In this document: one piece after another, positions 1-64,000 of the stretch
Position numbering within the stretch: the first letter of the stretch is position 1
Layout: every line of letters begins with the position of its first letter
Origin: Burkholderiales bacterium
Lineage (GTDB): Bacteria; Pseudomonadota; Gammaproteobacteria; Burkholderiales; Casimicrobiaceae
DNA length: 64,000 nt
Direction of reading: 5' to 3'
NCBI GenBank assembly: GCA_016790165.1
Contig: JAEUPL010000030.1
Coordinates: 1-64,000 of the forward strand
Notes under the pieces: model-generated
Databases searched by the model: none
What the model saw: only the letters and a program-made list of their open reading frames with translations
Told to the model about the DNA's origin: nothing
Translations under genes and position numbers: made by a program

Positions 1-1
1 G

Positions 2-139
2 AACAACAGCGCCGAGCGCACCGCTTGGCTGCCGTCCTTCCTGGCCTACTACAACGCCCGCAGGCCCCATTCGGCCTTGGGCCACAAGCCTCCAGCTTCC
101 CGACTCAGCGGGAAGAACCTATTGCAACTTAACAGCTAG
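2..139 (+). mobile_element. IS481/IS3-type transposase, C-terminal end only
   Basis: Only the last 45 codons of a DDE transposase/integrase-core gene are inside the window; the rest lies to the left. The reading frame starting at base 2 gives the typical C-terminal signature YYNARRPHSALGHKPPASRL, where insertion sequences of the IS481 and IS3 groups end their rve domain. The stop codon (137–139) overlaps the stop codon of the convergent metalloprotease gene (136–138). No terminal inverted repeat can be recognised after the stop. Whether the element is intact cannot be judged from this fragment. Confidence 0.85.
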
Positions 140-1137
140 TCGTCGGGCGGGGCACGCCACCGCGCGGGCACCGGCCCCGTTACGGTTCGACCAAGCACCG
201 CCTCAGCGGGCACGGCGAGCGAAAAGCCAAACGTCTCTTGCGCGGCGGACTCGCCACCGTCGTCCGCCGATGCATTGGCGATGAATCGTTTCATCCGGTC
301 CCAATCAGGCGACAGGCCAACCACGAGTCGGCGCGCCAGATCGTAGGAGAGCTCCTGACCTTCGTTGGCCTGATGAAAGGCGTCTCCGCTCCAGAAGTCT
401 TGCAGCCGCTCATCGTTCCAGTACGCGCGGTGGTGCGGCAACTGCTCGTTCACGTGACGTGGGTCTTCGACACGGTTACCAAAGCGAAACTCGGCGTTGG
501 TGGCCAGCCCTTCGTTCAACCACGCAGGAAGCGGCAAGTGCGCGACGGTGGCATGGAACAGCTCGTGTGCGATCACCGGCTCCTGGCGCCACATGTCTTC
601 GTGCGGAAAAACAAAATGGCCTAAGCCACGCTGGATGAACATGCCTGACGACAGGCCGTACTGTCCTTCGCTGAAATACGCTGAGACGTAACGGTAGTAG
701 TCGTCATCGCTCGCGAAGGTCAGGATCGGCATTTTCGCCGCGGGACCGAAGTGAATCACGTCACCGATGTGTTCATGAAATCGTGCCAGCGTGGATTCAG
801 CAAACGCGAGAATCGCGCGGCCCCGATCCGGCTCAACATCGCCCATCAGGATGAAGTGCCGCGATTCACCGCTTTGCAGGCGCCCGTCGAACGCCTCGGT
901 GTTCAACGTCGCCAGCCAGGCGCGGGAGATGTCCGCGAGCTGCAAGCCGTTGGCCTCGACTTCCGCGTGATCGAAGGCCCCGTCCGCGTGCTCCGCCAAC
1001 GCCGACGCGGAGATCACTGGCACGCCGTCAACGCGTTCGAGCAAATGTGAAACATCAACCGCAGCGCGCGGGGAGTTTGCTGCGGTCGATGCTGACGCTG
1101 CTTTTGCCTTCCGCCCAAAGAGTCCGAACAATCGCAA
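136..1137 (-). CDS. putative zinc metalloprotease (HExxH, DUF1570/peptidase-MA-like)
   Basis: A 333-residue protein with a gluzincin-type active site: HELFH at residues 191–195 followed by WLNEG with Glu209, the spacing of an HExxH...E zinc site. The rest of the catalytic region resembles the peptidase-MA-like proteins often labelled DUF1570. No signal peptide or membrane segment is evident, so it is probably cytoplasmic. The start is uncertain: the first possible start is TTG at 1137 and a second TTG six bases in (1131) is better spaced from an upstream GGGAG; there is no ATG before residue 98. Its 3' end overlaps the stop codon of the neighbouring transposase. The substrate is unknown. Confidence 0.7.
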   Translation of the reverse strand: MRLFGLFGRKAKAASASTAANSPRAAVDVSHLLERVDGVPVISASALAEHADGAFDHAEVEANGLQLADISRAWLATLNTEAFDGRLQSGESRHFILMGDVEPDRGRAILAFAESTLARFHEHIGDVIHFGPAAKMPILTFASDDDYYRYVSAYFSEGQYGLSSGMFIQRGLGHFVFPHEDMWRQEPVIAHELFHATVAHLPLPAWLNEGLATNAEFRFGNRVEDPRHVNEQLPHHRAYWNDERLQDFWSGDAFHQANEGQELSYDLARRLVVGLSPDWDRMKRFIANASADDGGESAAQETFGFSLAVPAEAVLGRTVTGPVPARWRAPPDD

Positions 1138-1190
1138 GCTCCCACGTTGTCATGCCACGGCAAATGGTAACGCTGCGGACGTCAGCCGGC

Positions 1191-1221
1191 GTAGCCTCGA
1201 TGCAGCGCAGCGGAATCGAGG
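1191..1221 (+). repeat. REP-A hairpin, copy 1 (downstream of RAYT1)
   Basis: A 31-bp REP element: GTAG head, stem CCTCGAT pairing with ATCGAGG, and the 13-nt loop GCAGCGCAGCGGA. The GTAG head plus imperfect hairpin is the usual form of REPs served by RAYT proteins. It lies just downstream of RAYT1, and further copies are at 1783–1813 and 1925–1955. Confidence 0.85.
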
Positions 1222-1242
1222 GAACCACGGCGGTCGTCTGAA

Positions 1243-1761
1243 TCACTCCGGCACGTCGAAGTCCGGTGCGACGGCCCAATCGGGCGGAAGCAATCCATCA
1301 TGCACAAAACGATGAAATGACGAATGCGACCAACCGGAAGGGACTTTCGCGTGGCCATGCTTCACCGGGTTGTAGTGGATGTAGTTGACGTGGTTCTCAA
1401 AGTCGCGTGCATCGCGAATCGTGTGTTCCCAATATCGGCGCTGCCAGAGGTCGCAGGCACCCGCGTCATCACGGTCGAGCACCACGCCCGCACGTCGGCA
1501 GGCGGAGGTGAAGCGCGCCTTGATCGCCTTCCAGCGCCCCGAGTAGTCCGCGTCGTCCGGCGGTAGCGTCCACACGCAGTGCAGGTGATCGGGAAGCACC
1601 ACGATTGCATCGGTGGTGAATGGTCGTTCACCGCGCACCCGATCATACGCAGCCCGCAAATCGTCGATTCGTTCCACCAGCAAGCGCGAACGACGATCCC
1701 GCAACGTCACCGTGAAAAAGTACGTCCCGCCCGCAACAAAGTTACGCCGATACGCAACCAT
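1243..1761 (-). CDS. REP-associated tyrosine transposase (RAYT1)
   Basis: A Y1-type (IS200-like) HUH endonuclease of 172 residues. The HUH metal site is the HLH of LPDHLHCVW at residues 59–61, and the catalytic tyrosine lies within YIHYNPVKHG (127–136), both hallmarks of RAYTs. RAYTs are single-copy, domesticated relatives of IS200/IS605 transposases that act on REP hairpins. The ATG at 1761 is chosen; a TTG one codon upstream is also possible. REP-A hairpins lie on both sides (1191–1221, 1783–1813). The gene is intact and about half identical by eye to RAYT2 next door, so the two look like separate lineages rather than a recent duplication. Confidence 0.93.
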   Translation of the reverse strand: MVAYRRNFVAGGTYFFTVTLRDRRSRLLVERIDDLRAAYDRVRGERPFTTDAIVVLPDHLHCVWTLPPDDADYSGRWKAIKARFTSACRRAGVVLDRDDAGACDLWQRRYWEHTIRDARDFENHVNYIHYNPVKHGHAKVPSGWSHSSFHRFVHDGLLPPDWAVAPDFDVPE

Positions 1762-1782
1762 CAATCAGCACAACAACGATCC

Positions 1783-1813
1783 GTAGCCTCGATGCAGCGC
1801 AGCGGAATCGAGG
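1783..1813 (+). repeat. REP-A hairpin, copy 2 (upstream of RAYT1)
   Basis: Identical over all 31 bases to the copy at 1191–1221 (GTAG head, CCTCGAT/ATCGAGG stem, loop GCAGCGCAGCGGA) and in the same orientation. It lies 21 bp upstream of the RAYT1 start, so the transposase gene is bracketed by direct copies of its presumed substrate. A short GC-rich direct repeat (ACGCGGC three times) follows at about 1815–1842. Confidence 0.88.
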
Positions 1814-1924
1814 AAACGCGGCACGCGGCACGCGGCACGCGGGAGAAGACGATATGAACATCGGAATAGTGTGTCGAAGCGGAATGATTCATCAACTTTG
1901 GTTGCGATGAGTCCCCACACGATT

Positions 1925-1955
1925 CCTCGATTCCGCTTCGCTGCATCGAGGCTAC
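1925..1955 (-). repeat. REP-A hairpin, copy 3 (inverted)
   Basis: The same 31-bp REP-A on the opposite strand with one loop substitution (GCAGCGAAGCGGA). Copies 2 and 3 face each other across 111 bp, a BIME-like pair. Its head abuts a truncated REP-B (1957–1974). Confidence 0.85.
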
Positions 1956-1956
1956 T

Positions 1957-1974
1957 TGCTCGCAGCCGGGTTAC
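1957..1974 (-). repeat. truncated REP-B fused to REP-A
   Basis: On the minus strand this reads head GTAA, stem CCCGGCTG, loop CGAG and then only CA of the returning arm, before running into the GTAG head of REP-A copy 3. It is therefore a half REP-B. It lies 13 bp downstream of the RAYT2 stop codon. Confidence 0.6.
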
Positions 1975-1987
1975 CGTACAACACAAA

Positions 1988-2485
1988 TTATTCTTCGACG
2001 TTCAAGTCGGACGCGGCCGCCCAGTCCGCCGGTACAAGTCCATCACGAATGTAGCGATGAAGCGTCGACCAACGCCAATCGACCGGTCGTACAACATACC
2101 CATGTTTGACTGGGTTGTAGTGCACGTAGGCAACGTGTTGGGCGAGATCGTGTTCATCGCGGATCGTGTGCTCCCAATAGCGCGATTGCCACGGTGCCCC
2201 GTTGACATCGGTTCGGTCGCGCAAGTGCTTGGTGAACAGTGCCTCGATCATTCGCCAGCGGCCCGGGTAGTTGGCGTCGCCGTCGGGTAAGGTCCAAATC
2301 GCGTGAAGATGATCGGGGAGGATGACCATCGCGTCCGTTTGCCACGGGCGCTTCTCACGGACTTGCCGCATCGCCGCGACGAGTGCGTCGGCATGATCAG
2401 TCAGCAGCGACGCCCGGCGATCCGCCAAGGTTACGGTGAAGAAGTAAGTTCCACCCCGGACAAAATTGCGGCGGTATTGAACCAA
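1988..2485 (-). CDS. REP-associated tyrosine transposase (RAYT2)
   Basis: A second intact RAYT of 165 residues with the HUH motif in LPDHLHAIW and the tyrosine motif YVHYNPVKHG. It starts MVQYRRNFVRGG, matching RAYT1, but the codon at 2485 is TTG and no ATG is available, so a TTG start is inferred. It is bordered by a different hairpin type (REP-B: 2511–2534 upstream, a truncated copy at 1957–1974 downstream). Two RAYTs back to back, each with its own REP type, suggest two independent systems that landed at the same site. Confidence 0.92.
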   Translation of the reverse strand: MVQYRRNFVRGGTYFFTVTLADRRASLLTDHADALVAAMRQVREKRPWQTDAMVILPDHLHAIWTLPDGDANYPGRWRMIEALFTKHLRDRTDVNGAPWQSRYWEHTIRDEHDLAQHVAYVHYNPVKHGYVVRPVDWRWSTLHRYIRDGLVPADWAAASDLNVEE

Positions 2486-2510
2486 GAATGCCTTCGGCGG
2501 TGATGGGGAA

Positions 2511-2534
2511 CCCGGCTGCGAGCAGCCGGGCTAC
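2511..2534 (-). repeat. REP-B hairpin, copy 1
   Basis: On the minus strand: head GTAG, perfect 8-bp stem CCCGGCTG/CAGCCGGG and loop CTCG, 24 bp in all. It lies between the RAYT2 start and the stop codon of the small membrane ORF at 2538. A second, perfect and inverted copy lies at 2764–2787. Confidence 0.85.
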
Positions 2535-2537
2535 TCG

Positions 2538-2810
2538 CTAGGAAATCAACCAGAGCGCGGTCCCGGCGATCCAGCCAAACATGATCGCAACCGACGCAAG
2601 ATGTGCGGCTGGATGTTTCAGCGGCAGGAAATACATCCCTCCACTAAGCAGAACTGCCGTTGCGAATATCGCAAGTATCAGTTGCTCTATCCACACCCAT
2701 CGAATCAGAAGTGCGACGCTCGCAACGATGAGCAGAAACGCAGCGACTCCAGCGATATTGCGCGTAGCCCGGCTGCTCGCAGCCGGGTCCTCGTGCTCCG
2801 GCGCAGCCAT
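2538..2810 (-). CDS. small membrane protein downstream of alaS (REP-encoded N-terminus)
   Basis: A 90-residue ORF predicted to carry two to three hydrophobic helices (about residues 20–37, 43–60 and 70–88) and no recognised domain. Its ATG (2808–2810) lies two bases from the alaS stop codon (2813–2815), so it is probably co-transcribed and translationally coupled. Residues 9–16 (DPAASSRA) are encoded by REP-B copy 2 (2764–2787), meaning the hairpin is inside the coding frame, and the other end stops four bases short of REP-B copy 1. Either the REP was absorbed into the start of a real gene or the true start is further in. Function unknown. Confidence 0.5.
   Translation of the reverse strand: MAAPEHEDPAASSRATRNIAGVAAFLLIVASVALLIRWVWIEQLILAIFATAVLLSGGMYFLPLKHPAAHLASVAIMFGWIAGTALWLIS
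2764..2787 (+). repeat. REP-B hairpin, copy 2
   Basis: GTAG head, stem CCCGGCTG/CAGCCGGG, loop CTCG; a perfect inverted copy of 2511–2534. It lies inside the 5' end of the small ORF 2538–2810, and the two copies flank that ORF. Confidence 0.85.
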
Positions 2811-2812
2811 CC

Positions 2813-5419
2813 CTATCCTACAGCCGTCCCCAACGCCTCCGCCAACTTCGCGCCATCCACCCCACCCGCCATCGCCATATCCGGCCGGCCGCCGCCTTTG
2901 CCACCGACGACTGCAGCGGCTTTGCCGACGATGTCGCCGGCCTTGAATTTGCCGACGAGGTCCTGGGTGACGCCGGCGCAGAGGGCGACTTTGCCATCCG
3001 GCGTTTTGGCGCCTAGCAGGATGACGCCGCTGCCGAGTTTGTTCTTGAGCTGATCGACCATTTCGCGCAGGGCCTTGGCGTCGGCGCCTTCGACTTCAGC
3101 GGCGAGGAATTTGACGCCGTCTTTCTCGACCACTTTCGAGAGCAGGTCGCCACCGGCGGCGGCGGCGAGCTTGCTCTTCAGTGCGGCAAGCTCTTTCTCG
3201 AGCGCCTTGACGTTGTCCTGCAGTTGCGCGATCTTGTTGACGACTTCGTTCGACGGCGCTTTCAGTGAGCCGGCGATGCTGCTCATCTGCTGGTCGAGCG
3301 CCTGCACAAAGGCCATCGCGTTGAGGCCAGTGACGGCCTCCACGCGGCGCACGCCCGCAGCCACGCCACCTTCGCCGACGATCTTGAAGAAGCCGATGTC
3401 ACCCGTGCGGCCGACGTGGGTGCCACCACAGAACTCCTTGCTGCTGCCGATTTCGAGCACGCGCACTTCGTCGCCGTACTTTTCGCCGAACAGCATGGTG
3501 GCGCCGGAGGTCTTGGCCTTTTCGATCGGCATCACTTCGGCATGCGTTGCCGTGTTGGCGACGATCTCGGCGTTCACCTTGGCCTCCACCTCGCGAATCT
3601 GCTCGTCGGTCATCGGCGCGTTGTGCGCAAAGTCGAAGCGCGTTTTGTCGGCATCAACCAGCGAGCCCTTTTGCGCCACGTGGCTGCCCAGCACTTCGCG
3701 CAGCGCCTTGTGCATGATGTGCGTCACCGAGTGGTTGCGCATGGTGCGGATGCGCGCGCCGGCGTCCACCGTCGCGGTGACCGGCATGCCGATGGTGAGC
3801 GCGCCCTGCTCGACGGTGCCGTGATGGCCGAACACATCGGGCACCACCTTTTGCGTGTCCGCCACCGCGAATTGCATCGGCGCAGCGCCCGCATGCGAGA
3901 GCACACCCCGGTCACCCACCTGACCGCCACTTTCGGCATAGAACGGTGTGCGGTCGAGCACGACGATCCCGGTCTCGCCCGCTGCAAGGCGTTCCACCGG
4001 CGTGCCGTCCTTGTAGAGCGCGATGACGTGCGCTTCGTCGGCCAGTTTTTCGTAGCCGTGGAACACGGTCTTCGGGCCGTCGTAGGTGAGCACATCAGCG
4101 GCCTTGAATTTGCCCGCGGCGCGCGCCTGCGTGCGCTGCTTTTCCATCGCGGTTTCAAAGCCCGCCTCGTCCACGCTCACGCCGCGCTCGCGGCAGACAT
4201 CCGCCGTGAGGTCGAGCGGGAAGCCGTAGGTGTCGTAGAGCTGGAAGGCGACGGCGCCGTCGAGCGTCTTGCCACCATCGGCCAATGCCTTTTCGAGAAT
4301 CGCCATGCCGTGCGTCAGCGTTTCGCCAAAGCGCTCTTCCTCAGTCTTCAGCGCCTCGGCGACGCGGTCTTTCGCGGCGCGCAGCTCGGGGTAGGCCTCG
4401 CCCATCTGCTGGTCGAGATCGGCCACCAGTTTGTGGAAGAACGGCTTCGTTTGGCCGAGCTTGTAGCCGTGGCGCAGCGCGCGACGGATGATGCGGCGGA
4501 GCACATAGCCGCGGCCTTCGTTCGACGGAATCACGCCATCGGCGATCAGGAACGAGCAGGCGCGGATGTGATCGGCAATCACGCGCAGCGACGGGTTGTT
4601 CAAGTCCTTGCAGCCGGTCTCGCGCGACGCCGCATTGATCAGCGCGACGAACAGATCGATCTCGTAATTCGAATGCACATGCTGCAGGATGGCGGCGAGG
4701 CGCTCAATGCCCATGCCCGTGTCGATGGAGGGCTTGGGCAGCGGCTTCATCGGGCCGTCTTTCACCTCACGCTCAAACTGCATGAACACGAGGTTCCAGA
4801 TTTCGATGAAGCGGTCGCCATCTTCCTCGGGCGAGCCGGGCGGGCCGCCGGGGATGTGCGGACCGTGGTCGTAGAAGATCTCGCTGCAGGGGCCGCAGGG
4901 GCCGGTGTCGCCCATCATCCAGAAATTGTCGGAGGCGTAGCGTGAGCCTTTGTTGTCGCCGATGCGGACGATGCGATCCACCGGCACGCCAATTTCGTCT
5001 TTCCAAATGTTGTACGCCTCATCGTCTTCGGCGTAGACCGTGACAAGGAGCTTTTCTTTCGGCAGGCCGTAGACGACGGTGAGCAGTTCCCACGCGTATT
5101 TGATGGCGTCGCGCTTGAAGTAGTCGCCAAACGAGAAATTGCCCAGCATTTCGAAGAACGTGTGGTGGCGCGCGGTGTAGCCCACGTTCTCCAGATCGTT
5201 GTGCTTGCCGCCGGCGCGCACGCTGCGCTGCGCGGTGGTGGCGCGCTTGTACGCGCGCTTGTCGGCGCCGGTGAAGACATCTTTGAACTGCACCATGCCG
5301 GAGTTCACGAACATCAGCGTCGGGTCGGCCGCGATGAACAGCGGCGACGAGGCAACGCGGGTGTGGCCCTTGGATTCGAAGTAGGCGAGGAACTTTTCCC
5401 GGATTTCTGCGAGTTTCAT
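2813..5419 (-). CDS. alaS: alanyl-tRNA synthetase
   Basis: Charges tRNA-Ala with alanine in the cytoplasm and clears Ser/Gly mischarging. The 868-residue length is standard for the bacterial enzyme. The class II catalytic core is N-terminal ([19 protein letters not shown]), the editing domain carries [11 protein letters not shown] and [15 protein letters not shown], and a coiled-coil plus C-Ala domain (RPDMAMAGG) closes the protein. The ATG at 5419 is chosen because the family begins at MKLAEIR; the frame stays open 53 codons further upstream, but that part has no family similarity. No strong Shine-Dalgarno is visible. The gene is followed two bases later by a small membrane ORF. Confidence 0.97.
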
Positions 5420-5560
5420 GGTGGTGGTTCGAGTTGAATGGGCGGCGCCACCGGCTTGGCCGGTTAACGCGAAACCCTTGATTTTACGGGGGGAAAGCGC
5501 GCTTTCTGGCGCCTGCGACATTGCCGATTCGGCATGGCGGCGGGACCCAAAGACAGCTTT

Positions 5561-5680
5561 ACAGCTTTTTGGCCGCAACGACTGCTATCCGGTCGTTACA
5601 GTTGGAAATTCTGTAAAGTCGACTTTGTCAATTTTTCTGGCGTAACGACCATCCAGCGGTCGCAAATGCATAAAAGCTGC
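5561..5680. repeat. 120-bp palindromic element, copy A
   Basis: Between the divergent alaS and MFS genes. The left arm (60 bp) starts ACAGCTTTTTGGC, carries ACGAC...GGTCGTT (GGTCGTT at arm positions 31–37) and ends AAAGTC. The right arm is its inverted, imperfect copy ending AAAAGCTG. The dyad GTC|GAC sits exactly at 5620|5621. There is no coding potential of its own, and no target-site duplication is evident. The 345 bp between alaS and the MFS start otherwise holds nothing recognisable. Confidence 0.9.
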
Positions 5681-5764
5681 CTCTATCCACTGAGGTCAAC
5701 GTCGAGTCCATCCGCACCGCGCGAGCGAACCGCTCGCGACGCCGCGACAGTCGCTGCCGCCATA

Positions 5765-7147
5765 ATGGTGCACGTGGATCGCCCGCCTTCAGCCCCTGAC
5801 TCTTCGCCCGCGCGCAGCCACGTGGCCGCCAACGATTCCGCCGCCGACGACAGTGTCGTCTACGACACCCGCGTCGACGATGCTGCGCCGCCCGACGCAG
5901 CGGCCGGCCCGCCACCGGCGGCCCTGGGCCCGCTACCTCGCGAACTGTTTGTGCTCGTTGCGCTGCTGGTCATTGCTCACACCGCGCTGAACGGTATCCG
6001 CGTCGCCACGTCGCTGGCTGCCATCAAGGCCGGCGGCGGCGCGCTCTGGGTGGGCCTGCTGACGGCGATGTTCAACCTCGTGCCCGCATTTATCGCCATC
6101 CGCGTGGGCCGACTGGTGGACCGCGTTCCGCTGCGCCGCATGATGGTGGTGGGCTGCGTGGTCTCCGTCGCAGGTGGCCTGCTCGCTGCCCTCCTGCCGA
6201 TGCTCGGGATCCTCGCGTTCTCGGCCTGCGCGCTGGGCGTGGGCTGGATGATGGTGGCTGCGGCCGCACAGTACGCCGTGGGTTTGCTGGGTCACGTCGG
6301 CGTGCCCGCCGCCGCCACGAGCGAACAGAGCACGGCGCAGCTGGCCGCGCAACGCGCGGCGCACGTAGCGACCCAAAGGGTCAGGGCCTTCAGCGTGCTG
6401 GCGATGGGCTTCTCGCTGTCGGCATTTTTTGGGCCACTCATTGCAGGCTTCATGATCGATCACGTCAGCTTTCAGGCGGCGTTTGCGCTGCTCGCTGCGC
6501 TGCCGCTGATCCCGGCAGTCGCGTTTGCGCTCGGTCATCCGTTACTGCCCGCCGTGGAGCGACGCGAAACGCCGCCCGGTAACGGCGCACGCGAGTTGCT
6601 GGCCATGCCCTCGGTGCGCAACACGCTGATTTCGGCGTCGTTCATTACGGTGGGCTGGGATTTGTATGGCTTTATGGTGCCGGTGCTCGGCAGTGAGTTG
6701 ATGCTGACGGCAACACAGATCGGCTCGGTGATGTCGGTGTTTGCGGCGGCCGTGTTTGCCATTCGCTTTTTCATGGCGCGACTGACCCACCGCTATGGTG
6801 AAGTGGGCGTGATGGTGGGTGCCATGACCATTGCGGGGGTGACGTTTCTGGCGTTCGCGTTTGCGCACAGCTACGCGCTGATGCTCGTGCTGTCGTTCGC
6901 CATGGGCATCGGCCTTGGGGCGAGTCAGCCGATCGTGCTGTCGCTGCTGCACAACGTGTCGCCACCGGGGCGCATCGGCGAAGTGAACGGTATGCGCATG
7001 ACCATGATTTCCACCAGTCAGTGGACGATGCCACTCGTCTTCGGCTCGCTGTCGGCGTTCACGGGCCTCTTGCCGCTGTTCGTGGTAATCGGCGGCGGCA
7101 TCCTGGGCGGCAGCTGGTTCGCACGGCGAAATCTGCCGCGCGTGTAG
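5765..7147 (+). CDS. MFS transporter
   Basis: A 460-residue major facilitator superfamily permease of the inner membrane with about twelve transmembrane helices after an unusually long, disordered, Asp/Ala/Pro-rich N-terminal tail (about residues 1–55). The loop 2–3 signature region reads GRLVDRVPLRRMM. The substrate cannot be told; drug-efflux-like members are the nearest guess. The ATG at 5765 is chosen because the longer open frame upstream runs back through palindromic element A (5561–5680), which is not protein coding. It is divergent from alaS and not obviously in an operon with the VOC gene, which has its own promoter. Confidence 0.85.
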   Translation: MVHVDRPPSAPDSSPARSHVAANDSAADDSVVYDTRVDDAAPPDAAAGPPPAALGPLPRELFVLVALLVIAHTALNGIRVATSLAAIKAGGGALWVGLLTAMFNLVPAFIAIRVGRLVDRVPLRRMMVVGCVVSVAGGLLAALLPMLGILAFSACALGVGWMMVAAAAQYAVGLLGHVGVPAAATSEQSTAQLAAQRAAHVATQRVRAFSVLAMGFSLSAFFGPLIAGFMIDHVSFQAAFALLAALPLIPAVAFALGHPLLPAVERRETPPGNGARELLAMPSVRNTLISASFITVGWDLYGFMVPVLGSELMLTATQIGSVMSVFAAAVFAIRFFMARLTHRYGEVGVMVGAMTIAGVTFLAFAFAHSYALMLVLSFAMGIGLGASQPIVLSLLHNVSPPGRIGEVNGMRMTMISTSQWTMPLVFGSLSAFTGLLPLFVVIGGGILGGSWFARRNLPRV

Positions 7148-7172
7148 CGCCCGACGCGCGGCAGCGCACGGA

Positions 7173-7201
7173 TTGACAACTGTATTTGCATACACTATTC
7201 T
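7173..7201 (+). promoter_or_regulatory. sigma-70 promoter for the VOC–tag operon
   Basis: TTGACA (7173–7178), a 17-bp spacer, then TATTCT (7196–7201). This is a perfect −35 box and a good −10 box, 48 bp upstream of the ATG at 7249, right after the MFS stop codon. Confidence 0.7.
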
Positions 7202-7248
7202 CGCGGGCAGCGCAGCTCGCGCAACACGGCACAACAGTGAGGTGCGCC

Positions 7249-7689
7249 ATGCAGATCCCCCGAATGAGCATGATCACGCTCGGCGTTGCCGACCTTGATC
7301 GTTCGACAACGTTTTACGAACAGGTGCTCGCCACGCCGCCTGACAAGACGAACGATGGCGTCCGCTTCATCGAACTGCCGGGCGTGTGGCTGTGCCTGTA
7401 TCCGCTCGACAAGCTGGCGGAAGACGTGAAGCCCGGGCTGCCGGCTGCACGCGGCCCGTTTCCCGGATTCACCCTGGCGCATAACGCGCGGAGCGAGGAC
7501 GAGGTGCGGTCAATCTGCGAGCGAGCGCGTGCGGCGGGCGCCGCCATCCTGACTGAACCCGAGGCGACGTTCTGGGGCGGCTTTCATTGCTATTTCGCCG
7601 ACCCGGACGGTTACTACTGGGAGATTGCCTACGGCGAGATGTTTGACTTTGACGCGCATGGCGACATGCGCTGGAAGGCGGCGGAATGA
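7249..7689 (+). CDS. VOC/glyoxalase-superfamily protein
   Basis: A 146-residue vicinal-oxygen-chelate fold protein. It has the two beta-alpha-beta-beta-beta halves of the family, starting ITLGVADLDRSTTFYEQVL and closing FADPDGYYWEIAYGEMF, the usual C-terminal metal-site strand with Glu. Members include glyoxalases, dioxygenases and fosfomycin-type resistance proteins; the present substrate is unknown. The ATG at 7249 follows a GTGAGGTG Shine-Dalgarno-like stretch; an in-frame start 21 codons upstream lies inside the promoter region and is rejected. The stop overlaps the ATG of tag by four bases (ATGA), so the two genes are coupled. Confidence 0.88.
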   Translation: MQIPRMSMITLGVADLDRSTTFYEQVLATPPDKTNDGVRFIELPGVWLCLYPLDKLAEDVKPGLPAARGPFPGFTLAHNARSEDEVRSICERARAAGAAILTEPEATFWGGFHCYFADPDGYYWEIAYGEMFDFDAHGDMRWKAAE

Positions 7690-8378
7690 GCGCGCAGATG
7701 ACGAAAGCCGCGGTCAAACCCGCGGCGAAGCGGACGACGGGTGCCCCGGCAAAAGCCCCTGCGGCGCTCGCGACGTCCGACGGAAAAAACCGGTGCTTCT
7801 GGGCCACCGGCGTGCCCGACTTCTACGAGAAGTACCACGACGACGAGTGGGGCGTGCCGTGCTTTGACGAGCACAAGATGTTCGAGATGCTGATTCTCGA
7901 AGGCGCACAGGCGGGGCTGTCGTGGCAAACCGTGCTCGCGAAACGCGAGAACTATCGCCGTGCGTTCGATGGTTTCGACGTCGAAAAGATCGCCCGCTAC
8001 AAGGAAGCCAAGGTCCAGAAGCTGCTGCTCGACGCCGGCATCATCCGCAACCAGCTCAAAATTCGTGCCGCGATCACCAACGCGCAGGCGCTACTCGCGC
8101 TGCGTGAAACAGCGCCGCGGCCGGAACTGGCGCTGACGGATTTCTTCTGGCGATTTGTCGATGGTCGCCCGAAGCAAACCGCGCTCAAGCGCAAGGAAGA
8201 CATCAAGGCCACCACGCCGGAATCCGACGCGCTGTCAAAAGCGCTGGCCAAGGCGGGTTTCAAGTTTGTCGGCTCCACGATCGTCTACGCCCACATGCAG
8301 GCCTGCGGCATGGTCAACGATCACCTGACGAGCTGCTGGCGGTATGAGGCGGTGCGGGAGTTGGGGATGAAGCTCTAG
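7686..8378 (+). CDS. tag: DNA-3-methyladenine glycosylase I
   Basis: Removes 3-methyladenine from alkylated DNA in base-excision repair. After a 35-residue Ala/Lys-rich N-terminal extension comes the Tag core: RCFWA (zinc Cys), YHDDEWGVP (zinc His and the substrate-pocket region), GLSWQTVLAKRENYR, and the C-terminal YAHMQACGMVNDH with the last zinc His and Cys. Length is 230 residues against about 190 for the usual enzyme; the difference is the basic tail. The start overlaps the VOC stop codon. The stop codon (TAG, 8376–8378) lies within the left arm of a 12-bp inverted repeat (8375–8436). Confidence 0.95.
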   Translation: MSAQMTKAAVKPAAKRTTGAPAKAPAALATSDGKNRCFWATGVPDFYEKYHDDEWGVPCFDEHKMFEMLILEGAQAGLSWQTVLAKRENYRRAFDGFDVEKIARYKEAKVQKLLLDAGIIRNQLKIRAAITNAQALLALRETAPRPELALTDFFWRFVDGRPKQTALKRKEDIKATTPESDALSKALAKAGFKFVGSTIVYAHMQACGMVNDHLTSCWRYEAVRELGMKL

Positions 8379-8436
8379 GGAAACGCCGAGCAAGTCACAC
8401 GCGCACCTCGCGCAGACTGATTCAGCGTTTCCCTAG
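8375..8436. repeat. 12-bp inverted repeat spanning the tag stop codon
   Basis: CTAGGGAAACGC (8375–8386) and its perfect complement GCGTTTCCCTAG (8425–8436) enclose 38 bases. The tag stop codon is part of the left arm. It could be a structured terminator region (no U-run follows) or a small palindromic insertion; no second copy is seen in the window. Confidence 0.6.
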
Positions 8437-8451
8437 CTGGACTGACGACAG

Positions 8452-8847
8452 TCACCAGAAGATTGCCGGCAGGCAACAACCGACGCCCTGCCCTGCGATT
8501 TGTCCCAGGCATCGCTTGGCGGCTGGATCTATGACCACGGGTGTATTGGGAACATCGTTGCCGCGCGTATCTTCGCGGTCCGATCCTGGATCCAGCGTGG
8601 GACTCGACATCGCCAGCGCGATGTTGCGGCAGAAGTGCAGCCGACGCAGCGTCGCGCGCAAGGCATCGCCAAGTGGCAGCTCTTTGAGCGCCTGCAGCGC
8701 ATACCCGGAGCACCCGCCACTGCCGAACCAAACGTCATGAGCGCAACGGTATCCCTTGATGGGCGAGATGCGACGTTGGTAGATGCCGATGGCGCAAACG
8801 CAGGCCCAGTTGGTCCACGGCATGCGCGATCCGGCAGCAGCCGTCAT
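8452..8847 (-). CDS. YidD-like membrane insertion factor
   Basis: A 131-residue protein whose residues 20–70 match the YidD (UPF0161) family: IGIYQRRISPIKGYRC, then GGCSGYALQALKEL, which keeps the CSxYxxxAL signature. YidD helps YidC/Sec insert inner-membrane proteins. Unlike classical yidD, this gene is not in an rnpA–yidC cluster and carries an extra 50-residue tail, so it is a stand-alone variant whose role is uncertain. Its start codon overlaps the stop codon of the upstream GNAT gene by four bases, indicating co-translation. Confidence 0.75.
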   Translation of the reverse strand: MTAAAGSRMPWTNWACVCAIGIYQRRISPIKGYRCAHDVWFGSGGCSGYALQALKELPLGDALRATLRRLHFCRNIALAMSSPTLDPGSDREDTRGNDVPNTPVVIDPAAKRCLGQIAGQGVGCCLPAIFW

Positions 8848-9341
8848 TTCGTGCGCGGTAATGTCGCCACCTGATCAGATCCGGCTTCGGGGGCGGCGTC
8901 CGCCGCGCCAGACGTTCGCTTGAACATCAGGTGTTTCACGATACCGTGCGGAAACAAGTCGTTCTTGTGCACAGTGACATATCCGAGAGCGCGGTAAAAG
9001 TCGGGAGCCTGAAAGCTGAACGTTTCGAGGAAGAAGTCTTCGCAACCGTGTTCGCGTGCACGTGACTCGAACGCGCGCATGAGCGCAACACCGATGCCTT
9101 GCCTCCGGTGCGACTCATCAACCCACAGCTGCTGCACTTCGCAACACTTGCCCCATCGTCGGCCGATCGCACCGCCGATCACCGTGCCATCATTTCTGCG
9201 CGCAAAACAGGCGACCGGAGCGACCTCATGCAGGGGCGCCGCAATGTCGTTGAAGGCACCAATGCCGGTATCGACGGATGCAGCGGCTGTCGCCGGGTAC
9301 TCGTCATGTGCATCGATGGCAAAGTGGCAAGACCCTGACAT
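8844..9341 (-). CDS. GNAT-family N-acetyltransferase
   Basis: A 165-residue acetyltransferase with the acetyl-CoA-binding motif A at residues 70–90 (QLWVDESHRRQGIGVALM) and the C-terminal FLETFSFQAPDFYRALGY motif B. Substrate unknown. The ATG at 9341 is used. It is the first gene of a two-gene unit with the YidD-like gene (ATGA overlap at 8844–8847). Confidence 0.88.
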   Translation of the reverse strand: MSGSCHFAIDAHDEYPATAAASVDTGIGAFNDIAAPLHEVAPVACFARRNDGTVIGGAIGRRWGKCCEVQQLWVDESHRRQGIGVALMRAFESRAREHGCEDFFLETFSFQAPDFYRALGYVTVHKNDLFPHGIVKHLMFKRTSGAADAAPEAGSDQVATLPRTK

Positions 9342-9356
9342 AGCTCGAAGGTGCCG

Positions 9357-10652
9357 TCAGTCGAACAACGACCCAAGCAAACTGCCAATCCCGTCGGCGA
9401 CGAGGTCGACAATGCCATCGCCCGCGCTGGAGGCAACATCGCTGACGACATCGACCGCGCTGCCACCGATTTCGCTGGCCGCACTTCCGATGCCGTCGGC
9501 AACGGAACTGGCTGCGCCCGACCCGGCATCGCTGAAAACACTGCCGATGTCGCTCAGCAAGCCACCGCCACCCGATGCGCCATTGCCCGAGGCACCGAAC
9601 AGGACATCCGTCGCGGAAGGCAACGCGTCTGCGGCGGCGCTGGCGACGGAGGTTGACGTGCCGTCGGTGAACACATTGCTGCCAAGTTGGGAGATCAGCC
9701 CGCCGCCGATGTCCCCGCTGGCGCCAGGAAAGGCGTTGCCGGCCGAACTCATGACGTTGCCGAATAGCGCGTCGGTGGCCGTGGGTAGTGCACCACCGCC
9801 TGCGTTGGACCCTATCGAATCGAGGAGGCCGCCGGTCGCTGCGCTGCCGGTGTCTGCGAGCACGCTGCCCGCCCCCGCGCCGACAGCGGCCGGGGCGACC
9901 CGTGCGCCCGCATGGCCTACGCCTCGCGCCGCTGCACGCCCCAGCGCGAACAGGATGTCGGCTGCGAGACCAGCCGTGTCCCAGTTGCCCCAGCCCACAG
10001 GGGACGTCGAGCTGTACCCGTAACCGGGCGATTGTGCCGGATACTGCGCTGGCACCTGTTTGTGCCGCTCCTGCAGATAGTGGTCGATCGCCTTCTTCGC
10101 AGCATCACGATCAAACACCGACACCGGCGCTCGACAGTATTCACAGGCGTCGGTTTTGCCGATATTGACCGGCGCGGCACAGCTGGAGCACTTGATTTGC
10201 TGCACGCTGGCGGCGAGCCTGGCGCGCTCCTGCTGTGTCAGCTCGCGCACGAACTGCTTCTCGGCGAGGAAGTTGTAGAAGGTGGTCAGCCGCCCGTGGC
10301 CTTTCGGACAGGATTGGTAGGTGAAGCGCGTGTTTTTGACGCGGTCGTTGGTCAGCCGCATGCCGCTGCCGCAGGTGACACAGCGCAGGCCCTCGCCGAA
10401 CTTGCTGGTGGCCGTGCTTGACGCGCCACCGCGCTCGTTGATGAGCTGGAACAGCGCGACCGTGCCATCGGGAGACAGTTGCGAACTTTCCCATTGATCA
10501 AACCAGATCGCGTTGCAATCGTGGCAAACGTCGAGCTCGACGCTCTGCCCGTAGTGACCAGGTAGCTCGTAAAGCGACATCAGCGTGCTGCAATTGGTGC
10601 AGCGCTTGTTCGACTGACGGCTTGTGAGCGGCGGAAATTGCGAGGCAGACAT
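9357..10652 (-). CDS. zinc-ribbon protein with Gly/Ser/Ala-rich tail
   Basis: A 431-residue protein. The first 170 residues hold several CxxC knuckles: CTNC and CHDCNAIWFD (zf-TFIIB-like), CVTCGSG with CPKG, then CSSC and CEYC. The C-terminal half (about residues 215–431) is low-complexity Gly/Ser/Ala with recurring DIGS, GSAAS and SSAG runs and no signal peptide. The N-terminal fingers are of the type found in uncharacterised nucleic-acid-binding or chaperone-like proteins. The ATG at 10652 is preferred over a TTG five codons earlier and is preceded by AGGA. Function unknown. Confidence 0.75.
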   Translation of the reverse strand: MSASQFPPLTSRQSNKRCTNCSTLMSLYELPGHYGQSVELDVCHDCNAIWFDQWESSQLSPDGTVALFQLINERGGASSTATSKFGEGLRCVTCGSGMRLTNDRVKNTRFTYQSCPKGHGRLTTFYNFLAEKQFVRELTQQERARLAASVQQIKCSSCAAPVNIGKTDACEYCRAPVSVFDRDAAKKAIDHYLQERHKQVPAQYPAQSPGYGYSSTSPVGWGNWDTAGLAADILFALGRAAARGVGHAGARVAPAAVGAGAGSVLADTGSAATGGLLDSIGSNAGGGALPTATDALFGNVMSSAGNAFPGASGDIGGGLISQLGSNVFTDGTSTSVASAAADALPSATDVLFGASGNGASGGGGLLSDIGSVFSDAGSGAASSVADGIGSAASEIGGSAVDVVSDVASSAGDGIVDLVADGIGSLLGSLFD

Positions 10653-10814
10653 GAGGGGTCCTGGCAAACACGGATGTACGTGCCACGTCGATGTCCCAGC
10701 CGATGAAGTTGGGCCACATTGCGAGGTGGCAGACGATAGCTTAACGACAATCGCGCCAGTGCGCTGACCGCAGCCGCGGTCTGCGACGCGGCGCGGACAC
10801 CGGGGATAGAACGT

Positions 10815-11729
10815 CTACTCGTCCGACGGATCGGCGTCGTTTCGGGCCCCCCAGGGCCGGGCGCGCCGGACGGCGCTCTTGAATGAGCTGCGCGCCTCGG
10901 ATTTTGGCGTTGTCGGCTCACCAGCCGGACCCGCAGCGGAATTGAGTGAGTGCCTTTTCAGTTCGCCGCGTTGACGATGACCGAAGCTACGGTACTTCTG
11001 CTCTGACAATCGTTGCGAGCTCGTCCGGGTGTACTCCATCGGCGTCGGCGGTTCGCCGAACAATTCGGGCTCAATTGTCGAGTCGGCCAGTGTGGTGTCG
11101 CTGCCTGCGGGAGTTTGGCGACCGGCACGACTGGCGAGCCCGCCCTGACGAGCCCGCCCTGGTTCGACGGGCTGCGGCACAATCTTGAACGCGTCGCCGA
11201 GATGAAAGCCGCGCGTCAAGAGAAAGCGGATCTGCCGCTGGCGATCCTTGTCATCGGCCGGTGGCTCACCACCAAATCGCCGCTGCCACAACGCGAAGGC
11301 GATCTCGCCATCATCCTGTTCAAGGGCGTCCAACGCAAGACGTGCGGCCTCCTTCTTGATGCCCGCCTGCGCGAGTTTTTCTTCGATGTAGCGACGGCTC
11401 GCTTGCCCCGTCAGACGACGAACCATCGCCTCCGCGTAACGCTCGTCGGATTGCCATCCGGCGGCGGCCAGCTCATCGAGGAGGCGCTCGACATCGTCCC
11501 GCTTCCCGTTCGCCATGGCGTCGTTGTCAACGGCGCGGCGTTGCCTCGACTGAGCGAGTTTGCGCAATAACTCCTCGCGGGAGTGCTCGCGAGTTGTGAG
11601 CAAACGCAACGCCTTGTTGCGTAACTTGCGGGCGCCGTCCGCCTTGTCCACGTCGTCGCGATCTTTGCTTGCCATAGTGGGATTATTGATCGCCAGCGGC
11701 AGAACGGGAAGTGCGAGAGAAAGCTGCAT
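10815..11729 (-). CDS. recX: RecX regulatory protein with long C-terminal tail
   Basis: Inhibitor and modulator of RecA filaments. The RecX core covers about residues 35–190: KALRLLTTREHSREELLRKL, WQSDERYAEAMVRRL and GIKKEAARLALDAL are the three-helix repeats. A further 115 residues, rich in Arg, Ser and Pro, extend beyond the usual RecX length and look disordered. Two starts are possible: ATG 11729 (after AGG, chosen) and ATG 11675. It lies in the same direction as recA, but a GST gene sits between them, an unusual arrangement because recX normally follows recA directly. Confidence 0.88.
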   Translation of the reverse strand: MQLSLALPVLPLAINNPTMASKDRDDVDKADGARKLRNKALRLLTTREHSREELLRKLAQSRQRRAVDNDAMANGKRDDVERLLDELAAAGWQSDERYAEAMVRRLTGQASRRYIEEKLAQAGIKKEAARLALDALEQDDGEIAFALWQRRFGGEPPADDKDRQRQIRFLLTRGFHLGDAFKIVPQPVEPGRARQGGLASRAGRQTPAGSDTTLADSTIEPELFGEPPTPMEYTRTSSQRLSEQKYRSFGHRQRGELKRHSLNSAAGPAGEPTTPKSEARSSFKSAVRRARPWGARNDADPSDE

Positions 11730-11740
11730 AGCCACCTGCG

Positions 11741-12379
11741 TCACGCTGCCGGCGCCGCCCAGTGCCGTGCGAACACCGGAGCAGCCTGAGGATGCGCCTC
11801 GATGGCGTGCAACGTTTGCAGGAACGCGGAGTGCGTGGATTGCAAGTGCTCGCGCGCGCCGGACCACCTGGACACGACGGCTGCGAGATAGTCCAGGGCG
11901 CCCGGCGTGGTGCCCGATAGCCACGGCGCGGGAATGAACAGCTCGGCAAAGATTTCCCAGTTTCGATGCAACTGCGCGCGTGCGGCAGTCCGCACGCGCG
12001 CATTGGTTTGCTTGTCGGGGTCGGCGCACCAACGCTCCGGAAAATCGGACACGCTCACTGCGGAATAGCAGTTGGCCGCGATGTAGACCAGACCGCGCAG
12101 TTGGCTGGCGCGTTGGCTTGCGTTGGGCGAGAGTAAACCTGAGCCGGGATGACTGATGCCGAGGTGAATCAGGATCGCAGCACTCTCGGAAATGACTGTG
12201 CCGTCCGGCAAAACCAGCGTGGGAATCTGCTTGAGCGGATTGATTTTCTCCAGCTCGGCAATCGCTGAATCCGGCTCCCACGTCGATGCGCGCACGACGC
12301 GGAAAGGCAACCCACAGCACTGCAGCGCCACCTCGATGGCGGCGGAGCCAGAACCTCGCGAACCGTAAAGTACGTGCAT
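11741..12379 (-). CDS. glutathione S-transferase family protein
   Basis: A 212-residue GST. The thioredoxin-like N-terminal domain (MHVLYGSRGSGSAAIEVAL, with INPLKQIPTLVLPDG and SESAAILIHL) is followed by the all-helical C-terminal domain. The conserved cis-Pro (IPTL) and the SESAAI glutathione-binding signature are present. Class and substrate are unknown. It is placed between recA and recX on the same strand and ends 11 bases before the recX start, so it shares a transcript with recX. Confidence 0.88.
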   Translation of the reverse strand: MHVLYGSRGSGSAAIEVALQCCGLPFRVVRASTWEPDSAIAELEKINPLKQIPTLVLPDGTVISESAAILIHLGISHPGSGLLSPNASQRASQLRGLVYIAANCYSAVSVSDFPERWCADPDKQTNARVRTAARAQLHRNWEIFAELFIPAPWLSGTTPGALDYLAAVVSRWSGAREHLQSTHSAFLQTLHAIEAHPQAAPVFARHWAAPAA

Positions 12380-12610
12380 CTGTTCCTCGCTTGTTTGAGG
12401 GGCGAGCAGCTGGCGAGCGTGAATGGCGCCTGTCGCCGACCACCTTCCGCACAGCCAGCCAACTTTGCCGCCGCGTGCAGTAACGGCGCGCGATGCAGAC
12501 GCCGCAGCGTTCAGCGAGCACTTCGGTGCGTGACAGCCAATAAGGGGTTTGGGGACGCGCTACGCCCTTGGAGTTGCAGACGTTGCCCTAACGCATTTCA
12601 AACTTAGCTC

Positions 12611-12629
12611 CCCCCGGAATTGCCGGGGG
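12611..12629 (-). terminator. hairpin after recA
   Basis: A perfect 7-bp stem CCCCCGG/CCGGGGG with a five-base loop lies 12 bp beyond the recA stop codon. The following T-run is weak (GTTTG), so termination is likely partial. It separates recA from the GST–recX unit. Confidence 0.6.
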
Positions 12630-12640
12630 CACGCATCTAA

Positions 12641-13693
12641 TCATTCGTCGTCCGGGGAACCTTCATCCTTCGAAACGGCACCGCCGATCGTGATGCCGAT
12701 CTTTTCGCGAATCTTGTTCTCAATTTCTTTGGCAAGCGCCGGATTTTCGCGCAGGTATTCGCGCGAATTGTCTTTGCCCTGACCGATCCGGTCGCCCTGA
12801 TAGCTGTACCACGCACCGGACTTTTCGATGAAGCCGTGTTCAACGCCCATGTCGATGATTTCGCCTTCGCGCGAGATGCCCTGACCGTACATGATGTCGA
12901 ACAGCGCCTCTTTGAACGGGGGCGACACCTTGTTCTTGACGACCTTCACGCGGGTTTCATTGCCCACGATTTCATCGCCTTTCTTGATGGCGCCGATGCG
13001 ACGGATATCCATACGCACCGAGGCATAGAACTTGAGCGCGTTACCGCCGGTGGTGGTTTCGGGGCTGCCAAACATCACACCAATCTTCATACGGATCTGA
13101 TTGATGAAGATCACCAGCGTGTTGGTGCGCTTGATGTTGCCGGTGAGTTTGCGCAGGGCCTGGCTCATCAGGCGCGCCTGGAGGCCGGGGAGCTGGTCGC
13201 CCATCTCGCCCTCAATTTCGGCCTTGGGCACCAGCGCTGCCACGGAGTCGATCACGACGATGTCGACGCCGCCTGAACGCACCAGCATGTCGGCAATTTC
13301 GAGCGCCTGCTCACCCGTATCCGGCTGGCTGATCAGCATGTCAGGCACGTTGACACCCAGCTTGGCGGCGTAGATCGGATCGAGCGCATTCTCGGCGTCG
13401 ATGTAGGCGGCCACACCGCCTGCCTTCTGGATTTCTGCAACGACGCTGAGGCAGAGCGTGGTTTTGCCGGATGATTCCGGACCGTAGATTTCAACCACGC
13501 GGCCACGCGGCAGACCGCCGATACCAAGCGCGATGTCGAGACCAAGCGAACCGGAGGACACCGCCTGGATGTCATGCTCAGCGTTGCCTTCGCCCATCTT
13601 CATGATGGAGCCTTTGCCGAATTGCTTTTCGATTTGCGAGAGGGCGGCTGCGAGAGCTTTTTTGCGATCGTCCACGGGGAGTTCTTTGGTCAT
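12641..13693 (-). CDS. recA: recombinase RecA
   Basis: ATP-dependent strand-exchange protein and LexA coprotease. The Walker A motif GPESSGKT, the DNA-binding loop L1 region ([20 protein letters not shown]) and loop L2 ([20 protein letters not shown]) are intact, and the C-terminus is acidic (DEGSPDDE). The ATG at 13693 is favoured over the ATG three codons upstream (13702) because AAGGA lies eight bases before it. The gene diverges from lexA; a canonical LexA box is at 13881–13896 and half-site CACTGTAT sequences occur at 13821–13828 (minus) and 13864–13871 (plus), consistent with SOS control. Confidence 0.98.
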
Positions 13694-13880
13694 TTTGGTC
13701 ATCCTTGCATTGTAGGGAGGGCAACCTGCGCATTCCTCACGTGAGCGACCTCGTCAGGAATGGTGCCTCGCAGGCCGCCGAAAACTCGTCCGGCAAAACG
13801 ACTTCGGGCTCGTGACGTTCATACAGTGCGAGCTTGCGTTTATTCACAGCACTGGATAAAATTCACTGTATGGATGCGCA

Positions 13881-13896
13881 CTGTATAGCTTTACAG
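13881..13896. promoter_or_regulatory. LexA (SOS) box
   Basis: CTGTATAGCTTTACAG, a CTGT-N8-ACAG operator, 47 bp upstream of the lexA start and in the recA–lexA divergent region. It fits autorepression of lexA. Additional CACTGTAT half-sites at 13821–13828 (minus strand) and 13864–13871 may contribute to recA control. Confidence 0.88.
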
Positions 13897-13942
13897 TCTT
13901 CATGTCAAGCGGTGGTTGCGCACATTTTTCTGGAGACAACCG

Positions 13943-14551
13943 ATGCGCCCCTTGACCGCCCGCCAGGCTGAAATCCTCGCCCTCATTCAGGACTTCATGG
14001 AGCGATCGGGCTTCCCGCCCACCCGTGCCGAGATCGCCGACAAGCTGGGTTTCAAATCCGCGAATGCGGCGGAGGAGCATCTGCGCGCACTGGAGCGCAA
14101 AGGCATCCTCGACATTCTTCCTGGTGCTTCGCGTGGAATTCAGCTCAAGCAAGCCGGATTGCCCGGGCTACCGCTAATTGGACGCGTCGCTGCAGGCTCG
14201 CCCATCCTCGCGGAGGAAAACGTAAAGTCCCGGCACAAGATTGACCCCTCACTGTTCTCTCCCGCGGCGGACTATCTCCTCAAGGTCAAAGGCGATTCGA
14301 TGATCAACATCGGCATCATGGACGGCGACCTGCTCGCCGTACACAAAACCTCGGACGCCCGTTCGGGGCAGGTCGTGGTGGCGCGCATTGATAACGAAGT
14401 TACCGTGAAGCGGCTCAAGCGCAAGGGCAATGCGATCGAATTGCTGCCGGAAAACGACAGCATGAGTCCGATCCCTGTCGACCCTGCGGTGAGTGACTTC
14501 GCGATTGAAGGGTTGGCCGTCGGCGTCATCCGCTCTGGCGGCATTCATTAG
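13943..14551 (+). CDS. lexA: LexA repressor
   Basis: SOS repressor and RecA-stimulated autoprotease, 202 residues. The winged-helix DNA-binding domain ([35 protein letters not shown]) is followed by the S24 peptidase domain. The cleavage site is Ala84-Gly85 (RVAAGSP), the nucleophile Ser119 is in KGDSM and the general base is Lys156, all at the classical E. coli positions. The ATG at 13943 follows GGAGA; an in-frame start nine codons earlier is rejected. Confidence 0.98.
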
Positions 14552-14562
14552 TCACGGACTCG

Positions 14563-15204
14563 TCAGGGCCGCACGCACGCATCCGGCTCGGCGATACCGT
14601 GCCGACGCAACGCCTGTCGCACGCTGTCAGGCGTTGTAATTTGCTCAGCATGCCAGCCGCGCGCGCGCGCGGCGGCAACGTTGTCGGCCACATCGTCGAG
14701 AAAAAGCGTGTTGGCCGGATCAAGGCCAAATCGCACCTCGGCCAGCGCATAGATCGCGGGATCCGGCTTTGCCAACTGAACGCGCGCCGAGAAGATGCCA
14801 TCATCAAACCGAGTAATCCACGGACAACGTGCTTCCAGCACGTCCGCCCACGGTAGCGGCATGTTGGACAGGTAATACAAGCGCTGGCCGTCGGTTGAAG
14901 CGCGCATCAGCGCGTCGGTACAGACAACCGTTTCGTCGATCAACGGCAGTACGTTCGGGATCTGCTCAATGAAGGCGGTGAGCGCATCCACCGGCAAATC
15001 CAGGCGCGTGGCACATCGACGCGCCAGCTCCCGCGACGAGATCCGCCCCACGTCGAAAGCCTGCCAATCGTGGTGAGCCACCAGCGTATGGGCGAGCCGA
15101 TCTGCGGCCCATTCGGCGCGAGCCGATGCCGGAAACCAGTCGGCCACCAACCGAGCCGGATTCCACTCAAAGAGGACGTTGCCGAAGTCGAAGACGATAT
15201 CCAT
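14563..15204 (-). CDS. HAD-superfamily hydrolase (YihX-like)
   Basis: A 213-residue haloacid-dehalogenase-type phosphatase. Motif I is FDFGNVLFEW (residues 4–13, nucleophile Asp), motif II is YYLSNMP, the lysine motif is LAKPDPAIY and motif IV is FLDDVADN. The closest well-known relatives by motif pattern are YihX-type sugar-phosphate phosphatases. The ATG at 15204 starts the family homology; the frame stays open for 69 codons upstream but that part overlaps the divergent DUF6916 gene. It is convergent with lexA, 11 bp apart. Confidence 0.88.
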   Translation of the reverse strand: MDIVFDFGNVLFEWNPARLVADWFPASARAEWAADRLAHTLVAHHDWQAFDVGRISSRELARRCATRLDLPVDALTAFIEQIPNVLPLIDETVVCTDALMRASTDGQRLYYLSNMPLPWADVLEARCPWITRFDDGIFSARVQLAKPDPAIYALAEVRFGLDPANTLFLDDVADNVAAARARGWHAEQITTPDSVRQALRRHGIAEPDACVRP

Positions 15205-15294
15205 CGCACAAGCATAGGCGATCGCAGCCCGAGTGAATGCAATGGCGGCCGTCCGGTTATGATCAGAGCAATCAGACTCGATGAATAGCGCGCC

Positions 15295-15582
15295 ATGACC
15301 ACGCTCAACGCAGAACTTTTTGAATCGCTTATTGGCAAGCAGATTTCCGTTCATGCCGACGGCGGCATCGAGTCCTGGCAAGTCGACGGTGTGACGCGTC
15401 GCGAGGCGCATGCCGCGCGCCCGGAGCAGCCGTTCAACGTCTATCTAACGGCGCCGGCGAGCAACAACCGACGGCAAGGCATGCGTCAAGGCGTAACGCC
15501 AGACGGCGCGTCGATTGACTTTTTTGCCGTCCCGATTGGCGCAACGGGGAACGGCGTAAATTACGAAGTCATTTTCAACTAG
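15295..15582 (+). CDS. DUF6916 family protein
   Basis: A 95-residue protein beginning MTTLNAELFESLIGKQ and ending FFAVPIGATGNGVNYEVIFN; this pattern (short N-terminal helix, FNVYLTAP-type strand, QGV.PDG and VPIG...YEVIFN end) is what I recognise as DUF6916. Such proteins often lie beside tail-collar/microcystin-dependent-protein genes, as here. No signal peptide. It is convergent with the GNAT gene at 15632. Function unknown. Confidence 0.65.
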   Translation: MTTLNAELFESLIGKQISVHADGGIESWQVDGVTRREAHAARPEQPFNVYLTAPASNNRRQGMRQGVTPDGASIDFFAVPIGATGNGVNYEVIFN

Positions 15583-15631
15583 AGACCCCGTGCACTTCAG
15601 GCGTACCGACCGCAAGCACGCGGTTGGTGAC

Positions 15632-16204
15632 TCAACGGCAACCTGGCGCCGGGGTTCTCGTGGGCTCGCACCGCATGAATTCGTACACGCCGCGCACCTC
15701 GACCAGACGAAACCCGTGTCGCTCGTAAAGCCGCTTTGCCGGATTGAACGGTTCTACGTGCAAGCCGGCAGGCACGCCACGACCATGCGCATGAGCGACC
15801 ACCGCGCCGCTCAGACAACCGCCAATACCGCGATTGCGCCAATCCGGCAACAGGCTGATTTCCATCAGTCTCGTTTCCGATGGGGTCGCATGAACATAAA
15901 TGCGCCCGATCAGATGATCGCCCTGAAGAATCACCATCAGATCGGCATCGGCATAGTGTGTGCGGTAATGCGAATGTTGCGCCTCGAACTGCGAACGACA
16001 AAACGCGGCTTTCGCATCATCTGCCCACGGCACGGCCGCCAGCTCATCAGCACGCGTCTGTGCGAACAACTGCGCACAAAATTCGCGGTCCCGCGGCAAC
16101 TCGTGACGAACATGCAGCGCACCGCGGGGAAACGTAGCGCCCAACGCCTCGTTAAGCGGCGCAATGACCGACAGCGATGCCGTCGGCGGCGACGCTACAC
16201 CCAC
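15632..16204 (-). CDS. GNAT-family N-acetyltransferase of the tail-collar cluster
   Basis: A 190-residue protein with motif A MEISLLPDWRNRGIGG (residues 114–129) and a C-terminal NPAKRLYERHGFRLVEV. The N-terminal region around residues 43–80 (CAQLFAQTRADELAAVPW followed by AAFCRSQFEAQHSHYR) is, from memory, characteristic of GNATs that sit beside tail-collar genes. The start is GTG at 16204, ten bases inside the upstream Tat-signal gene, so it belongs to the same transcript. Substrate unknown. Confidence 0.8.
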   Translation of the reverse strand: MGVASPPTASLSVIAPLNEALGATFPRGALHVRHELPRDREFCAQLFAQTRADELAAVPWADDAKAAFCRSQFEAQHSHYRTHYADADLMVILQGDHLIGRIYVHATPSETRLMEISLLPDWRNRGIGGCLSGAVVAHAHGRGVPAGLHVEPFNPAKRLYERHGFRLVEVRGVYEFMRCEPTRTPAPGCR

Positions 16205-16920
16205 TCGCCGTAAACCGCGAACGTCAAATACGGAAAATCGAGTGCATGGAGTCTCGATGGTTGCAGCGGCTCAGCCAACGACCCGGTAAAGGCGTGATCC
16301 GAACTCGCTGGCGGCAACCCCGTCGACGCACGCGGCCCGGCCAGCACATAAACGCCGGGCTTGAGCTGCGGTCCGGCACCGCTCGCGGCGAACGCGAAGA
16401 ATGCCGAACTTCGCTTGCCAGTTGCCGCTGCAACGCGCGTGACTTCCAGCCCAGCGAATGCGTCGTCGTGCGCCGTAAAGGTTGCACCGGCGCTGGTGCC
16501 ACCTGCTGATGCCAGATGCGACCAAAGCATGTGTCGCGCGGCAACACCATCCGCCGTCACGACCACCTCATCAATAAACAATTGATCGTCGGCAAGCGAC
16601 TTGAGTCCGCCGACAAAGCCCCGCCACGTCACGTCCCGAATCGGCGACAGGGACCGGATGGCGCCGTCCGCGCCGAGCGCCTGCCCAGCTGTCAGCGAGG
16701 GCAACTCGCCCACACGTGCAAGCGCGAACGGCAACGCACCGCCCAGGTCGACGGCAGTGATTGGCTCGGCGATCAGCGCCCGCCCACCGCCCTTCACGCC
16801 ATCTACCGGCGTCACCACTGGCGTTACGGGCGGGTCGCCAAACCATCCTAAGCCAGTGCCCGCCGCCGCCACACCCACCGAAGTGGCGGCCGATGCCGTC
16901 ATAAATGCCCGTCGATCCAT
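16195..16920 (-). CDS. exported protein with Tat-like signal (tail-collar cluster)
   Basis: A 241-residue protein starting MDRRAFMTASAATSVGVAAA, a twin-arginine-type signal (RRAFM) followed by a hydrophobic stretch, so export folded through Tat is likely. The mature part shows alternating beta-strand character and no catalytic motif. It sits 44 bp downstream of tail-collar gene 1 and overlaps the GNAT start, placing it in the same operon. No family is recognised. Confidence 0.65.
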   Translation of the reverse strand: MDRRAFMTASAATSVGVAAAGTGLGWFGDPPVTPVVTPVDGVKGGGRALIAEPITAVDLGGALPFALARVGELPSLTAGQALGADGAIRSLSPIRDVTWRGFVGGLKSLADDQLFIDEVVVTADGVAARHMLWSHLASAGGTSAGATFTAHDDAFAGLEVTRVAAATGKRSSAFFAFAASGAGPQLKPGVYVLAGPRASTGLPPASSDHAFTGSLAEPLQPSRLHALDFPYLTFAVYGEWV

Positions 16921-16964
16921 CTCTTCTATTCCGTCAACCGGTTATCACCCACCTTGCAATGGTA

Positions 16965-17486
16965 CTAGCCGCGCGGTGGAAATATCCCTTGCATCGCAAT
17001 ACAAAACGATAACGTCAGGTAGGGTTGCATATTATTGTGCGGCAGACTTCCGCCGTACGGAACGAGCGCCGAAGGGGCCATCTGTGTCACCGGCCCGGGC
17101 GCTCCGTAAAGCGAGCCACCGGTGGAGCGCGCCAGTGCCTCGGTCGTGTTGGGTGTACGGTCTTCGCCAATGTCGTTATAGGTGTTCAGCGCGTGTGAGT
17201 GCGATGGTATTTCTGACTGCAACAGCGTGACGTTCTCTGCGCCACTCACTTGCCCAAGAAAGTAGTCCGACAAACCCGGCCCCTGGCCCGCGCCCAGCGG
17301 GGCCGAGCCCTGCAAGTCCGGCAGCCCGAAGGTGCTCTTGCCGTCGCCGCCGTAGTAAGTACCAAGGAGCGAAAACAGCGCCGTGTTCTGTGAAATCGGC
17401 AGCAACTGGCCGTTGCAAAACGCCCAGCCTCTCGGGGCGAAGTTAAACGGGAAAATGCGGATCTCGGCAACAAATGGATCAGACAT
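16965..17486 (-). CDS. tail-collar domain protein 1 (microcystin-dependent-protein type)
   Basis: A 173-residue protein of the phage Tail_Collar family, in the stand-alone bacterial form called microcystin-dependent protein. The conserved blocks are PFVAEIRIFPFNFAPRGWAF–CNGQ, LFSLLGTYYGGDG, FGLPDLQGSAP, PSHSH and the C-terminal NNMQPYLTLSFCI...GIFP. No signal peptide. It is the most downstream of three paralogues on the minus strand, and the gap to the next one is 12 bp. Its natural role is unclear; the surroundings contain no phage structural genes. Confidence 0.85.
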   Translation of the reverse strand: MSDPFVAEIRIFPFNFAPRGWAFCNGQLLPISQNTALFSLLGTYYGGDGKSTFGLPDLQGSAPLGAGQGPGLSDYFLGQVSGAENVTLLQSEIPSHSHALNTYNDIGEDRTPNTTEALARSTGGSLYGAPGPVTQMAPSALVPYGGSLPHNNMQPYLTLSFCIAMQGIFPPRG

Positions 17487-17498
17487 GATGCACTCGCC

Positions 17499-18017
17499 CT
17501 AGTTTTGTGATGGATAAATGCCGTACAGCGAAATGATGAAATTGATGCAGAGGTACGGCTGCATGTTTTCATGTGGTTGGCTACCCCCCACCGCCGTGAT
17601 TGACTGCGCGTTCAGAGCGACGTTCGGCGTCGCGGCGAAGAACGGCGTGGCCGTGAGCGGCGTGCCGATCACATTGCCTTGCGCATTCAGGACGGTGGAC
17701 GCATCCTGCGACGCCAGGAATGCATGGGTATGGTTTGGAATTTGCTGTGTCGACAGGGTGACCGTTTCCGTCCCGCCACTCTCGCCGATCACGCGCGTCG
17801 ACAAGCCGGGGCCCTGACCTTGATGAATCGGAACGCGGCTTCGCAGGTCGGGCACGTTGAACGTACTCTGCCCGTCGCCGCCGTAGGTGGTGCCGATCAA
17901 CTGAAACAGCGTTTCGTTTTCGGAAATGTCCATTGCCTGCCCCTGGCAGAGCGCCCAGCCCGCGGGTGCAAAATTGCCCGCGAACAGCCGGATTTCGCCC
18001 ACATAAGGTTGTCCCAT
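17499..18017 (-). CDS. tail-collar domain protein 2
   Basis: A 172-residue paralogue of proteins 1 and 3. It starts MGQPYVGEIRLFAGNFAPAG, has LCQGQ, LFQLIGTTYGGDG, FNVPDLRSRVPIHQGQGPG, PNHTH and NMQPYLCINFII...GIYP. A strong AAGGAG Shine-Dalgarno lies in the 12-bp gap before the ATG. It differs from its neighbours in the central loop (about residues 105–140), the part that usually varies between tail-collar paralogues and would form the distal or trimerised tip. Confidence 0.85.
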   Translation of the reverse strand: MGQPYVGEIRLFAGNFAPAGWALCQGQAMDISENETLFQLIGTTYGGDGQSTFNVPDLRSRVPIHQGQGPGLSTRVIGESGGTETVTLSTQQIPNHTHAFLASQDASTVLNAQGNVIGTPLTATPFFAATPNVALNAQSITAVGGSQPHENMQPYLCINFIISLYGIYPSQN

Positions 18018-18029
18018 GGCAATTGCTCC

Positions 18030-18536
18030 TTAGTTTTGGCTCGGGAAGATGCCCTGCAGCGCAATGCAGAACGAGATGGTCAGGAAAGGCTGCATGTTGT
18101 TATGCGGCTGGCTGCCACCCACTGAACTCACCGTCGCGGGGTGCAACGGCACGGGCGAGGTAGCCGGCCGGTAGGCCTCATAGTTGACGGAATTAGCCAG
18201 CATCACGGTGTTGGCCGGTATGCCGACGTTCGCCGGGACATTGGCCGCCTGCAACGTATGGGTGTGCTGCGGCGTCTCACTAGCGGTCAGTGTGTGGTTT
18301 TCTTGACCCGCCCTCTGCCCGAGCGTGAAGCCGGAACCGAAGTGAATCGGCACGCGACTTCGCAAATCCGGCAGCGCGAAGGTGGTCTGCCCGTTGCCGC
18401 CGTACGTCGTACCGAGCAGCGAAAACAGCGCCTGATTTTGATTGATCGGCAAGAATTGACCATTGCACAACGCCCAGCCTTTTGGAGCGAAGTTGAAACT
18501 CATCAGTCGTATTTCGGATAGAAACGGTTCAGCCAT
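18030..18536 (-). CDS. tail-collar domain protein 3
   Basis: A 168-residue paralogue, first of the three in transcription order. It has PFLSEIRLMSFNFAPKGWAL, CNGQ, LFSLLGTTYGGNG, FALPDLRSRVPIHFGSG, PQHTH and NNMQPFLTISFCI...GIFPSQN. AAGGA precedes the ATG. It begins 61 bp after the stop codon of the 2633-residue exported protein and so is likely in the same transcription unit. Confidence 0.85.
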   Translation of the reverse strand: MAEPFLSEIRLMSFNFAPKGWALCNGQFLPINQNQALFSLLGTTYGGNGQTTFALPDLRSRVPIHFGSGFTLGQRAGQENHTLTASETPQHTHTLQAANVPANVGIPANTVMLANSVNYEAYRPATSPVPLHPATVSSVGGSQPHNNMQPFLTISFCIALQGIFPSQN

Positions 18537-18597
18537 GATGTTCCTTCGTTAGTGTTGCTCGTCGAGAGCGAGCGGGTCAGCGCGCCGGGTCGGGTTT

Positions 18598-21500
18598 CTA
18601 AGGCAAGAACGGCGTGGTCGGCAAGGTGCAGGCCACCGAAGTCAGGCCCACTGTTCCCAGGAGCTCTGTCGTCACACCCGCCGCAGGATGGTTCGCCGCC
18701 AGCACCGAAGCGGCGTTTGCCCCGGTGCCGAACAGGTTGGCTGTTGCGGCCCCGGCCTGGCGCACGCGCAGATCAAAACCACCACTGGCCGTGTTCGCGA
18801 GATTACCGGCGACATGGAGGCACGCCGTAGATGACTGTCTCGCTTGCACCACCAGCGCGTGAAGCGCGAGCGCGGGATCCGTCCAGGCCACCGAGTTGTT
18901 GAGCACGGTCGCGTGAAAATTCGGATTGGTGCTGGCGTCCGGCGTGTCCACCTGGAGCCCCCTCGCGGTGCCACCCGTGCTGTGCTGCGTGATGTTGTTG
19001 TCGTGGATATGCACGAAGCCGGGCGACGCTCCGCCGATGGTGCTTGTGAGGAACGCAATCACGGAGTGATTGGTCGCAGTCTGAGGCGTAGTGACCGTGT
19101 TGTTGCGGATGCGCGCATGCAACCTGGCTGCCGCAGTCGCGTTGCCCGCTGTCTGCCCCACGAAGATCGCAGTGCCGCCGAAGCCCGTCGTCGGCGAACC
19201 CGGAACCAGGTTGCTGTCAACATCGAGGAACAACTGTCCACTGGCGCCGTTCGAGAACACCACGCCCTCATTACCCTGCGTGGTCTTCGACCAGCGCGAG
19301 TTCTTCAACGTGAAATGAATGACGGACGATCCGTTCGCCGCAGCCTGGATCGCCTGCGACTTGTTGTCGTCAAACTGGCTGTTGTCCACCAGCACGCGCC
19401 CGACGGCCGTGTTTTGCAACTCCATCTGGATGCCGTCAGCACCACCCGTGCTGCTGTTGCTCTTGACGACGGTGCGGGTGATGGTCAGGCCAAAGTTGTT
19501 GTTCTGGCCGTAGATTTCTACGTTGTGTTCAATGCCGCCCGATATCCAGCTATCGGTGATGGCGTTACTCGCGCCGCTCAGGCCGTTGATGCCGGTGCCG
19601 GACACATCGAGTCTGCCGAAGACCAGCGGCGCGTCCTGGCCGCCTGTCGTGGCGCCGATGCTGCCGTCAATCACGCTGCGGTTCAGTGTGAAATTGCTGG
19701 TGTTGGTCGCGTAGATGCCAAAGTTGTGTGCACTCGTACCGGTAATCCGCATGCGCGTGAGCGACACGTTGGCGGTATTGTCGAGGCGAATCCCCGTGGC
19801 GGCATTCTGAATCGTGCCGCCGGTGCAATCAGCCGTCACCGGCGCGGTCGCGATCGTGTTCTTGTCGACCACGCTGCCGCCACAATTGCCAGACGAGTTC
19901 CCAGTCACGGTCAGTCCGCCGACACCCGTGCTACCCAGGTTGATGCCCGTGGTGGCACCATTAACGTTGATGCTCTGGAAGACCAGCCCGGACGCGGCAA
20001 TGGCAGTGCCCGAGACGTTGAGCGCGGTGCCCGTCGTGGTCGTGATGGTGTTGCCGGTGCCCTGAACGGTGATCGTTCCGCCGCCGGTCGCCACCAATCC
20101 GCCACCACTGGTCGCGGTGATGACGAGACCACCAACGCCGCTGGTTCCGGCGAGATAGCTGAACGAGCTGTTGGTGAAGTCGAGCGCGTTGCCGGTCGCA
20201 CCATTGGTTGTCATGTTGATCGTCAGTTCAGTCATGATGATGCCGGCCTTCCCGTTGGCGGTGACGCCTTTGTTCGCCCCCGCCGCAGGTCGCAGGTTGA
20301 GCCCGCGGATGTGGCTGAGCGTGTTCGCTGTCACCGTCGTGTGCACAGTCGGCGCCGTCAGGCCAATGCTCGGCCGTGCGGCCGACCCGGCGGGCGGCGT
20401 GATGCCGAACACCGCGTCAAAGCTCGCGGCCGTGACGCCCTGCCCGATGAAGGCGCCGCCGCTGTTGAGTGCGATGGAGGACGGCGTGGTGTAGTTGCCG
20501 CCGTCCATGATGAAGATATGCGAATTGGTGTTCGCGCCAATCGCTGCCACGGCGCCCGTCAGCGAGCAGGGGGTGTCGAGCGCGCAGATGGCGCCTGACC
20601 CGGACGAGTTCACAAAGTAGATTGCCGGGCCGGCCACGGTGAAGGTCACAGTCGCAGGGCTACTGGTCTGATAGTCCGGCGGGCCGTTCGGCGCAGGGCT
20701 TCCGTTGTCAGTGACGGTGTAGGTGAAAGAAACATCAGTGCCCGCTGCTGACGGGGGTGCCCTGAACGTAAAGCTGCCGTTCGCGTTGATGGTCAGACTA
20801 CAGTCAGTGCACACGCTGACCGGCGTCGTCACTACCGTCACCGTCGTGCCTGCCTCGGCGTCGGTGCCCGTGAGCGTGCCAGCCGGGTAGGTGATCGGAA
20901 TACCGGCCTGCGCCGCGAGTTTGCCGTTGGTCGCCGTCACGTAGGGTTTGGCCGTGGGTGGCGTGTTGGTAGCTACCAGGGTGACCGTCTTGGTGGCGAC
21001 CGTGCTCAGATTATTGACCGCACCACCATCGTTCACCTGGAAGGAAATCGTCCGGTTTCCGGCGACCGGATCGTGGGAGGTGTTGTAGAACGTGATACTA
21101 CGCAGCGCGGTCTGGTAATTGGCGAGCGTGGTAGTGCCCGTCAGCGTCAGTGTGCCGCTGAGATACGTTCCGCTGATGCCGTTTTGATCGGTGAAGCCCA
21201 AGACATCAGCGGCGGTCCCGCCAGCGGTGATGGTGATCGTTGCGCCGGTGAGCGTGGTGCTGTCCACGTCGGCCACGGTGAGCGCGGCGTCGACCGCCAC
21301 GCCAGAGCTCGCGAGAATGGCGGCGGTGCCTGAGGGCTCGGTGTAGGTGGTTGTGCCGCTCGAGGTGGTGACCACGGGCGCATCGTTCACCGCCGCCAAC
21401 GTCACCGTTTTCGTGGAGACGCCGCTCGTACCCGACAAGTTGCTCGCCTTGAACGTCACGGTACGCGGCAGCGTCGACGGGTTCTGCGAATTGTTGTTGT

Positions 21501-24500
21501 ACTGCACCGAACGCAGCGCCGCCTGATAGTTCGCGGCGGTGTCGGTACCCGTCAGCGTGAGCAAGCCCGTCGCGGCGGTGTAGGTGCCGGTGATCGTGCC
21601 GGTGTTGGTGAACAAGAGCGAATCTTCCGCGTTCGCGAGATTGCCGGTGATCTGCACGGTGGCGCCTGTGATCTGACCAGCGAGCACCGTGACGGTGACG
21701 CCGCTGTCAATGATGACCGGACCACCGTCTTCGGTGAACAGTGTCGTGCCGTTGGTGTTGGTGACCGTCGGCGGCGGCACCAGCACCGTGAGTGTGGCGC
21801 CGGTCGACGGCGCCGTGCCGGCAGCGTTGGTAAACACAGCGCGGTAACGCTTGCCGTCATCGGCCGCCGCTGCGGTGAACGACAGCGTGGTGCTCGTCGC
21901 CCCAGAAACAGGGGCCCAAGTGGTGCCGCCATCGGTGCTGACCTCCCACTGCACGGTAGGCGTCGGGTTGCCGCTGGCGCCTGCAGTGAACGTGGCCGTT
22001 GTGCCGACGTTCACACTCGCATTCGCAGGATTCGACGTGACCGACGGTGGCGTCGGTGCGGTAATCGTGACGGTACCTGTTGAGGTGCCGGACGCATTCT
22101 GAATCTTGTAGTCAAAGGTGACCGAGGATGTCAGGATCGGGCCCGCACCGAGCGAGAAGCTTCCGTCCGCGTTCACCTGTAGCGCACGTCCGCCTGCCGC
22201 AGCAAACGGCACGCTACTACCGGCGGCGTTATCGTTGACCGTACCACCGAGCGATCCACCGCCGAAGCTGACGAGCGTGGCGAGCTGCCAGCCAAGGTCG
22301 TCGTTCCCGAGCACGCCAGGCGCTGCGACGGTGATGGCCGGGGACAAGCCCAGATAGCCGCTGTCAGCGGCTGCGACCGGGGCCTTGGTGACATCGATAT
22401 GCACCGTCGCAGTCGAAGACGTGGCGCCGTTCGACAGCGTATAGTCGAACTCGACGTAACCCCAGAAGTTGGCGGGTACTGGCGACAGTGAAACGCCGCC
22501 CGCCGCCGTCGGGTAGAACAGCGCGACACTGCCGTCGTTGACCGGCGACGGCAACTGGACAAAGGTACTGGTTGAGAACGGCCCCGCATTCGTCACATTG
22601 ACCGGCGCACCGGATTTCCAGCCAACGACACGGATATTCGCGATGCCGGTGATGTCCCCCTGCGGGAAGCCACGCGTATCGTTATCCAGCGCACTAGGCG
22701 GCAAGGCATTGAAGGGGGCGCTGTTGAAGTGAAGCGTACCCATCGGCGTGCTGTAGGTATCGTTCACGGCCAGCACAGGCTGATTGACATTGATGGTCAC
22801 GGTCACCGCGCCAGAGGTGTCGACACCACCGTTCGCGGTACCGCCGTTGTCTTGCAGCACGAGATCAAACGTTGACGAGCCGCCGGCGTTTGCTGCCGGC
22901 GTGAATTGCAGGCGCCCCGTCGCTGTCACCAAGGGCGCGACGCTGAACAGCGCCGGGTTGCTCACGTTGGAAACGATGAAGGCGGCACTTTGCGTGGCCT
23001 CGTTGGCCGGACCCATGGTCACGCCGGTCGCCCAGGGTTGATCATAGGCGCCGGAATTCACCGCCACGGTGAGCGGATTGCTGCCGGGTACAAACGACGG
23101 GGGGTCGTTCACGCACACAACGTTGATCACAAAGGTCTGCCCCGGGCTGGTGTCGACACCGCCATTGGCGGTGCCGCCGTTGTCCTGCACCCGCAGCGTG
23201 ATGTTGGCCGTGCCGCAGGCGTTAAGCGCCGGCGTGTAAGCGAGCGTGCCGCTTGGCGTGACCGAAGGCACAACAGCAAACAGCGCAGGATTGCTGTTCG
23301 CGGTGACCTGGAAGGCAACCGTTTGTGCCGCTTCGCTGGCCGGACCGGCGCTGATTGACGTGGCCCAGTTGGCAACCGTCTGCGCGCCTGCGTCTTCGAA
23401 CACCGTCTGGTCAGCGCCCTTGGTGAAACTGGGAGCCTGATTGACGAAGGTGATGGTAATCGTGAAGGTCTGCCCTGCGCTGGTGTCGACCCCACCGTTG
23501 GCGACACCGCCGTCGTCACGCGCGGCGACCGTTACCGACGTGCTACCGAACACGTTCGGTGCGGGCGTGAACGTGAGTGTGCCGTTCGGCGCCACCGCGG
23601 GTGCGGCGGCGAACAACGCCGGATTGGTGATACCGGACACGACGAAGTTCACCACTTGGCCCGCTTCATCCGCGCCGCCGCCGGGGCCGATGCCCGTCGC
23701 CCAGTTCGCCTGACTGAAGGCCCCCGAATTCTCAGCGACCGTGATGTCGGCCCCTTTGGTGAACACCGGCGGATCGTTCACGCAAGCGACATTGATGACA
23801 AAGCTCTGATTGGCGCTGGTGTCGACACCTCCGTTGGCGGTGCCGCCGTTGTCCTTGATGTTCAGCGTAATCGTGGCGGTACCACAGGCATTTGCGGCCG
23901 TGGTGTAGGTGAGTACCCCCGACGACGATACCGCCGGTGCGGCAGAGAACAAGGTCGGGCTGCTATTGCCGACCACCTGGAACGTCACCGTTTGCGCGGC
24001 CTCGTTCGCCGGACCCGGACTGATCGCTGTGGCCCAACCATTGACCGTCTGCGCGCCGGCGTCTTCGAGCACATTCTGATTCGCCCCTATGACGAAGCTC
24101 GGCGCCTGATTGACGAACGTCACGTTGATGTTGAACGTCTGTGCGGCGCTGGTGTCCACGCCACCGTTAGCGGTGCCGCCGTTGTCCTTGAGCACCACGG
24201 TGATGGCCGCCGTGCCGGGCTGGTTCGTGGCGGGTGTAAACGTCAGCGTGCCGTCGGCAGCAATGGCAGGCGCGACACTGAACAGCGCCGGGTTGGTATT
24301 GCCGGTCACCTGGAAGGTCAGCGTCTGCCCCGATTCATCGGCCGGGCCTGCCGAAATTGCGGTGGCCCAGTTGGGGATGGTCTGCGCCGCTGCATTCTGC
24401 AGCACGGTGACGTCCGCTCCTTTAGTGAAGCTTGGCGCATCGTTCACTGGCGTCACGTTGATCGTCAGGGTTGACGCGGCGCTGGTGTCGACGCCCCCGT

Positions 24501-26499
24501 TCGCGGTACCGCCGTTGTCCTGCACGCGCACCGTGATGGTGGCGCTGCCGTTGGCGTTCGCGGCTGGCGTGAAGGTGAGTTGCCCGCTCGGGCTGATGGC
24601 GGGTTGGGTCGAGAACAACGCGCTGTTGGTATTGCCCGTCAGCTGGAACGACACTGTCTGCGTCGATTCACAGCTCGGGCCGGCGGAAATTGAGGTGGCC
24701 CAGGGCTGCGAGTACGCGCCCGAGTCTTCGAGAACCGTAACCGCTGCCCCGGCGGTGAAGCTGGGTGCCTGATTCACTGCGCCGACGACCAGCGACGCGT
24801 TCTGCGTCGCGTTGGGCGGCACACCATTGCCTGCGGTGAACGTGATGGGATACGTGCCGCGCGTACAGATGGCCGGCGTGCCTGCGAGCGACGCGGCGTT
24901 GCCGCTCGTCCACGAGAACGTCACGGCGCTGGGCAGCGTGCCCGACTGCGTGAAACTCGTAACGACGGGGGCGGCGTTCACCGTCGGCGCAAAGGTGAGC
25001 GCCTGCCCTTCGACCGCGTTGATCGTGGCCGCGCTGGTAAACGTGGGGGCAGCACCGACCTGCAGCGTGAAGGCCTGCGTGGCGTCAGGCGTCACGCCGT
25101 TGACCGCGTTCACGGTACAAACGTAGCTACCCGCCTGAGCTGCCGTCGGGTTTCCGGCCAGCGTGCCGCCACCGTTGCTATCCGTAGTGAAGGTGATGCT
25201 CGCGGGCAACGCGGGCGCACAGCCGGTGAGGCTGGCCGTGGGCGTCGGCATGCCGTTCGACGCAATGGTGAAACTGTTGGCCTGGCCCGGAATGAAGAGC
25301 GTGGTATTCGCGCTGGTGATCGCTGGCGCGCGGGTGTTGGTGATGCTGACCGTGGCGGTGGCCGAGTCCAGCGCGCCATCATTGACTTTGAAGGTAAAGC
25401 TGTCGCTCGCCGTGGCATTGCCATTCGGCGTGTAGGTCACGTTCGGCGCGGTACCGGCAAGCACACCCTGCGTCGGCTGCGTCAGCACGGTAAAGGTGAG
25501 CGCCGAGTTTTCGTAGTCGCTCCCGGTGAGGGTGATCGGCAGCGTTTCGCCCACTTTCGCCGTAACGCTTTGCGCGTTCGCGACTGGCGGTGCGTTGAGC
25601 ACGGTATCGATGCGGAAGAACATGGTGTTGTTTTCCAGCTTCGAATAAAAATCGGTGATGTCCATGCCGGCCGGCGCATCGCCGAGCGGATCCGTTGCGG
25701 CAGGCGATACACCCGTCCAGTCCGTAACCAGGCCATCGCGCACGATGGCGAGCAACTGCCCGGACATGGAGATCGCGAACGCGGCGACCACCACCATTTG
25801 CATGCCACCCCACCCGCGCCGACGGGCATACCAAAGCGAGCCCACGAGCAAAATCGCGGTCAGGAGCAGCGCAAAGCTGGCCAGCGTTGGCACCACCACA
25901 AAGGGTGGGGCATCGACCAGGATCGGCCCACCCGTCGCAGTCGCCGTCAGCGCGTCGGTACCGGAGAGGCCGTTGCTGCCGTCGCTGGTGATCGCGACGC
26001 GCATTTTCTGGCCCGTCGCAGGCAGCAGGAGCGCCGGCATATAGGTCTCGACGGCGGTAGCGCCGCCCGTGCCCATGCCGCGCGCCAACGGCGTCACGCC
26101 GTTGTCAATCGTGGTCGGCGCGCCGAACGAGCCGTTGTTGCAAGCTTGCAGCGTGATGGACTGGATTCGATAACCTGCGGCGTCCGTGGTCACCGTGGTC
26201 GACAGCATCTGCTCGATACCGGTAACCGCGCCATTCGCCGTGGTGACCGTGCAGCCCGTGCTGGTCACGTTGTCCGTATCGATCAGCGTGTTGATGGTGG
26301 TGGTTGCCGCTTGCGCCGCGCCCAGCATGCCAACGGCCAACAGGCCTGCTGTCAGCGCCTCCCGAAGGGCGCGGGCGTGCGCACGCCAGCCAGCGAAGCC
26401 GCGAGCGCGCGGCGCGCCGGTGTTGTCAGGGCGATGCGATGCAGATCGTGCTGCGTCGAATACGCCCCGGATAAGCCCATGGTCCACACCGGTCATCAT
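18598..26499 (-). CDS. giant exported Ig/cadherin-like and beta-helix protein
   Basis: A 2633-residue surface or secreted protein. A long N-terminal signal (hydrophobic core LTAGLLAVGMLGAAQAA, residues 49–65) leads into a small domain. Residues 203–228 (PTLASFALLLTAILLVG + ARRR) look like an IPTL-CTERM-type sorting/TM segment, but they are internal, and a second hydrophobic stretch follows at 234–253. Next come a cadherin-like domain (about 305–390), six 110-residue repeats (about 575–1238) alternating VNQAPSF and VND(A/P)P starts, further Big_9/Ig-like domains (about 1240–1960) and a right-handed beta-helix region from IYFVNSSGSG (about 1960) to the end. A role in adhesion or glycan contact is inferred from architecture. 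It leads the tail-collar operon. Confidence 0.88.
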   Translation of the reverse strand: MMTGVDHGLIRGVFDAARSASHRPDNTGAPRARGFAGWRAHARALREALTAGLLAVGMLGAAQAATTTINTLIDTDNVTSTGCTVTTANGAVTGIEQMLSTTVTTDAAGYRIQSITLQACNNGSFGAPTTIDNGVTPLARGMGTGGATAVETYMPALLLPATGQKMRVAITSDGSNGLSGTDALTATATGGPILVDAPPFVVVPTLASFALLLTAILLVGSLWYARRRGWGGMQMVVVAAFAISMSGQLLAIVRDGLVTDWTGVSPAATDPLGDAPAGMDITDFYSKLENNTMFFRIDTVLNAPPVANAQSVTAKVGETLPITLTGSDYENSALTFTVLTQPTQGVLAGTAPNVTYTPNGNATASDSFTFKVNDGALDSATATVSITNTRAPAITSANTTLFIPGQANSFTIASNGMPTPTASLTGCAPALPASITFTTDSNGGGTLAGNPTAAQAGSYVCTVNAVNGVTPDATQAFTLQVGAAPTFTSAATINAVEGQALTFAPTVNAAPVVTSFTQSGTLPSAVTFSWTSGNAASLAGTPAICTRGTYPITFTAGNGVPPNATQNASLVVGAVNQAPSFTAGAAVTVLEDSGAYSQPWATSISAGPSCESTQTVSFQLTGNTNSALFSTQPAISPSGQLTFTPAANANGSATITVRVQDNGGTANGGVDTSAASTLTINVTPVNDAPSFTKGADVTVLQNAAAQTIPNWATAISAGPADESGQTLTFQVTGNTNPALFSVAPAIAADGTLTFTPATNQPGTAAITVVLKDNGGTANGGVDTSAAQTFNINVTFVNQAPSFVIGANQNVLEDAGAQTVNGWATAISPGPANEAAQTVTFQVVGNSSPTLFSAAPAVSSSGVLTYTTAANACGTATITLNIKDNGGTANGGVDTSANQSFVINVACVNDPPVFTKGADITVAENSGAFSQANWATGIGPGGGADEAGQVVNFVVSGITNPALFAAAPAVAPNGTLTFTPAPNVFGSTSVTVAARDDGGVANGGVDTSAGQTFTITITFVNQAPSFTKGADQTVFEDAGAQTVANWATSISAGPASEAAQTVAFQVTANSNPALFAVVPSVTPSGTLAYTPALNACGTANITLRVQDNGGTANGGVDTSPGQTFVINVVCVNDPPSFVPGSNPLTVAVNSGAYDQPWATGVTMGPANEATQSAAFIVSNVSNPALFSVAPLVTATGRLQFTPAANAGGSSTFDLVLQDNGGTANGGVDTSGAVTVTINVNQPVLAVNDTYSTPMGTLHFNSAPFNALPPSALDNDTRGFPQGDITGIANIRVVGWKSGAPVNVTNAGPFSTSTFVQLPSPVNDGSVALFYPTAAGGVSLSPVPANFWGYVEFDYTLSNGATSSTATVHIDVTKAPVAAADSGYLGLSPAITVAAPGVLGNDDLGWQLATLVSFGGGSLGGTVNDNAAGSSVPFAAAGGRALQVNADGSFSLGAGPILTSSVTFDYKIQNASGTSTGTVTITAPTPPSVTSNPANASVNVGTTATFTAGASGNPTPTVQWEVSTDGGTTWAPVSGATSTTLSFTAAAADDGKRYRAVFTNAAGTAPSTGATLTVLVPPPTVTNTNGTTLFTEDGGPVIIDSGVTVTVLAGQITGATVQITGNLANAEDSLLFTNTGTITGTYTAATGLLTLTGTDTAANYQAALRSVQYNNNSQNPSTLPRTVTFKASNLSGTSGVSTKTVTLAAVNDAPVVTTSSGTTTYTEPSGTAAILASSGVAVDAALTVADVDSTTLTGATITITAGGTAADVLGFTDQNGISGTYLSGTLTLTGTTTLANYQTALRSITFYNTSHDPVAGNRTISFQVNDGGAVNNLSTVATKTVTLVATNTPPTAKPYVTATNGKLAAQAGIPITYPAGTLTGTDAEAGTTVTVVTTPVSVCTDCSLTINANGSFTFRAPPSAAGTDVSFTYTVTDNGSPAPNGPPDYQTSSPATVTFTVAGPAIYFVNSSGSGAICALDTPCSLTGAVAAIGANTNSHIFIMDGGNYTTPSSIALNSGGAFIGQGVTAASFDAVFGITPPAGSAARPSIGLTAPTVHTTVTANTLSHIRGLNLRPAAGANKGVTANGKAGIIMTELTINMTTNGATGNALDFTNSSFSYLAGTSGVGGLVITATSGGGLVATGGGTITVQGTGNTITTTTGTALNVSGTAIAASGLVFQSINVNGATTGINLGSTGVGGLTVTGNSSGNCGGSVVDKNTIATAPVTADCTGGTIQNAATGIRLDNTANVSLTRMRITGTSAHNFGIYATNTSNFTLNRSVIDGSIGATTGGQDAPLVFGRLDVSGTGINGLSGASNAITDSWISGGIEHNVEIYGQNNNFGLTITRTVVKSNSSTGGADGIQMELQNTAVGRVLVDNSQFDDNKSQAIQAAANGSSVIHFTLKNSRWSKTTQGNEGVVFSNGASGQLFLDVDSNLVPGSPTTGFGGTAIFVGQTAGNATAAARLHARIRNNTVTTPQTATNHSVIAFLTSTIGGASPGFVHIHDNNITQHSTGGTARGLQVDTPDASTNPNFHATVLNNSVAWTDPALALHALVVQARQSSTACLHVAGNLANTASGGFDLRVRQAGAATANLFGTGANAASVLAANHPAAGVTTELLGTVGLTSVACTLPTTPFLP

Positions 26500-26568
26500 G
26501 TCGTCCCCTGCTGTGCTGCTGTTGGTCGCCGCCCACGCGAGGCGCCGCCAATTCTGTCGTCTATGAAT

Positions 26569-26799
26569 TCAACGCGACCAAGGTTGGCTCGTCAGCGGCT
26601 GACGCGGATCGGTCGCTGCAACCAGGCGTCCGGCTCGCCCGGAGGCAACCGCCGTCGCGCGGCACACCCGCGCAGACACCCGCTTCAGCAACACGTTCAA
26701 CGCGGTCGCCACTTGCGCCATCGTTAATCGACTCGGATGATTCTGACAAGCGCGCCACAGAAAGGCAAGCGCAATGGCCACAAAATATTTTTTTGTCAT
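26569..26799 (-). CDS. small ORF resembling half of an AraC/XylR-type HTH
   Basis: A 76-residue ORF beginning MTKKYFVAIALAFLWRACQN; residues about 8–48 (HPSRLTMAQVATALNV and following KRVSARVCRA) fit the first helix-turn-helix of AraC/XylR regulators. The second HTH is missing. No clear Shine-Dalgarno. It sits 69 bp upstream of the giant gene and 21 bp from palindromic element B. It may be a remnant of a regulator rather than a working gene. The remaining bases of the 470-bp interval (26500–26970) show nothing else but element B. Confidence 0.3.
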   Translation of the reverse strand: MTKKYFVAIALAFLWRACQNHPSRLTMAQVATALNVLLKRVSARVCRATAVASGRAGRLVAATDPRQPLTSQPWSR

Positions 26800-26820
26800 G
26801 AATTGTTCGCGCAACGAAAA

Positions 26821-26940
26821 ACAGCTTTTTTGCCGTATCGACCGTTGCCAGACGTTTGACTGGCAATTTTCTATAAAGTCGACTATGCGAATTTTCGCGA
26901 CAAAATCCGCACGGGTGAGCGGTACACGCAGAAAAGCTGT
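26821..26940. repeat. 120-bp palindromic element, copy B
   Basis: Ends are ACAGCTTTTTTGCC and its mirror AGAAAAGCTGT, exactly 120 bp apart, with the midpoint GTC|GAC at 26880|26881. The left arm keeps ATCGACCG at arm positions 17–24 and GACGTTT at 31–37; the right arm has diverged in the hairpin. It lies between the giant gene and the TauE/SafE permease, both on the minus strand. Confidence 0.88.
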
Positions 26941-26970
26941 TGCCGCAACAACGTCGCGAAATGGGACCGG

Positions 26971-27735
26971 TCAAGCCGACCGGCCCACAGCAACACTCAC
27001 GATGCCAGCGAGCGACAGCACCGCAAGCACCACCAGCACGGCGCGACGGAAGCCAGCTTCGCTGATGCGGTGAAAGCCGTGCGCGCCCACCGCGATGCCT
27101 GCGAGCAGCGGTAGCGCCAGCCACGCCGATCGATGCACGGTGTCGACGCCGACGATGCCCTGCCAGAGCCCCCAGAGCAGCGAGTAACACGCGCTACCGA
27201 AGAACAGAACCACCAGCGTCGCGCGCAGCGACCGTGCCGGCAGTGACACCGCGAACAGCATGGTGGACGCCACCATGCCGCCCAGCGATGACGCGCCGGC
27301 AAAAAAACCGGCAAGCAAGCCGGTACCGACGCGCAACGGCAACCCATCCGGCAGCCGCGGTCGCAGATTGAGCAGCAGCGCCAGGCTGGCCAACAACAAC
27401 ACCGCGCAACCGCCGACGCGCAAGACGGTGCCGGGCAAATGTGCAAGCGCCGCCACACCCAGTGGAATGGATAGCACGTAGCCTGCGGCCATCGGCGTCA
27501 ACCAGCGCCAATTGACATCGCGCCACACGCTCGGGATCAGCGCGACACTGGCCACGATTTCCAGCATTTGCGCCACAGGAATGATCTCGCGCGGCGCCAC
27601 GACGAAAGCGGCGCTGGCCACCAGCACGGCCGACAAGCCGAAGCCGGCAAAGCCGCGCACCACGCCCGCGGCCAATGCGCAGCACGCCAGCAACACGAAA
27701 TGATCTGGCACCTGCGCCCATCCGTCGAACAGCAT
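26971..27735 (-). CDS. TauE/SafE (TSUP) family permease
   Basis: A 254-residue inner-membrane protein with about eight hydrophobic helices in two homologous halves. The typical first-repeat motif is GVVRGFAGFGLSAVLV (about 23–38) and the second-repeat motif is GFFAGASSLGG (about 143–153). The family exports or imports sulfite, sulfoacetate and similar small organic anions; the ligand here is unknown. The ATG at 27735 is chosen because family homology begins there; the frame extends 19 codons further. It ends 31 bp from element B. Confidence 0.88.
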   Translation of the reverse strand: MLFDGWAQVPDHFVLLACCALAAGVVRGFAGFGLSAVLVASAAFVVAPREIIPVAQMLEIVASVALIPSVWRDVNWRWLTPMAAGYVLSIPLGVAALAHLPGTVLRVGGCAVLLLASLALLLNLRPRLPDGLPLRVGTGLLAGFFAGASSLGGMVASTMLFAVSLPARSLRATLVVLFFGSACYSLLWGLWQGIVGVDTVHRSAWLALPLLAGIAVGAHGFHRISEAGFRRAVLVVLAVLSLAGIVSVAVGRSA

Positions 27736-27947
27736 GAACTCAATTATCCGTGCCGTCGGCGTGCGCTCTGCGCACGGTTCCAATCCGGCCACGCCCGTGG
27801 CATGGCGGTCAGTATCGCCTTTCGCTACCGGCCATCGCAGTCTGCGCTACGGAGCCACATGGGCTCGTCATGGCCAGTGCGCCGTGAAAAAGTACGTCCA
27901 TCGACGCCATGCGTCATTCGCTGAATCACGACGAAGGGGAATTTACG

Positions 27948-28394
27948 ATGCACACCATCATCCATCGCGACACACGTGCCTGGCGCGTTCAGGTCTGGCT
28001 GTCGTTCGCCATTGCCATCTTTCTCTGCGGCACCGGTCTGGCGTACCTGCCAGGACACGATATCGACCGGGCATTCATGGTGATGGGCTACCTGTTCTGC
28101 CTGACGGCGGCGTTCGTGCTCGCCAAGTTCATTCGCGACAACCAGCGTGTTGCCACCGACACGCCGCTCTGGCGCCTCGTCGTCTGGGGGGCATTTTGTT
28201 GCGCAATGCTGCTTACGGGCTGGGGCCTGTGGCGCATGGCGATCAACGAAACCTACAAGGCCTTTCTTCTGGTGAGCTGGCTGTACCTGATCACGACCAC
28301 GTTCACGCTCGCCAAAACGTTGCGCGACGCCCACGACGCCGATGTGGCCGACGCCACGAAGCGCACCCGCTCGCCATCACCTCAGCAATCCTGA
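27948..28394 (+). CDS. YiaA/YiaB-family inner-membrane protein
   Basis: A 148-residue protein made of two copies of the two-helix YiaAB domain: VQVWLSFAIAIFLCGTGLAY...FVLAKFIRDN (about 14–66) and LVVWGAFCCAMLLTGWGLW...FTLAKTLRDA (about 76–130). E. coli YiaA and YiaB are uncharacterised inner-membrane proteins. GGGGA seven bases before the ATG supports the start. It is the first gene of a four-gene plus-strand unit ending in the terminator at 30235–30261. Confidence 0.88.
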   Translation: MHTIIHRDTRAWRVQVWLSFAIAIFLCGTGLAYLPGHDIDRAFMVMGYLFCLTAAFVLAKFIRDNQRVATDTPLWRLVVWGAFCCAMLLTGWGLWRMAINETYKAFLLVSWLYLITTTFTLAKTLRDAHDADVADATKRTRSPSPQQS

Positions 28395-28407
28395 AAGGAG
28401 TCACACC

Positions 28408-28899
28408 ATGTTCATCGTTCGATGGGATCGTCCTGTAACTCGCCGGCCGCTGCGCAGCGCACTCTGCGCGGGTGTGCTCGCCGCCACACTCTTTGTGCCG
28501 CTGCACGTCCATGCCCATGGCCGCAGCGGGCCCTCTGACGCCAGCGCGGTGTCGATGCTGCCGCTGGCCTCAGTGGTCGTCGGCGGCGCCGCGGTGAGCG
28601 TTGGCGTCGTCGCGCTGCCAGTCGCGTTGACCGTGTCCGGCGCAGTGCTCGTTGTGAAAACCGTGGAAGTCAGTGCGCGCGGCACGCTGTGCGTTCTCGA
28701 GCGCGCATCAGACGGCGCCCGCGTGACCCTTGAACTGACCGCACGCGGCAGCGAACGGGCCGTGCTCAGCGTCGGACAGGCCGTCGATGTCAGTGTCACG
28801 GCCAGCGGGACCATGCTCTCCGTCGCCGGCAAGGCGATCGCCTTCATCCCGACCGCGCTGGGCGAGGCGCTCCTTCACAACGAACGACTGACCTGGTAG
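28408..28899 (+). CDS. exported hypothetical protein
   Basis: A 163-residue protein with a signal peptide (RSALCAGVLAATLFVPLHVHA, cut near residue 36) and a mature part that is hydrophobic at about 48–75 and beta-rich after that. AAAGGAG precedes the ATG at 28408. It follows the YiaA-like gene by 13 bp and precedes the DUF2145 gene by 7 bp, so it belongs to that operon. No family recognised. Confidence 0.75.
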   Translation: MFIVRWDRPVTRRPLRSALCAGVLAATLFVPLHVHAHGRSGPSDASAVSMLPLASVVVGGAAVSVGVVALPVALTVSGAVLVVKTVEVSARGTLCVLERASDGARVTLELTARGSERAVLSVGQAVDVSVTASGTMLSVAGKAIAFIPTALGEALLHNERLTW

Positions 28900-28906
28900 C
28901 GCCAGC

Positions 28907-29722
28907 ATGGACACACCTGCACTCCTCCGTCGCTGCCACGCGGCCATTCGCCTTGCCGGACTTGCCATCCTGATGGCTGTGACCACCGCGCCGGCACACG
29001 CCGGGCGCTCCTGCGAACCGCAGCCGCCCAGCGCCCAAGCCATTGAGCGCGGCATGAAACTCGCCGCGCTGACCCAGGACTTGCTGAATCTGTCCGGGGC
29101 ACGCGTGGTGCTGCTCGCCCGCGCCGGGCAGGACTTGCGTCGTTACCGGCTGCGCTACTCTCACGCCGGATGGGCGTATCGCAATGAGGCGGGCGCGTGG
29201 CGCATCGTCCACAAGCTTAACGACTGCGGCGCCGCCGATGCCGCGCTCTATCGCCAGGGTTTGGGCGAATTTTTCCTCGACGACCCGTTCCGTTTTGAAG
29301 CGGCGTGGGTCGTTCCCACCGCCGACGCGCAGGCGCGCCTGATCGCGTTGCTCGGAGACGATGCGAAAGTCAAAGCGCTCCACGTCCGACCGTACAGCGT
29401 AGTGAGCTATGCGTGGGGCACGCGCTACCAGCAGTCCAACCAGTGGGCCGCGGAGCTGCTCGCGACCGCGATGGACGGCGACATCCGCAGCCGCGAACAG
29501 GCACAGGCCTGGCTGCGCTACAAGGGCTACACGCCGACCGTCCTCCAGATTGACGCGATCACCCGCCTCGGGGGCCGATTGAGCGCAGCCAATGTGGCGT
29601 TCGATGACCACCCGAATGAAAAGCGATTCTCGGATCGTATTGAAACCGTCACCGTCGACTCGCTGTTCAGCTGGCTGCAAAGCGCGCGACTCGGCGGGAC
29701 CGCCCAGAGTGTGCGGCTGTAG
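28907..29722 (+). CDS. DUF2145 family exported protein
   Basis: A 271-residue protein with an N-terminal signal peptide ending at THAPAHA-like residues (ILMAVTTAPAHA, about residue 32). The DUF2145 signature is clear: GARVVLLARAGQDLRRY, RYSHAGWAYR, VVHKLNDCGAADAALYRQGL and GEFFLDDPFRFEA. The His, Cys and Asp pattern resembles a hydrolase-like fold of unknown activity. It is periplasmic. It is third in the operon YiaA-like–exported protein–DUF2145–DsrE. Confidence 0.88.
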   Translation: MDTPALLRRCHAAIRLAGLAILMAVTTAPAHAGRSCEPQPPSAQAIERGMKLAALTQDLLNLSGARVVLLARAGQDLRRYRLRYSHAGWAYRNEAGAWRIVHKLNDCGAADAALYRQGLGEFFLDDPFRFEAAWVVPTADAQARLIALLGDDAKVKALHVRPYSVVSYAWGTRYQQSNQWAAELLATAMDGDIRSREQAQAWLRYKGYTPTVLQIDAITRLGGRLSAANVAFDDHPNEKRFSDRIETVTVDSLFSWLQSARLGGTAQSVRL

Positions 29723-29781
29723 CTTCGATCCTTCCGCGAGCGCTACACTTCGGCGTCATTCCCGCTTGGTACGGAGATCCC

Positions 29782-30213
29782 ATGAAGTCAATCGCCTGCT
29801 GGCTGAAACTCCCGCTTGCTGTCACGCTCGCGTGCGGCGCGCTGACCGTCTCGGCACAGGACAAAGTGGTGTACCACGTCGACAACGCAGCAGCGCAGGG
29901 CCTGAAGGGCTTGCGCAGCATCCGTAATCATCTTGACACTGCGCCCGAAACGCGCGTGATCGTTGTCACCCACGCCGATGGTGTGGACCTGCTGCTCGAA
30001 GGCGCGAAGGAGGAAAAAAGCAAGACCGAGTACGCCCCGCTGGTCTCGGCGCTGAAGGGGCGCGGCGTGAAGTTCGAAATTTGCGAAATCACGCTGAAGA
30101 ACCGCAGTCTCAGGAAGGATCAATTCGTTCTCGACGCCGACTACACCCCCTCAGGCGTGGTCCGGATCACACAGCTTCAGGGGCGGGAGAACTACGCCTA
30201 CATCAAACCCTGA
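29782..30213 (+). CDS. periplasmic DsrE-family protein
   Basis: A 143-residue protein: signal peptide (LAVTLACGALTVSA) followed by a DsrE/DsrF-like domain with VVYHVDNAAAQGLKGLRSIR, VIVVTHADGVDLLL and GVKFEICEITLKNR containing the conserved Cys. Cytoplasmic DsrE proteins relay sulfur; exported ones of this sort have no assigned role. It lies 59 bp after DUF2145 and is followed at once by a strong terminator. Confidence 0.85.
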   Translation: MKSIACWLKLPLAVTLACGALTVSAQDKVVYHVDNAAAQGLKGLRSIRNHLDTAPETRVIVVTHADGVDLLLEGAKEEKSKTEYAPLVSALKGRGVKFEICEITLKNRSLRKDQFVLDADYTPSGVVRITQLQGRENYAYIKP

Positions 30214-30234
30214 ATCGGACTCATCCCCTTCGGG

Positions 30235-30261
30235 ATGCCCGCGATACGCGGGCATTTTTTT
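30235..30261 (+). terminator. rho-independent terminator
   Basis: A 9-bp perfect stem ATGCCCGCG/CGCGGGCAT with a three-base loop is followed by a run of T (30255–30261). It ends the YiaA–DUF2145–DsrE transcript 21 bp after the dsrE-like stop codon and isolates the speDE fusion. Confidence 0.93.
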
Positions 30262-30289
30262 GTAACCCGTTTGTTCTTTTTTCGCCAGC

Positions 30290-31540
30290 ATGCAGGGGCT
30301 ACACCTCACCGCCGACCTTTTTGATTGTGCCGCAGCGCGTGATCTGCTGCTTGATCGTGGTGTACTGCAGGCGGCGTGTTTGCAGCGCGTGCGCGCGGCC
30401 GCGCTGACGGTCGTGGGTGACGACTTCCATCAGTTTGGTGACGTCAGCGGTCAGCCGGGGGGCGTCACCGGGCTGGTCCTGCTTGCCGAGTCCCACCTCG
30501 CGGTGCACACCTGGCCTGAGCTCAATGCGGTCACGCTGGACGTCTATGTGTGCAACTTTCAGCATGACAATTCCAGCAAGGCGCAGTCGCTGATCGACTC
30601 CCTTGTCGCGCTGTTCGAGCCTGCTCGTAGTCACCGCAACTGTTTGTTGCGCGGCGCGCCGCAGTCGACGGACGTCAGCGACACACCACCGCCGGCAATG
30701 GAATGGTTGACGCCCAACGTCGTGCACGGCTTCACGCAGCGGCACTCGCCCGCAACCATCCGGACACCCGTGCAGCGACTGGCGTGGCACGACACCCATG
30801 CACTGGGCCGTCTGTTCACGCTCGATGGTGCATTCATGGCGAGTGAAGGTGACGAGTTCATCTATCACGAGTGCCTGGTACATGTGCCTGCACTGACGCA
30901 CGGCAACCCAACATCGGCGTTCATCATGGGCGGCGGTGATGGCTGCACTGCGCGCGAGCTGTTGCGTTATCCCGGACTGGGACGCATCGTCGTCGCCGAG
31001 CTGGACGAGGCGGTCGTCACCAGCTGCCGTGAGCAGTTCGCCTTAATCAACCGGGGTGCGCTGGACGATCCTCGCGTCGAAGTCCGCATCGGCGACGCGC
31101 TCGCGACACTGCGAGAGTACGAGGCGCGCTACGACCTGATCGTGATGGACCTCACCGACCCTGGCACCGACGCAAGCCCCGCGAATGCTCTTTACAGCCG
31201 CGAGACGTACGCACTCATCCGATCTCGCCTGACGGCGAGCGGCCAGGTGACGCTGCACATCGGTAGCGCGTTCTATCACGCAGAGCGATTCGCCCGCACG
31301 CTCGCTGATTTGCGCCACGTGTTTCCCGAAGTCGCCGCGTATAAGGCGTTCATGCCGGCCTACGGCTGCGAGTGGGGGCTCGCCTGTGCAGGCCTGCAAG
31401 GAAGTCCGGCACGGCTCAGCACCGCCGACGTCGAACAAGGCATGGCGCGACACGGCCTGCACGGACTGCGTTTTTACTCGCCGCGGGTTCACGCCAGCCT
31501 GTTTGCGTGGCCAGTCTACGCCGAGGTGCTGGGGGCCTGA
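30290..31540 (+). CDS. SpeD–SpeE fusion: S-adenosylmethionine decarboxylase / spermidine synthase
   Basis: A bifunctional polyamine enzyme of 416 residues. Residues 1–125 form a class 1b AdoMet decarboxylase: LAESHLAVHTWPEL, with the self-cleavage site Glu67-Ser68 that makes the pyruvoyl group, and VTLDVYVCNF with the acid/base Cys. Residues about 140–416 form the aminopropyltransferase: IMGGGDGCTARELL (SAM-like fold glycine loop), VAELDEAVV and MDLTDPGTD...ALYSRETYALI. The decarboxylated AdoMet made by the first part would be used by the second. ATG at 30290 lies 29 bp after the terminator. Both active sites look intact. Confidence 0.92.
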   Translation: MQGLHLTADLFDCAAARDLLLDRGVLQAACLQRVRAAALTVVGDDFHQFGDVSGQPGGVTGLVLLAESHLAVHTWPELNAVTLDVYVCNFQHDNSSKAQSLIDSLVALFEPARSHRNCLLRGAPQSTDVSDTPPPAMEWLTPNVVHGFTQRHSPATIRTPVQRLAWHDTHALGRLFTLDGAFMASEGDEFIYHECLVHVPALTHGNPTSAFIMGGGDGCTARELLRYPGLGRIVVAELDEAVVTSCREQFALINRGALDDPRVEVRIGDALATLREYEARYDLIVMDLTDPGTDASPANALYSRETYALIRSRLTASGQVTLHIGSAFYHAERFARTLADLRHVFPEVAAYKAFMPAYGCEWGLACAGLQGSPARLSTADVEQGMARHGLHGLRFYSPRVHASLFAWPVYAEVLGA

Positions 31541-31637
31541 CGAACCGGCATCAATCATGCAGCTGCCCGCACCATCCGCCCGCGCCCACCGCCCCGATAT
31601 CATCACACCTTCACCCTTCCCCGCACCACACCAAATC

Positions 31638-32162
31638 ATGTTCAGGAATTCCGTTCTCGCAGCGATCATCCCTGCTTTCGCGCTGTCCGTAGCCACCGTT
31701 TCGGCACAACCACCGCAAGCAACCAGCGAGGCGCATCAAATCGCAGCTGAGGTGGTTGAGATTTCGATGGGCGACTCGCTACTCCAGGGCGTCCGCGGTA
31801 ACATCGGGCAGATGATGGCTGGCCTGCCCAAGCAAATGGGATGGGGTGACAAACTCAACACGAAGCAGCGGGCAATCATGGAGCGTTTCATGCGCGAAAC
31901 GCTCGACGAGGCGTTGAGTCCAGAGGTGATGGGGAGCCTGCGAACCGCTTACGTCAACGCGTTCGCAACCGTTTACACCCTTGACGAGTTGCGTGGTATT
32001 CGTGACTTCTATCGCTCACCGGTCGGCGCCGCGATGGTCCGCAAGACACCCGAAGCGATGACGGCGGCCATGCCCCACTTGCAGAGCGTCATGTCTGGTT
32101 CGATGAAACGCATTCAGGAACGTGCCGCGAAGTTGGCCGAGGAAATGAAGGCCGCGCAATAG
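31638..32162 (+). CDS. DUF2059 family exported protein
   Basis: A 174-residue protein with a signal peptide (MFRNSVLAAIIPAFALSVAT, cut at VSA–QPP) and a C-terminal DUF2059 helical domain (TVYTLDELRGIRDFYRSPVG, followed by KTPEAM). The family is widespread in proteobacterial periplasms and of unknown function. The frame opens far upstream inside the speDE gene; the ATG at 31638 is chosen because the signal peptide starts there. Confidence 0.85.
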   Translation: MFRNSVLAAIIPAFALSVATVSAQPPQATSEAHQIAAEVVEISMGDSLLQGVRGNIGQMMAGLPKQMGWGDKLNTKQRAIMERFMRETLDEALSPEVMGSLRTAYVNAFATVYTLDELRGIRDFYRSPVGAAMVRKTPEAMTAAMPHLQSVMSGSMKRIQERAAKLAEEMKAAQ

Positions 32163-32167
32163 ACGAA

Positions 32168-32941
32168 CTACGTCAACAGCGCCGGCAACGCCCGCGCTGC
32201 GGTATCAGCAATCCAATAGTGCGCGTCGTGCGTGGACGGCGACGCGTGCGGATCAATAGCGATCACCGTGGCGCCCCGCCGTCGCGCGAGTCGCACCAGC
32301 GAGGCTGCCGGCTCAACGACGCCGGATGTTCCTACTACCACGAAGACATCGGCGGTTTGCGCGAGTTGGGTTGCGCGGTCAAATTCGCTCGGCGGTAGCG
32401 ACTCGCCAAACCACACTACACCCGGCCGCATCGGACCGCCGCAGGCGGCGCAGCGCGATGGACTGAGCCGTCGTCCGCCTTCCGGTTCGTTGGGGACGGC
32501 GCGGGTCAGCGCATCTTCCGCGGGGGCGGCGCAATCAAAGCACCGTGGCGCAAGGATGCTCCCGTGCAAATGCACGACGTCATCGCTGCCTGCGCGCTCG
32601 TGCAGGTCGTCCACGTTCTGAGTCACCACATGCACAGCGCCAGATGCAGCCTTCGCCGCAAACACAGCGATCGCTCGATGCCCAGCGTTCGGCGTAGCCA
32701 GCATCACCTTTTGTCGCCGCCACTCGTACCAGCCCCACACCAACGCGGGATCGGTTTCGTACCCCTCCGCCGAGGCCAGCAATGCGGGGTCGAAGCGCTC
32801 CCACAGGCCCGTCAGCGCATCACGAAACGTGGGAATGCCACTCTCGGCCGACATGCCGGCACCCGTGAAAAACACGATGCGGCCGGCTTGGCGCAGCGTT
32901 GCGCGGGCAGCAGATAGTTCGGCTGGGGTCATGGCGCGCAT
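32168..32941 (-). CDS. cobB: NAD-dependent protein deacylase (sirtuin)
   Basis: A 257-residue class III deacylase. The NAD-binding motif is FFTGAGMSAESGIPTFRD (residues 25–41), followed by TQNVDDLHERAG, the catalytic-His region VVHLHGSI, the zinc ribbon CFDC and CAAC, and the closing VGTSGVVEPAASLV. It removes acetyl or longer acyl groups from lysines. The ATG at 32941 is used; a TTG 13 codons upstream and an ATG three codons downstream are alternatives. It is convergent with the DUF2059 gene, five bases apart. The symbol is given by family resemblance. Confidence 0.9.
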   Translation of the reverse strand: MRAMTPAELSAARATLRQAGRIVFFTGAGMSAESGIPTFRDALTGLWERFDPALLASAEGYETDPALVWGWYEWRRQKVMLATPNAGHRAIAVFAAKAASGAVHVVTQNVDDLHERAGSDDVVHLHGSILAPRCFDCAAPAEDALTRAVPNEPEGGRRLSPSRCAACGGPMRPGVVWFGESLPPSEFDRATQLAQTADVFVVVGTSGVVEPAASLVRLARRRGATVIAIDPHASPSTHDAHYWIADTAARALPALLT

Positions 32942-33107
32942 GATTTTTTTCGCGTTCTGGGCAAATGCGGAATCATTCAAAATCCGTTCGCCCGGAATGC
33001 AGTGGGGTCTGGAACCTGGATCTGTGCGTCAAACGCTTGACTGGGTTTTGAGATGAACGGGATCTCGGAGCCTGCGTTTCCCAGGCGCTACCGACCAGAG
33101 GAACGCG

Positions 33108-34253
33108 TCACCAACCGCCAAACCGCGGCCAGATGGCGACCGCTCCGCCGCTCGCCGAATCGACAGCCACATACTCGGCAAACTGGGCAGCCGTTGCGCA
33201 GGCGTGGTTTGGCAAGATGCGCAGTTGCGTTCCGACCGGAAAACGACCGGCAATGTCGCCATCAACGCAGCCAGCGCGGGCGACAATGCCGTGTTCCTGG
33301 TTCGCGCTGTCGACGATATAGCCCTCGACCGGCACGCCGTTGACATCGCAGACTTGCCCGTAACCGTAGTCGTGCATCTGCTTCTGTGTGCCTCGATCAC
33401 GGCTCATCGCCATCCAGCCGGCATCGACGAGCGCCCAGCCTTTCTCCTTCTGGTGTCCGATCACCGTGGTGAGCACCGATAGCGCCAGGTCATCGAGGCG
33501 TGCGACGCCGATGTTGGTCATCACCAGATCGTGGAACACGTAGACGCCGGCCCGCACCTCGGTCACACCGTCGAGGCGTTGCGCCGACAGCGCCGTGGGT
33601 GTCGAGCCAACGCTGACATTGGCGCAGGGGAGGCCGGCCGCCCGCAGCCGCTCTGCCGCCAGCACGCAGCGTGACCGCTCCTGCTCCGCCATCGCGGCCA
33701 GCGCCGCGGGCGTATTGAGTTCGTAGCTGGCCCCCGCATGCGTCATCACGCCACCGAGCGTCATGCCGCCTTGATGCAATGCGCGACCGACGGCGATCAG
33801 CTCGCCACCGTCCGGTTTGAGACCGGCACGATGGCCGTCGGTATCCACCTCCAGCCAGACCTCAAGAACGTGTCCCTGCGTGCGTCCGAAGTCAGCAACT
33901 GCCTGCGCGGCGTCTACGCTGTCGACAATGATTTTCAGGTCGCAACCCCGATCACGCAGCGCCTTCGCCTGCGGCAGCTTCACCGCCACCATGCCCACGG
34001 CGTACAGAATGTCACGAATCCCGGCAGCAAAAAACTGTTCCGCCTCCTTGAGCGTCGATACCGTGATGCCACTGGCACCCGCGTCGATTTGCCGTCGCAC
34101 CACCTCGACACATTTGCTCGTTTTCACATGCGGACGCAGCTTGACGTTGAGCGCGTTCAGGCGCGACTGCATGGTGTCGATATTGCGCTGCATGCGGGCC
34201 GTATCGAGCAGGGCGGCGGGCGTGGAGTAGCGTGAAAGGGTGGTTGGGTTCAT
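33108..34253 (-). CDS. D-threonine aldolase / D-serine dehydratase-like PLP enzyme (DSD1 family)
   Basis: A 381-residue fold-type III (alanine-racemase-like) PLP enzyme. The PLP lysine is in LRPHVKTSK (Lys44), the C-terminal metal site is PNHACATAAQF (His350, Cys352) and GVMTHAGASYE lies between. These features are shared by D-threonine aldolases and eukaryotic-type D-serine dehydratases; which reaction is catalysed cannot be decided from sequence. ATG at 34253 starts the homology. It sits downstream of, and in the same direction as, the DAHP synthase gene with a 46-bp gap. Confidence 0.88.
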   Translation of the reverse strand: MNPTTLSRYSTPAALLDTARMQRNIDTMQSRLNALNVKLRPHVKTSKCVEVVRRQIDAGASGITVSTLKEAEQFFAAGIRDILYAVGMVAVKLPQAKALRDRGCDLKIIVDSVDAAQAVADFGRTQGHVLEVWLEVDTDGHRAGLKPDGGELIAVGRALHQGGMTLGGVMTHAGASYELNTPAALAAMAEQERSRCVLAAERLRAAGLPCANVSVGSTPTALSAQRLDGVTEVRAGVYVFHDLVMTNIGVARLDDLALSVLTTVIGHQKEKGWALVDAGWMAMSRDRGTQKQMHDYGYGQVCDVNGVPVEGYIVDSANQEHGIVARAGCVDGDIAGRFPVGTQLRILPNHACATAAQFAEYVAVDSASGGAVAIWPRFGGW

Positions 34254-34299
34254 GCTGAAAATCAGTCCGTTAGCGGCTATCGATTGCGCGGCGCGTACG

Positions 34300-35457
34300 T
34301 CATCGTGGGCAGCGACGGCGTTGACGCACCGCGTCGGCGAGCTTCGTCAACAGTGGTTCCGTTTGTTGCCAACCGAGACAGGCGTCGGTGATTGACACGC
34401 CGTGGCGCAACGGCACCCCGGGGACGAGGTCTTGCCGTCCGGGCTCAAGATGGCTTTCGATCATCACTCCGGTGACGCGATGCTCGCCCTGAGCGATGCG
34501 CGCAGCAATCTCTTCGCCGATTCGAATCTGGTTTTCGTGCTGCTTGGCGCTGTTGGCGTGTGATAGATCAATCATCACCTGCGGTGGCAAACCGCTCTTT
34601 CGCAACTCTGCACAGGCGGCGTCGACGTGCGTCGCGCTGTAGTTGGGTTCACGACCGCCACGCAAGATCACGTGACAGTCGGCGTTGCCCCGCGTCTCGA
34701 AGATCGCCGCCTGCCCCATCTTGGTCATACCCATAAATGCATGCGCGGCGCGGGCTGAGACGATGGCATCGACGGCCACCTTAATACCGCCGTCCGTGCC
34801 GTTCTTGAAGCCCACCGGGCAACTCAGGCCCGATGCCAACTGCCGGTGTGTCTGGCTCTCCGTGGTACGTGCACCAATCGCGCCCCAGCTCACAAGATCG
34901 CTGATGAACTGCGGGCTCAGCAGATCGAGAAACTCAGTACCCACAGGCAGCCCGAGCGCCGTAATGTCAAGCAGCAGACGCCGCGCCATCGTCAAACCCT
35001 CGTTCATGGCGAAGCTGCCGTCGAGATGCGGGTCGTTGATGTAGCCCTTCCAGCCAACCGTGGTGCGCGGCTTTTCGAAGTACGTCCGCATCACCACAAT
35101 CAGGGCGTCAGCCGTCTCCACGGCGACCTCCGCCAGCCGCTGCGCGTATTCGATGGCCTGATCGTGATCGTGAATGGAGCATGGCCCGACGACCACAATC
35201 AGGCGGTCGTTCATACCGCCGAGGACGCTCGAGATCGCCGCACGGCTGGCCTCGACGAGCCCCAGCGTCGCGGCCGGGACGGGCAGCGATTCGAACAGCA
35301 ACGCCGGAGTGATCAGCGGGCGTACGGCGCCGATTCGTGTGTCATCGATACGCGTCGTGTCGCGTGTACCGAAGCGCGTGTCGAAGCCGCCGCCGCTCAC
35401 CGGGTCATTCAGGGCGACGTGGGATGCCGGGGTGGCAGGCCGGGTGTGGTCGGGCAT
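34300..35457 (-). CDS. aroG: 3-deoxy-7-phosphoheptulonate synthase (DAHP synthase, class I)
   Basis: First step of the shikimate pathway: erythrose-4-phosphate plus PEP. The class I alpha family is clear from VVVGPCSIHDHDQAIEYA, MRTYFEKPRTTVGWKGYIND, GARTTESQTHRQLASGLSCP, FKNGTDG, ILRGGREPNYS, MIDLSHANSAKQH and MIESHLEPGRQD. The protein is 385 residues from the ATG at 35457; an earlier in-frame ATG (35556) would add 33 acidic residues and leave only 39 bp to the divergent aminotransferase, so the later start is preferred. Which aromatic amino acid inhibits it is not visible, so the symbol is provisional. Confidence 0.9.
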   Translation of the reverse strand: MPDHTRPATPASHVALNDPVSGGGFDTRFGTRDTTRIDDTRIGAVRPLITPALLFESLPVPAATLGLVEASRAAISSVLGGMNDRLIVVVGPCSIHDHDQAIEYAQRLAEVAVETADALIVVMRTYFEKPRTTVGWKGYINDPHLDGSFAMNEGLTMARRLLLDITALGLPVGTEFLDLLSPQFISDLVSWGAIGARTTESQTHRQLASGLSCPVGFKNGTDGGIKVAVDAIVSARAAHAFMGMTKMGQAAIFETRGNADCHVILRGGREPNYSATHVDAACAELRKSGLPPQVMIDLSHANSAKQHENQIRIGEEIAARIAQGEHRVTGVMIESHLEPGRQDLVPGVPLRHGVSITDACLGWQQTEPLLTKLADAVRQRRRCPR

Positions 35458-35595
35458 TGGCGTGGCGCCGCGCGCGGCGCGTAGTGGATTGCGCGGGAGG
35501 CAGACATTATCGCCGTCGTCGTCAACCGTGGTATCGTCGTTGCTGCCATCAAGCATCGGACCCGGGCGCCTGCGCCCGACTGAAGGAGAGAAATC

Positions 35596-36774
35596 ATGCC
35601 CGGACTGCTGCCCAACGTCGACCCCGACGGCTTGCTCGAATTTTCGGTGGTCTATACCGACCGCGCGTTAAACCACATGTCCAAGCGATTTCAGGGGGTG
35701 ATGAAAGACATTTCGCGCATCCTGAAAGCGGTGTATCACGCGCAATCGACCGTTCTCGTGCCCGGCAGCGGCACCTTCGGCATGGAGGCAGTTGCACGGC
35801 AGTTCGCTACCGGCAAGAAGGCCATGGTGATCCGCAACGGCTGGTTCAGCTATCGCTGGACGCAGATTTTCGAGATGGGCAAGATTCCCGCGCAGGAAAC
35901 CGTACTGAAAGCGCGCAAGACCAGTGCAGACCGACAGGCACCGTGGACGCCAGCGCCCATCGCCGAGGTGGTCGCCGCAATAACCGCAAACAAGCCCGAC
36001 GTCGTATTCGCGCCTCACGTGGAGACGGCCGCGGGCATGATCCTGCCCGACGACTACCTGCGTGCCGTAGCCGACGCCGTGCGTGCGGTGGGCGGCCTGT
36101 TCGTGCTGGACTGCATCGCCTCCGGTGCGATGTGGGTCGACATGGAGGCGACGGGCGTCGACGTGCTGGTGAGTGCGCCGCAGAAGGGCTGGAGCAGCTC
36201 GCCGTGCTGCGCCATGGTCATGCTCTCGGCGCGGGCGCGCACTGCCATAGACGGCACCACGAGCACCAGCTTCGCCTGCGACCTCAAGAAGTGGCTTGCG
36301 ATCATGGAAACCTACGAAAGCGGCGCCCATGCTTATCACACGACGATGCCCACCGACGCGCTGACACGGCTGTGGGAAGTGATGCTTGAGACCGAGCGCT
36401 ACGGCTTTGATCGCGTGCGTCAGGAGCAGATTGCGCTCGGCGCGAAAGTTCGTGCTCTCTTCGAAAGCCGCGGCATCCCGAGCGTCGCCGCCGAGGGTTT
36501 CAAGGCGCCTGGCGTGGTGGTGAGCTACACCGACGACCCAGGGCTGCAGTCGAGCAAGAAATTCCTCGCCGAGGGCCTGCAAACCGCCGCTGGCGTGCCA
36601 CTGCAATGCGACGAAGGCGGTGACTTTTCCACCTTCCGCATCGGCCTGTTCGGACTGGAGAAGTGGCACAACGTTGATCTCACGGTGTCGCACCTGGCGA
36701 CGGCGCTCGACCGTCTGGGCGTGACCGCGCCTGCCACGAAAGCATCACCCGAACGCGAAACTGCTGCAGCGTAG
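35596..36774 (+). CDS. class V aminotransferase (alanine/serine–glyoxylate type)
   Basis: A 392-residue PLP enzyme. The Schiff-base lysine is Lys197 in LVSAPQKGWSS; PGSGTFGMEAVARQF binds the cofactor phosphate and the Asp of FVLDCIASG pairs with the pyridine nitrogen. The family covers alanine–glyoxylate and serine–glyoxylate/pyruvate aminotransferases. AAGGAGAG lies before the ATG. It diverges from the DAHP synthase gene. Its stop is 27 bp before palindromic element C. Confidence 0.9.
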   Translation: MPGLLPNVDPDGLLEFSVVYTDRALNHMSKRFQGVMKDISRILKAVYHAQSTVLVPGSGTFGMEAVARQFATGKKAMVIRNGWFSYRWTQIFEMGKIPAQETVLKARKTSADRQAPWTPAPIAEVVAAITANKPDVVFAPHVETAAGMILPDDYLRAVADAVRAVGGLFVLDCIASGAMWVDMEATGVDVLVSAPQKGWSSSPCCAMVMLSARARTAIDGTTSTSFACDLKKWLAIMETYESGAHAYHTTMPTDALTRLWEVMLETERYGFDRVRQEQIALGAKVRALFESRGIPSVAAEGFKAPGVVVSYTDDPGLQSSKKFLAEGLQTAAGVPLQCDEGGDFSTFRIGLFGLEKWHNVDLTVSHLATALDRLGVTAPATKASPERETAAA

Positions 36775-36801
36775 CCGGGGCACTCGCGCCGACACAGAGT
36801 T

Positions 36802-36921
36802 ACAGCTTTTCGGCTCAAGTGACCGCTGCACGGACGTTCTATGCGTTAATTGTCGTATGTTGAGTTGCCGGATTTTTTGGCTGTGATGACCGATTGACGG
36901 TCGTTTGATGCAAAAAGCCAT
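36802..36921. repeat. 120-bp palindromic element, copy C
   Basis: Most diverged copy but still gap-free over 120 bp. The left arm starts ACAGCTTTTCGGC and has GTGACCGC and GGACGTT at arm positions 31–37. The right arm, read in reverse, has ATGGCTTTTTG, CGACCG at 19–24 and GGTC at 31–34, ending ACTC at the midpoint; the central C|G has become T|G, so the TC|GAC dyad is lost. It lies between the convergent aminotransferase and delta-60 genes. Confidence 0.78.
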
Positions 36922-36984
36922 TGATCCGGCATGGCAGCGAAAAGCGCCCGCCTGTGCGTGCAACCCGCGGCGATGGACGGATCA

Positions 36985-38478
36985 CTACGGCACGAGCGAC
37001 ATTCCGCACTGCGTCATGAAGTAGTCGCGAAGCTGCGGCCACGTCGTGCGCGTGGCGTTGGCGGAAAAGCTGATGCCGCCCACCACCGCGCTGCCTGTCA
37101 TGCCAAGCAACACACGCGCCAGAACGAGCCCGTCGGTGGTGGCACGCATCACGCCATCGCCGTCGAAGTCCGGTTTGCAATTTTGGTAGCCAAACGGCCC
37201 GCCCTCGTAGCGCGCGAGGCAAAAGTCACGATCGGCTCCGTTCAAGCAATAGCCCGCTATCACGATCTTGCCATCGGGTTGGAGCGCGAGGGCGGAGGCG
37301 GTGTCGTAGTCACTGCCGATCGGGGTGATGACCTTGCCACTCACGCCAAAACCGGTGTCGATAGCGCCGCTGGATTCGTAACGCGCGAGGCAGAAATCAT
37401 CGTTGGCGACGTTCGCGCAATACCCCGCCAACACGATCTTGCCATCGGGCTGTATCGCGAGGCCTGCAGCACGGTCAGTGCTGCCACCGATCGGGGTGAT
37501 GACCATGCCAGTGCCGTTGAAGCGGGTGTCGAGGCTGCCGTTGCTTTGGTAGCGCGCGATGCAAAAGTCAGCGATCCCGCCATTGATGCAATACCCCGCC
37601 ACCACAATCCTGCCGTCGGGTTGGAGCGCGAGGGCGGTTGCGTTGTCGTTGTTAGGTCCGATAGCGGTCATGACTTTGCCGCCTGCGCCAAAAGCACTGT
37701 CGAGGCTGCCGTTGGTCTGGTAGCGTGCGAGACAGAAGTCGTAGTTGCTGCCATTGAGGCAATACCCCGCCAACACGATCTTGCCGTCGGGCTGAAGGGC
37801 GAGGCCGGTGGCACGGTCAGCGCTGCTGCCGATCGGGGTGATGACCATGCCGGTGCCGTTGAAGCTGGTGTCGAGGCTGCCGTTGCTTTGGTAGCGGGCC
37901 ACGCAGAAGTCATCGGTGAGCCCGGTCCCGCAATGCCCCGCCGCCACGATCTTGCCATCGGGCTGGAGCGCAAGGGCGGTGGCGCTGTCGGTAGCGCCCC
38001 CGATGGCGGTGATGACTTTGCCGCCGGAGCCAAAACTGCTGTCGAGGCTACCGTTGCTCAGGTACCGCGCGAGGCAGAAATCATCGTTGCTGCCGCCAAA
38101 ACACGTGCCCGCCACCACGACCTTTTCGTCAGGCTGGAGCACAATGGCATGGGCGTAGTCGCCGTTGCTGCTGATGCCGGTGATGACCTTGCCACCTGCG
38201 CCAAAGGCGGTGTCGAGGCTGCCGTTGCTGGTGTAGCGCGCAAGGCAGAAGTCATAGGTGCTGCCGTTGGGGCAATACCCCGCCACGACGATCTTGCCGT
38301 CGGGCTGCAGCAAGAGGGCACGGGCGTAGTCGTCGCCGCTTCCGATGCCCGTCATCACCTTGCCGAAGCCAGAGCCAAACCCGGCCGTGTCAAGGTCACC
38401 CGGCGCCGCCTGCGCGGCGATGGCAAACGTTGCGCCAGTCAAGGCGGCGATAAGGGTGCGAAGGTGGGGCGCAAGCAT
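36985..38478 (-). CDS. exported delta-60 repeat protein with dockerin-like C-terminus
   Basis: A 497-residue secreted protein. The signal peptide covers about residues 1–25 (LIAALTGATFAIAAQAA). Seven consecutive 57-residue delta-60 repeats (about 43–435; core LQPDGKIVVAGYC...DFCLARY) would fit a seven-bladed beta-propeller; each repeat carries two cysteines. The last 65 residues start NCKPDFDGDGVMRATTDG, a calcium-loop/dockerin-like motif, and end TQCGMSLVP. GGGAGA eight bases before the ATG supports the start. The same C-terminal module occurs in the protein at 50152–53235. Function unknown. Confidence 0.85.
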   Translation of the reverse strand: MLAPHLRTLIAALTGATFAIAAQAAPGDLDTAGFGSGFGKVMTGIGSGDDYARALLLQPDGKIVVAGYCPNGSTYDFCLARYTSNGSLDTAFGAGGKVITGISSNGDYAHAIVLQPDEKVVVAGTCFGGSNDDFCLARYLSNGSLDSSFGSGGKVITAIGGATDSATALALQPDGKIVAAGHCGTGLTDDFCVARYQSNGSLDTSFNGTGMVITPIGSSADRATGLALQPDGKIVLAGYCLNGSNYDFCLARYQTNGSLDSAFGAGGKVMTAIGPNNDNATALALQPDGRIVVAGYCINGGIADFCIARYQSNGSLDTRFNGTGMVITPIGGSTDRAAGLAIQPDGKIVLAGYCANVANDDFCLARYESSGAIDTGFGVSGKVITPIGSDYDTASALALQPDGKIVIAGYCLNGADRDFCLARYEGGPFGYQNCKPDFDGDGVMRATTDGLVLARVLLGMTGSAVVGGISFSANATRTTWPQLRDYFMTQCGMSLVP

Positions 38479-38797
38479 GACATCGTTCTCCCGAACCGAA
38501 GGGATGGCGCGGACTGCGCCGGCAACGGCAAGAACGCAGCGAACGCCAGATTCGAGACATTGACGTCAAAAATCTTCACTGCGACGGCGTCACCCCCACG
38601 TCGCGCCGGATGGCGCATCGCGCAGCGAGTGGCCGCGCAGGCCCTGAATGGCTTGCGTTGTGGAGTGGGAATGCGGGTCGGATGCAGGGCAATCCAGCGC
38701 TTGCGGCCCATAGCCATTGCCTGGGCAGAAGAGACCAATGCAGGAATGCGGTCAAGGCGGCGGCTCTGCGCGCCGCGCCGGGGGTTTCGGCAGCCCG
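38479..38797. other. 319-bp interval without a recognised gene
   Basis: Between the start of the delta-60 gene and the end of the M16 peptidase gene, both on the minus strand. Apart from the Shine-Dalgarno of the delta-60 gene I see no convincing ORF, RNA gene, terminator or copy of the repeat families. It presumably holds the promoter of the delta-60 gene. Confidence 0.5.
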
Positions 38798-41653
38798 CTA
38801 CGACTTCGCGGCGGTCTCCGGCGTGGCCTTAGCGTCCTTCGCCGCCTTCGCCGCCTTCGCAAAGTCCCCTGCCACGCCAATCAACCACTGCTCCGGCTTG
38901 ATGTACTTGCGGAAGGCGGCGTTGACCTCGTCGAGAGTGACCGCCGCGTAGCGCGCGTCGCGGGCTGCCACGTCGTGAAATGTCTCGCCGTTCTCCATTT
39001 GCTCGATGAGTGCGCCGACGATGGCACCGTCGCTGTTCCAGCGTTGCTTGCGCCCCTGCAGGGCATTGGCGCGAGTGCGCGTGAGCTCGTCTTCGGTAAA
39101 ACCATCGCGCAGCGCGCGTGTGGTTTCTTCGCGCAGCGCCGCGAGCATGCGGTCGCGGTTCTGCGGGGCGTAGGAGCCTTCGATGCCAAAGTAGCCGCGG
39201 TCTCCCCAGCGTGGCAACTGCACTTGGGCGTTCACAGCGTAGGTGATGCCATCTTTCTTGCGCATGCGTTCGGCAAGACGGTTGTCGAGCCCGTTGCCGC
39301 CGAAGAGTGCAGCAGCGAGACCAAAGGCGACGGCGTCGGGCGCCTCCTGTGACAGCGGCAGGTACTGATCGACGTCGAGCAGCGCGTTGGCCTTGTCGTC
39401 CACCTGCGCGCTGATTTCGGTGCCCGGTAGCGGCTGATGTTGCCCGACGTGGCGCACGAAGGCACGCGCCTGCGACGGCCAGTTGGCGAGCTGGCGGCGC
39501 ACTTCCTCGACCACGCCGTCGGGCGCGGTGCCCACCACGGCGACGCGCACGTCACTCGCGCCCCAGTTCTTCTGCCAGGCTTGCACGACATCCTCAAAGC
39601 GAATGCCGCGCAGTTCTTCGATCGCCTCCGCGTCGGTCAGGCGGTAGTGCGGGTCGCCGCGGGTGACACCAAACGCTTTGTTCTTGTACGGAATGGCCTG
39701 CCGATTGAGCACCGTCTGGGGTTCGTTCTGGCGCGCTTCAATCGCCGTGAGGCGCTGCTTCTTGATGCGCTCGAACGCGTCGCGGTCGAACGTTCCGGCG
39801 CGCACTTCAGGCAACACGCGTTGCAACGCGGCGAGCACGTGCGCACGATCACTTACCACGGTGATCGTCGCACCCTGCGCACCACCGCCCACGTTGAAGG
39901 TCGATTTGAGTTGCGTGAGCGCATCCTTGCGCGCTTGCAGCGCATCGCGGGAAGCGCCTTCGTTGACGAGCGCCGCGACGAGGCCCAGCGCGGGCTGTGC
40001 AAGCTGCTCACGAAGCTCACCCCAACGCAACGAAATCTGCACCATCACCGCGTCGCCGCGGTTTTGTTTGCGCAGCACGGCCGATTTGAACTGCGGGTCG
40101 CTTGTGCTGCGCACCACGCGCGACTCCAGCGCTTTGGGCGTGGGTTCGAAGGCTTCGCCATCGGCGAGCGCGGCGCGCGGTGTGTACGCTGCCAGCACCG
40201 CGGCGACCGACGGCGCAGCGGGGATCTCGACGCGATCCGGTGCAGCCTCGGGCAGAAAGCGCGCAACGGTCCGGTTCGACGGTTTGAAGTACGCCTTGCG
40301 TACCCGCTCCACATCCGCGAGCGTCACTTTCGCCATGCGGTCGCGCGAAGCAAAGAGCAGGCGCCAGTCGCCAAGCGGCAGCACCTCCGAAAGGCCGAGC
40401 GCCACGGCGATGGGTGATTCCATGAGTTTGTCCAGTCCCACCGCGAGCTCGCGCTTCACCCGATCCAGCTCCGCCTGAGTAATCGGCGCGGCGCTGCGGC
40501 CTTCGAGGTAGTTCAGCAATTCGGCTTCAAGCGCAGGCAGATCGGCGCGCTTGTCGGCGACCAGCACCACGTTGCTCAAACCGATGTCAACACCACCGCT
40601 GGGTACCGTGGCCAGTTGCACTGCGCGTTTGGTTTCGACAAAGGTTTTGTGCAAAAAGCCCGACGGGTTGCTGGTCAGGGCGCGGGTCAACAGGCCGAGT
40701 GCATCGCTGTCGGCGTGGCGATGGTTGGGCACTTTGTAGCCTACGGCGGAGGCCTGAATGTCGCCGACGCGGCGCACACTCACCAGGCGCTCGCCGTCCT
40801 GCGTCGGTTCGGTCGTATAGAGCGTCGGCAGCACGCGCGTGGGCCGCTTGATCGGGCCAAAGTGTTCGGCCACCCAGCCCAGCGTCTTCGCGGGGTCAAA
40901 CTTTCCGCCGATCAGCAATACCGCGTTGTCAGGTTGGTAATAGCGCTTGTAAAACGCTTGCAGGCGCTCGATGTTCACGTTCTCGATATCGCTGCGCGCG
41001 CCAATGGTGGGCTTGCCGTAGTTGTGCGTGGCAAACGCGGCGGCGTTCAGGCGCTGCAACAGCACACGGAACGGCTCGGTCTCGCCGCGCTCGTACTCAT
41101 TGCGCACGACGGTCATCTCGCTATCGAGATCTTTCCGGGCGATGTGGCTGTTGATCATGCGATCCGCTTCGAACGCGAGGGCAAAGCGCAGGTGATCGTC
41201 GTTGGCAGTGAACGCTTCAAAATAGTTGGTGCGCTCGTGATTGGTGGTGCCGTTCCAGCGCATTCCGCGCGCCGCGAACTCCTTGGTCGGATCAGCGTAG
41301 GTGGGCGTGCCCTTGAACACCAGATGCTCCAGCAAATGCGCCATGCCCGTCTCGCCGTAGTTCTCGTGTTTGCTGCCCACGAGGTAGGTGATATTGACCA
41401 GCGTGAGCTCTTTCGACGGATCGGGGAATAGCAGCACCTTGAGGCCGTTGGCGAGGTTGTACTCGCTGATGCCTTCGGCACTCGGGCCAGCGGTGATGCC
41501 ATGCGGCAAGGCACGGCTGGCGGCGCTGGGCGAAGCAACTGAGGGCTGCGCAGCCGCCGAGCCGGAGAACCACAGACCGGCGGCGACGACGCTAACAGCA
41601 ATTCCCTGAGCGACCGCGCGCGCGGCGCCGACAGCGAGACGATGCAGACACAT
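38798..41653 (-). CDS. M16-family metallopeptidase, two-unit form
   Basis: A 951-residue periplasmic pitrilysin-type zinc protease. Signal peptide with cleavage near Ala35 (GSAAA–QPS). The inverted zinc motif HLLEH is at residues 106–110 (GMAHLLEHLVFKGTPTY) in the first M16 unit; the second, inactive unit occupies the C-terminal half (DGITYAVNAQVQLPRWGDRG...GTFDRDAFERIKKQR). This is the long single-chain layout of PqqL-like enzymes. The ATG at 41653 is used; the frame is open far upstream across lrgB but without homology. GGAG nine bases before the start. The C-terminus is a short Ala/Lys-rich tail. Confidence 0.9.
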   Translation of the reverse strand: MCLHRLAVGAARAVAQGIAVSVVAAGLWFSGSAAAQPSVASPSAASRALPHGITAGPSAEGISEYNLANGLKVLLFPDPSKELTLVNITYLVGSKHENYGETGMAHLLEHLVFKGTPTYADPTKEFAARGMRWNGTTNHERTNYFEAFTANDDHLRFALAFEADRMINSHIARKDLDSEMTVVRNEYERGETEPFRVLLQRLNAAAFATHNYGKPTIGARSDIENVNIERLQAFYKRYYQPDNAVLLIGGKFDPAKTLGWVAEHFGPIKRPTRVLPTLYTTEPTQDGERLVSVRRVGDIQASAVGYKVPNHRHADSDALGLLTRALTSNPSGFLHKTFVETKRAVQLATVPSGGVDIGLSNVVLVADKRADLPALEAELLNYLEGRSAAPITQAELDRVKRELAVGLDKLMESPIAVALGLSEVLPLGDWRLLFASRDRMAKVTLADVERVRKAYFKPSNRTVARFLPEAAPDRVEIPAAPSVAAVLAAYTPRAALADGEAFEPTPKALESRVVRSTSDPQFKSAVLRKQNRGDAVMVQISLRWGELREQLAQPALGLVAALVNEGASRDALQARKDALTQLKSTFNVGGGAQGATITVVSDRAHVLAALQRVLPEVRAGTFDRDAFERIKKQRLTAIEARQNEPQTVLNRQAIPYKNKAFGVTRGDPHYRLTDAEAIEELRGIRFEDVVQAWQKNWGASDVRVAVVGTAPDGVVEEVRRQLANWPSQARAFVRHVGQHQPLPGTEISAQVDDKANALLDVDQYLPLSQEAPDAVAFGLAAALFGGNGLDNRLAERMRKKDGITYAVNAQVQLPRWGDRGYFGIEGSYAPQNRDRMLAALREETTRALRDGFTEDELTRTRANALQGRKQRWNSDGAIVGALIEQMENGETFHDVAARDARYAAVTLDEVNAAFRKYIKPEQWLIGVAGDFAKAAKAAKDAKATPETAAKS

Positions 41654-41787
41654 CAAAGCAAACTCCAAACGACAGTGCGAGGAACCGCAGCGTGCGGTCA
41701 AACGATGAATGCTACGCCGAAGCAGTCGGGTCTTTCGTGGCTGGCCGTGTCCATTTTCGGACACATTGGCTGCGCCAGGCGCCATCG

Positions 41788-42519
41788 CTACCCGCGCAGC
41801 AGTGTCGCGAGCAGCGGGATGAGAACCGACGCCAGCACCGCTTGCAAGCCGAGCGCCAGGGCGGCCCAGGCACCCGCGTCGGCGTTGACCTGCAACGCAC
41901 GCGCCGCGCCGATTCCGTGCGCCGCGGTGCCCAGTGCGAAGCCACGCACCATCCAGCCACGGGTGTCGGTGCCGATACGCATCAGAGCAAAGAGATACTT
42001 GGCTGAGAGCGCCCCAACCAAGCCCGTGACGACCGAGAACACGGCAGCGAGCGCCGGTATGCCGCCAATCGTCTCGGCAACCCCCATCGCCACGGGCGCG
42101 GTCACGCTCTTCGGCGCGAGCGACAGCAGCACCTCGTGCGGCAACCCCAGCGCCCACGCCATCGCCACTGCGCTCCCCGCGGCGGCAGCGCCACCGATCA
42201 GTGCGGCCACGACGAAACGCGTGCCACGTGCTTTAAGCGCTGCGCGCCGCTGCCAGAGCGGCCAGCCGAGCGCGACGACGGCCGGCCCAAGCAGAAAGTG
42301 AATGAACTGCGCGCCGGAGAAATAGGTCGGATAGGCGACGCCTGTCATCGTAAGGGCGCCCGCGATGCAGACCACCGACCAGAGCACCGGATTTGCCCAC
42401 GGCGCCTGCCGCAGCCGGACATAAACTGAGTGCGCAACGAGGTAGATCACGAGGGTCGCCGTGAGTCCGAACAGCGGCGTTGACGACAGGTACACCCAAA
42501 GCTGAACAAAATCGGTCAT
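41788..42519 (-). CDS. lrgB: LrgB family inner-membrane protein
   Basis: A 243-residue polytopic protein with the LrgB/CidB signatures AYPTYFSGAQFIHFLLGPAVVAL, SLAPKSVTAPVAMGVAE and TRGWMVRGFALGTAAHGIG. The LrgAB/CidAB pairs modulate autolysis or move small metabolites such as pyruvate across the membrane. Its ATG (42519) overlaps the lrgA stop by four bases, so the pair is translationally coupled. Confidence 0.9.
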   Translation of the reverse strand: MTDFVQLWVYLSSTPLFGLTATLVIYLVAHSVYVRLRQAPWANPVLWSVVCIAGALTMTGVAYPTYFSGAQFIHFLLGPAVVALGWPLWQRRAALKARGTRFVVAALIGGAAAAGSAVAMAWALGLPHEVLLSLAPKSVTAPVAMGVAETIGGIPALAAVFSVVTGLVGALSAKYLFALMRIGTDTRGWMVRGFALGTAAHGIGAARALQVNADAGAWAALALGLQAVLASVLIPLLATLLRG

Positions 42520-42920
42520 GACCTCTGCTCCGCGGAGCCCTGCGCGGCATGGGTCGAAACGTCGCCCCTTGCGTTCCCGCCGTCCCCACGCAGTAACCAG
42601 CGCAAGACCGCAGCGGTGACTACGGTGCCGATCCACGTGGACAACACGATCACCAGCACCAGTCGCCACCCGAGGTGCGCGACCAAATCAAGGTGCGTCA
42701 TCGCGCCCACGCCCACGGGAACGAAGAGCAGAGAGAGATGCGCCAGCAAGAAGTCGGCAACGGCACCAACGCGCGCCTGCACGAAGGCGGATCGCAGCAC
42801 AAGCAGCAACAGCAGCAGGCCGATCACCGGAGCGGGGAAGGGCAACTGCAACGCTCTCGCAAGCAGCTCACCGCATGTTTGCAGCAGCAAAAGGATCGCG
42901 AAACCGGAAAGTGCGTTCAT
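42516..42920 (-). CDS. lrgA: LrgA/CidA family holin-like protein
   Basis: A 134-residue protein with four predicted helices: FAILLLLQTCGELLARALQLPFPAPVIGLLLLLL and HLSLLFVPVGVGAMTHLDL are typical of LrgA/CidA. It works with LrgB. The ATG at 42920 is chosen because homology begins at MNALSGFAILL; upstream in-frame codons have none. The soluble C-terminal tail is longer than usual and Gly/Ala/Ser rich. Confidence 0.88.
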   Translation of the reverse strand: MNALSGFAILLLLQTCGELLARALQLPFPAPVIGLLLLLLVLRSAFVQARVGAVADFLLAHLSLLFVPVGVGAMTHLDLVAHLGWRLVLVIVLSTWIGTVVTAAVLRWLLRGDGGNARGDVSTHAAQGSAEQRS

Positions 42921-43066
42921 GATGCTTTCGGGGAAACGACGCGGACAGTATCGCCGCATGGGCACAAAATTCAAGTGACATGCTATTCACCGCGATTTGA
43001 AACCCGCACGCTCGGCGCACAGCCGGTGGCGCCAGACTGAATCACAACCACAATGGAGGAGTGACC

Positions 43067-44151
43067 ATGCAAAGGCTGTACTCCGTTCCCTACTCAATTT
43101 AGCAATTGCGGGCACAACCGTCGTGTTGCTCGCCGCCTGTGCTCATCGGCCTGATCGCCGTGCGCACGGAATGGCGGGCGACCACATTGGTGTCAGCGAA
43201 ATCGGCAGCATGCATGTTGGCGGCCGCACCGCGACGCTGACTGGGTTGCCCACCAAGGACATCAAGTTCACACCCACCTCGCCCGTCACCCGCGTTGACC
43301 CGAACGGCGAATACGAAGTCGAACAGATGTACTTGCAGTACGTAAAGCTCTATGAGCCGTTCCGCCGCGCACCGTATCCGCTCCTGATGATGCATGGCGG
43401 CGGGCTCGCCGGCGTGACCTGGGAAACCAAGCCCGACGGCGGTTCGAGCTGGCAAATGTTCTTTTTGAAAGCCGGGCATGACGTCTACTTTGCCGACGCC
43501 ATGGAGCGCGGCCGGGCGTCGTGGGCACGGTATCCCGAAATCTTCACCAGCGAGCCCATCTTTCGCACCAAGAAAGAAGCCTGGGAGCTGTTTCGCATCG
43601 GGCCGAAGTATGACGTGTCGCCACCGGTTCGTGACGCATATCCCGGCGGGCAATTTCCTGTCGACAAGTTCGATCAGTTCATGAAGCAGGGCGTGCCGCG
43701 CTGGGTGACCAACGACGCGCCGACGCTCGCGGCGTATGAGGCCGCGGTGCAGAAAATCTGCCCTTGCGTCATCGTCGTGCATTCGCAGGGCAGCACGTTT
43801 GCGTACAACGTCGCTCGCAAGTTCCCCGACAAAATCAAGGCGATCGTCGGCGTCGAGCCGTCCGGCGCGCTGGATCCGGACAAGGTCGACATGGCGCCGC
43901 TCAAGGTCATTCCGCTGCTGTTTGTGTGGGGTGACAAGATTCGCGAAACGCCGCGCTGGGTACAGATTCAGGCGCCGTTGAAAAAGATGATCTCGGTGCA
44001 ACTCAAGCAAGGCGGTGTGGCCGACGAATTTGACCTGCCACAGATGGGCATCAACGGCAACTCGCACATGATGATGATGATGGACCGGAACTCGGATCAG
44101 ATTGCGAAGCTGATCAACGACTGGCTGCAGAAGCGCGGGCTGGTGAAGTAG
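43067..44151 (+). CDS. alpha/beta-hydrolase lipoprotein esterase, apparent frameshift at codon 2–8
   Basis: About 360 residues. The body is an alpha/beta hydrolase: YPLLMMHGGGLAGVTWE (oxyanion region), nucleophile in VVHSQGSTFA, VEPSGALDPD, and catalytic His in INGNSHMMM. The leader ends in the lipobox LLAAC, so the protein would be lipid-anchored. The start is broken: a strong GGAGG precedes ATG 43067, but that frame stops after 11 codons (MQRLYSVPYSI). Adding one base in AAA 43071–43073 gives MQKAVLRSLLNLAIAGTTVV, a perfect lipoprotein signal peptide. The only in-frame start without a fix is TTG 42997. A 1-nt deletion or a sequencing error is inferred. Confidence 0.8.
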
Positions 44152-44195
44152 CGCCGTAGTGACCGCGACCGCAGCTGGCGTGCCACAATTCAGCG

Positions 44196-45734
44196 ATGCT
44201 TTGGTACGGATTGCAACGCTGGCGGTGGCTCGTTGCGGCGGTCTTGATTGCCGCGGCAGGCGACGCGGTGCTCGCCCAGCGCGCCCTCGCACAGCTGCGC
44301 GAGGCATTCGAGACGGACGCCCGCATCATGCACCGACTGCTGAGTCAGCGCGCATCGCAGCACGATGCCTTGGTCGCATCGCTGAACCTGTTCGACACTG
44401 AAGTCGCGCGCGACGGGAGAGCGCAACGGCTCTCGGCACTTTACCCGCAGATCATTGCCGTCGCGCAGCGCGGAGCCGAAGGCCGGTGGTCGGGTGCCGA
44501 GAGGGAGGACAAGGCTCTGCCCGCCCTCGATGCGGCATGGAATACCTCTCGCGCCAGCGGCCTTGCCACAACGGCGGACTTTGACGCCACCCAGGGCCGC
44601 TACTGGCTTGTGCGGGCGGGTTCACCCATGGGCCACGCGCTGCTGATTGATCTAAATCTCATGGTGCCGTGGAGTGATTGGCCCGGTGGCAGTTCGCCAG
44701 CCATTGCGGCGAGAAACAGCGGCATCCGCGTCAGTCTCGACCACGGCGATCGCCGTTGGTTGTTGCAAGACGCGCCGTTGTGGAACAGTGATTGGCGATT
44801 CAGCTTCCGAAAGCATCTGGCCGCCGTGAGCCAGCCATTCGATGTCGTCGCTGAACGGTGCCACGGTTGGAGCGATTTGCCGTGGCTGGCGATGCTTGCC
44901 TGGACGTTGCTTTCAGGTTTGGCGGTGGGTGCAGCGGCGGCGTTTTTCCGGCAACGACGTGCGCGCGAGCGTGCCGAGCTGTTACGCCAGATGGATCGCG
45001 TGTCGAAGCTCAACGCGATGGGCGAACTGGCGGCCGGGATGGCGCATGAGCTCAACCAGCCCCTGACAGCGGTACTCGCCAACACGCAAGCGGCGACGCG
45101 AATGCTGCGCGAGTCACCGCCTGATGTGGATACGGCGCGGCCGGCCATGCAGCGCGCCGCGGAGCAGGCGCGGCGCGCGGCGGACGTACTGGCGCGCCTG
45201 CGGCTGGCCGTCGCCCAGCCCGAAGCGCCGTTTTCGATCATCGACGTTGACCTCGCCGTTGCCGGGCGCAAGGCGCTGTTTTTGATCGAGCCCGATTGCC
45301 TGGCGCAGGGGGTCGTCGCCACCTGTGACGGCGACACCACCGTGCTGGCCAGAGCGGACGCCGTGGCGCTGGAGCAGGTGCTGCATAACTTGCTCAGCAA
45401 CGCCCTGAGTGCGCTTGCCAAGGTTCCGGTTGGCGAACGCCGACTGCAGTTGCGCGTCGGGCGAAACGACACCGACGCGGTGATCGAGGTAATCGACAGC
45501 GGTCCGGGCATCGCAGCTGACGTGCTGCCACGACTGTTCGAACCGTTCTTTACCACGCAGGCTTCAGGTCAAGGCGCGGCCTCCGGTGCCGGCATGGGGC
45601 TGGGACTGAGTCTCTGCGACTCGCTATTGCAACGGATGGCGGGAAGCATCACCGCACGCAACGGCGAAGATCGCGGCGCCGTATTTCGCGTAACACTGCC
45701 ACGATCGGTGACATCGACAGAGCGAACCGCATGA
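44196..45734 (+). CDS. sensor histidine kinase (DctS/FixL-like)
   Basis: A 512-residue membrane kinase. TM1 is at about 11–28 and TM2 at about 229–250, enclosing a 200-residue periplasmic sensor. The dimerisation/phosphoacceptor box is LAAGMAHELNQPLTAVLANT with His284; N box NLLSNALSAL, G boxes DSGPGIA and GAGMGLGLSL follow. H-box type and the sensor layout resemble DctS-like kinases for carboxylates. The stop overlaps the response regulator's start by four bases, so the two genes are a pair. Confidence 0.92.
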   Translation: MLWYGLQRWRWLVAAVLIAAAGDAVLAQRALAQLREAFETDARIMHRLLSQRASQHDALVASLNLFDTEVARDGRAQRLSALYPQIIAVAQRGAEGRWSGAEREDKALPALDAAWNTSRASGLATTADFDATQGRYWLVRAGSPMGHALLIDLNLMVPWSDWPGGSSPAIAARNSGIRVSLDHGDRRWLLQDAPLWNSDWRFSFRKHLAAVSQPFDVVAERCHGWSDLPWLAMLAWTLLSGLAVGAAAAFFRQRRARERAELLRQMDRVSKLNAMGELAAGMAHELNQPLTAVLANTQAATRMLRESPPDVDTARPAMQRAAEQARRAADVLARLRLAVAQPEAPFSIIDVDLAVAGRKALFLIEPDCLAQGVVATCDGDTTVLARADAVALEQVLHNLLSNALSALAKVPVGERRLQLRVGRNDTDAVIEVIDSGPGIAADVLPRLFEPFFTTQASGQGAASGAGMGLGLSLCDSLLQRMAGSITARNGEDRGAVFRVTLPRSVTSTERTA

Positions 45735-46366
45735 GCCAGGAAGCGATGGCCTACTCGCCGCTCATCCACCTCGTGGATGACGATGCCGCCGTGCGCGACG
45801 CGCTGGCCACGCTGATTGGCACCGTCGGCCTGCGTGTGCAATCGTGGGCATCACCCGAACAATTCCTGCGCGAGTTTGATCGTGCTGCGATCGGCGCCAT
45901 TGTGCTCGACGTGCGCATGCCGGGCGTGAGCGGGCTCGCGGTGCTCGACACGTTGATCTCGCAGGGCGTCGACCAACCGGTGATCATGCTGACCGGTCAT
46001 GGCACGGTCGAGATGTGCCGACGTGCCTTCAAGAGCGGCGCGGTGGAGTTTCTCGAAAAACCGGTCAATGACGAGCCGTTGCTCGAGGCGCTGCAGAATG
46101 CCGTTCGGCTGCATGTGCGCGCGCGCGAGCGCGATAGTTCCAACCGGGTGGCGCGTGAGCGTTATGGGCAGTTGACCGAGCGCGAGCGCGAAGTGCTCGG
46201 CCTGATTGTCGCCGGTCTCACCAATAAGGAAGCTGGCCGCGCTCTCGGCGTCTCGCCGCGCACGGTGGAGACGCACCGCGCCAATCTGTTCGCCAAACTG
46301 GAGTCTGAATCCCTCGCTGCGTTGATTCGCCAGTACGGCCGCATCATCGACGACGCGACCGCTTGA
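45731..46366 (+). CDS. FixJ/NarL-type response regulator
   Basis: A 211-residue regulator. Receiver: acidic triad LVDDDAAVRD, phosphorylated Asp60 in IVLDVRMPG, conserved Thr in MLTGHG and Lys in EFLEKPV. Then a LuxR-type HTH (LTEREREVLGLIVAGLTNKEAG, PRTVETHRANLFAKL). It should be controlled by the kinase encoded just upstream. A perfect CTCCGTA/TACGGAG dyad between this gene and the next (46403–46420) is a candidate binding site. Confidence 0.92.
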   Translation: MSQEAMAYSPLIHLVDDDAAVRDALATLIGTVGLRVQSWASPEQFLREFDRAAIGAIVLDVRMPGVSGLAVLDTLISQGVDQPVIMLTGHGTVEMCRRAFKSGAVEFLEKPVNDEPLLEALQNAVRLHVRARERDSSNRVARERYGQLTEREREVLGLIVAGLTNKEAGRALGVSPRTVETHRANLFAKLESESLAALIRQYGRIIDDATA

Positions 46367-46402
46367 CTGCGCAACGCGGCCGCCCGCTCTGCGGCTCGCG
46401 CC

Positions 46403-46420
46403 CTCCGTAGTTTTACGGAG
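46403..46420. promoter_or_regulatory. perfect dyad, candidate regulator binding site
   Basis: CTCCGTA-GTTT-TACGGAG: a 7-bp perfect dyad with a 4-bp spacer, 112 bp upstream of the HbpS-like gene and 37 bp after the response regulator stop. LuxR/FixJ-type regulators bind such dyads, so it may be the operator for the downstream gene; it has no U-run and is not a convincing terminator. Confidence 0.5.
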
Positions 46421-46531
46421 ATCGGAGCGTATCGGTACGAATGGCGCACCGCGCACCATTTTCTTAATGTTCTCCCTGTCATTCAATTTGCGGCCAGTTT
46501 GGCCGCGGCGTTTTACTCAAGGAGAGCCGTT

Positions 46532-47059
46532 ATGACCACCAAGCACACACTGACTACCGCTGTCGCAGGCGCCCTCTGCACCGTTGCACTGCTCGCTGCG
46601 AACGTTGCAGCGGCGCAGACACAAGCACCCACTCCGGTACGGACGGAGCGCAACGTGTCGCTCGCGCTGGCGAACGAGATCGCCTCGGCCACCGTTGCAG
46701 CCTGCGCCGCGAATGGCTACGCAGTGACCGCGACCGTGGTCGACCGCGCGGGCACGGTTCGTGCCGTGCAGCGGGCCGACAACGCCGGCCCGCATACGCT
46801 GGGCGCGAGCCAGCAGAAGGCATTCACGTCGGCCTCGGCAAAGAACACAACGCTGGCCATGATGGAAAACGCGCAGAAGAACGCTGCCGCCGCGAACCTG
46901 GTCTACATCCCCGGGTTCTTGCTGCTCGGTGGCGGCGTGCCCATCAAGGTGGGTAACGAGGTGATTGGTGCCGTCGGCGTGGGCGGCGCACCAGGCGGGC
47001 ACCTCGACGAACAATGCGCGACGGCTGCGCTCGACAAAGTGAAAGATCAGCTGAAGTAG
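46532..47059 (+). CDS. periplasmic GlcG/HbpS-family (DUF336) protein
   Basis: A 175-residue protein: signal peptide (LTTAVAGALCTVALLAANVAAA) and a GlcG/HbpS fold with ERNVSLALANEIASATVAAC, GYAVTATVVDRAGTVRAVQR, ASQQKAFTSAS, and the Gly-rich GFLLLGGGVPIKVGNEVIGAVGVGG. In Streptomyces, HbpS is a haem-binding protein that senses redox stress with the SenS/SenR two-component system. AAGGAGAG precedes the ATG 46532. Here it lies directly downstream of a kinase/regulator pair. Confidence 0.9.
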   Translation: MTTKHTLTTAVAGALCTVALLAANVAAAQTQAPTPVRTERNVSLALANEIASATVAACAANGYAVTATVVDRAGTVRAVQRADNAGPHTLGASQQKAFTSASAKNTTLAMMENAQKNAAAANLVYIPGFLLLGGGVPIKVGNEVIGAVGVGGAPGGHLDEQCATAALDKVKDQLK

Positions 47060-47096
47060 CTGCGCCGACGCTTCAGCGCAACCGCAGGAGTCGCTC

Positions 47097-47801
47097 ATGA
47101 AAAGTCGTCTGTTGCTGTCCGCCGTCATTGCGACGGCGACGTTTGCCTTGATCGCCGTCGCGCCGCCCGCGACGGCACAGACTGCGCCGAGTGCGACCGA
47201 GGCCAGCCGATACCGCGGGCTTCACGCAGCCGCGCAGCGTGGCGATGCCGCCGAGATCCGCCGACTCGTGGCGGCAGGCAGCGATTTGAACGCGCGCGAG
47301 GGCTACGGCCGCACGCCACTGCACGTCGCCACGTTCGCGCGACAACGTGAGGCGGTACGTGCCCTGCTCGCGCTTGGTGCCAACCCGTCGCTGCTGGAAA
47401 ATGATCGCTACGACGCGGTGACAATCGCCGCCGTGGCGGACGACGAGGAGACGCTGCGCGTACTGCTGACCGGCGGCGCCAGCGCGAAGCTCACCACCAG
47501 CCGGTACGATGGCACGGCGCTGATTGCGGCGGCCCATCTCGGGCACGATGGCGTAGTCCGGCAACTGATCGCCGCCGGGGCCCCCCTGGACCACGTCAAC
47601 AATCTGCACTGGACGGCAGTGATCGAGGCCATCGTACTCGGCGACGGTGGCCGGCGGCATCAGGCGACGCTCAAAGCCTTGCTCGACGCGGGCGCCAGCA
47701 CACGGCTGAGCGATCGCCAGGGCACCACGCCGCTCGCGCTCGCCCGCGCGCGAGGTTATGGCGAGATGGTCACGATGCTCCTTGCCGCAGGCGCGCAGTA
47801 G
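47097..47801 (+). CDS. exported ankyrin-repeat protein
   Basis: A 234-residue protein with a signal peptide ([21 protein letters not shown]) followed by about five ankyrin repeats ([81 protein letters not shown]). Periplasmic protein–protein contact is the inferred role. CAGGAG precedes the ATG. It lies 37 bp after the HbpS-like gene and may share its transcript. Confidence 0.88.
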
Positions 47802-47830
47802 CGCCGGCATCGAATTCGCATCAGGCCAGG

Positions 47831-47950
47831 TCAGCTTTGAGTGCCGACCGACCGCTGGACGGTCGTTGTGGCTCAATTTTTTTCCAACTCGACAATACGA
47901 AATTCATCGATGCAAGGCTTATCTGCAAGTCGATTGGACCAAAAAGCTGT
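47831..47950. repeat. 120-bp palindromic element, copy D
   Basis: Left end TCAGCTTTGAG, right end CCAAAAAGCTGT, exactly 120 bp apart; the midpoint CTC|GAC falls at 47890|47891. The left arm has a well-kept hairpin GACCG-ctgga-CGGTC with GGTCGTT at positions 31–37; the right arm keeps ATCGAC but has lost the second half of its hairpin. It lies between the ankyrin gene and the SDR gene, both plus strand. Confidence 0.88.
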
Positions 47951-48045
47951 TTCTGCCGCGCGCGTGGCAGCGGGAAATTGATGCGACGCAGCAATTCGGG
48001 CGCCTGACTGGCTACACTGCGAGCTCATTTCCCAACAGAGCCGCC

Positions 48046-48798
48046 ATGAATCCAGCCCATCGCCTCGCACGCAAAGTGTCCCTCATCACCGGTGCCGCAC
48101 AAGGCATCGGGCTCGCAACGGCGCTCAAATTCGCCCGCGAAGGCGCCATCGTGATCGTCTGCGACATCAAGCAGGCGGGCGTTGACGACGCGGTGCAACA
48201 ATGCCAGGCGCTGGGCGCCCAAGCGGTGGGCTTTGTGTTGAACGTCACCGACCGGGCCGGGATCGACCTCGTCGTTGCGAAAGTGAAAGCGGACTTCGGT
48301 CGCATTGATGTGCTGGTGAACAACGCCGGCATCACGCAGGACGCCCGTCTCCAGAAGATGACAGTGGAGCAGTTCGACCGCGTGATCGACGTAAACCTGC
48401 GCGGCGTCTTCCACTGCGCGCAGGCGGTGGCTGACGTGATGGTGGCGCAGGGTTCGGGCGTGATTTTGAATGCCTCGTCCGTCGTCGGCATCTACGGCAA
48501 CTTCGGGCAGACGAATTACGCCGCGAGCAAGTTCGGCGTGATCGGATTCACCAAGACCTGGAGCCGCGAGCTGGGGCCCAAGGGCGTGCGCGTCAACGCC
48601 GTTGCACCCGGCTTCATCGCCACGCCCATCCTCGCGACCGTGCCCGACAAGGTGCTCGACGAGATGAAGGCACGCGTCCCGCTGCACCGCTTGGGCACAG
48701 CAGAGGAAATTGCCAACGTCTACGCGTTCCTCGCGAGCGATGAGGCCAGCTACATCAACGGCGCCGTGATCGAAGTGTCGGGCGGCATGTCGGTGTAG
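48046..48798 (+). CDS. short-chain dehydrogenase/reductase (FabG-like)
   Basis: A 250-residue Rossmann-fold oxidoreductase. Cofactor motif TGAAQGIG (about 15–22), NNAG, catalytic Ser in [10 protein letters not shown], and YxxxK as YAASK; the end [20 protein letters not shown] followed by the conserved GGM is FabG-typical. It would reduce 3-oxoacyl thioesters or similar ketones with NAD(P)H. ATG 48046 lies just after element D; longer in-frame starts run back through that element and are rejected. Confidence 0.9.
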
Positions 48799-48978
48799 TC
48801 GCGAGGCGCTTGTAGGAGCAGCGGAGCGCGTTCACTCCAAGTTTCGACACTTCACGCCTGCTTTCTCGCAATTCGTCGCCTGCCCGTCGCAAGCGAAATC
48901 ATGCCCCGCTAATGTTCGTTCCATCGCAACGACGCGATGCCTTCCAACCGAAGGAAACCAAAACAAAGGGACATGAAC

Positions 48979-49155
48979 ATGAAAACGACCAAGCAATTCA
49001 CCGGCACACTTTCACGCATTGATCGCGCGCTCACCGCTGCTGTTTCGATCACGACAACCTTCGCGTTGACCACGGTAATCGCCGCAGGCTTCCAGGGTGT
49101 TGCCGCAACAGAATCGACCGAACTCGTCGCGATGATCGCGAAAGCGTTCGCCTGA
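48979..49155 (+). CDS. small membrane-spanning hypothetical protein
   Basis: A 58-residue ORF (MKTTKQFTGTLSRIDRALTA then AVSITTTFALTTVIAAGFQG) with one predicted transmembrane helix. AAAGGG lies eight bases before the ATG at 48979; an ATG two codons upstream is too close to that site. A standard small protein of unknown role. It is followed by the REP-like region 49241–49345. Confidence 0.5.
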   Translation: MKTTKQFTGTLSRIDRALTAAVSITTTFALTTVIAAGFQGVAATESTELVAMIAKAFA

Positions 49156-49240
49156 TCATGATGAAGCCAAACATCAACAGCCAAAGCGCAAGACGCAGAG
49201 TGGGCCACTCGTTGCCCACCCGTCCCCGATCATGACGGTG

Positions 49241-49297
49241 CGCTCAGCGCAGGGTGCTCACCCCCGTTCCCTCCTCCCGAGCATTCTGCGCTGAGCG
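49241..49297. repeat. 12-bp inverted repeat (hairpin) in REP-like region
   Basis: CGCTCAGCGCAG (49241–49252) and its perfect complement CTGCGCTGAGCG (49286–49297) with 33 bases between. It precedes the REP-A-like hairpin at 49311–49345; a smaller hairpin GTGGGC/GCCCAC lies at 49200–49219. The 300-bp gap 49156–49454 holds nothing else. Confidence 0.65.
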
Positions 49298-49310
49298 TAT
49301 CGTGTAGCGA

Positions 49311-49345
49311 CATAGCCTTGAGCAGCGCAGCGCGTCAAGGCTATG
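49311..49345. repeat. REP-A-like hairpin with compensatory stem changes
   Basis: An 11-bp perfect stem CATAGCCTTGA/TCAAGGCTATG around the loop GCAGCGCAGCGCG. The loop is nearly the REP-A loop (GCAGCGCAGCGGA) and TAGCCTTGA parallels TAGCCTCGA, with C-to-T matched by G-to-A on the other side. It is 47 kb from the RAYT genes. Confidence 0.7.
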
Positions 49346-49454
49346 GTTTGTCGAACCAATGTGCGAAATGACCTCGGCGTAAAGGCGGGCACGCTTCGCT
49401 TCTCCGCACCACGGAAAAGAAACTGTGTACGCGTCGGCGGCGCTCCGCGCAGCA

Positions 49455-50036
49455 TCAAAACCCAAATCGCTCCCCCCACCCAAGCAACGTCGCCGCACCC
49501 AGCACCGCAAATATCAACGCCGCAATCCCGTGCACGAGTCGCACGGGCACTTTATTGGCGATTTTGCTGCCGAGGAATACCGCCGGGACGTTGGCAATCA
49601 TCATGCCGAACGTGGTGCCTGCGACGACGGCATAAAACGCGTTGAATTGCGCTGCGAGTGCGATGGTGGCGATCTGCGTTTTGTCGCCCATTTCCGCGAG
49701 GAAAAACGCGACGACGGTGGTGCCGAACACGCCGTAATGTGAGCGTGCGCTGCCCGCCTCGTCTTCGTCGATCTTGTCGGGAATGAGTGTCCAGATCGCC
49801 ATTGCGATGAAACCAATGCCAAGCACCCAGCGCATGATCTGTGGGCCGACGGCTGCGGTGATCCACGCGCCGAGCGCGCCCGCGCCCGCGTGGTTCGCGA
49901 GGGTCGCAATCAGGATGCCGGCGACGATGGGCCACGGCTTTTTGAATTTCGCAGCGAGCAGAAAGGCGAGAAGTTGCGTCTTGTCACCGATTTCGGCGAG
50001 GGCGACAATGCCCGTAGAGATCAGGAAGGCTTCCAT
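49455..50036 (-). CDS. GDT1/TMEM165 (UPF0016) family cation exporter
   Basis: A 193-residue inner-membrane protein with six hydrophobic helices and both family motifs ExGDK(T/S): AEIGDKTQ (residues 14–21) and AEMGDKTQ (114–121). The family moves Mn2+ or Ca2+ outward (bacterial MneA); manganese export is the likely role. It is convergent with nothing and divergent from the 1027-residue protein gene. I looked for a yybP-ykoY manganese riboswitch in the 115-bp leader and did not find the conserved core. Confidence 0.9.
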   Translation of the reverse strand: MEAFLISTGIVALAEIGDKTQLLAFLLAAKFKKPWPIVAGILIATLANHAGAGALGAWITAAVGPQIMRWVLGIGFIAMAIWTLIPDKIDEDEAGSARSHYGVFGTTVVAFFLAEMGDKTQIATIALAAQFNAFYAVVAGTTFGMMIANVPAVFLGSKIANKVPVRLVHGIAALIFAVLGAATLLGWGERFGF

Positions 50037-50151
50037 GGCGGGCTACATTATGGCCAAGGTCAGCGGCGCGCAGAGCGGGGTGGCTCCCTGTGGCGCCCTT
50101 TTTAGGCGGATGCCGTCTTATTCAAATCGGCAATGTACTCAGGAGAGCACC

Positions 50152-53100
50152 ATGCTCAGCCACCTTCGATGCAGTGTGACACAACTGATGCGCAGGGTCG
50201 CGCCTCTGCTCGCGCTCGGCGCGGCCACCTGCGGTGCCGCCACCTGTAACTGGATTGGTGGCGCTGGCGACTGGCATAACAGTGCCAAGTGGTCCTGCGG
50301 TGCGGTCCCCAGCGCCGCCGATGCGGTCAACATCACCACGCTCAGTGGAGCCACACTGACCATCAACAGTGCGGCCAGCGCAGCCTCGCTCACGTTCTCG
50401 GGCTACGGCAACGTCGGCGGCAGTGCGGGGATTGATGTAGCCGGGCTGGCCAGTTTTGCGCCATTCTCGACCGCAAGTTTTTCCACCGTCGGTTCACGAT
50501 TGCCGCAGGTCAGCATCGGCGCCGTGAACACGCTGTTCACCCTGCAGGACACGGCGCTGGCCAGCGGCAGCCTGGCGACGGTCACCGTCAACAATACGAG
50601 CGCCACCGCGCAGCTGAACATCGGCTCGGCGCCGATCGGCTCCCTGAATCTGCAGAACGGCGGTCTGACCGTCGGCGCCCCCCTCACGATCACCACGGCG
50701 TTCAACTGGAGTGGCGGCACGCTCGCCTCAACCGCGAATCACGCGGTGACGGTTGGCGTCGGAGCAACGCTGACCGTGAACACCGCCGCCAGCTCGCTGT
50801 CGCTCGGCACGCCGTTGGTGACGGCGGGAACAACCACCTGGAGCGGCATTGCCGGTCTTTACACGTCAAGCGGCCTGTCCGGTGCGGGCGAGTGGACCAA
50901 CACCGGCAGCATGACCGTCAACGTCGTAGGCCCGGTGCCAGCCACGCTCACCAGTGGACTCGTGTTCGGTGGCAATGCCACGCGCCCGTTCACGAATTTC
51001 GGCACGCTGCGCCTCAATCACACGAACACCCTCCAGTTCGACTGGACGCCCGGGCTGCTCAATCACGGCGTGGTGGAGGTCAACAGCGGCAATACGCTGT
51101 TTCGCTGGGGCGACTTCACCCAGTTCGCAGGACAAACGGTACTGAACGGTGGCAGCGTGCTGGGTGTGCCGAAGTGTTGCGCGCTGGACAACTACCCCAT
51201 CGTGCTCAGCGGCGGGCGCTTTTCGGGCACTGGCACGGTCTACGGTGGCATCAACAACGACGGTGGCACGGTGGTCCTCGATGGTGCACTCACCGTCACC
51301 TCGCAGTTCACGCAAACCGCGAAAGGCACGCTCGAGGTGGCGATCAACGGCACGACACCGGGTGCCGACTTCGGCACCATGAGCGTGATCACGCGCAACG
51401 GCTTCAGCAGCGCAGGGTCGCCGGGTTCGGTTACGCTGGCCGGGAAGTTAGTAGCCAATCATGGGCCTGCGTACACGCCAAAGTCGGGCGACAAGTTCGC
51501 CGTGATCAGCGCGGCCGGCACAACGTCGGGGCGCACGACAGGGGGTACCGGCAATATGGTGCCCGCATTCGCGGCGTTTGCTGCGGCTGGCGCGGTCACC
51601 GTCGCTGAACCCGCGGCTGCGCTGTTCCTGCAGGCGCGGCCAGACCAGCCCACGATGCTACGCAGCAGCCCCAATGGCTACACGCTGCGCGTGGTTAACC
51701 CGACCGCCAATGCGTTCTCAATCCCGAGCGTGCAAACCACGATCACCTCGGCGCTGTCCTACGTGAGTGGCTCGACGACTGGCGCACTCACCAGCAATCC
51801 CACCATCAGCGCGAACTCGCCCAGCGCCGGGTTACAGACGCTGACTTGGCCGCTGTCCCCCGCGATCAGCGTGCCCTCTGGAGGCGCTATCGAATTCCGC
51901 TTCGCCGTGACCTCGGCCGCCAACGCCGCCTTGGGCAACTACACGCTAGCCGCCACCGCGGGCGCGGCAAGCGCCAGCGGCGTGGCGCCGCTGGACATTC
52001 GGCCCAGCCCGTCTGCAACCAATATCACCGTGACCATCGGCAACCCGGCTCGCCAGATCACGCAGAATGGCAGCAACAACCTGCTCATCCCGCGCGCATT
52101 GCTCGGCACCACGCCGATCAATGTGCGCGCACTCATCGCATGCCCGACGGAGCTGGCCCCCTGCGGCAATTTGCGCACGGTCTATCTCGGTCAGTCCTAC
52201 GGTGGCCGCTACATCAACGTGCAGCAGATGACGTTCGATGCAAATCAGTCCGCCGCCCAGCGCGACGGCGCCAAAGCGGCCGCCGCCGGGCCCGGCTTCT
52301 GGAGCGGTTTCATCCCCGGGGGGCAGTTCATGCCAGGGCAGCCCGTAAACATCTTTCCTGACTGGGACAACCACCGGCCCTGCATTGCGTACAACGGCGA
52401 TGGCTTTGGCCTCTACCCCACCGGCTGCGTCGGGCCGGGAGACCCTGTCGGCAATCCACAGCTCTACGATCCGAGCGGCGTCGTCACCGACGCGGTCACC
52501 GCGCAACCGATCGTCGGCGCAACCGTGCAACTGTTCCGTCAGTTGCCGGGGCTTCCCGACGTGCTCGGTCCACCCGCACAGACACGCGACTGCCGCACCA
52601 TTGACACCCGCGTCGGCGGTCCAGGTGGCGTCTGGACGGGCAGTGCGCCAGATACCGGCCTGTTCGAAGTGCCGGGTTTCACACCGATGCAGATTTCGCC
52701 GAACGTGAACCCGCAGACCACGGGCAGCGATGGCCGCTACGGCTGGGACGTGGTGACCGGCTGCTGGTACGTGAAGGTCAGCGCCCCTGGGTACGCACCG
52801 CGGATCAGCGCGCTGGTGGGGGTTCCGCCCGCAGTCACTGACCTCGATATCGCGCTGCAGCCCGCGCCTGCTTGCTCACTCGATCTGGACGCCGATGGTT
52901 CGGTTCGTCCGCACACCGATGCGCTACTGCTGCTGCGCTACATCGTGAACACGCAAGCGAACGTGGACCTCACCGCCAACGCAAAGAATCCGATTAGCGT
53001 CGTCACGGCCAGCACCATTCAGACCGCCGTCGAAGCGATGCGCAGCGGCCTGACGGTCGACGTTGATGGCGACGGTGTGGTGGACAGCAAGGACGCGCTG

Positions 53101-53235
53101 ATTGTGATGCGCGCGCTACTTGGTCTTCGTGATGCGGCGCTTACACAGGGCTTGTCCTTCAGCGGATCGACGCGCAGTGTCGGGGCCGATCTACGCACCT
53201 GGCTTAACACGCAATGCGCGCTGAATTTGCCCTAG
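50152..53235 (+). CDS. large exported protein with dockerin-like C-terminus
   Basis: A 1027-residue protein. The signal peptide spans about residues 1–31 (RRVAPLLALGAATCGAATC). The first part, NWIGGAGDWHNSAKWSCGAV, is of the kind that opens autotransporter-like or PEP-CTERM-like exported beta-proteins; a long beta-rich region follows. Near residue 750 it changes to a different domain with a Pro-rich extracellular feel. The last 125 residues begin ACSLDLDADGSVRPHTDALL and contain a second calcium loop VDVDGDGVVDSKDALIVMRA (dockerin-like pair), ending NTQCALNLP. CAGGAGAG before ATG 50152. The same C-terminal module is on the delta-60 protein. Confidence 0.82.
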   Translation: MLSHLRCSVTQLMRRVAPLLALGAATCGAATCNWIGGAGDWHNSAKWSCGAVPSAADAVNITTLSGATLTINSAASAASLTFSGYGNVGGSAGIDVAGLASFAPFSTASFSTVGSRLPQVSIGAVNTLFTLQDTALASGSLATVTVNNTSATAQLNIGSAPIGSLNLQNGGLTVGAPLTITTAFNWSGGTLASTANHAVTVGVGATLTVNTAASSLSLGTPLVTAGTTTWSGIAGLYTSSGLSGAGEWTNTGSMTVNVVGPVPATLTSGLVFGGNATRPFTNFGTLRLNHTNTLQFDWTPGLLNHGVVEVNSGNTLFRWGDFTQFAGQTVLNGGSVLGVPKCCALDNYPIVLSGGRFSGTGTVYGGINNDGGTVVLDGALTVTSQFTQTAKGTLEVAINGTTPGADFGTMSVITRNGFSSAGSPGSVTLAGKLVANHGPAYTPKSGDKFAVISAAGTTSGRTTGGTGNMVPAFAAFAAAGAVTVAEPAAALFLQARPDQPTMLRSSPNGYTLRVVNPTANAFSIPSVQTTITSALSYVSGSTTGALTSNPTISANSPSAGLQTLTWPLSPAISVPSGGAIEFRFAVTSAANAALGNYTLAATAGAASASGVAPLDIRPSPSATNITVTIGNPARQITQNGSNNLLIPRALLGTTPINVRALIACPTELAPCGNLRTVYLGQSYGGRYINVQQMTFDANQSAAQRDGAKAAAAGPGFWSGFIPGGQFMPGQPVNIFPDWDNHRPCIAYNGDGFGLYPTGCVGPGDPVGNPQLYDPSGVVTDAVTAQPIVGATVQLFRQLPGLPDVLGPPAQTRDCRTIDTRVGGPGGVWTGSAPDTGLFEVPGFTPMQISPNVNPQTTGSDGRYGWDVVTGCWYVKVSAPGYAPRISALVGVPPAVTDLDIALQPAPACSLDLDADGSVRPHTDALLLLRYIVNTQANVDLTANAKNPISVVTASTIQTAVEAMRSGLTVDVDGDGVVDSKDALIVMRALLGLRDAALTQGLSFSGSTRSVGADLRTWLNTQCALNLP

Positions 53236-53257
53236 CAGGCTGCCAGGAAAACGCCCG

Positions 53258-54118
53258 TCAGCGCGATCCCTGCCACACGCCGCCGTCGCTGTCGGCAGTG
53301 CCGCGGCCCCAGCGACCATCAAAGCGCCGCCCATCGGCGCTCAGCTGAAAGACAAAGTGCCCGCTCGCGTTGTCCTGCGTCCAACGGCCTCGCAACACGT
53401 TCGCAACGAGCTCGCCCTCGAGGCGTCCGCCTCGATAGTCGTAGGCACCGCTGACGTGACTGCCACGCTGGGTGAGCTGCATCGCCCCAAAATTGGTGGA
53501 CCAGTCGCCTGTCCACGACACCGCGCTGGCCGCTGCAGGCGCTGCGGGCGGCGTTGGCGTGGCGACCGGTGGCACTTGCACCTGAGCGGCACCCGGTGCA
53601 AAGCGGTAGTAGAAGATGGTTTCGTGGTAGTCGCCTGCCACTTTGCACTGCGCACGAATGTAGTAGCGCTGGCTGCCACCTCGTGGCGCACGCAGAGTCG
53701 CTTTGTCCGTGTGCGCCACAGCGCCTTCCCGCCAACTTGCCGAGGCGCTCGGCCCATCACCCTCATTGCCACCCTCTTCGCCTGGGTAGAGCTTGACCCA
53801 GGTGTCGTAGCCCGTCTGCGTGTTCTGCGACTGGTCAATCTTCACCGATACCGCGAAGCTCGCCCCCGGGGCGATGCCGCCGGGAATGCCCTGCCATGAA
53901 CACGTCGCGGCGATGGTTTGCCGCCGCCGATCGTTGTCGACCCATTGTTTCAGCGCGGCCACCGAGTGCTCGCCCAGCCGCCACTCGGCTGGCGTGTGCG
54001 AACGGTCCGGCTTGACCGTGCGCCGGGTTTCGACGAGCGACCAGTTCTGTGCGAATAGGGATGGACTCTGGATGACCCACAAACCAGCCAAAGCGAAAGC
54101 AACAATGCGCAAACCCAT
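53258..54118 (-). CDS. exported hypothetical protein with C-terminal beta domain
   Basis: A 286-residue protein with a signal peptide (VAFALAGLWVIQSPSLFA). Residues about 25–180 form one domain with two Cys. A Pro/Ala linker (VATPTPPAAPAAAS) leads to a 75-residue beta domain WTGDWSTNFGAMQLTQRGSH...GRWTQDNASGHFVF, which resembles the small GTW.GsW-type beta domains of unknown function. It is convergent with the 1027-residue gene, 22 bp apart. Confidence 0.7.
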   Translation of the reverse strand: MGLRIVAFALAGLWVIQSPSLFAQNWSLVETRRTVKPDRSHTPAEWRLGEHSVAALKQWVDNDRRRQTIAATCSWQGIPGGIAPGASFAVSVKIDQSQNTQTGYDTWVKLYPGEEGGNEGDGPSASASWREGAVAHTDKATLRAPRGGSQRYYIRAQCKVAGDYHETIFYYRFAPGAAQVQVPPVATPTPPAAPAAASAVSWTGDWSTNFGAMQLTQRGSHVSGAYDYRGGRLEGELVANVLRGRWTQDNASGHFVFQLSADGRRFDGRWGRGTADSDGGVWQGSR

Positions 54119-54229
54119 GACGATGCCTCCGGAAGAAGTGTTGCCACTATCTTCCGGGCGAATTTCGGGTTTGCAACCGGTTTCGCGCCCGCGCTTGATT
54201 TGGCGCAGCAGTCAAGCGCATTCGAGCGT

Positions 54230-54772
54230 CTAGCCGGTGTAGGTGATGCGGTAGAGGTTGTCGGCGCTGGCGGTGAGCACTGCGTTTTTCTGCGCGCTGC
54301 CCGGCACATTGATCGATTCGATGAGGCCGATCACGCTGAGCGCGACAGCGTCAATCTCGACGCGCGCGCTGGCGCCCGTGATGGGGTTGCTCAAATGGGC
54401 AACGGCAATCACGGTTGACGGCGACGTCTGAGTTTCGACGCATTGGGTCGCGCAGCGCGTGTGCCATTCGACGCCTTGCGCCAGCCCCACACGCAGCGCG
54501 TCTACTGACGGGCCTGCGGCATCGACGTAGGCCAACGCGAGCGGCTGCCCCGGCGTACCGATGACATTGGCCACCTCAAGACCGATGCGGCCGCCAAGCG
54601 TGTGCAGTAGATCACCACTGACGGCGGGCGTCGCCACATCGTCACTCAAGACGGCCGCCATGGCGCCTGGGGCGGACGCGAGTGCGGCAACGGCTGCCAC
54701 GCCCGCACCCGTGCGGGCGCCAACGAGCATGAAATCACGGCGAGACTGAACATCGGGCTGAACAGAGGACAT
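54230..54772 (-). CDS. Tat-signal exported protein
   Basis: A 180-residue protein with a twin-arginine signal: QSRRDFMLVGARTGAGVAAV followed by AALASAPGAMAA. An excellent AAAAGGAG Shine-Dalgarno lies seven bases before the ATG at 54772; longer in-frame starts have no homology and are rejected. The mature part is beta-rich, and its content (HLSNPITGASARVEIDAVAL) is not recognised. The 215 bp to the mutT end upstream is empty of genes. Confidence 0.7.
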   Translation of the reverse strand: MSSVQPDVQSRRDFMLVGARTGAGVAAVAALASAPGAMAAVLSDDVATPAVSGDLLHTLGGRIGLEVANVIGTPGQPLALAYVDAAGPSVDALRVGLAQGVEWHTRCATQCVETQTSPSTVIAVAHLSNPITGASARVEIDAVALSVIGLIESINVPGSAQKNAVLTASADNLYRITYTG

Positions 54773-54987
54773 GGTGCAACTCCTTTTGCGGACCGGCAGA
54801 CATTGAAAGCCACACCGAGCGATGTAGCAGCGGGCAGGTAACGGCAGCTTGCCCGTCGCCGTTGACAGAACAGTCTGGTGGTACCCGGCATTCCGCGCCG
54901 GTGGTGCCGTCTCTGCGCGCCCCCTCTGCGTCGGGCAACGACGCGGTGGGCGGTCGTGTCGCCCATGCGGAGTAGTGCGCTGCCGAC

Positions 54988-55434
54988 TCAGCGCTCGAGC
55001 AATCCAGCCAACACGCCACTCTCCGGCGCGTGCAATGCGGGCAAAAGCGGGGCAACAGCGATCGCGGCCGGCGATTGCCATGCAAACGCTTGCCCTTCGC
55101 GACCGTGCGGCTCGCCCTGCCAGTCCAGCGTGCGGCAGAAGTTCAGTTCGACGTGCGCGTGCTCATAACTGAAGCGCTCACTGCGCCATAGTGTGGCGGT
55201 GCGGATGTGTATGCCGAGCTCCTCGTCGATTTCCCGGATCAGCGCATCCAACACCGACTCCCCAACCTCGATCTTGCCACCCGGAAACTCCCAGTACCCG
55301 GCATACGCTTTGCCCGCCGGCCGTTGCGCGAAGAGAACCTGCGGCCGACCTTCGACCACACGCTCGATGATCGCGACCGCGACGCGCGTGAGCGGTCGGG
55401 CGTCGTTCGGATCAAAGCGTGGAATGTCACTCAC
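54988..55434 (-). CDS. Nudix hydrolase (MutT-like)
   Basis: A 148-residue Nudix protein. The Nudix box fits the consensus exactly: Gly53, Glu59, Arg67-Glu68, Glu71-Glu72, Gly74 in GKIEVGESVLDALIREIDEE + LGI. The surrounding AGYWEFPGGK is typical of 8-oxo-dGTP pyrophosphohydrolases that clean the nucleotide pool. It is last in the secA–argJ–ATPase–mutT series; its ATG overlaps the ATPase stop by four bases. Confidence 0.9.
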   Translation of the reverse strand: MSDIPRFDPNDARPLTRVAVAIIERVVEGRPQVLFAQRPAGKAYAGYWEFPGGKIEVGESVLDALIREIDEELGIHIRTATLWRSERFSYEHAHVELNFCRTLDWQGEPHGREGQAFAWQSPAAIAVAPLLPALHAPESGVLAGLLER

Positions 55435-56309
55435 TTGCCGCTTCGCCCAGCGAAGTCACGCGCAAACTGATAGGCCACCCTGCCAGAACGGGAGCCGCGC
55501 TGCAAAGCCCAGTTCAGCGCATCACGCTCGAAGGCATCGCGCTTCCTGCTTTCAGTCGGCACGCGGGTGCCCAGTTGCGCGACCCACGACATCACCGCGG
55601 CGAGGTAGTCCTCCTGCGAGAACGGATAGAACGAAATCCAGAGCCCGAAGCGCTCCGACAGGGACACCTTTTCTTCGATGCTTTCACCAAAGTGGACCTC
55701 GTCGCCAACGTACTTCGTTTCCTCGTTCTCGTGGAAGTATTCGGGCAGCAAGTGGCGGCGGTTCGACGTCGCGTAGAGCAGCACGTTCGGCGTCGCCGCC
55801 GCGATGGAACCATCGAGAATCGCCTTCAGCGCCTTGTAGCTGCCGTCGCCCTGATCGAACGAGAGGTCATCACAGAACAGCACGAACCGATACGGCTCAT
55901 CAGCGATCTGGTCGACGATGTCTGGCATGTCGTTCAGATGTTCCTTCTCGACCTCAATCAAGCGCAGGCCGCGTTTGGCGTAGCGTGACAGCATCGCCTT
56001 GACCAGCGAACTCTTTCCGGTGCCGCGCGAGCCCGTCAACAACACGTTATTGGCGGGTTTCCCGGCGACGAACTGCTTGGTATTGCGATCAATCTGCGCG
56101 TGCTGCGCCTCCACACCCACCAGCCAGTCGGCGTCCATGTGATGCACGTGCTGCACCGCTTCGAGATACTTCAGCGCACCCGACACTCGCCAGCGAGCGG
56201 CGACGTGGCGCTTGAAGTCAGGCTTCTGACGCGGCGGCGGGGCGATGCGTTCGAGGGCAGCGGCGATGCGTTCGAGCAGCGCCTGTGCGGAGGAATCAGG
56301 TGAATTCAT
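55431..56309 (-). CDS. DUF815 family AAA+ ATPase
   Basis: A 292-residue P-loop ATPase. Walker A is LLTGSRGTGKSSLVKAML (Gly93–Ser100), Walker B is FVLFCDDLSFD, and YATSNRRHLLPEYFHEN is the sensor-1 region typical of DUF815. The family is of unknown function but is regularly found between argJ and mutT in betaproteobacteria. The ATG at 56309 follows argJ by 39 bp on the same strand. Confidence 0.9.
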   Translation of the reverse strand: MNSPDSSAQALLERIAAALERIAPPPRQKPDFKRHVAARWRVSGALKYLEAVQHVHHMDADWLVGVEAQHAQIDRNTKQFVAGKPANNVLLTGSRGTGKSSLVKAMLSRYAKRGLRLIEVEKEHLNDMPDIVDQIADEPYRFVLFCDDLSFDQGDGSYKALKAILDGSIAAATPNVLLYATSNRRHLLPEYFHENEETKYVGDEVHFGESIEEKVSLSERFGLWISFYPFSQEDYLAAVMSWVAQLGTRVPTESRKRDAFERDALNWALQRGSRSGRVAYQFARDFAGRSGK

Positions 56310-56348
56310 GCCTTCGTCGTCCCGAGTTCGTTTGGAGAGCCCCCGCTC

Positions 56349-57587
56349 CTAACTCCTGTACTCCGCATTGATCTTCACATAGTCATACGAGAAATCGCAG
56401 GTATATACCGTTTGCGAGGCGTTGCCGCGACCGAGGTTGATCGCGACCGTGATGTCCTGATGCTTCATCGTGCGTGCGCCGTCCTCCTCACGATAGCTTG
56501 CCGCCCGACCGCCGCATTCTGCGACGAGGACGTCGTTGAGGTACACCGTGACCCTTGAGGGATCGAGGTCGGCCGGCGCGCCGTAGCCAACTGCCGCCAG
56601 GATGCGGCCGAGATTTGGGTCGCTGGCGAAGAAGGCGGTCTTGACCAGCGGCGAATGGGCAACAGCGCGGGCAATGCGATCGCATTCGGCCGAATCGCGG
56701 CCGCCGCTGACGGCGATCGTCATGAACTTGGTTGCCCCCTCGCCGTCGCGTACGATGGCTTGTGCCAGCGTGAGGCTGACCCTCTCGAGCGCGGCGGTCA
56801 GCGCGGCGCCGTCAGCCGAATCCAGCGACGTGACAGCCGCGTTGCCGGCCTTGCCGGTTACAGCAACGATGTAGCTGTCGTTGGTTGACGTATCGCCGTC
56901 CACCGTCACGCGATTGAAGCTGGCGTCCGCAACGCGCTTCGCCAGTGGCTGCAACAGCGCGCCGGAGACGGCGGCGTCGGTGAAGATGAACGACAGCATC
57001 GTCGCCATGTTGGGCTGGATCATGCCGGCGCCTTTCGCGATGCCGGTGACATTCACCGTCTTGCCGCCCACCACGGCCTGCGCGCTGGCAAGCTTGTAGA
57101 CGGTGTCCGTCGTCATGATGGTCTGTGCGACGCGATCCCACGCTGCAAGCTTGCCCGACTTGATTTCCGCAGCGGCTGCGCTGATGCCCGCGCCAATGCG
57201 TTCCATCGGCAGATGTTCAAGGATCACGCCAGTGGAGAACGGCAGCACCTGATTTGCCGCGACATTGAGCGCCGCGCCTACGCTGGCACAGCTGGCCCGT
57301 GCGTTGGCAAGGCCAAGTTCGCCAGTGGCCGCATTGGCGATACCTGTATTCACGACCAACGCGCGAATGGCGTTACCGGCAGCGAGATGCTCGCGACACA
57401 CCAGCACCGGTGCGGCGGCAAGACGGCTTTGGGTGAATACGCCCCCCACCGTGGTGCCTTCGTCAAACTGGGCCAGCAGCAGGTCGTAGCGGTTGGGCTT
57501 GCGCACGCCGGCCTGCACGGCGGCGAAGCGAACCCCGGCAACCGGGTGAGCGAGAGCGGGATCAAGCGCGGTGTAGGCAACAGGCAT
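56349..57587 (-). CDS. argJ: glutamate N-acetyltransferase / amino-acid acetyltransferase
   Basis: A 412-residue bifunctional ornithine/glutamate acetyltransferase of arginine synthesis. It self-cleaves before the nucleophile Thr196 in [13 protein letters not shown]; flanking motifs [11 protein letters not shown] and [13 protein letters not shown] are conserved. ATG 57587 starts the family N-terminus ([20 protein letters not shown]). The upstream interval holds the secA-side terminator and the 175-bp palindrome, so argJ may have its own promoter in the narrow gap 57588–57610 or be read through. Confidence 0.95.
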
Positions 57588-57610
57588 GGCGTTGGAAGCG
57601 TGTGGTTCAG

Positions 57611-57643
57611 AAAAAAGGCCCGTTCAGTCACACTGAACGAGCC
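57611..57643 (-). terminator. rho-independent terminator downstream of secA
   Basis: On the minus strand: GGC-t-CGTTCAGT / ACTGAACG-g-GCC stem with a three-base loop, followed by TTTTTT (57611–57616). It would end transcription coming from secA 24 bp before the argJ start. Confidence 0.88.
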
Positions 57644-57646
57644 GTA

Positions 57647-57821
57647 AACCCAAATTTCCCATTAGCCGGCCTTCGGCCTACGCGAACGCTGTCGGCGCAT
57701 TCGGGCGCATCTTGGGCGCAATTTTTTTCGCCGTAGCCCCGCTACGACTCAAAGAATTGCGCCCAACCTGCATCCCGACTGCATCCGACACCGTTTCGCG
57801 TCCTAATGGGAACTTTGGGTT
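57647..57821. repeat. 175-bp nested palindrome between secA and argJ
   Basis: Outer 19-bp arms AACCCAAATTTCCCATTAG and CTAATGGGAACTTTGGGTT match at 18 of 19 positions. Inside these are CGCGAACGCTGTCGG against CCGACACCGTTTCGCG, then a perfect 12-bp pair TTGGGCGCAATT (57712–57723) / AATTGCGCCCAA (57755–57766), and at the apex CGTAGC-ccc-GCTACG. The whole block therefore folds into one long hairpin with a small side stem CCGGCC-ttc-GGCC. It starts 26 bp beyond the secA stop and is followed by the terminator. Confidence 0.85.
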
Positions 57822-57847
57822 GAATTATGCGATGCCGGAAGTAGCGG

Positions 57848-60571
57848 TCAGTCCAGACGCCCGTGGCAATGCTTGTACTTCTTGCCGGACCCGCACCAGC
57901 AGGGATCGTTGCGCCCGAGCTTCGGCCCCTGATTGACGACCGGTTGGCTACCGCTGCCGCTGGCTGCCGGTGCGGGCGATGCTTCGCCAGTAAGGCCATC
58001 GACGCCCGCGTGCTGATAGGCCACATTTTGCGTCGCGGCATGCGGCTCCACCGCCTGAGCGTCCGCCTCACTACGCACCTGCACCGTCAGCAAAATGCGG
58101 ACCACGTCACCGCGAAAGCGATCGAGCATCTGCCCGAACATCTCGAACGACTCGCGCTTGTATTCCTGCTTCGGGTTCTTCTGCGCGTAGCCGCGCAGGT
58201 GGATGCCCTGGCGCAGCAGATCGAGATTCGACAGATGCTCGCGCCACTGCGTATCCATGATCTGCAGCAGAATATTGCGCTCGAACTGACTGAAGACATC
58301 GTCGCCGGCGACTTTTCGCTTGCTGTCGTAGGCCTCAAGCGCGGCGGACTTGCAGCGTTCACGGATGTCGGCGTCGTCGAGATCGGGCGTCGCCTTTTGC
58401 CACTCGCTGATGCTGACGGGAACGTGAACATCGTGCAGCGCAGCTTCGAGCCCCGTGACATCCCATTGCTCCTCAGTGCTCTCTGGCGCCACGTGCACGT
58501 TGACGGTGTCTTCGACCCAGCCGCCGATCATGTCGCGCACGGTGTCGCTGACGTTGGCATGCTCCAGTAAATGGTTGCGCTGTTCGTAGATGGCCCTGCG
58601 CTGGTCGTTGGCAACGTCGTCGTACTCAAGCAGTTGCTTGCGGATGTCGAAGTTGCGGGATTCAACCTTCAGTTGCGCCTTCTCGATCTGGCGCGTCATG
58701 ATGCCCGCTTCGATCGGCTCGCCGTCGGGAATGCGCAGGCGCGTCATGATGTTCTTCATGCGATCGCCACCGAAGATGCGAATCAGCGGGTCTTCAGCGG
58801 AGAGGTAGAAGCGGCTGGAGCCAGCATCCCCCTGTCGACCGGCACGGCCGCGCAACTGGTTGTCGATACGGCGCGATTCGTGACGTTCGGTGCCGACAAT
58901 GCGCAGCCCGCCTGATCCCAGCACTTCCTCGTGGCGCTTCTTCCACTCAGCTTCAACGGATTCCATCTTCGCCTTGCGTACTTCCGGCGTGAGCGACTCG
59001 TCCTCGCGGATCGCGCGCAGTTCGGGCTCCAGGGCGCCACCGAGGACGATGTCGGTACCACGGCCTGCCATGTTGGTGGCAATGGTGATCATCTTCGGCT
59101 GACCGGCCTGAGCGACGATGTGCGCCTCGCGCTCATGCTGCTTGGCGTTCAACACCTGATGCGGCAGCTTCTCCTTGGTCAGCATCGCCGCGATCAATTC
59201 GGAATTCTCGATCGATGTCGTGCCGACCAGTACCGGTTGGCCACGGTTGTAGCAGTCGCGAATGTCGTGTACGGCCGCTGCGTACTTTTCCGCCGTGGTC
59301 TTGAAGAAGAGATCGTTCTCGTCACGTCGAACCATGTCGCGGTGCGTCGGGATGATCACCGTTTCCAGGTTGTAGATCTGCTGGAATTCGTAGGCCTCGG
59401 TATCGGCCGTACCGGTCATCCCCGCAAGCTTGCCGTACATGCGGAAATAGTTCTGGAACGTGATCGACGCCAACGTCTGGTTTTCGCGCTGGATCGGCAC
59501 GCCTTCCTTGGCTTCGACCGCCTGATGCAGGCCGTCACTCCAGCGCCGACCGGACATGAGACGACCGGTGAATTCGTCGACGATGACGACTTCGCCATCC
59601 TGGACCACGTAATGTTCATCGCGGTTGTAAAGCGCGTGCGCCCGGAGTGCCGCGTACACGTGGTGCATCAGCGAAATGTTCGCTGCGTCGTAAAGACTGG
59701 AGCCAGACGGCAGCATGCCCATCTGCTCGAGCAGTTTCTCTGCGCGTTCGTGGCCTTCTTCGGAGAGATAGACCTGTCGGCCCTTCTCGTCGACGTGATA
59801 GTCACCGGCGGATTTTTCGTCGGCCTGGCGCGTGAGCTTCGGCGCGAGTTCGTTGATCTTGTAATAGATCTCGACGTTGTCGTCGGCCTGGCCGGAGATG
59901 ATGAGCGGCGTGCGCGCTTCGTCGATCAGGATCGAATCCACTTCGTCGACGATGGCGTAGTTGAGCCCGCGTTGACGGCGATCCGCGACCGCGTACTCCA
60001 TGTTGTCGCGCAGATAATCGAAACCGTACTCGTTGTTGGTGCCGTAAGTGATGTCAGCCGCGTAGGCGGCGATCTTCGAGGCATTGTCCTGTTGCGACAG
60101 AATGGTGCCGACACTCATGCCGAGGAAGCGGTAAATGCGCCCCATCCAGTCGGCGTCGCGCTTGGCAAGGTAGTCGTTGACGGTAACCACGTGCACGCCC
60201 TTGCCTGCCAGCGCATTGAGGTACACCGGCAGTGTCGCCATCAACGTTTTACCTTCGCCGGTGCGCATCTCGGCAATCTTGCCCTGATGCAGCGCCATGC
60301 CGCCGATCAATTGCACGTCAAAGTGACGCATCGCGAGCACGCGAATGCCGGCCTCACGAACGACAGCAAACGCTTCGGGAAGCAACGCGTCGAGCGTTTC
60401 GCCATTGGAGACGCGCTGTTTGAACTCGGTCGTCTTGCCGCGTAGCTCGTCGTCGGAGAGGGATTTCAGGCCCGCTTCCAGCGCATTGATCTTTTGAACC
60501 TGTGCGCGGTATTGCTTGAGCAGCCGATCATTACGACTGCCGAAAATTGTTTTTAGAAATTTATCAATCAT
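57848..60571 (-). CDS. secA: preprotein translocase ATPase SecA
   Basis: The motor of the Sec export pathway, 907 residues. Motifs: Walker A region [48 protein letters not shown] and [13 protein letters not shown]; the C-terminus [19 protein letters not shown] is the zinc-binding SecB/ribosome contact. The start [14 protein letters not shown] is standard. It is preceded on the same strand by the M23 peptidase gene (166-bp gap) and followed by the 175-bp palindrome and terminator. Confidence 0.98.
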
Positions 60572-60737
60572 GAGCTAGGCCACCTTGGCCGCGGGACGAA
60601 AGCAGGGACGCACAGGGTGCGGATGTGACAATGCCCGCAGGCGCGTACCGGCACAAAAGCCAGCACACGCCGAAGCGGGCGAAACCTTGGATTTTATGCC
60701 GACGGGCCCACCGCCCGTTCGGGCGCGGTGCCGCAGA

Positions 60738-61649
60738 TCAGTTAACCGCGAGGAAGCGGGCGGGGTTTTGCGGCACGCCGTTGAGGCGCACTTCGAAATG
60801 CAGATGGGGGCCGGTTGAACGGCCCGTCGAGCCGACACGCGAAATGCGCTGGCCGCGCACGACGAGGTCGCCCTCCTTGACCAGCAACTCGGAGCCGTGC
60901 GCGTAGCGGGTGACCAGGCCGTTGCCGTGATCAATTTCCACGGACTTGCCGTAGGCGGGATGAAAGTCTGCATAAATCACTTTGCCGCTTGCCGCGGCGT
61001 GAATCTCGGTGCCCGTCTCGGCGGCGAAGTCCACGCCTTCGTGGAACGTCTGGTGGCCGGTGAACGGGTCAATCCTGTATCCGAAGTTCGAGGTGTAATT
61101 GACGGTTTCAATCGGTGGCAGCGTGGGCAGGAACTTGCGCTGTGCGCTGCCCTCCACCAGAAGCGCTTCGAGCACCGTCAGTTGGTCGGCCTTGACGTCA
61201 GCCTTGCGGGCGATTTCGCCGAGCTGCCGTGCAAATTCGTCGAACGACAGCGGTGCGCCCGGCGTGGCGGCGCCGCCGCGACCGCTGTTTGCCGTGGCGC
61301 TTGGCAGTTCCTGCGGCTTCAGGCCGGCCACTTTGGCGAGCTTCTCGCCGAGCCCATCCAGTCGCATCATGTGCGCCTGCACTTCGCCGAGCTTGACGGC
61401 GAGGTTATTGATGTTGTCCTGAATCTGCTGCTGGCGCTGCTTGGCCTCCGCGTGCTGGTCGGCCAGCAGAATGCCGCGAATGAGCGGATCATTGCTGGTC
61501 ACGGCATATTTCAGCGACAGGTAGTTGGCCAGAGTCGCCGTCAGCCCGAGTGCGACCAGCGCCAGCGCGGCCAAGCCGATGACCTGCGGAATGCCAACGT
61601 GAATCGTCCGCTTGCTCCGAAAATCGCTCGATACAACGATAATTTGCAC
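60738..61649 (-). CDS. M23-family peptidoglycan peptidase
   Basis: A 303-residue inner-membrane-anchored LytM-type protein. TM helix at about 21–43, then a coiled-coil stretch (about 58–105), then the M23 domain: NFGYRIDPFTGHQTFHEGVD (zinc His and Asp), HGNGLVTRYAHGSEL and STGPHLHFEVRLNG (HxH). It is either an endopeptidase or a LytM activator of amidases. The start is GTG at 61649 with GAGG eight bases before it; the frame extends upstream without homology. Its start codon abuts that of the divergent dciA gene in the palindrome CACGTG. Confidence 0.88.
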   Translation of the reverse strand: MQIIVVSSDFRSKRTIHVGIPQVIGLAALALVALGLTATLANYLSLKYAVTSNDPLIRGILLADQHAEAKQRQQQIQDNINNLAVKLGEVQAHMMRLDGLGEKLAKVAGLKPQELPSATANSGRGGAATPGAPLSFDEFARQLGEIARKADVKADQLTVLEALLVEGSAQRKFLPTLPPIETVNYTSNFGYRIDPFTGHQTFHEGVDFAAETGTEIHAAASGKVIYADFHPAYGKSVEIDHGNGLVTRYAHGSELLVKEGDLVVRGQRISRVGSTGRSTGPHLHFEVRLNGVPQNPARFLAVN

Positions 61650-62117
61650 GTGCAAAACCTCAAATCGCGGCGCTTCGCCCCAGCGCTCTATCCTCGTCCT
61701 CTGGGTCTGGCCCAGTTCTTTGATCGCATGCCCGCTTTTGGCGCGGCGCTGCGACATGCCCGCGAAGGCAGCCGTCAATACCAGTGGTTGATGGAGGCAG
61801 TGCCGCAGCGTCTGGCGCGCTTTGTGGTGGCAATGGCAGCCTCAGGCTCAACCGTGGTACTTACGGTGGATTCGCCAGAAGCGGCGCATCTGGCCCGACT
61901 GCTGGGCCGCGACATGCTCGCGAATCTTCACCGCAAGGGGGGGAAATTTAGCGAAATTTCGGTGCGTACGCAATCCAAACCGGTGCCTCGGCGTCTACCG
62001 AAAACCTTGCCCAGCGCCACAAGTCAGCGCGACATGAGTGCTGTAGCTAGCCGCATGAAGAGTGAGCGCATGCAAACTAGTTTGGCGCGGCTGGCAAAGA
62101 CCATTGCGGATCGTTAG
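61650..62117 (+). CDS. dciA: DUF721/DciA family protein
   Basis: A 155-residue protein of the DUF721 family: LMEAVPQRLARFVVAMAASG and EAAHLARLLGRDMLANLHRK are the conserved core. DciA helps to load the replicative helicase DnaB in bacteria without DnaC. The start is inferred to be GTG at 61650, since homology seems to begin in the stretch before Met27 (RPLGLAQFFDRMPAFGAAL); ATG 61728 is the alternative. It sits between lpxC and the M23–secA genes, as in other betaproteobacteria. Its stop is four bases before element E. Confidence 0.78.
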   Translation: MQNLKSRRFAPALYPRPLGLAQFFDRMPAFGAALRHAREGSRQYQWLMEAVPQRLARFVVAMAASGSTVVLTVDSPEAAHLARLLGRDMLANLHRKGGKFSEISVRTQSKPVPRRLPKTLPSATSQRDMSAVASRMKSERMQTSLARLAKTIADR

Positions 62118-62121
62118 CTGT

Positions 62122-62241
62122 ACAGCTTTTTAGCCCGATCGACCGATCCGTGGTCGTTCAAGCCATTTTTATCAGTGAGTCGACTCGGGTGATTTTTCAC
62201 AGCAAACGACCAGTGGGCGGTCGATAGAACCAAAAAGCTGT
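62122..62241. repeat. 120-bp palindromic element, copy E
   Basis: The best-kept copy. Ends ACAGCTTTTTAGCCC and its mirror CCAAAAAGCTGT are perfect over the first ten bases; midpoint GTC|GAC at 62181|62182. Both arms carry ATCGACCG at positions 17–24 and GGTCGTT at 31–37. It begins four bases after the dciA stop and ends exactly one base before the lpxC stop codon (62242–62244), filling the convergent junction. Confidence 0.93.
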
Positions 62242-63099
62242 TCAAGTCACGTAGCGCCAAGCCGCTGGATTGGCCTGAAGTGCGAGGCAGAGCCTGTTGT
62301 TGAGCTCGTGACCGGACTTGAACGCGTGATATTTGCCGCGCACCCGATGCCCAAGCAGGAACAAATCGCCCACCGCGTCCAGCACTTTGTGGCGCGCCAG
62401 TTCGTCAGTGAAGCGGAGGCCTTCACGGTTGAGCACCTTGTACTCGTCCAGGACGACCGCGTTTTCCATGCTACCGCCCTGTGCCAACCCCATCGAGCGC
62501 AAGGTTTCGACCTCGTAGGCGAAGCCGAAGGTTCGCGCACGGCTGATGTGTGCAAGAAAGTCGTCGTCGTCGAGCTTCATACGCACGTGGCACTGGTCAT
62601 CCGGAATCGCCGGATGCGAGAAATCGATCGTGAAATCCACCTCAAAGTGCGGATTGGGGAGCAGCTCGGCGAATTTGTCGCCGGCCTCAACGCGTACCGG
62701 CGACAGAATCTCAATGTAGCGGCGAGGTGCATCTTGCGCGAAGACGCCCGCCTGTTCAATCAGAAACACAAACGGCGCCGATGAGCCATCCATGATCGGC
62801 ACTTCGAGGTTGTCAAGCTCGATCAAGGCGTTGTCGAGCCCGCAGCCGACGCAGGCGGCGAGCAGGTGCTCCACGGTCGCCACCTTGGCGCCGCCGTGCA
62901 CCAGGGTCGTGGCGAGGCGCGTTTCCTTCACCAGATCAGCGCGCGCCGGGATCTCGGCGACGGGGTTGAGGTCCGTGCGGCGAAAGATGAAACCGGTGTC
63001 CGGTGGCGCGGGATTCAGCGTAATCTGCACTCGAACGCCGGAGTGCAGCGCGACCCCCGTGGCAGAAATGGGCGCAGCGATAGTCTGTTGCTTGGGCAT
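62242..63099 (-). CDS. lpxC: UDP-3-O-acyl-N-acetylglucosamine deacetylase
   Basis: Catalyses the committed step of lipid A synthesis. A 285-residue zinc enzyme: VEHLLAACVGCGLDNALIEL with zinc His78, PIMDGSSAPFVFLIEQAG, RTFGFAYEVE, LRFTDELARHKVLDAVGDL with catalytic/zinc His and Asp, and GHELNN (His264). It is slightly shorter than the ~305-residue norm. ATG 63099 is the family start (MPKQQTIAAPISATGVALHS); in-frame sequence upstream is the ftsZ–lpxC intergenic region. Confidence 0.97.
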   Translation of the reverse strand: MPKQQTIAAPISATGVALHSGVRVQITLNPAPPDTGFIFRRTDLNPVAEIPARADLVKETRLATTLVHGGAKVATVEHLLAACVGCGLDNALIELDNLEVPIMDGSSAPFVFLIEQAGVFAQDAPRRYIEILSPVRVEAGDKFAELLPNPHFEVDFTIDFSHPAIPDDQCHVRMKLDDDDFLAHISRARTFGFAYEVETLRSMGLAQGGSMENAVVLDEYKVLNREGLRFTDELARHKVLDAVGDLFLLGHRVRGKYHAFKSGHELNNRLCLALQANPAAWRYVT

Positions 63100-63226
63100 C
63101 GCGAGAGTATAGGAGCGGCCGTCGCGTGCGGCAGCGATCGTCGCCGGACGGCGACGCGCGACGTTCCGGCACCGGGAGCGAATCGGTGCCGGAGTGCCTC
63201 GGGTCGCGCCAGTCGCTGCTCGGCGG

Positions 63227-64000
63227 CTAGTCCGCCTGCTTGCGCAGGAACGTCGGGATCTCGAGCGAGCGGGCAGGATTGCGCGCCGGCGAACGCTGCC
63301 AGGTCGGCTCGTCAAGCGACACGTCGGTGGTCACCGTCGTCGCCACGCCGACGGCTTCGGTCACCACGGGCACGTTGTCAGTGCCGGTACGAACTGTCGG
63401 GATTTCCAGTCGCGTCATGGCCGCCGCGCCACCCTGCACGGCCTGCATCTTGCGCTTGGCACCGAGGCCCGTGGCCACCATCGTGACGCGCATCTCGTCG
63501 CCCATCGCGTCGTCGATCACGTGGCCCCACAGCACCGTGGCATCAGCCGAGACGAACTCCTGAACGGTGTCAGTCACGTCGTACAGCTCGCCGAGTTCGA
63601 CGTTGCTGGACGTCGTGATGTTGAGCAGCACGCCACGCGCGCCTTGCAAGTCCACGTCTTCGAGCAGCGGGCTCTTGATCGCAGCCATCGCAGCGGCCTT
63701 GCCGCGGTCTTCGCCGGAGGCGGTGGCGGTGCCCATCATCGCCATGCCCAGCTCGGACATGATGGTGCGCACGTCGGCGAAGTCACGGTTCACCAGCCCC
63801 CGTTTGTTGATGATCTCGGAAATGCCGGCGACGGCCCCGTGCAGAACATCGTTGGAGGCAGCAAACGCAGCCGGCAGCGACACATTGCGACCGAGCACCT
63901 GAATCAGTTTTTCGTTCGGCACGACGATCAGCGAATCGACGTGCTTCTGCAGCTCGTCGATACCGGCTTGCGCCGCGCGTTCGCGCTTTTGCATTTCGAA
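63227..64000 (-). CDS. ftsZ: cell division protein FtsZ, C-terminal part (runs off the window)
   Basis: The 3' 258 codons of ftsZ; the tubulin-like GTPase N-terminus lies beyond the right edge. The visible region includes DELQKHVDSLIVVPNEKL, NKRGLVNRDFADVRTIM, the MGTATASGEDRG segment and the T7-loop area. The extreme C-terminus RSLEIPTFLRKQAD is the FtsA/ZipA-binding peptide. The reading frame is open to base 64000. It precedes lpxC on the same strand with a 127-bp gap, the standard end of the dcw cluster. Confidence 0.97.
   Translation of the reverse strand, partial: FEMQKRERAAQAGIDELQKHVDSLIVVPNEKLIQVLGRNVSLPAAFAASNDVLHGAVAGISEIINKRGLVNRDFADVRTIMSELGMAMMGTATASGEDRGKAAAMAAIKSPLLEDVDLQGARGVLLNITTSSNVELGELYDVTDTVQEFVSADATVLWGHVIDDAMGDEMRVTMVATGLGAKRKMQAVQGGAAAMTRLEIPTVRTGTDNVPVVTEAVGVATTVTTDVSLDEPTWQRSPARNPARSLEIPTFLRKQAD

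Follow-up and report, generated by a model that had tools for sequence, protein, structure and literature searches.

Five dyad-symmetric elements lie between genes of the window, which is the whole 64-kb stretch of DNA that was analysed; one of them adjoins lpxC:

5561..5680, no strand assigned: copy A, a 120-bp dyad-symmetric element in a divergent gap
26821..26940, no strand assigned: copy B, a 120-bp element in a tandem gap
36802..36921, no strand assigned: copy C, a 120-bp element in a convergent gap, with its centre altered to GTT|GAG
47831..47950, no strand assigned: copy D, a 120-bp element in a tandem gap
62122..62241, no strand assigned: copy E, a 120-bp element immediately past the lpxC stop codon
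62242-63315, minus strand: lpxC, the gene adjoining copy E

The first-pass annotation had placed five copies at these coordinates, each exactly 120 bp long and alignable without gaps, and this is correct, as are its account of the centres and its terminal motif, which is present in the copies. Copies A, B and E share the centre GTC|GAC, copy D has CTC|GAC, and copy C, said to have lost the central C, reads GTT|GAG. The two arms are identical at 37/60, 29/60, 30/60, 27/60 and 34/60 positions in copies A to E, respectively. Several related species likewise have elements of approximately 120 bp downstream of lpxC. A sequence-only model made from the five copies has exactly those five places as its window matches, with E values of 5e-19 to 3e-25, which is so by construction because the copies are its training set.

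The observation is confirmed as real and is larger than first described. In the same genome, window included, the five-copy model gives 150 strand matches, or approximately 75 places, at E < 1e-11 (1e-11 being the scoring limit of the search tool), far above the chance level against which the first-pass annotation had proposed to judge a genome scan; extrapolation from 50 copies in 722 kb gives approximately 260 in this genome. The fixed length largely holds as copies are added, 54 of 63 being exactly 120 bp long, and the need for alignment gaps that the first-pass annotation had named as counter-evidence did not arise. Independently of any model, 18 pairs of GCTTTT...AAAAGC occur at 120-bp spacing in 464 kb, and none of the other distances between 20 and 300 has more than one.

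Among the sampled genomes, the family is restricted to one genus and is found in most of its sampled species. A pattern that ignores the inner sequence of the element has 35 to 212 forward matches in each of ten of the 17 genus members, six in one, and no more than two in the remaining six; in 83 genomes outside the genus, there is at most one match per strand. One genus member (G016) has zero elements and others, G009 among those with few, have few or diverged ones, so not every member of the genus has the system. Viral contigs yielded no exact matches to a strict pattern, and a profile search of 23 of 80 loci drawn by a recA peptide scan, distant species included, yielded no matches. A model-free scan for palindromicity was dropped as too noisy: the shuffled null was also exceeded at 16 loci from named genomes that are unrelated. 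The best R1 match in genome G005 (at L021) is, judged by eye, a different local repeat.

Each arm begins with an end box, so that the element reads AYRGCTTTT...AAAAGCYRT, and continues through inner boxes at approximately arm positions 17-24 and 30-37 and an AT box at 46-50 to the centre, AGTC|GACT. The information content is 80-102 bits per element, mostly within the boxes, and the inner boxes are no less conserved than the ends. In five genomes, the end box is within 1 bp of its usual distance from the centre in 304 of 330 arms, and the sole recurrent larger length step, found in four arms, is +10 bp, which is one helical turn. AT steps in the arms are phased near 10 bp, and AT/GC phasing at 10-10.75 bp has p 0.001-0.006, but of the five genomes only three have their strongest AT period at 9.75 bp; in the other two, G005 and G012, it is 7.75 bp, on account of which the helical signal is not clean. 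The conserved boxes themselves add to the AT periodicity.

Almost all sites (165 of 166) are intergenic, with a mean distance between sites of 8-14 kb in the genus. In all five genomes tested, the sites are spaced more evenly than chance would give, on gene calls made within this analysis and 21-47 spacings per genome. Eleven of 63 copies are in divergent gaps and 13 in convergent gaps, and the median distance is 118 bp to 5' ends versus 29 bp to 3' ends; this proximity to 3' ends could be mere promoter avoidance. When conserved gene junctions of this genome (G000) were compared with those of a relative, ten were filled in both, one in G000 only, three in the relative only and 118 in neither (Fisher p 1e-11 for co-occupancy), so that 10 of 11 comparable sites occupy the same junction in a related species.

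Positions are thus kept between species while the inner boxes differ: the inner-box sequences vary across related species, and at position-conserved sites they drift in coupled fashion. By inner-box type, G000, G003 and G008 stand apart from the rest. Types are also mixed inside one species (for example, L020 and L036 of G012). A strict rule of one type per species was rejected because hybrids and minority types occur and because the tree does not recover the type-I species as a single clade (two changes, and these species on one side of a branch in 14% of bootstrap trees).

In 54 copies, no covariation was detected from arm to arm (0.5315 versus 0.5357) or within the arm (0.699 versus 0.699), the latter covering the inner "hairpins", and the compensatory changes by which REPINs preserve stem pairs are thus absent. 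As a positive control, 18 REP hairpins of the same genome covary clearly in the same kind of test. For CGACCG...CGGTCGTT, which the first-pass annotation took for a hairpin, symmetry and conservation are upheld within this species, but a hairpin is not supported: there is no base-pair covariation, and related species differ in its sequence. There is no genealogy among the copies, whose pairwise identity is that of independent draws from a profile, and no descent from recent transposition of the MITE/ERIC-like kind was found. In the flanks inspected by eye, no target duplication was seen.

Fixed length, lack of covariation and genealogy, kept junctions, the +10 bp step and even intergenic spacing suggest that the copies are probably double-stranded, dyad-symmetric binding sites of fixed geometry for a putative oligomeric complex that wraps or spans them, most likely in chromosome organisation. 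Recognition as duplex DNA appears well supported by these sequence patterns, and, together with the fixed helical geometry, it is what would be expected of an architectural protein site; we infer that a protein binds the element and wraps it, and that the role is architectural. An oligomeric protein complex would read the element as duplex, spanning or wrapping all 120 bp with its contacts in register with the DNA helix, and the sites would most likely organise the chromosome by anchoring it or by making domains. The "genome-wide architectural element" of the first-pass annotation thus survives, with its role as inferred here, and its mobile element, terminator and symmetric hairpins are not supported. 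A more extensive proposal, which falls somewhat short of probable, is that, in most species of the genus, one putative oligomeric protein has as many as several hundred 120-bp sites on which to wrap the DNA, forming a sparse, sequence-addressed chromatin at intervals of approximately 10 kb, and that the recognition code may have drifted at most sites with positions kept. As candidate binders, each in 30 genomes, ParB showed no expansion and MatP was absent, and neither gave a lead.

It is unlikely that the elements are strong DNA gyrase sites, in which the palindrome would position the gyrase wrap, with cleavage near the dyad, every ~10 kb close to 3' ends where transcription accumulates positive supercoils. 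Their location near 3' ends fits; gyrase, however, is general to bacteria, and the elements are confined to one genus among the genomes searched, with boxes that differ between species. According to PMC6379681, the gyrase motif of E. coli spans 130 bp and has its symmetry centred on the site of cleavage, and on either side of it GC recurs with a period of ~10.75 bp. The elements are similar in length and symmetry and, less cleanly, in phasing; the motif is also described there as degenerate, whereas the element boxes are sharp.

A similarly doubtful explanation is that the elements are operators bound by a global transcription regulator of the ordinary kind that has drifted in specificity. The sharpness of the duplex boxes would agree with it, as would the coupled way in which the inner boxes drift where positions are conserved, but the elements are not concentrated upstream of genes, as the distances to gene ends and the copies in convergent gaps indicate. 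Neither a length of 120 bp nor even spacing is usual for an operator.

An old non-autonomous mobile element (MITE- or REPIN-like), either no longer mobile or a quasi-species shaped by selection for transposition, is improbable. The inverted arms, the numerous copies in intergenic gaps, the spread of copy numbers among genus members, from none to hundreds, and the Y1 transposases of 15 of 17 genus members speak for it. Against it, and against the first-pass proposal of this kind, there is no genealogy, positions are kept and filled in the relative, no target duplication was seen by eye in the flanks inspected, spacing is even, the inner boxes are conserved like the ends, and the genome's own REPs, unlike the elements, are near-identical to one another (mean 87%) and covary.

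An RNA element (a bidirectional terminator, mRNA stabiliser or processing site) is very improbable: folding beats shuffles in copies A (z -6.8), B (-4.0), D (-2.3) and E (-5.5) and the elements are near 3' ends, but this folding is discounted because symmetric conserved boxes alone produce it, copy C folds no better than shuffles (z -1.0), pairs are uncompensated, copies occur in divergent gaps, and the T run of the outer stem is 5' to it, the reverse of an intrinsic terminator (stem then T run, at 3' ends only).

If duplex sites for an architectural protein are the correct reading, they would constitute a bacterial site system unusual in length, information content and regularity, would make it possible to test directly whether the domains of a bacterial chromosome are set by defined DNA sites, and, at position-matched sites in several species, would show a protein-DNA code changing across a whole site set. 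Even with another role, interspersed palindromes that keep a fixed helical geometry and are neither mobile nor RNA elements would lie outside the REPIN, ERIC/MITE, attC and Rfam classes compared.

No 120-bp palindromes of such a kind were found in the open-access literature, where a search on repeats in general returned solely known families among the matches listed. The first-pass annotation had named a match to a known family as evidence against it; Rfam 15 at gathering score has no matches in the window, and a distinct GTAG-type REP family flanks the RAYT of the window; the elements are unrelated to this family, as had been claimed. A second Y1 gene is present at C7:97470. A link to RAYT was dropped, Y1 transposases being common in the genus and that of the window going with the other REP family. 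Integron attC sites have the core ends RYYYAAC / GTTRRRY on the folded strand, and were rejected on the ends of the elements and their lack of arm covariation.

REPIN/REP-RAYT systems, which are vertically persistent, have in common with the elements two inverted arms, intergenic location and many copies. As far as PMC3116915 describes them, REPINs have invariant 16-mers, frequent compensatory stem changes and random placement in extragenic space, whereas the elements lack covariation and are evenly spaced. ERIC/IRU (127 bp), CIR (~110 bp), RUP and RPE are also intergenic, palindromic and ~100-150 bp long, but by their descriptions in PMC2229807 they are either repeats of mobile type, which have target duplications or end in TA, or repeats that fold as RNA, in contrast to elements without genealogy or covariation whose positions are kept. 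The gyrase motif, as described (PMC6379681), shares a length of ~120-130 bp, symmetry and, less cleanly, ~10-bp phasing, and differs as a degenerate composition pattern from sharp, genus-specific boxes. Chromosome-organising sites such as parS, matS and those of Noc or SlmA are, as the elements appear to be, duplex sites recognised by their sequence and dispersed along the chromosome. Those sites are short and fewer per genome, whereas the elements are 120-bp composites that number approximately 260 in this genome.

The five 120-bp palindromes of the window (A, 5561-5680; B, 26821-26940; C, 36802-36921; D, 47831-47950; E, 62122-62241) stand, on re-reading of the sequence, as the first-pass annotation described them. 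A sequence-only profile of the five recovers just those copies in the window and, in the whole genome (G000; 3.76 Mb, 41 contigs), gives at least 150 strand matches at about 75 places, all with E < 1e-11. With a refined profile, which added no copies in G000 to those of the first, 63 were read directly in 862 kb: 54 of 120 bp, four of 119, two of 121, one of 129 and two of 130. Some of these stretches were picked around known matches, and the extrapolated genome total of about 260 copies is taken from 50 copies in 722 kb of whole or near-whole contig runs (three long stretches). A profile-free count in 464 kb found 18 GCTTTT...AAAAGC pairs at 120-bp spacing and at most one at every other distance from 20 to 300 bp; looser end motifs gave 26 pairs at 120 bp, three at 130 bp and at most two at other distances from 100 to 140 bp.

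Conserved blocks of each arm, from 40 exact-length G000 copies
Arm positions 1-9: AYRGCTTTT
Arm positions 17-22: A.CGAC
Arm positions 30-37: CGGTCGTT
Arm positions 46-50: AWWTT
Arm positions 56-60: AAGTC

Positions between the blocks mostly carry 0.05-0.6 bits (24 and 26 somewhat more), and an element carries 80-102 bits in five species. Among 330 of 342 arms from five genomes (weak-centre or contig-edge arms left out), the end box keeps its species-typical distance from the centre to within 1 bp in 304, is unrecognisable in 18 and is displaced by +10 bp in four (three in G000, one in G005); the remaining four comprise the two arms of a mis-centred element, a half-element and what looks like a spurious match. 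The three displaced G000 arms fall within 10 kb and are perhaps related. They belong to three elements of 129-130 bp on contig C12 (127019, 129937 and 136561), in each of which the 10 additional bp separate the end box of one arm from its inner box, and the inserts of the first two resemble each other; the single 130-bp copy of G005 (G005:C1:899428) is of the same one-arm kind. Arm AT content has power at 10-10.75 bp (p 0.001-0.006, positions permuted), the best single period being 9.75 bp in three genomes (G000, G008, G015) and 7.75 bp in the other two (G005, G012). Phasing of AT steps at 10.25 bp, a period picked after that analysis and a signal to which the conserved boxes themselves add, is 1.91, 1.36 and 1.75 in G000, G005 and G015, against 0.97, 0.90 and 0.93 in shuffled arms. 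Arm matches that fall outside full-length elements are few. G000 has none, and G008, G005, G012 and G015 each have one or two such places, including some truncated elements.

Other features of the window
1191-1225, 1243-1764, 1783-1817 and 1921-1955: RAYT-like Y1 transposase gene with flanking GTAG-type REP hairpins
18598-26499: ORF of 2633 aa with internal 333-bp repeats and an N-terminal signal-like and membrane-spanning region
36985-38478, minus strand: ORF containing a 171-bp unit six times in tandem, apparently encoding a repeat protein

The GTAG-type REPs, 18 of which occur at E < 0.001 in 862 kb of G000, show compensatory changes, and several form inverted pairs about 85 bp long.

RNA folding surpassed shuffled sequences in four of the five window copies, copy C being no better, and Rfam had no match in the 64-kb window. 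Among the 54 exact copies, arm-arm complementarity was 0.5315 against 0.5357 with arms re-dealt, and inner-stem pairing 0.699 against 0.699; the 18 REP hairpins, as positive control, gave 0.963 against 0.933, reached in none of 5000 permutations. An RNA hairpin or cruciform was rejected for this want of compensatory pairing. Because neither arms nor inner stem covary and the control does, the reading that the symmetry is that of conserved boxes recognised in duplex DNA is well supported at the level of sequence comparison. Recent copying was likewise rejected: any two copies agree at a mean of 66.7 and a maximum of 81 of 120 positions, just as sequences sampled independently from the profile do (66.9 and 81.7). 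A 40-copy version of these tests had the same outcome.

Full copies with two flanking genes are intergenic in 165 of 166 cases from six genomes, an overlap of up to 60 bp with gene calls made in the present analysis being tolerated. By gap type, the G000 elements number 39 in tandem (491 among all junctions), 13 in convergent (109) and 11 in divergent gaps (106). Elements lie a median of 29 bp from 3' ends against 118 bp from 5' ends (p 1.4e-6), and in tandem gaps the 3' end is closer in 26 of 39 (p 0.053); promoter avoidance would yield the same bias. Compared with sites drawn at random from gaps of 130 bp or more, spacing is more even (CV 0.674 against 0.942 in G000, p 0.0047; 0.585 against 0.927 in G005, p 0.0020; 0.478 against 0.891 in G012, p 0.0003; 0.496 against 0.879 in G015, p 0.0017; 0.588 against 0.825 in G008, p 0.021), with means of 7.7-14.2 kb in the five genomes. 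The best 77 places of the complete genome G005 are consistent with a uniform chromosome-wide distribution (chi-square p 0.56); the chromosome ninth opposite ParB (at 38 kb) holds four elements against 8.6 expected, a nominal difference.

The five-copy profile matches 10 of the 16 other genus members and none of 23 genomes outside; a G005-derived profile matches 16 of the 17 members, G016 excepted, and with stricter filters none of 147 genomes from the rest of the order. A pattern that ignores the inner boxes, CTTT-N48/49-GTCGA-N49/50-AAAG, gives forward counts of 152 (G000), 141 (G001), 104 (G003), 35 (G004), 151 (G005), 121 (G006), 151 (G008), 212 (G012), 115 (G013), 169 (G015) and 6 (G009), at most two in the remaining six members, at most one per strand in 83 other genomes and 0-2 when reversed. 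G002, G007, G011 and G014 have diverged palindromes, visible by eye or at weak scores. G009 and G016, with genomes of about 2.5 Mb, have elements at about 12 places and none, respectively, and no match to the Y1 transposase. They stand side by side in an LpxC tree (16 of 17 members, G006 having no match; midpoint root only) in which the nine canonical species group together. The best named recA matches, at 81-82%, are betaproteobacterial or unclassified Pseudomonadota MAGs.

End boxes and centre are common to all species types, and the inner boxes differ: CGACC...CGGTCGTT (type I) in G000, G008 and G003 (two copies read in the last), roughly CCNCATT...TGGGCT (type II) in G005 and G012, and GACCATTGCATAGGGGCTA in G015, with 59-bp arms. 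With species-own profiles, and counting partial copies, G005 yielded 32 elements over 400 kb, and G012 and G015 yielded 22 and 24, each over 200 kb. Both arms are type I in 58 of 63 G000 and 24 of 28 G008 copies, and type II in 24 of 29 G005 and 14 of 20 G012 copies; hybrids occur, as do strong type-I copies in G012 and a few type-II-like in G000.

Gene junctions shared by G000 and a relative (G005, G008, G012, G013 or G015) were filled in both genomes in 10 cases, in G000 only in one (against G013), in the relative only in three and empty in both in 118; including three relatives lacking their own profile brings the last count to 159. Fisher tests, which treat the comparisons as independent, give p 1e-11 and 6e-13. 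A single junction (G000:C12:79250-79708) accounts for two of the three relative-only cases: there G005 and G008 both hold a half-element, each of its own type; these are single arms of about 63-70 bp, and no half-element was seen there in G000. In the seven of 10 orthologous pairs that were aligned, 52-75 of 120 positions agree, so the sequence between the boxes has turned over, with location and boxes retained. Downstream of lpxC, the site of copy E, elements reach E < 1e-3 in G003 and G012 and have weak scores in G013 and G005; in G015, G001, G011 and G014 they are visible by eye, and in G008 none was seen.

On the simplest reading, each element would be an extended stretch of duplex DNA recognised by a symmetric oligomeric protein, which may touch boxes along the helix or wrap the DNA, tolerating changes of whole helical turns only. 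Even, intergenic and chromosome-wide placement suggests a putative role in chromosome organisation rather than single-gene control. The inner boxes would have changed at most sites as the protein changed, and hybrid copies may be intermediates. That the elements are instead strong DNA gyrase sites is unlikely, similar though the E. coli gyrase motif is in length, symmetry and phasing (PMC6379681). As binders, ParB, with no expansion seen, and MatP, which is absent, were set aside after searches of 30 genomes for each.

Searches of open-access literature showed no description of the elements, and a prior one under another name is possible; the novelty lies in the combination of features, not in a function. 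ERIC, CIR, RUP and RPE are described as mobile-type or RNA-folding repeats (PMC2229807), which do not fit the outcome of the tests run here, and REPINs have invariant 16-mers, frequent compensatory changes and a random extragenic distribution (PMC3116915), whereas the present elements lack covariation and are evenly spaced.
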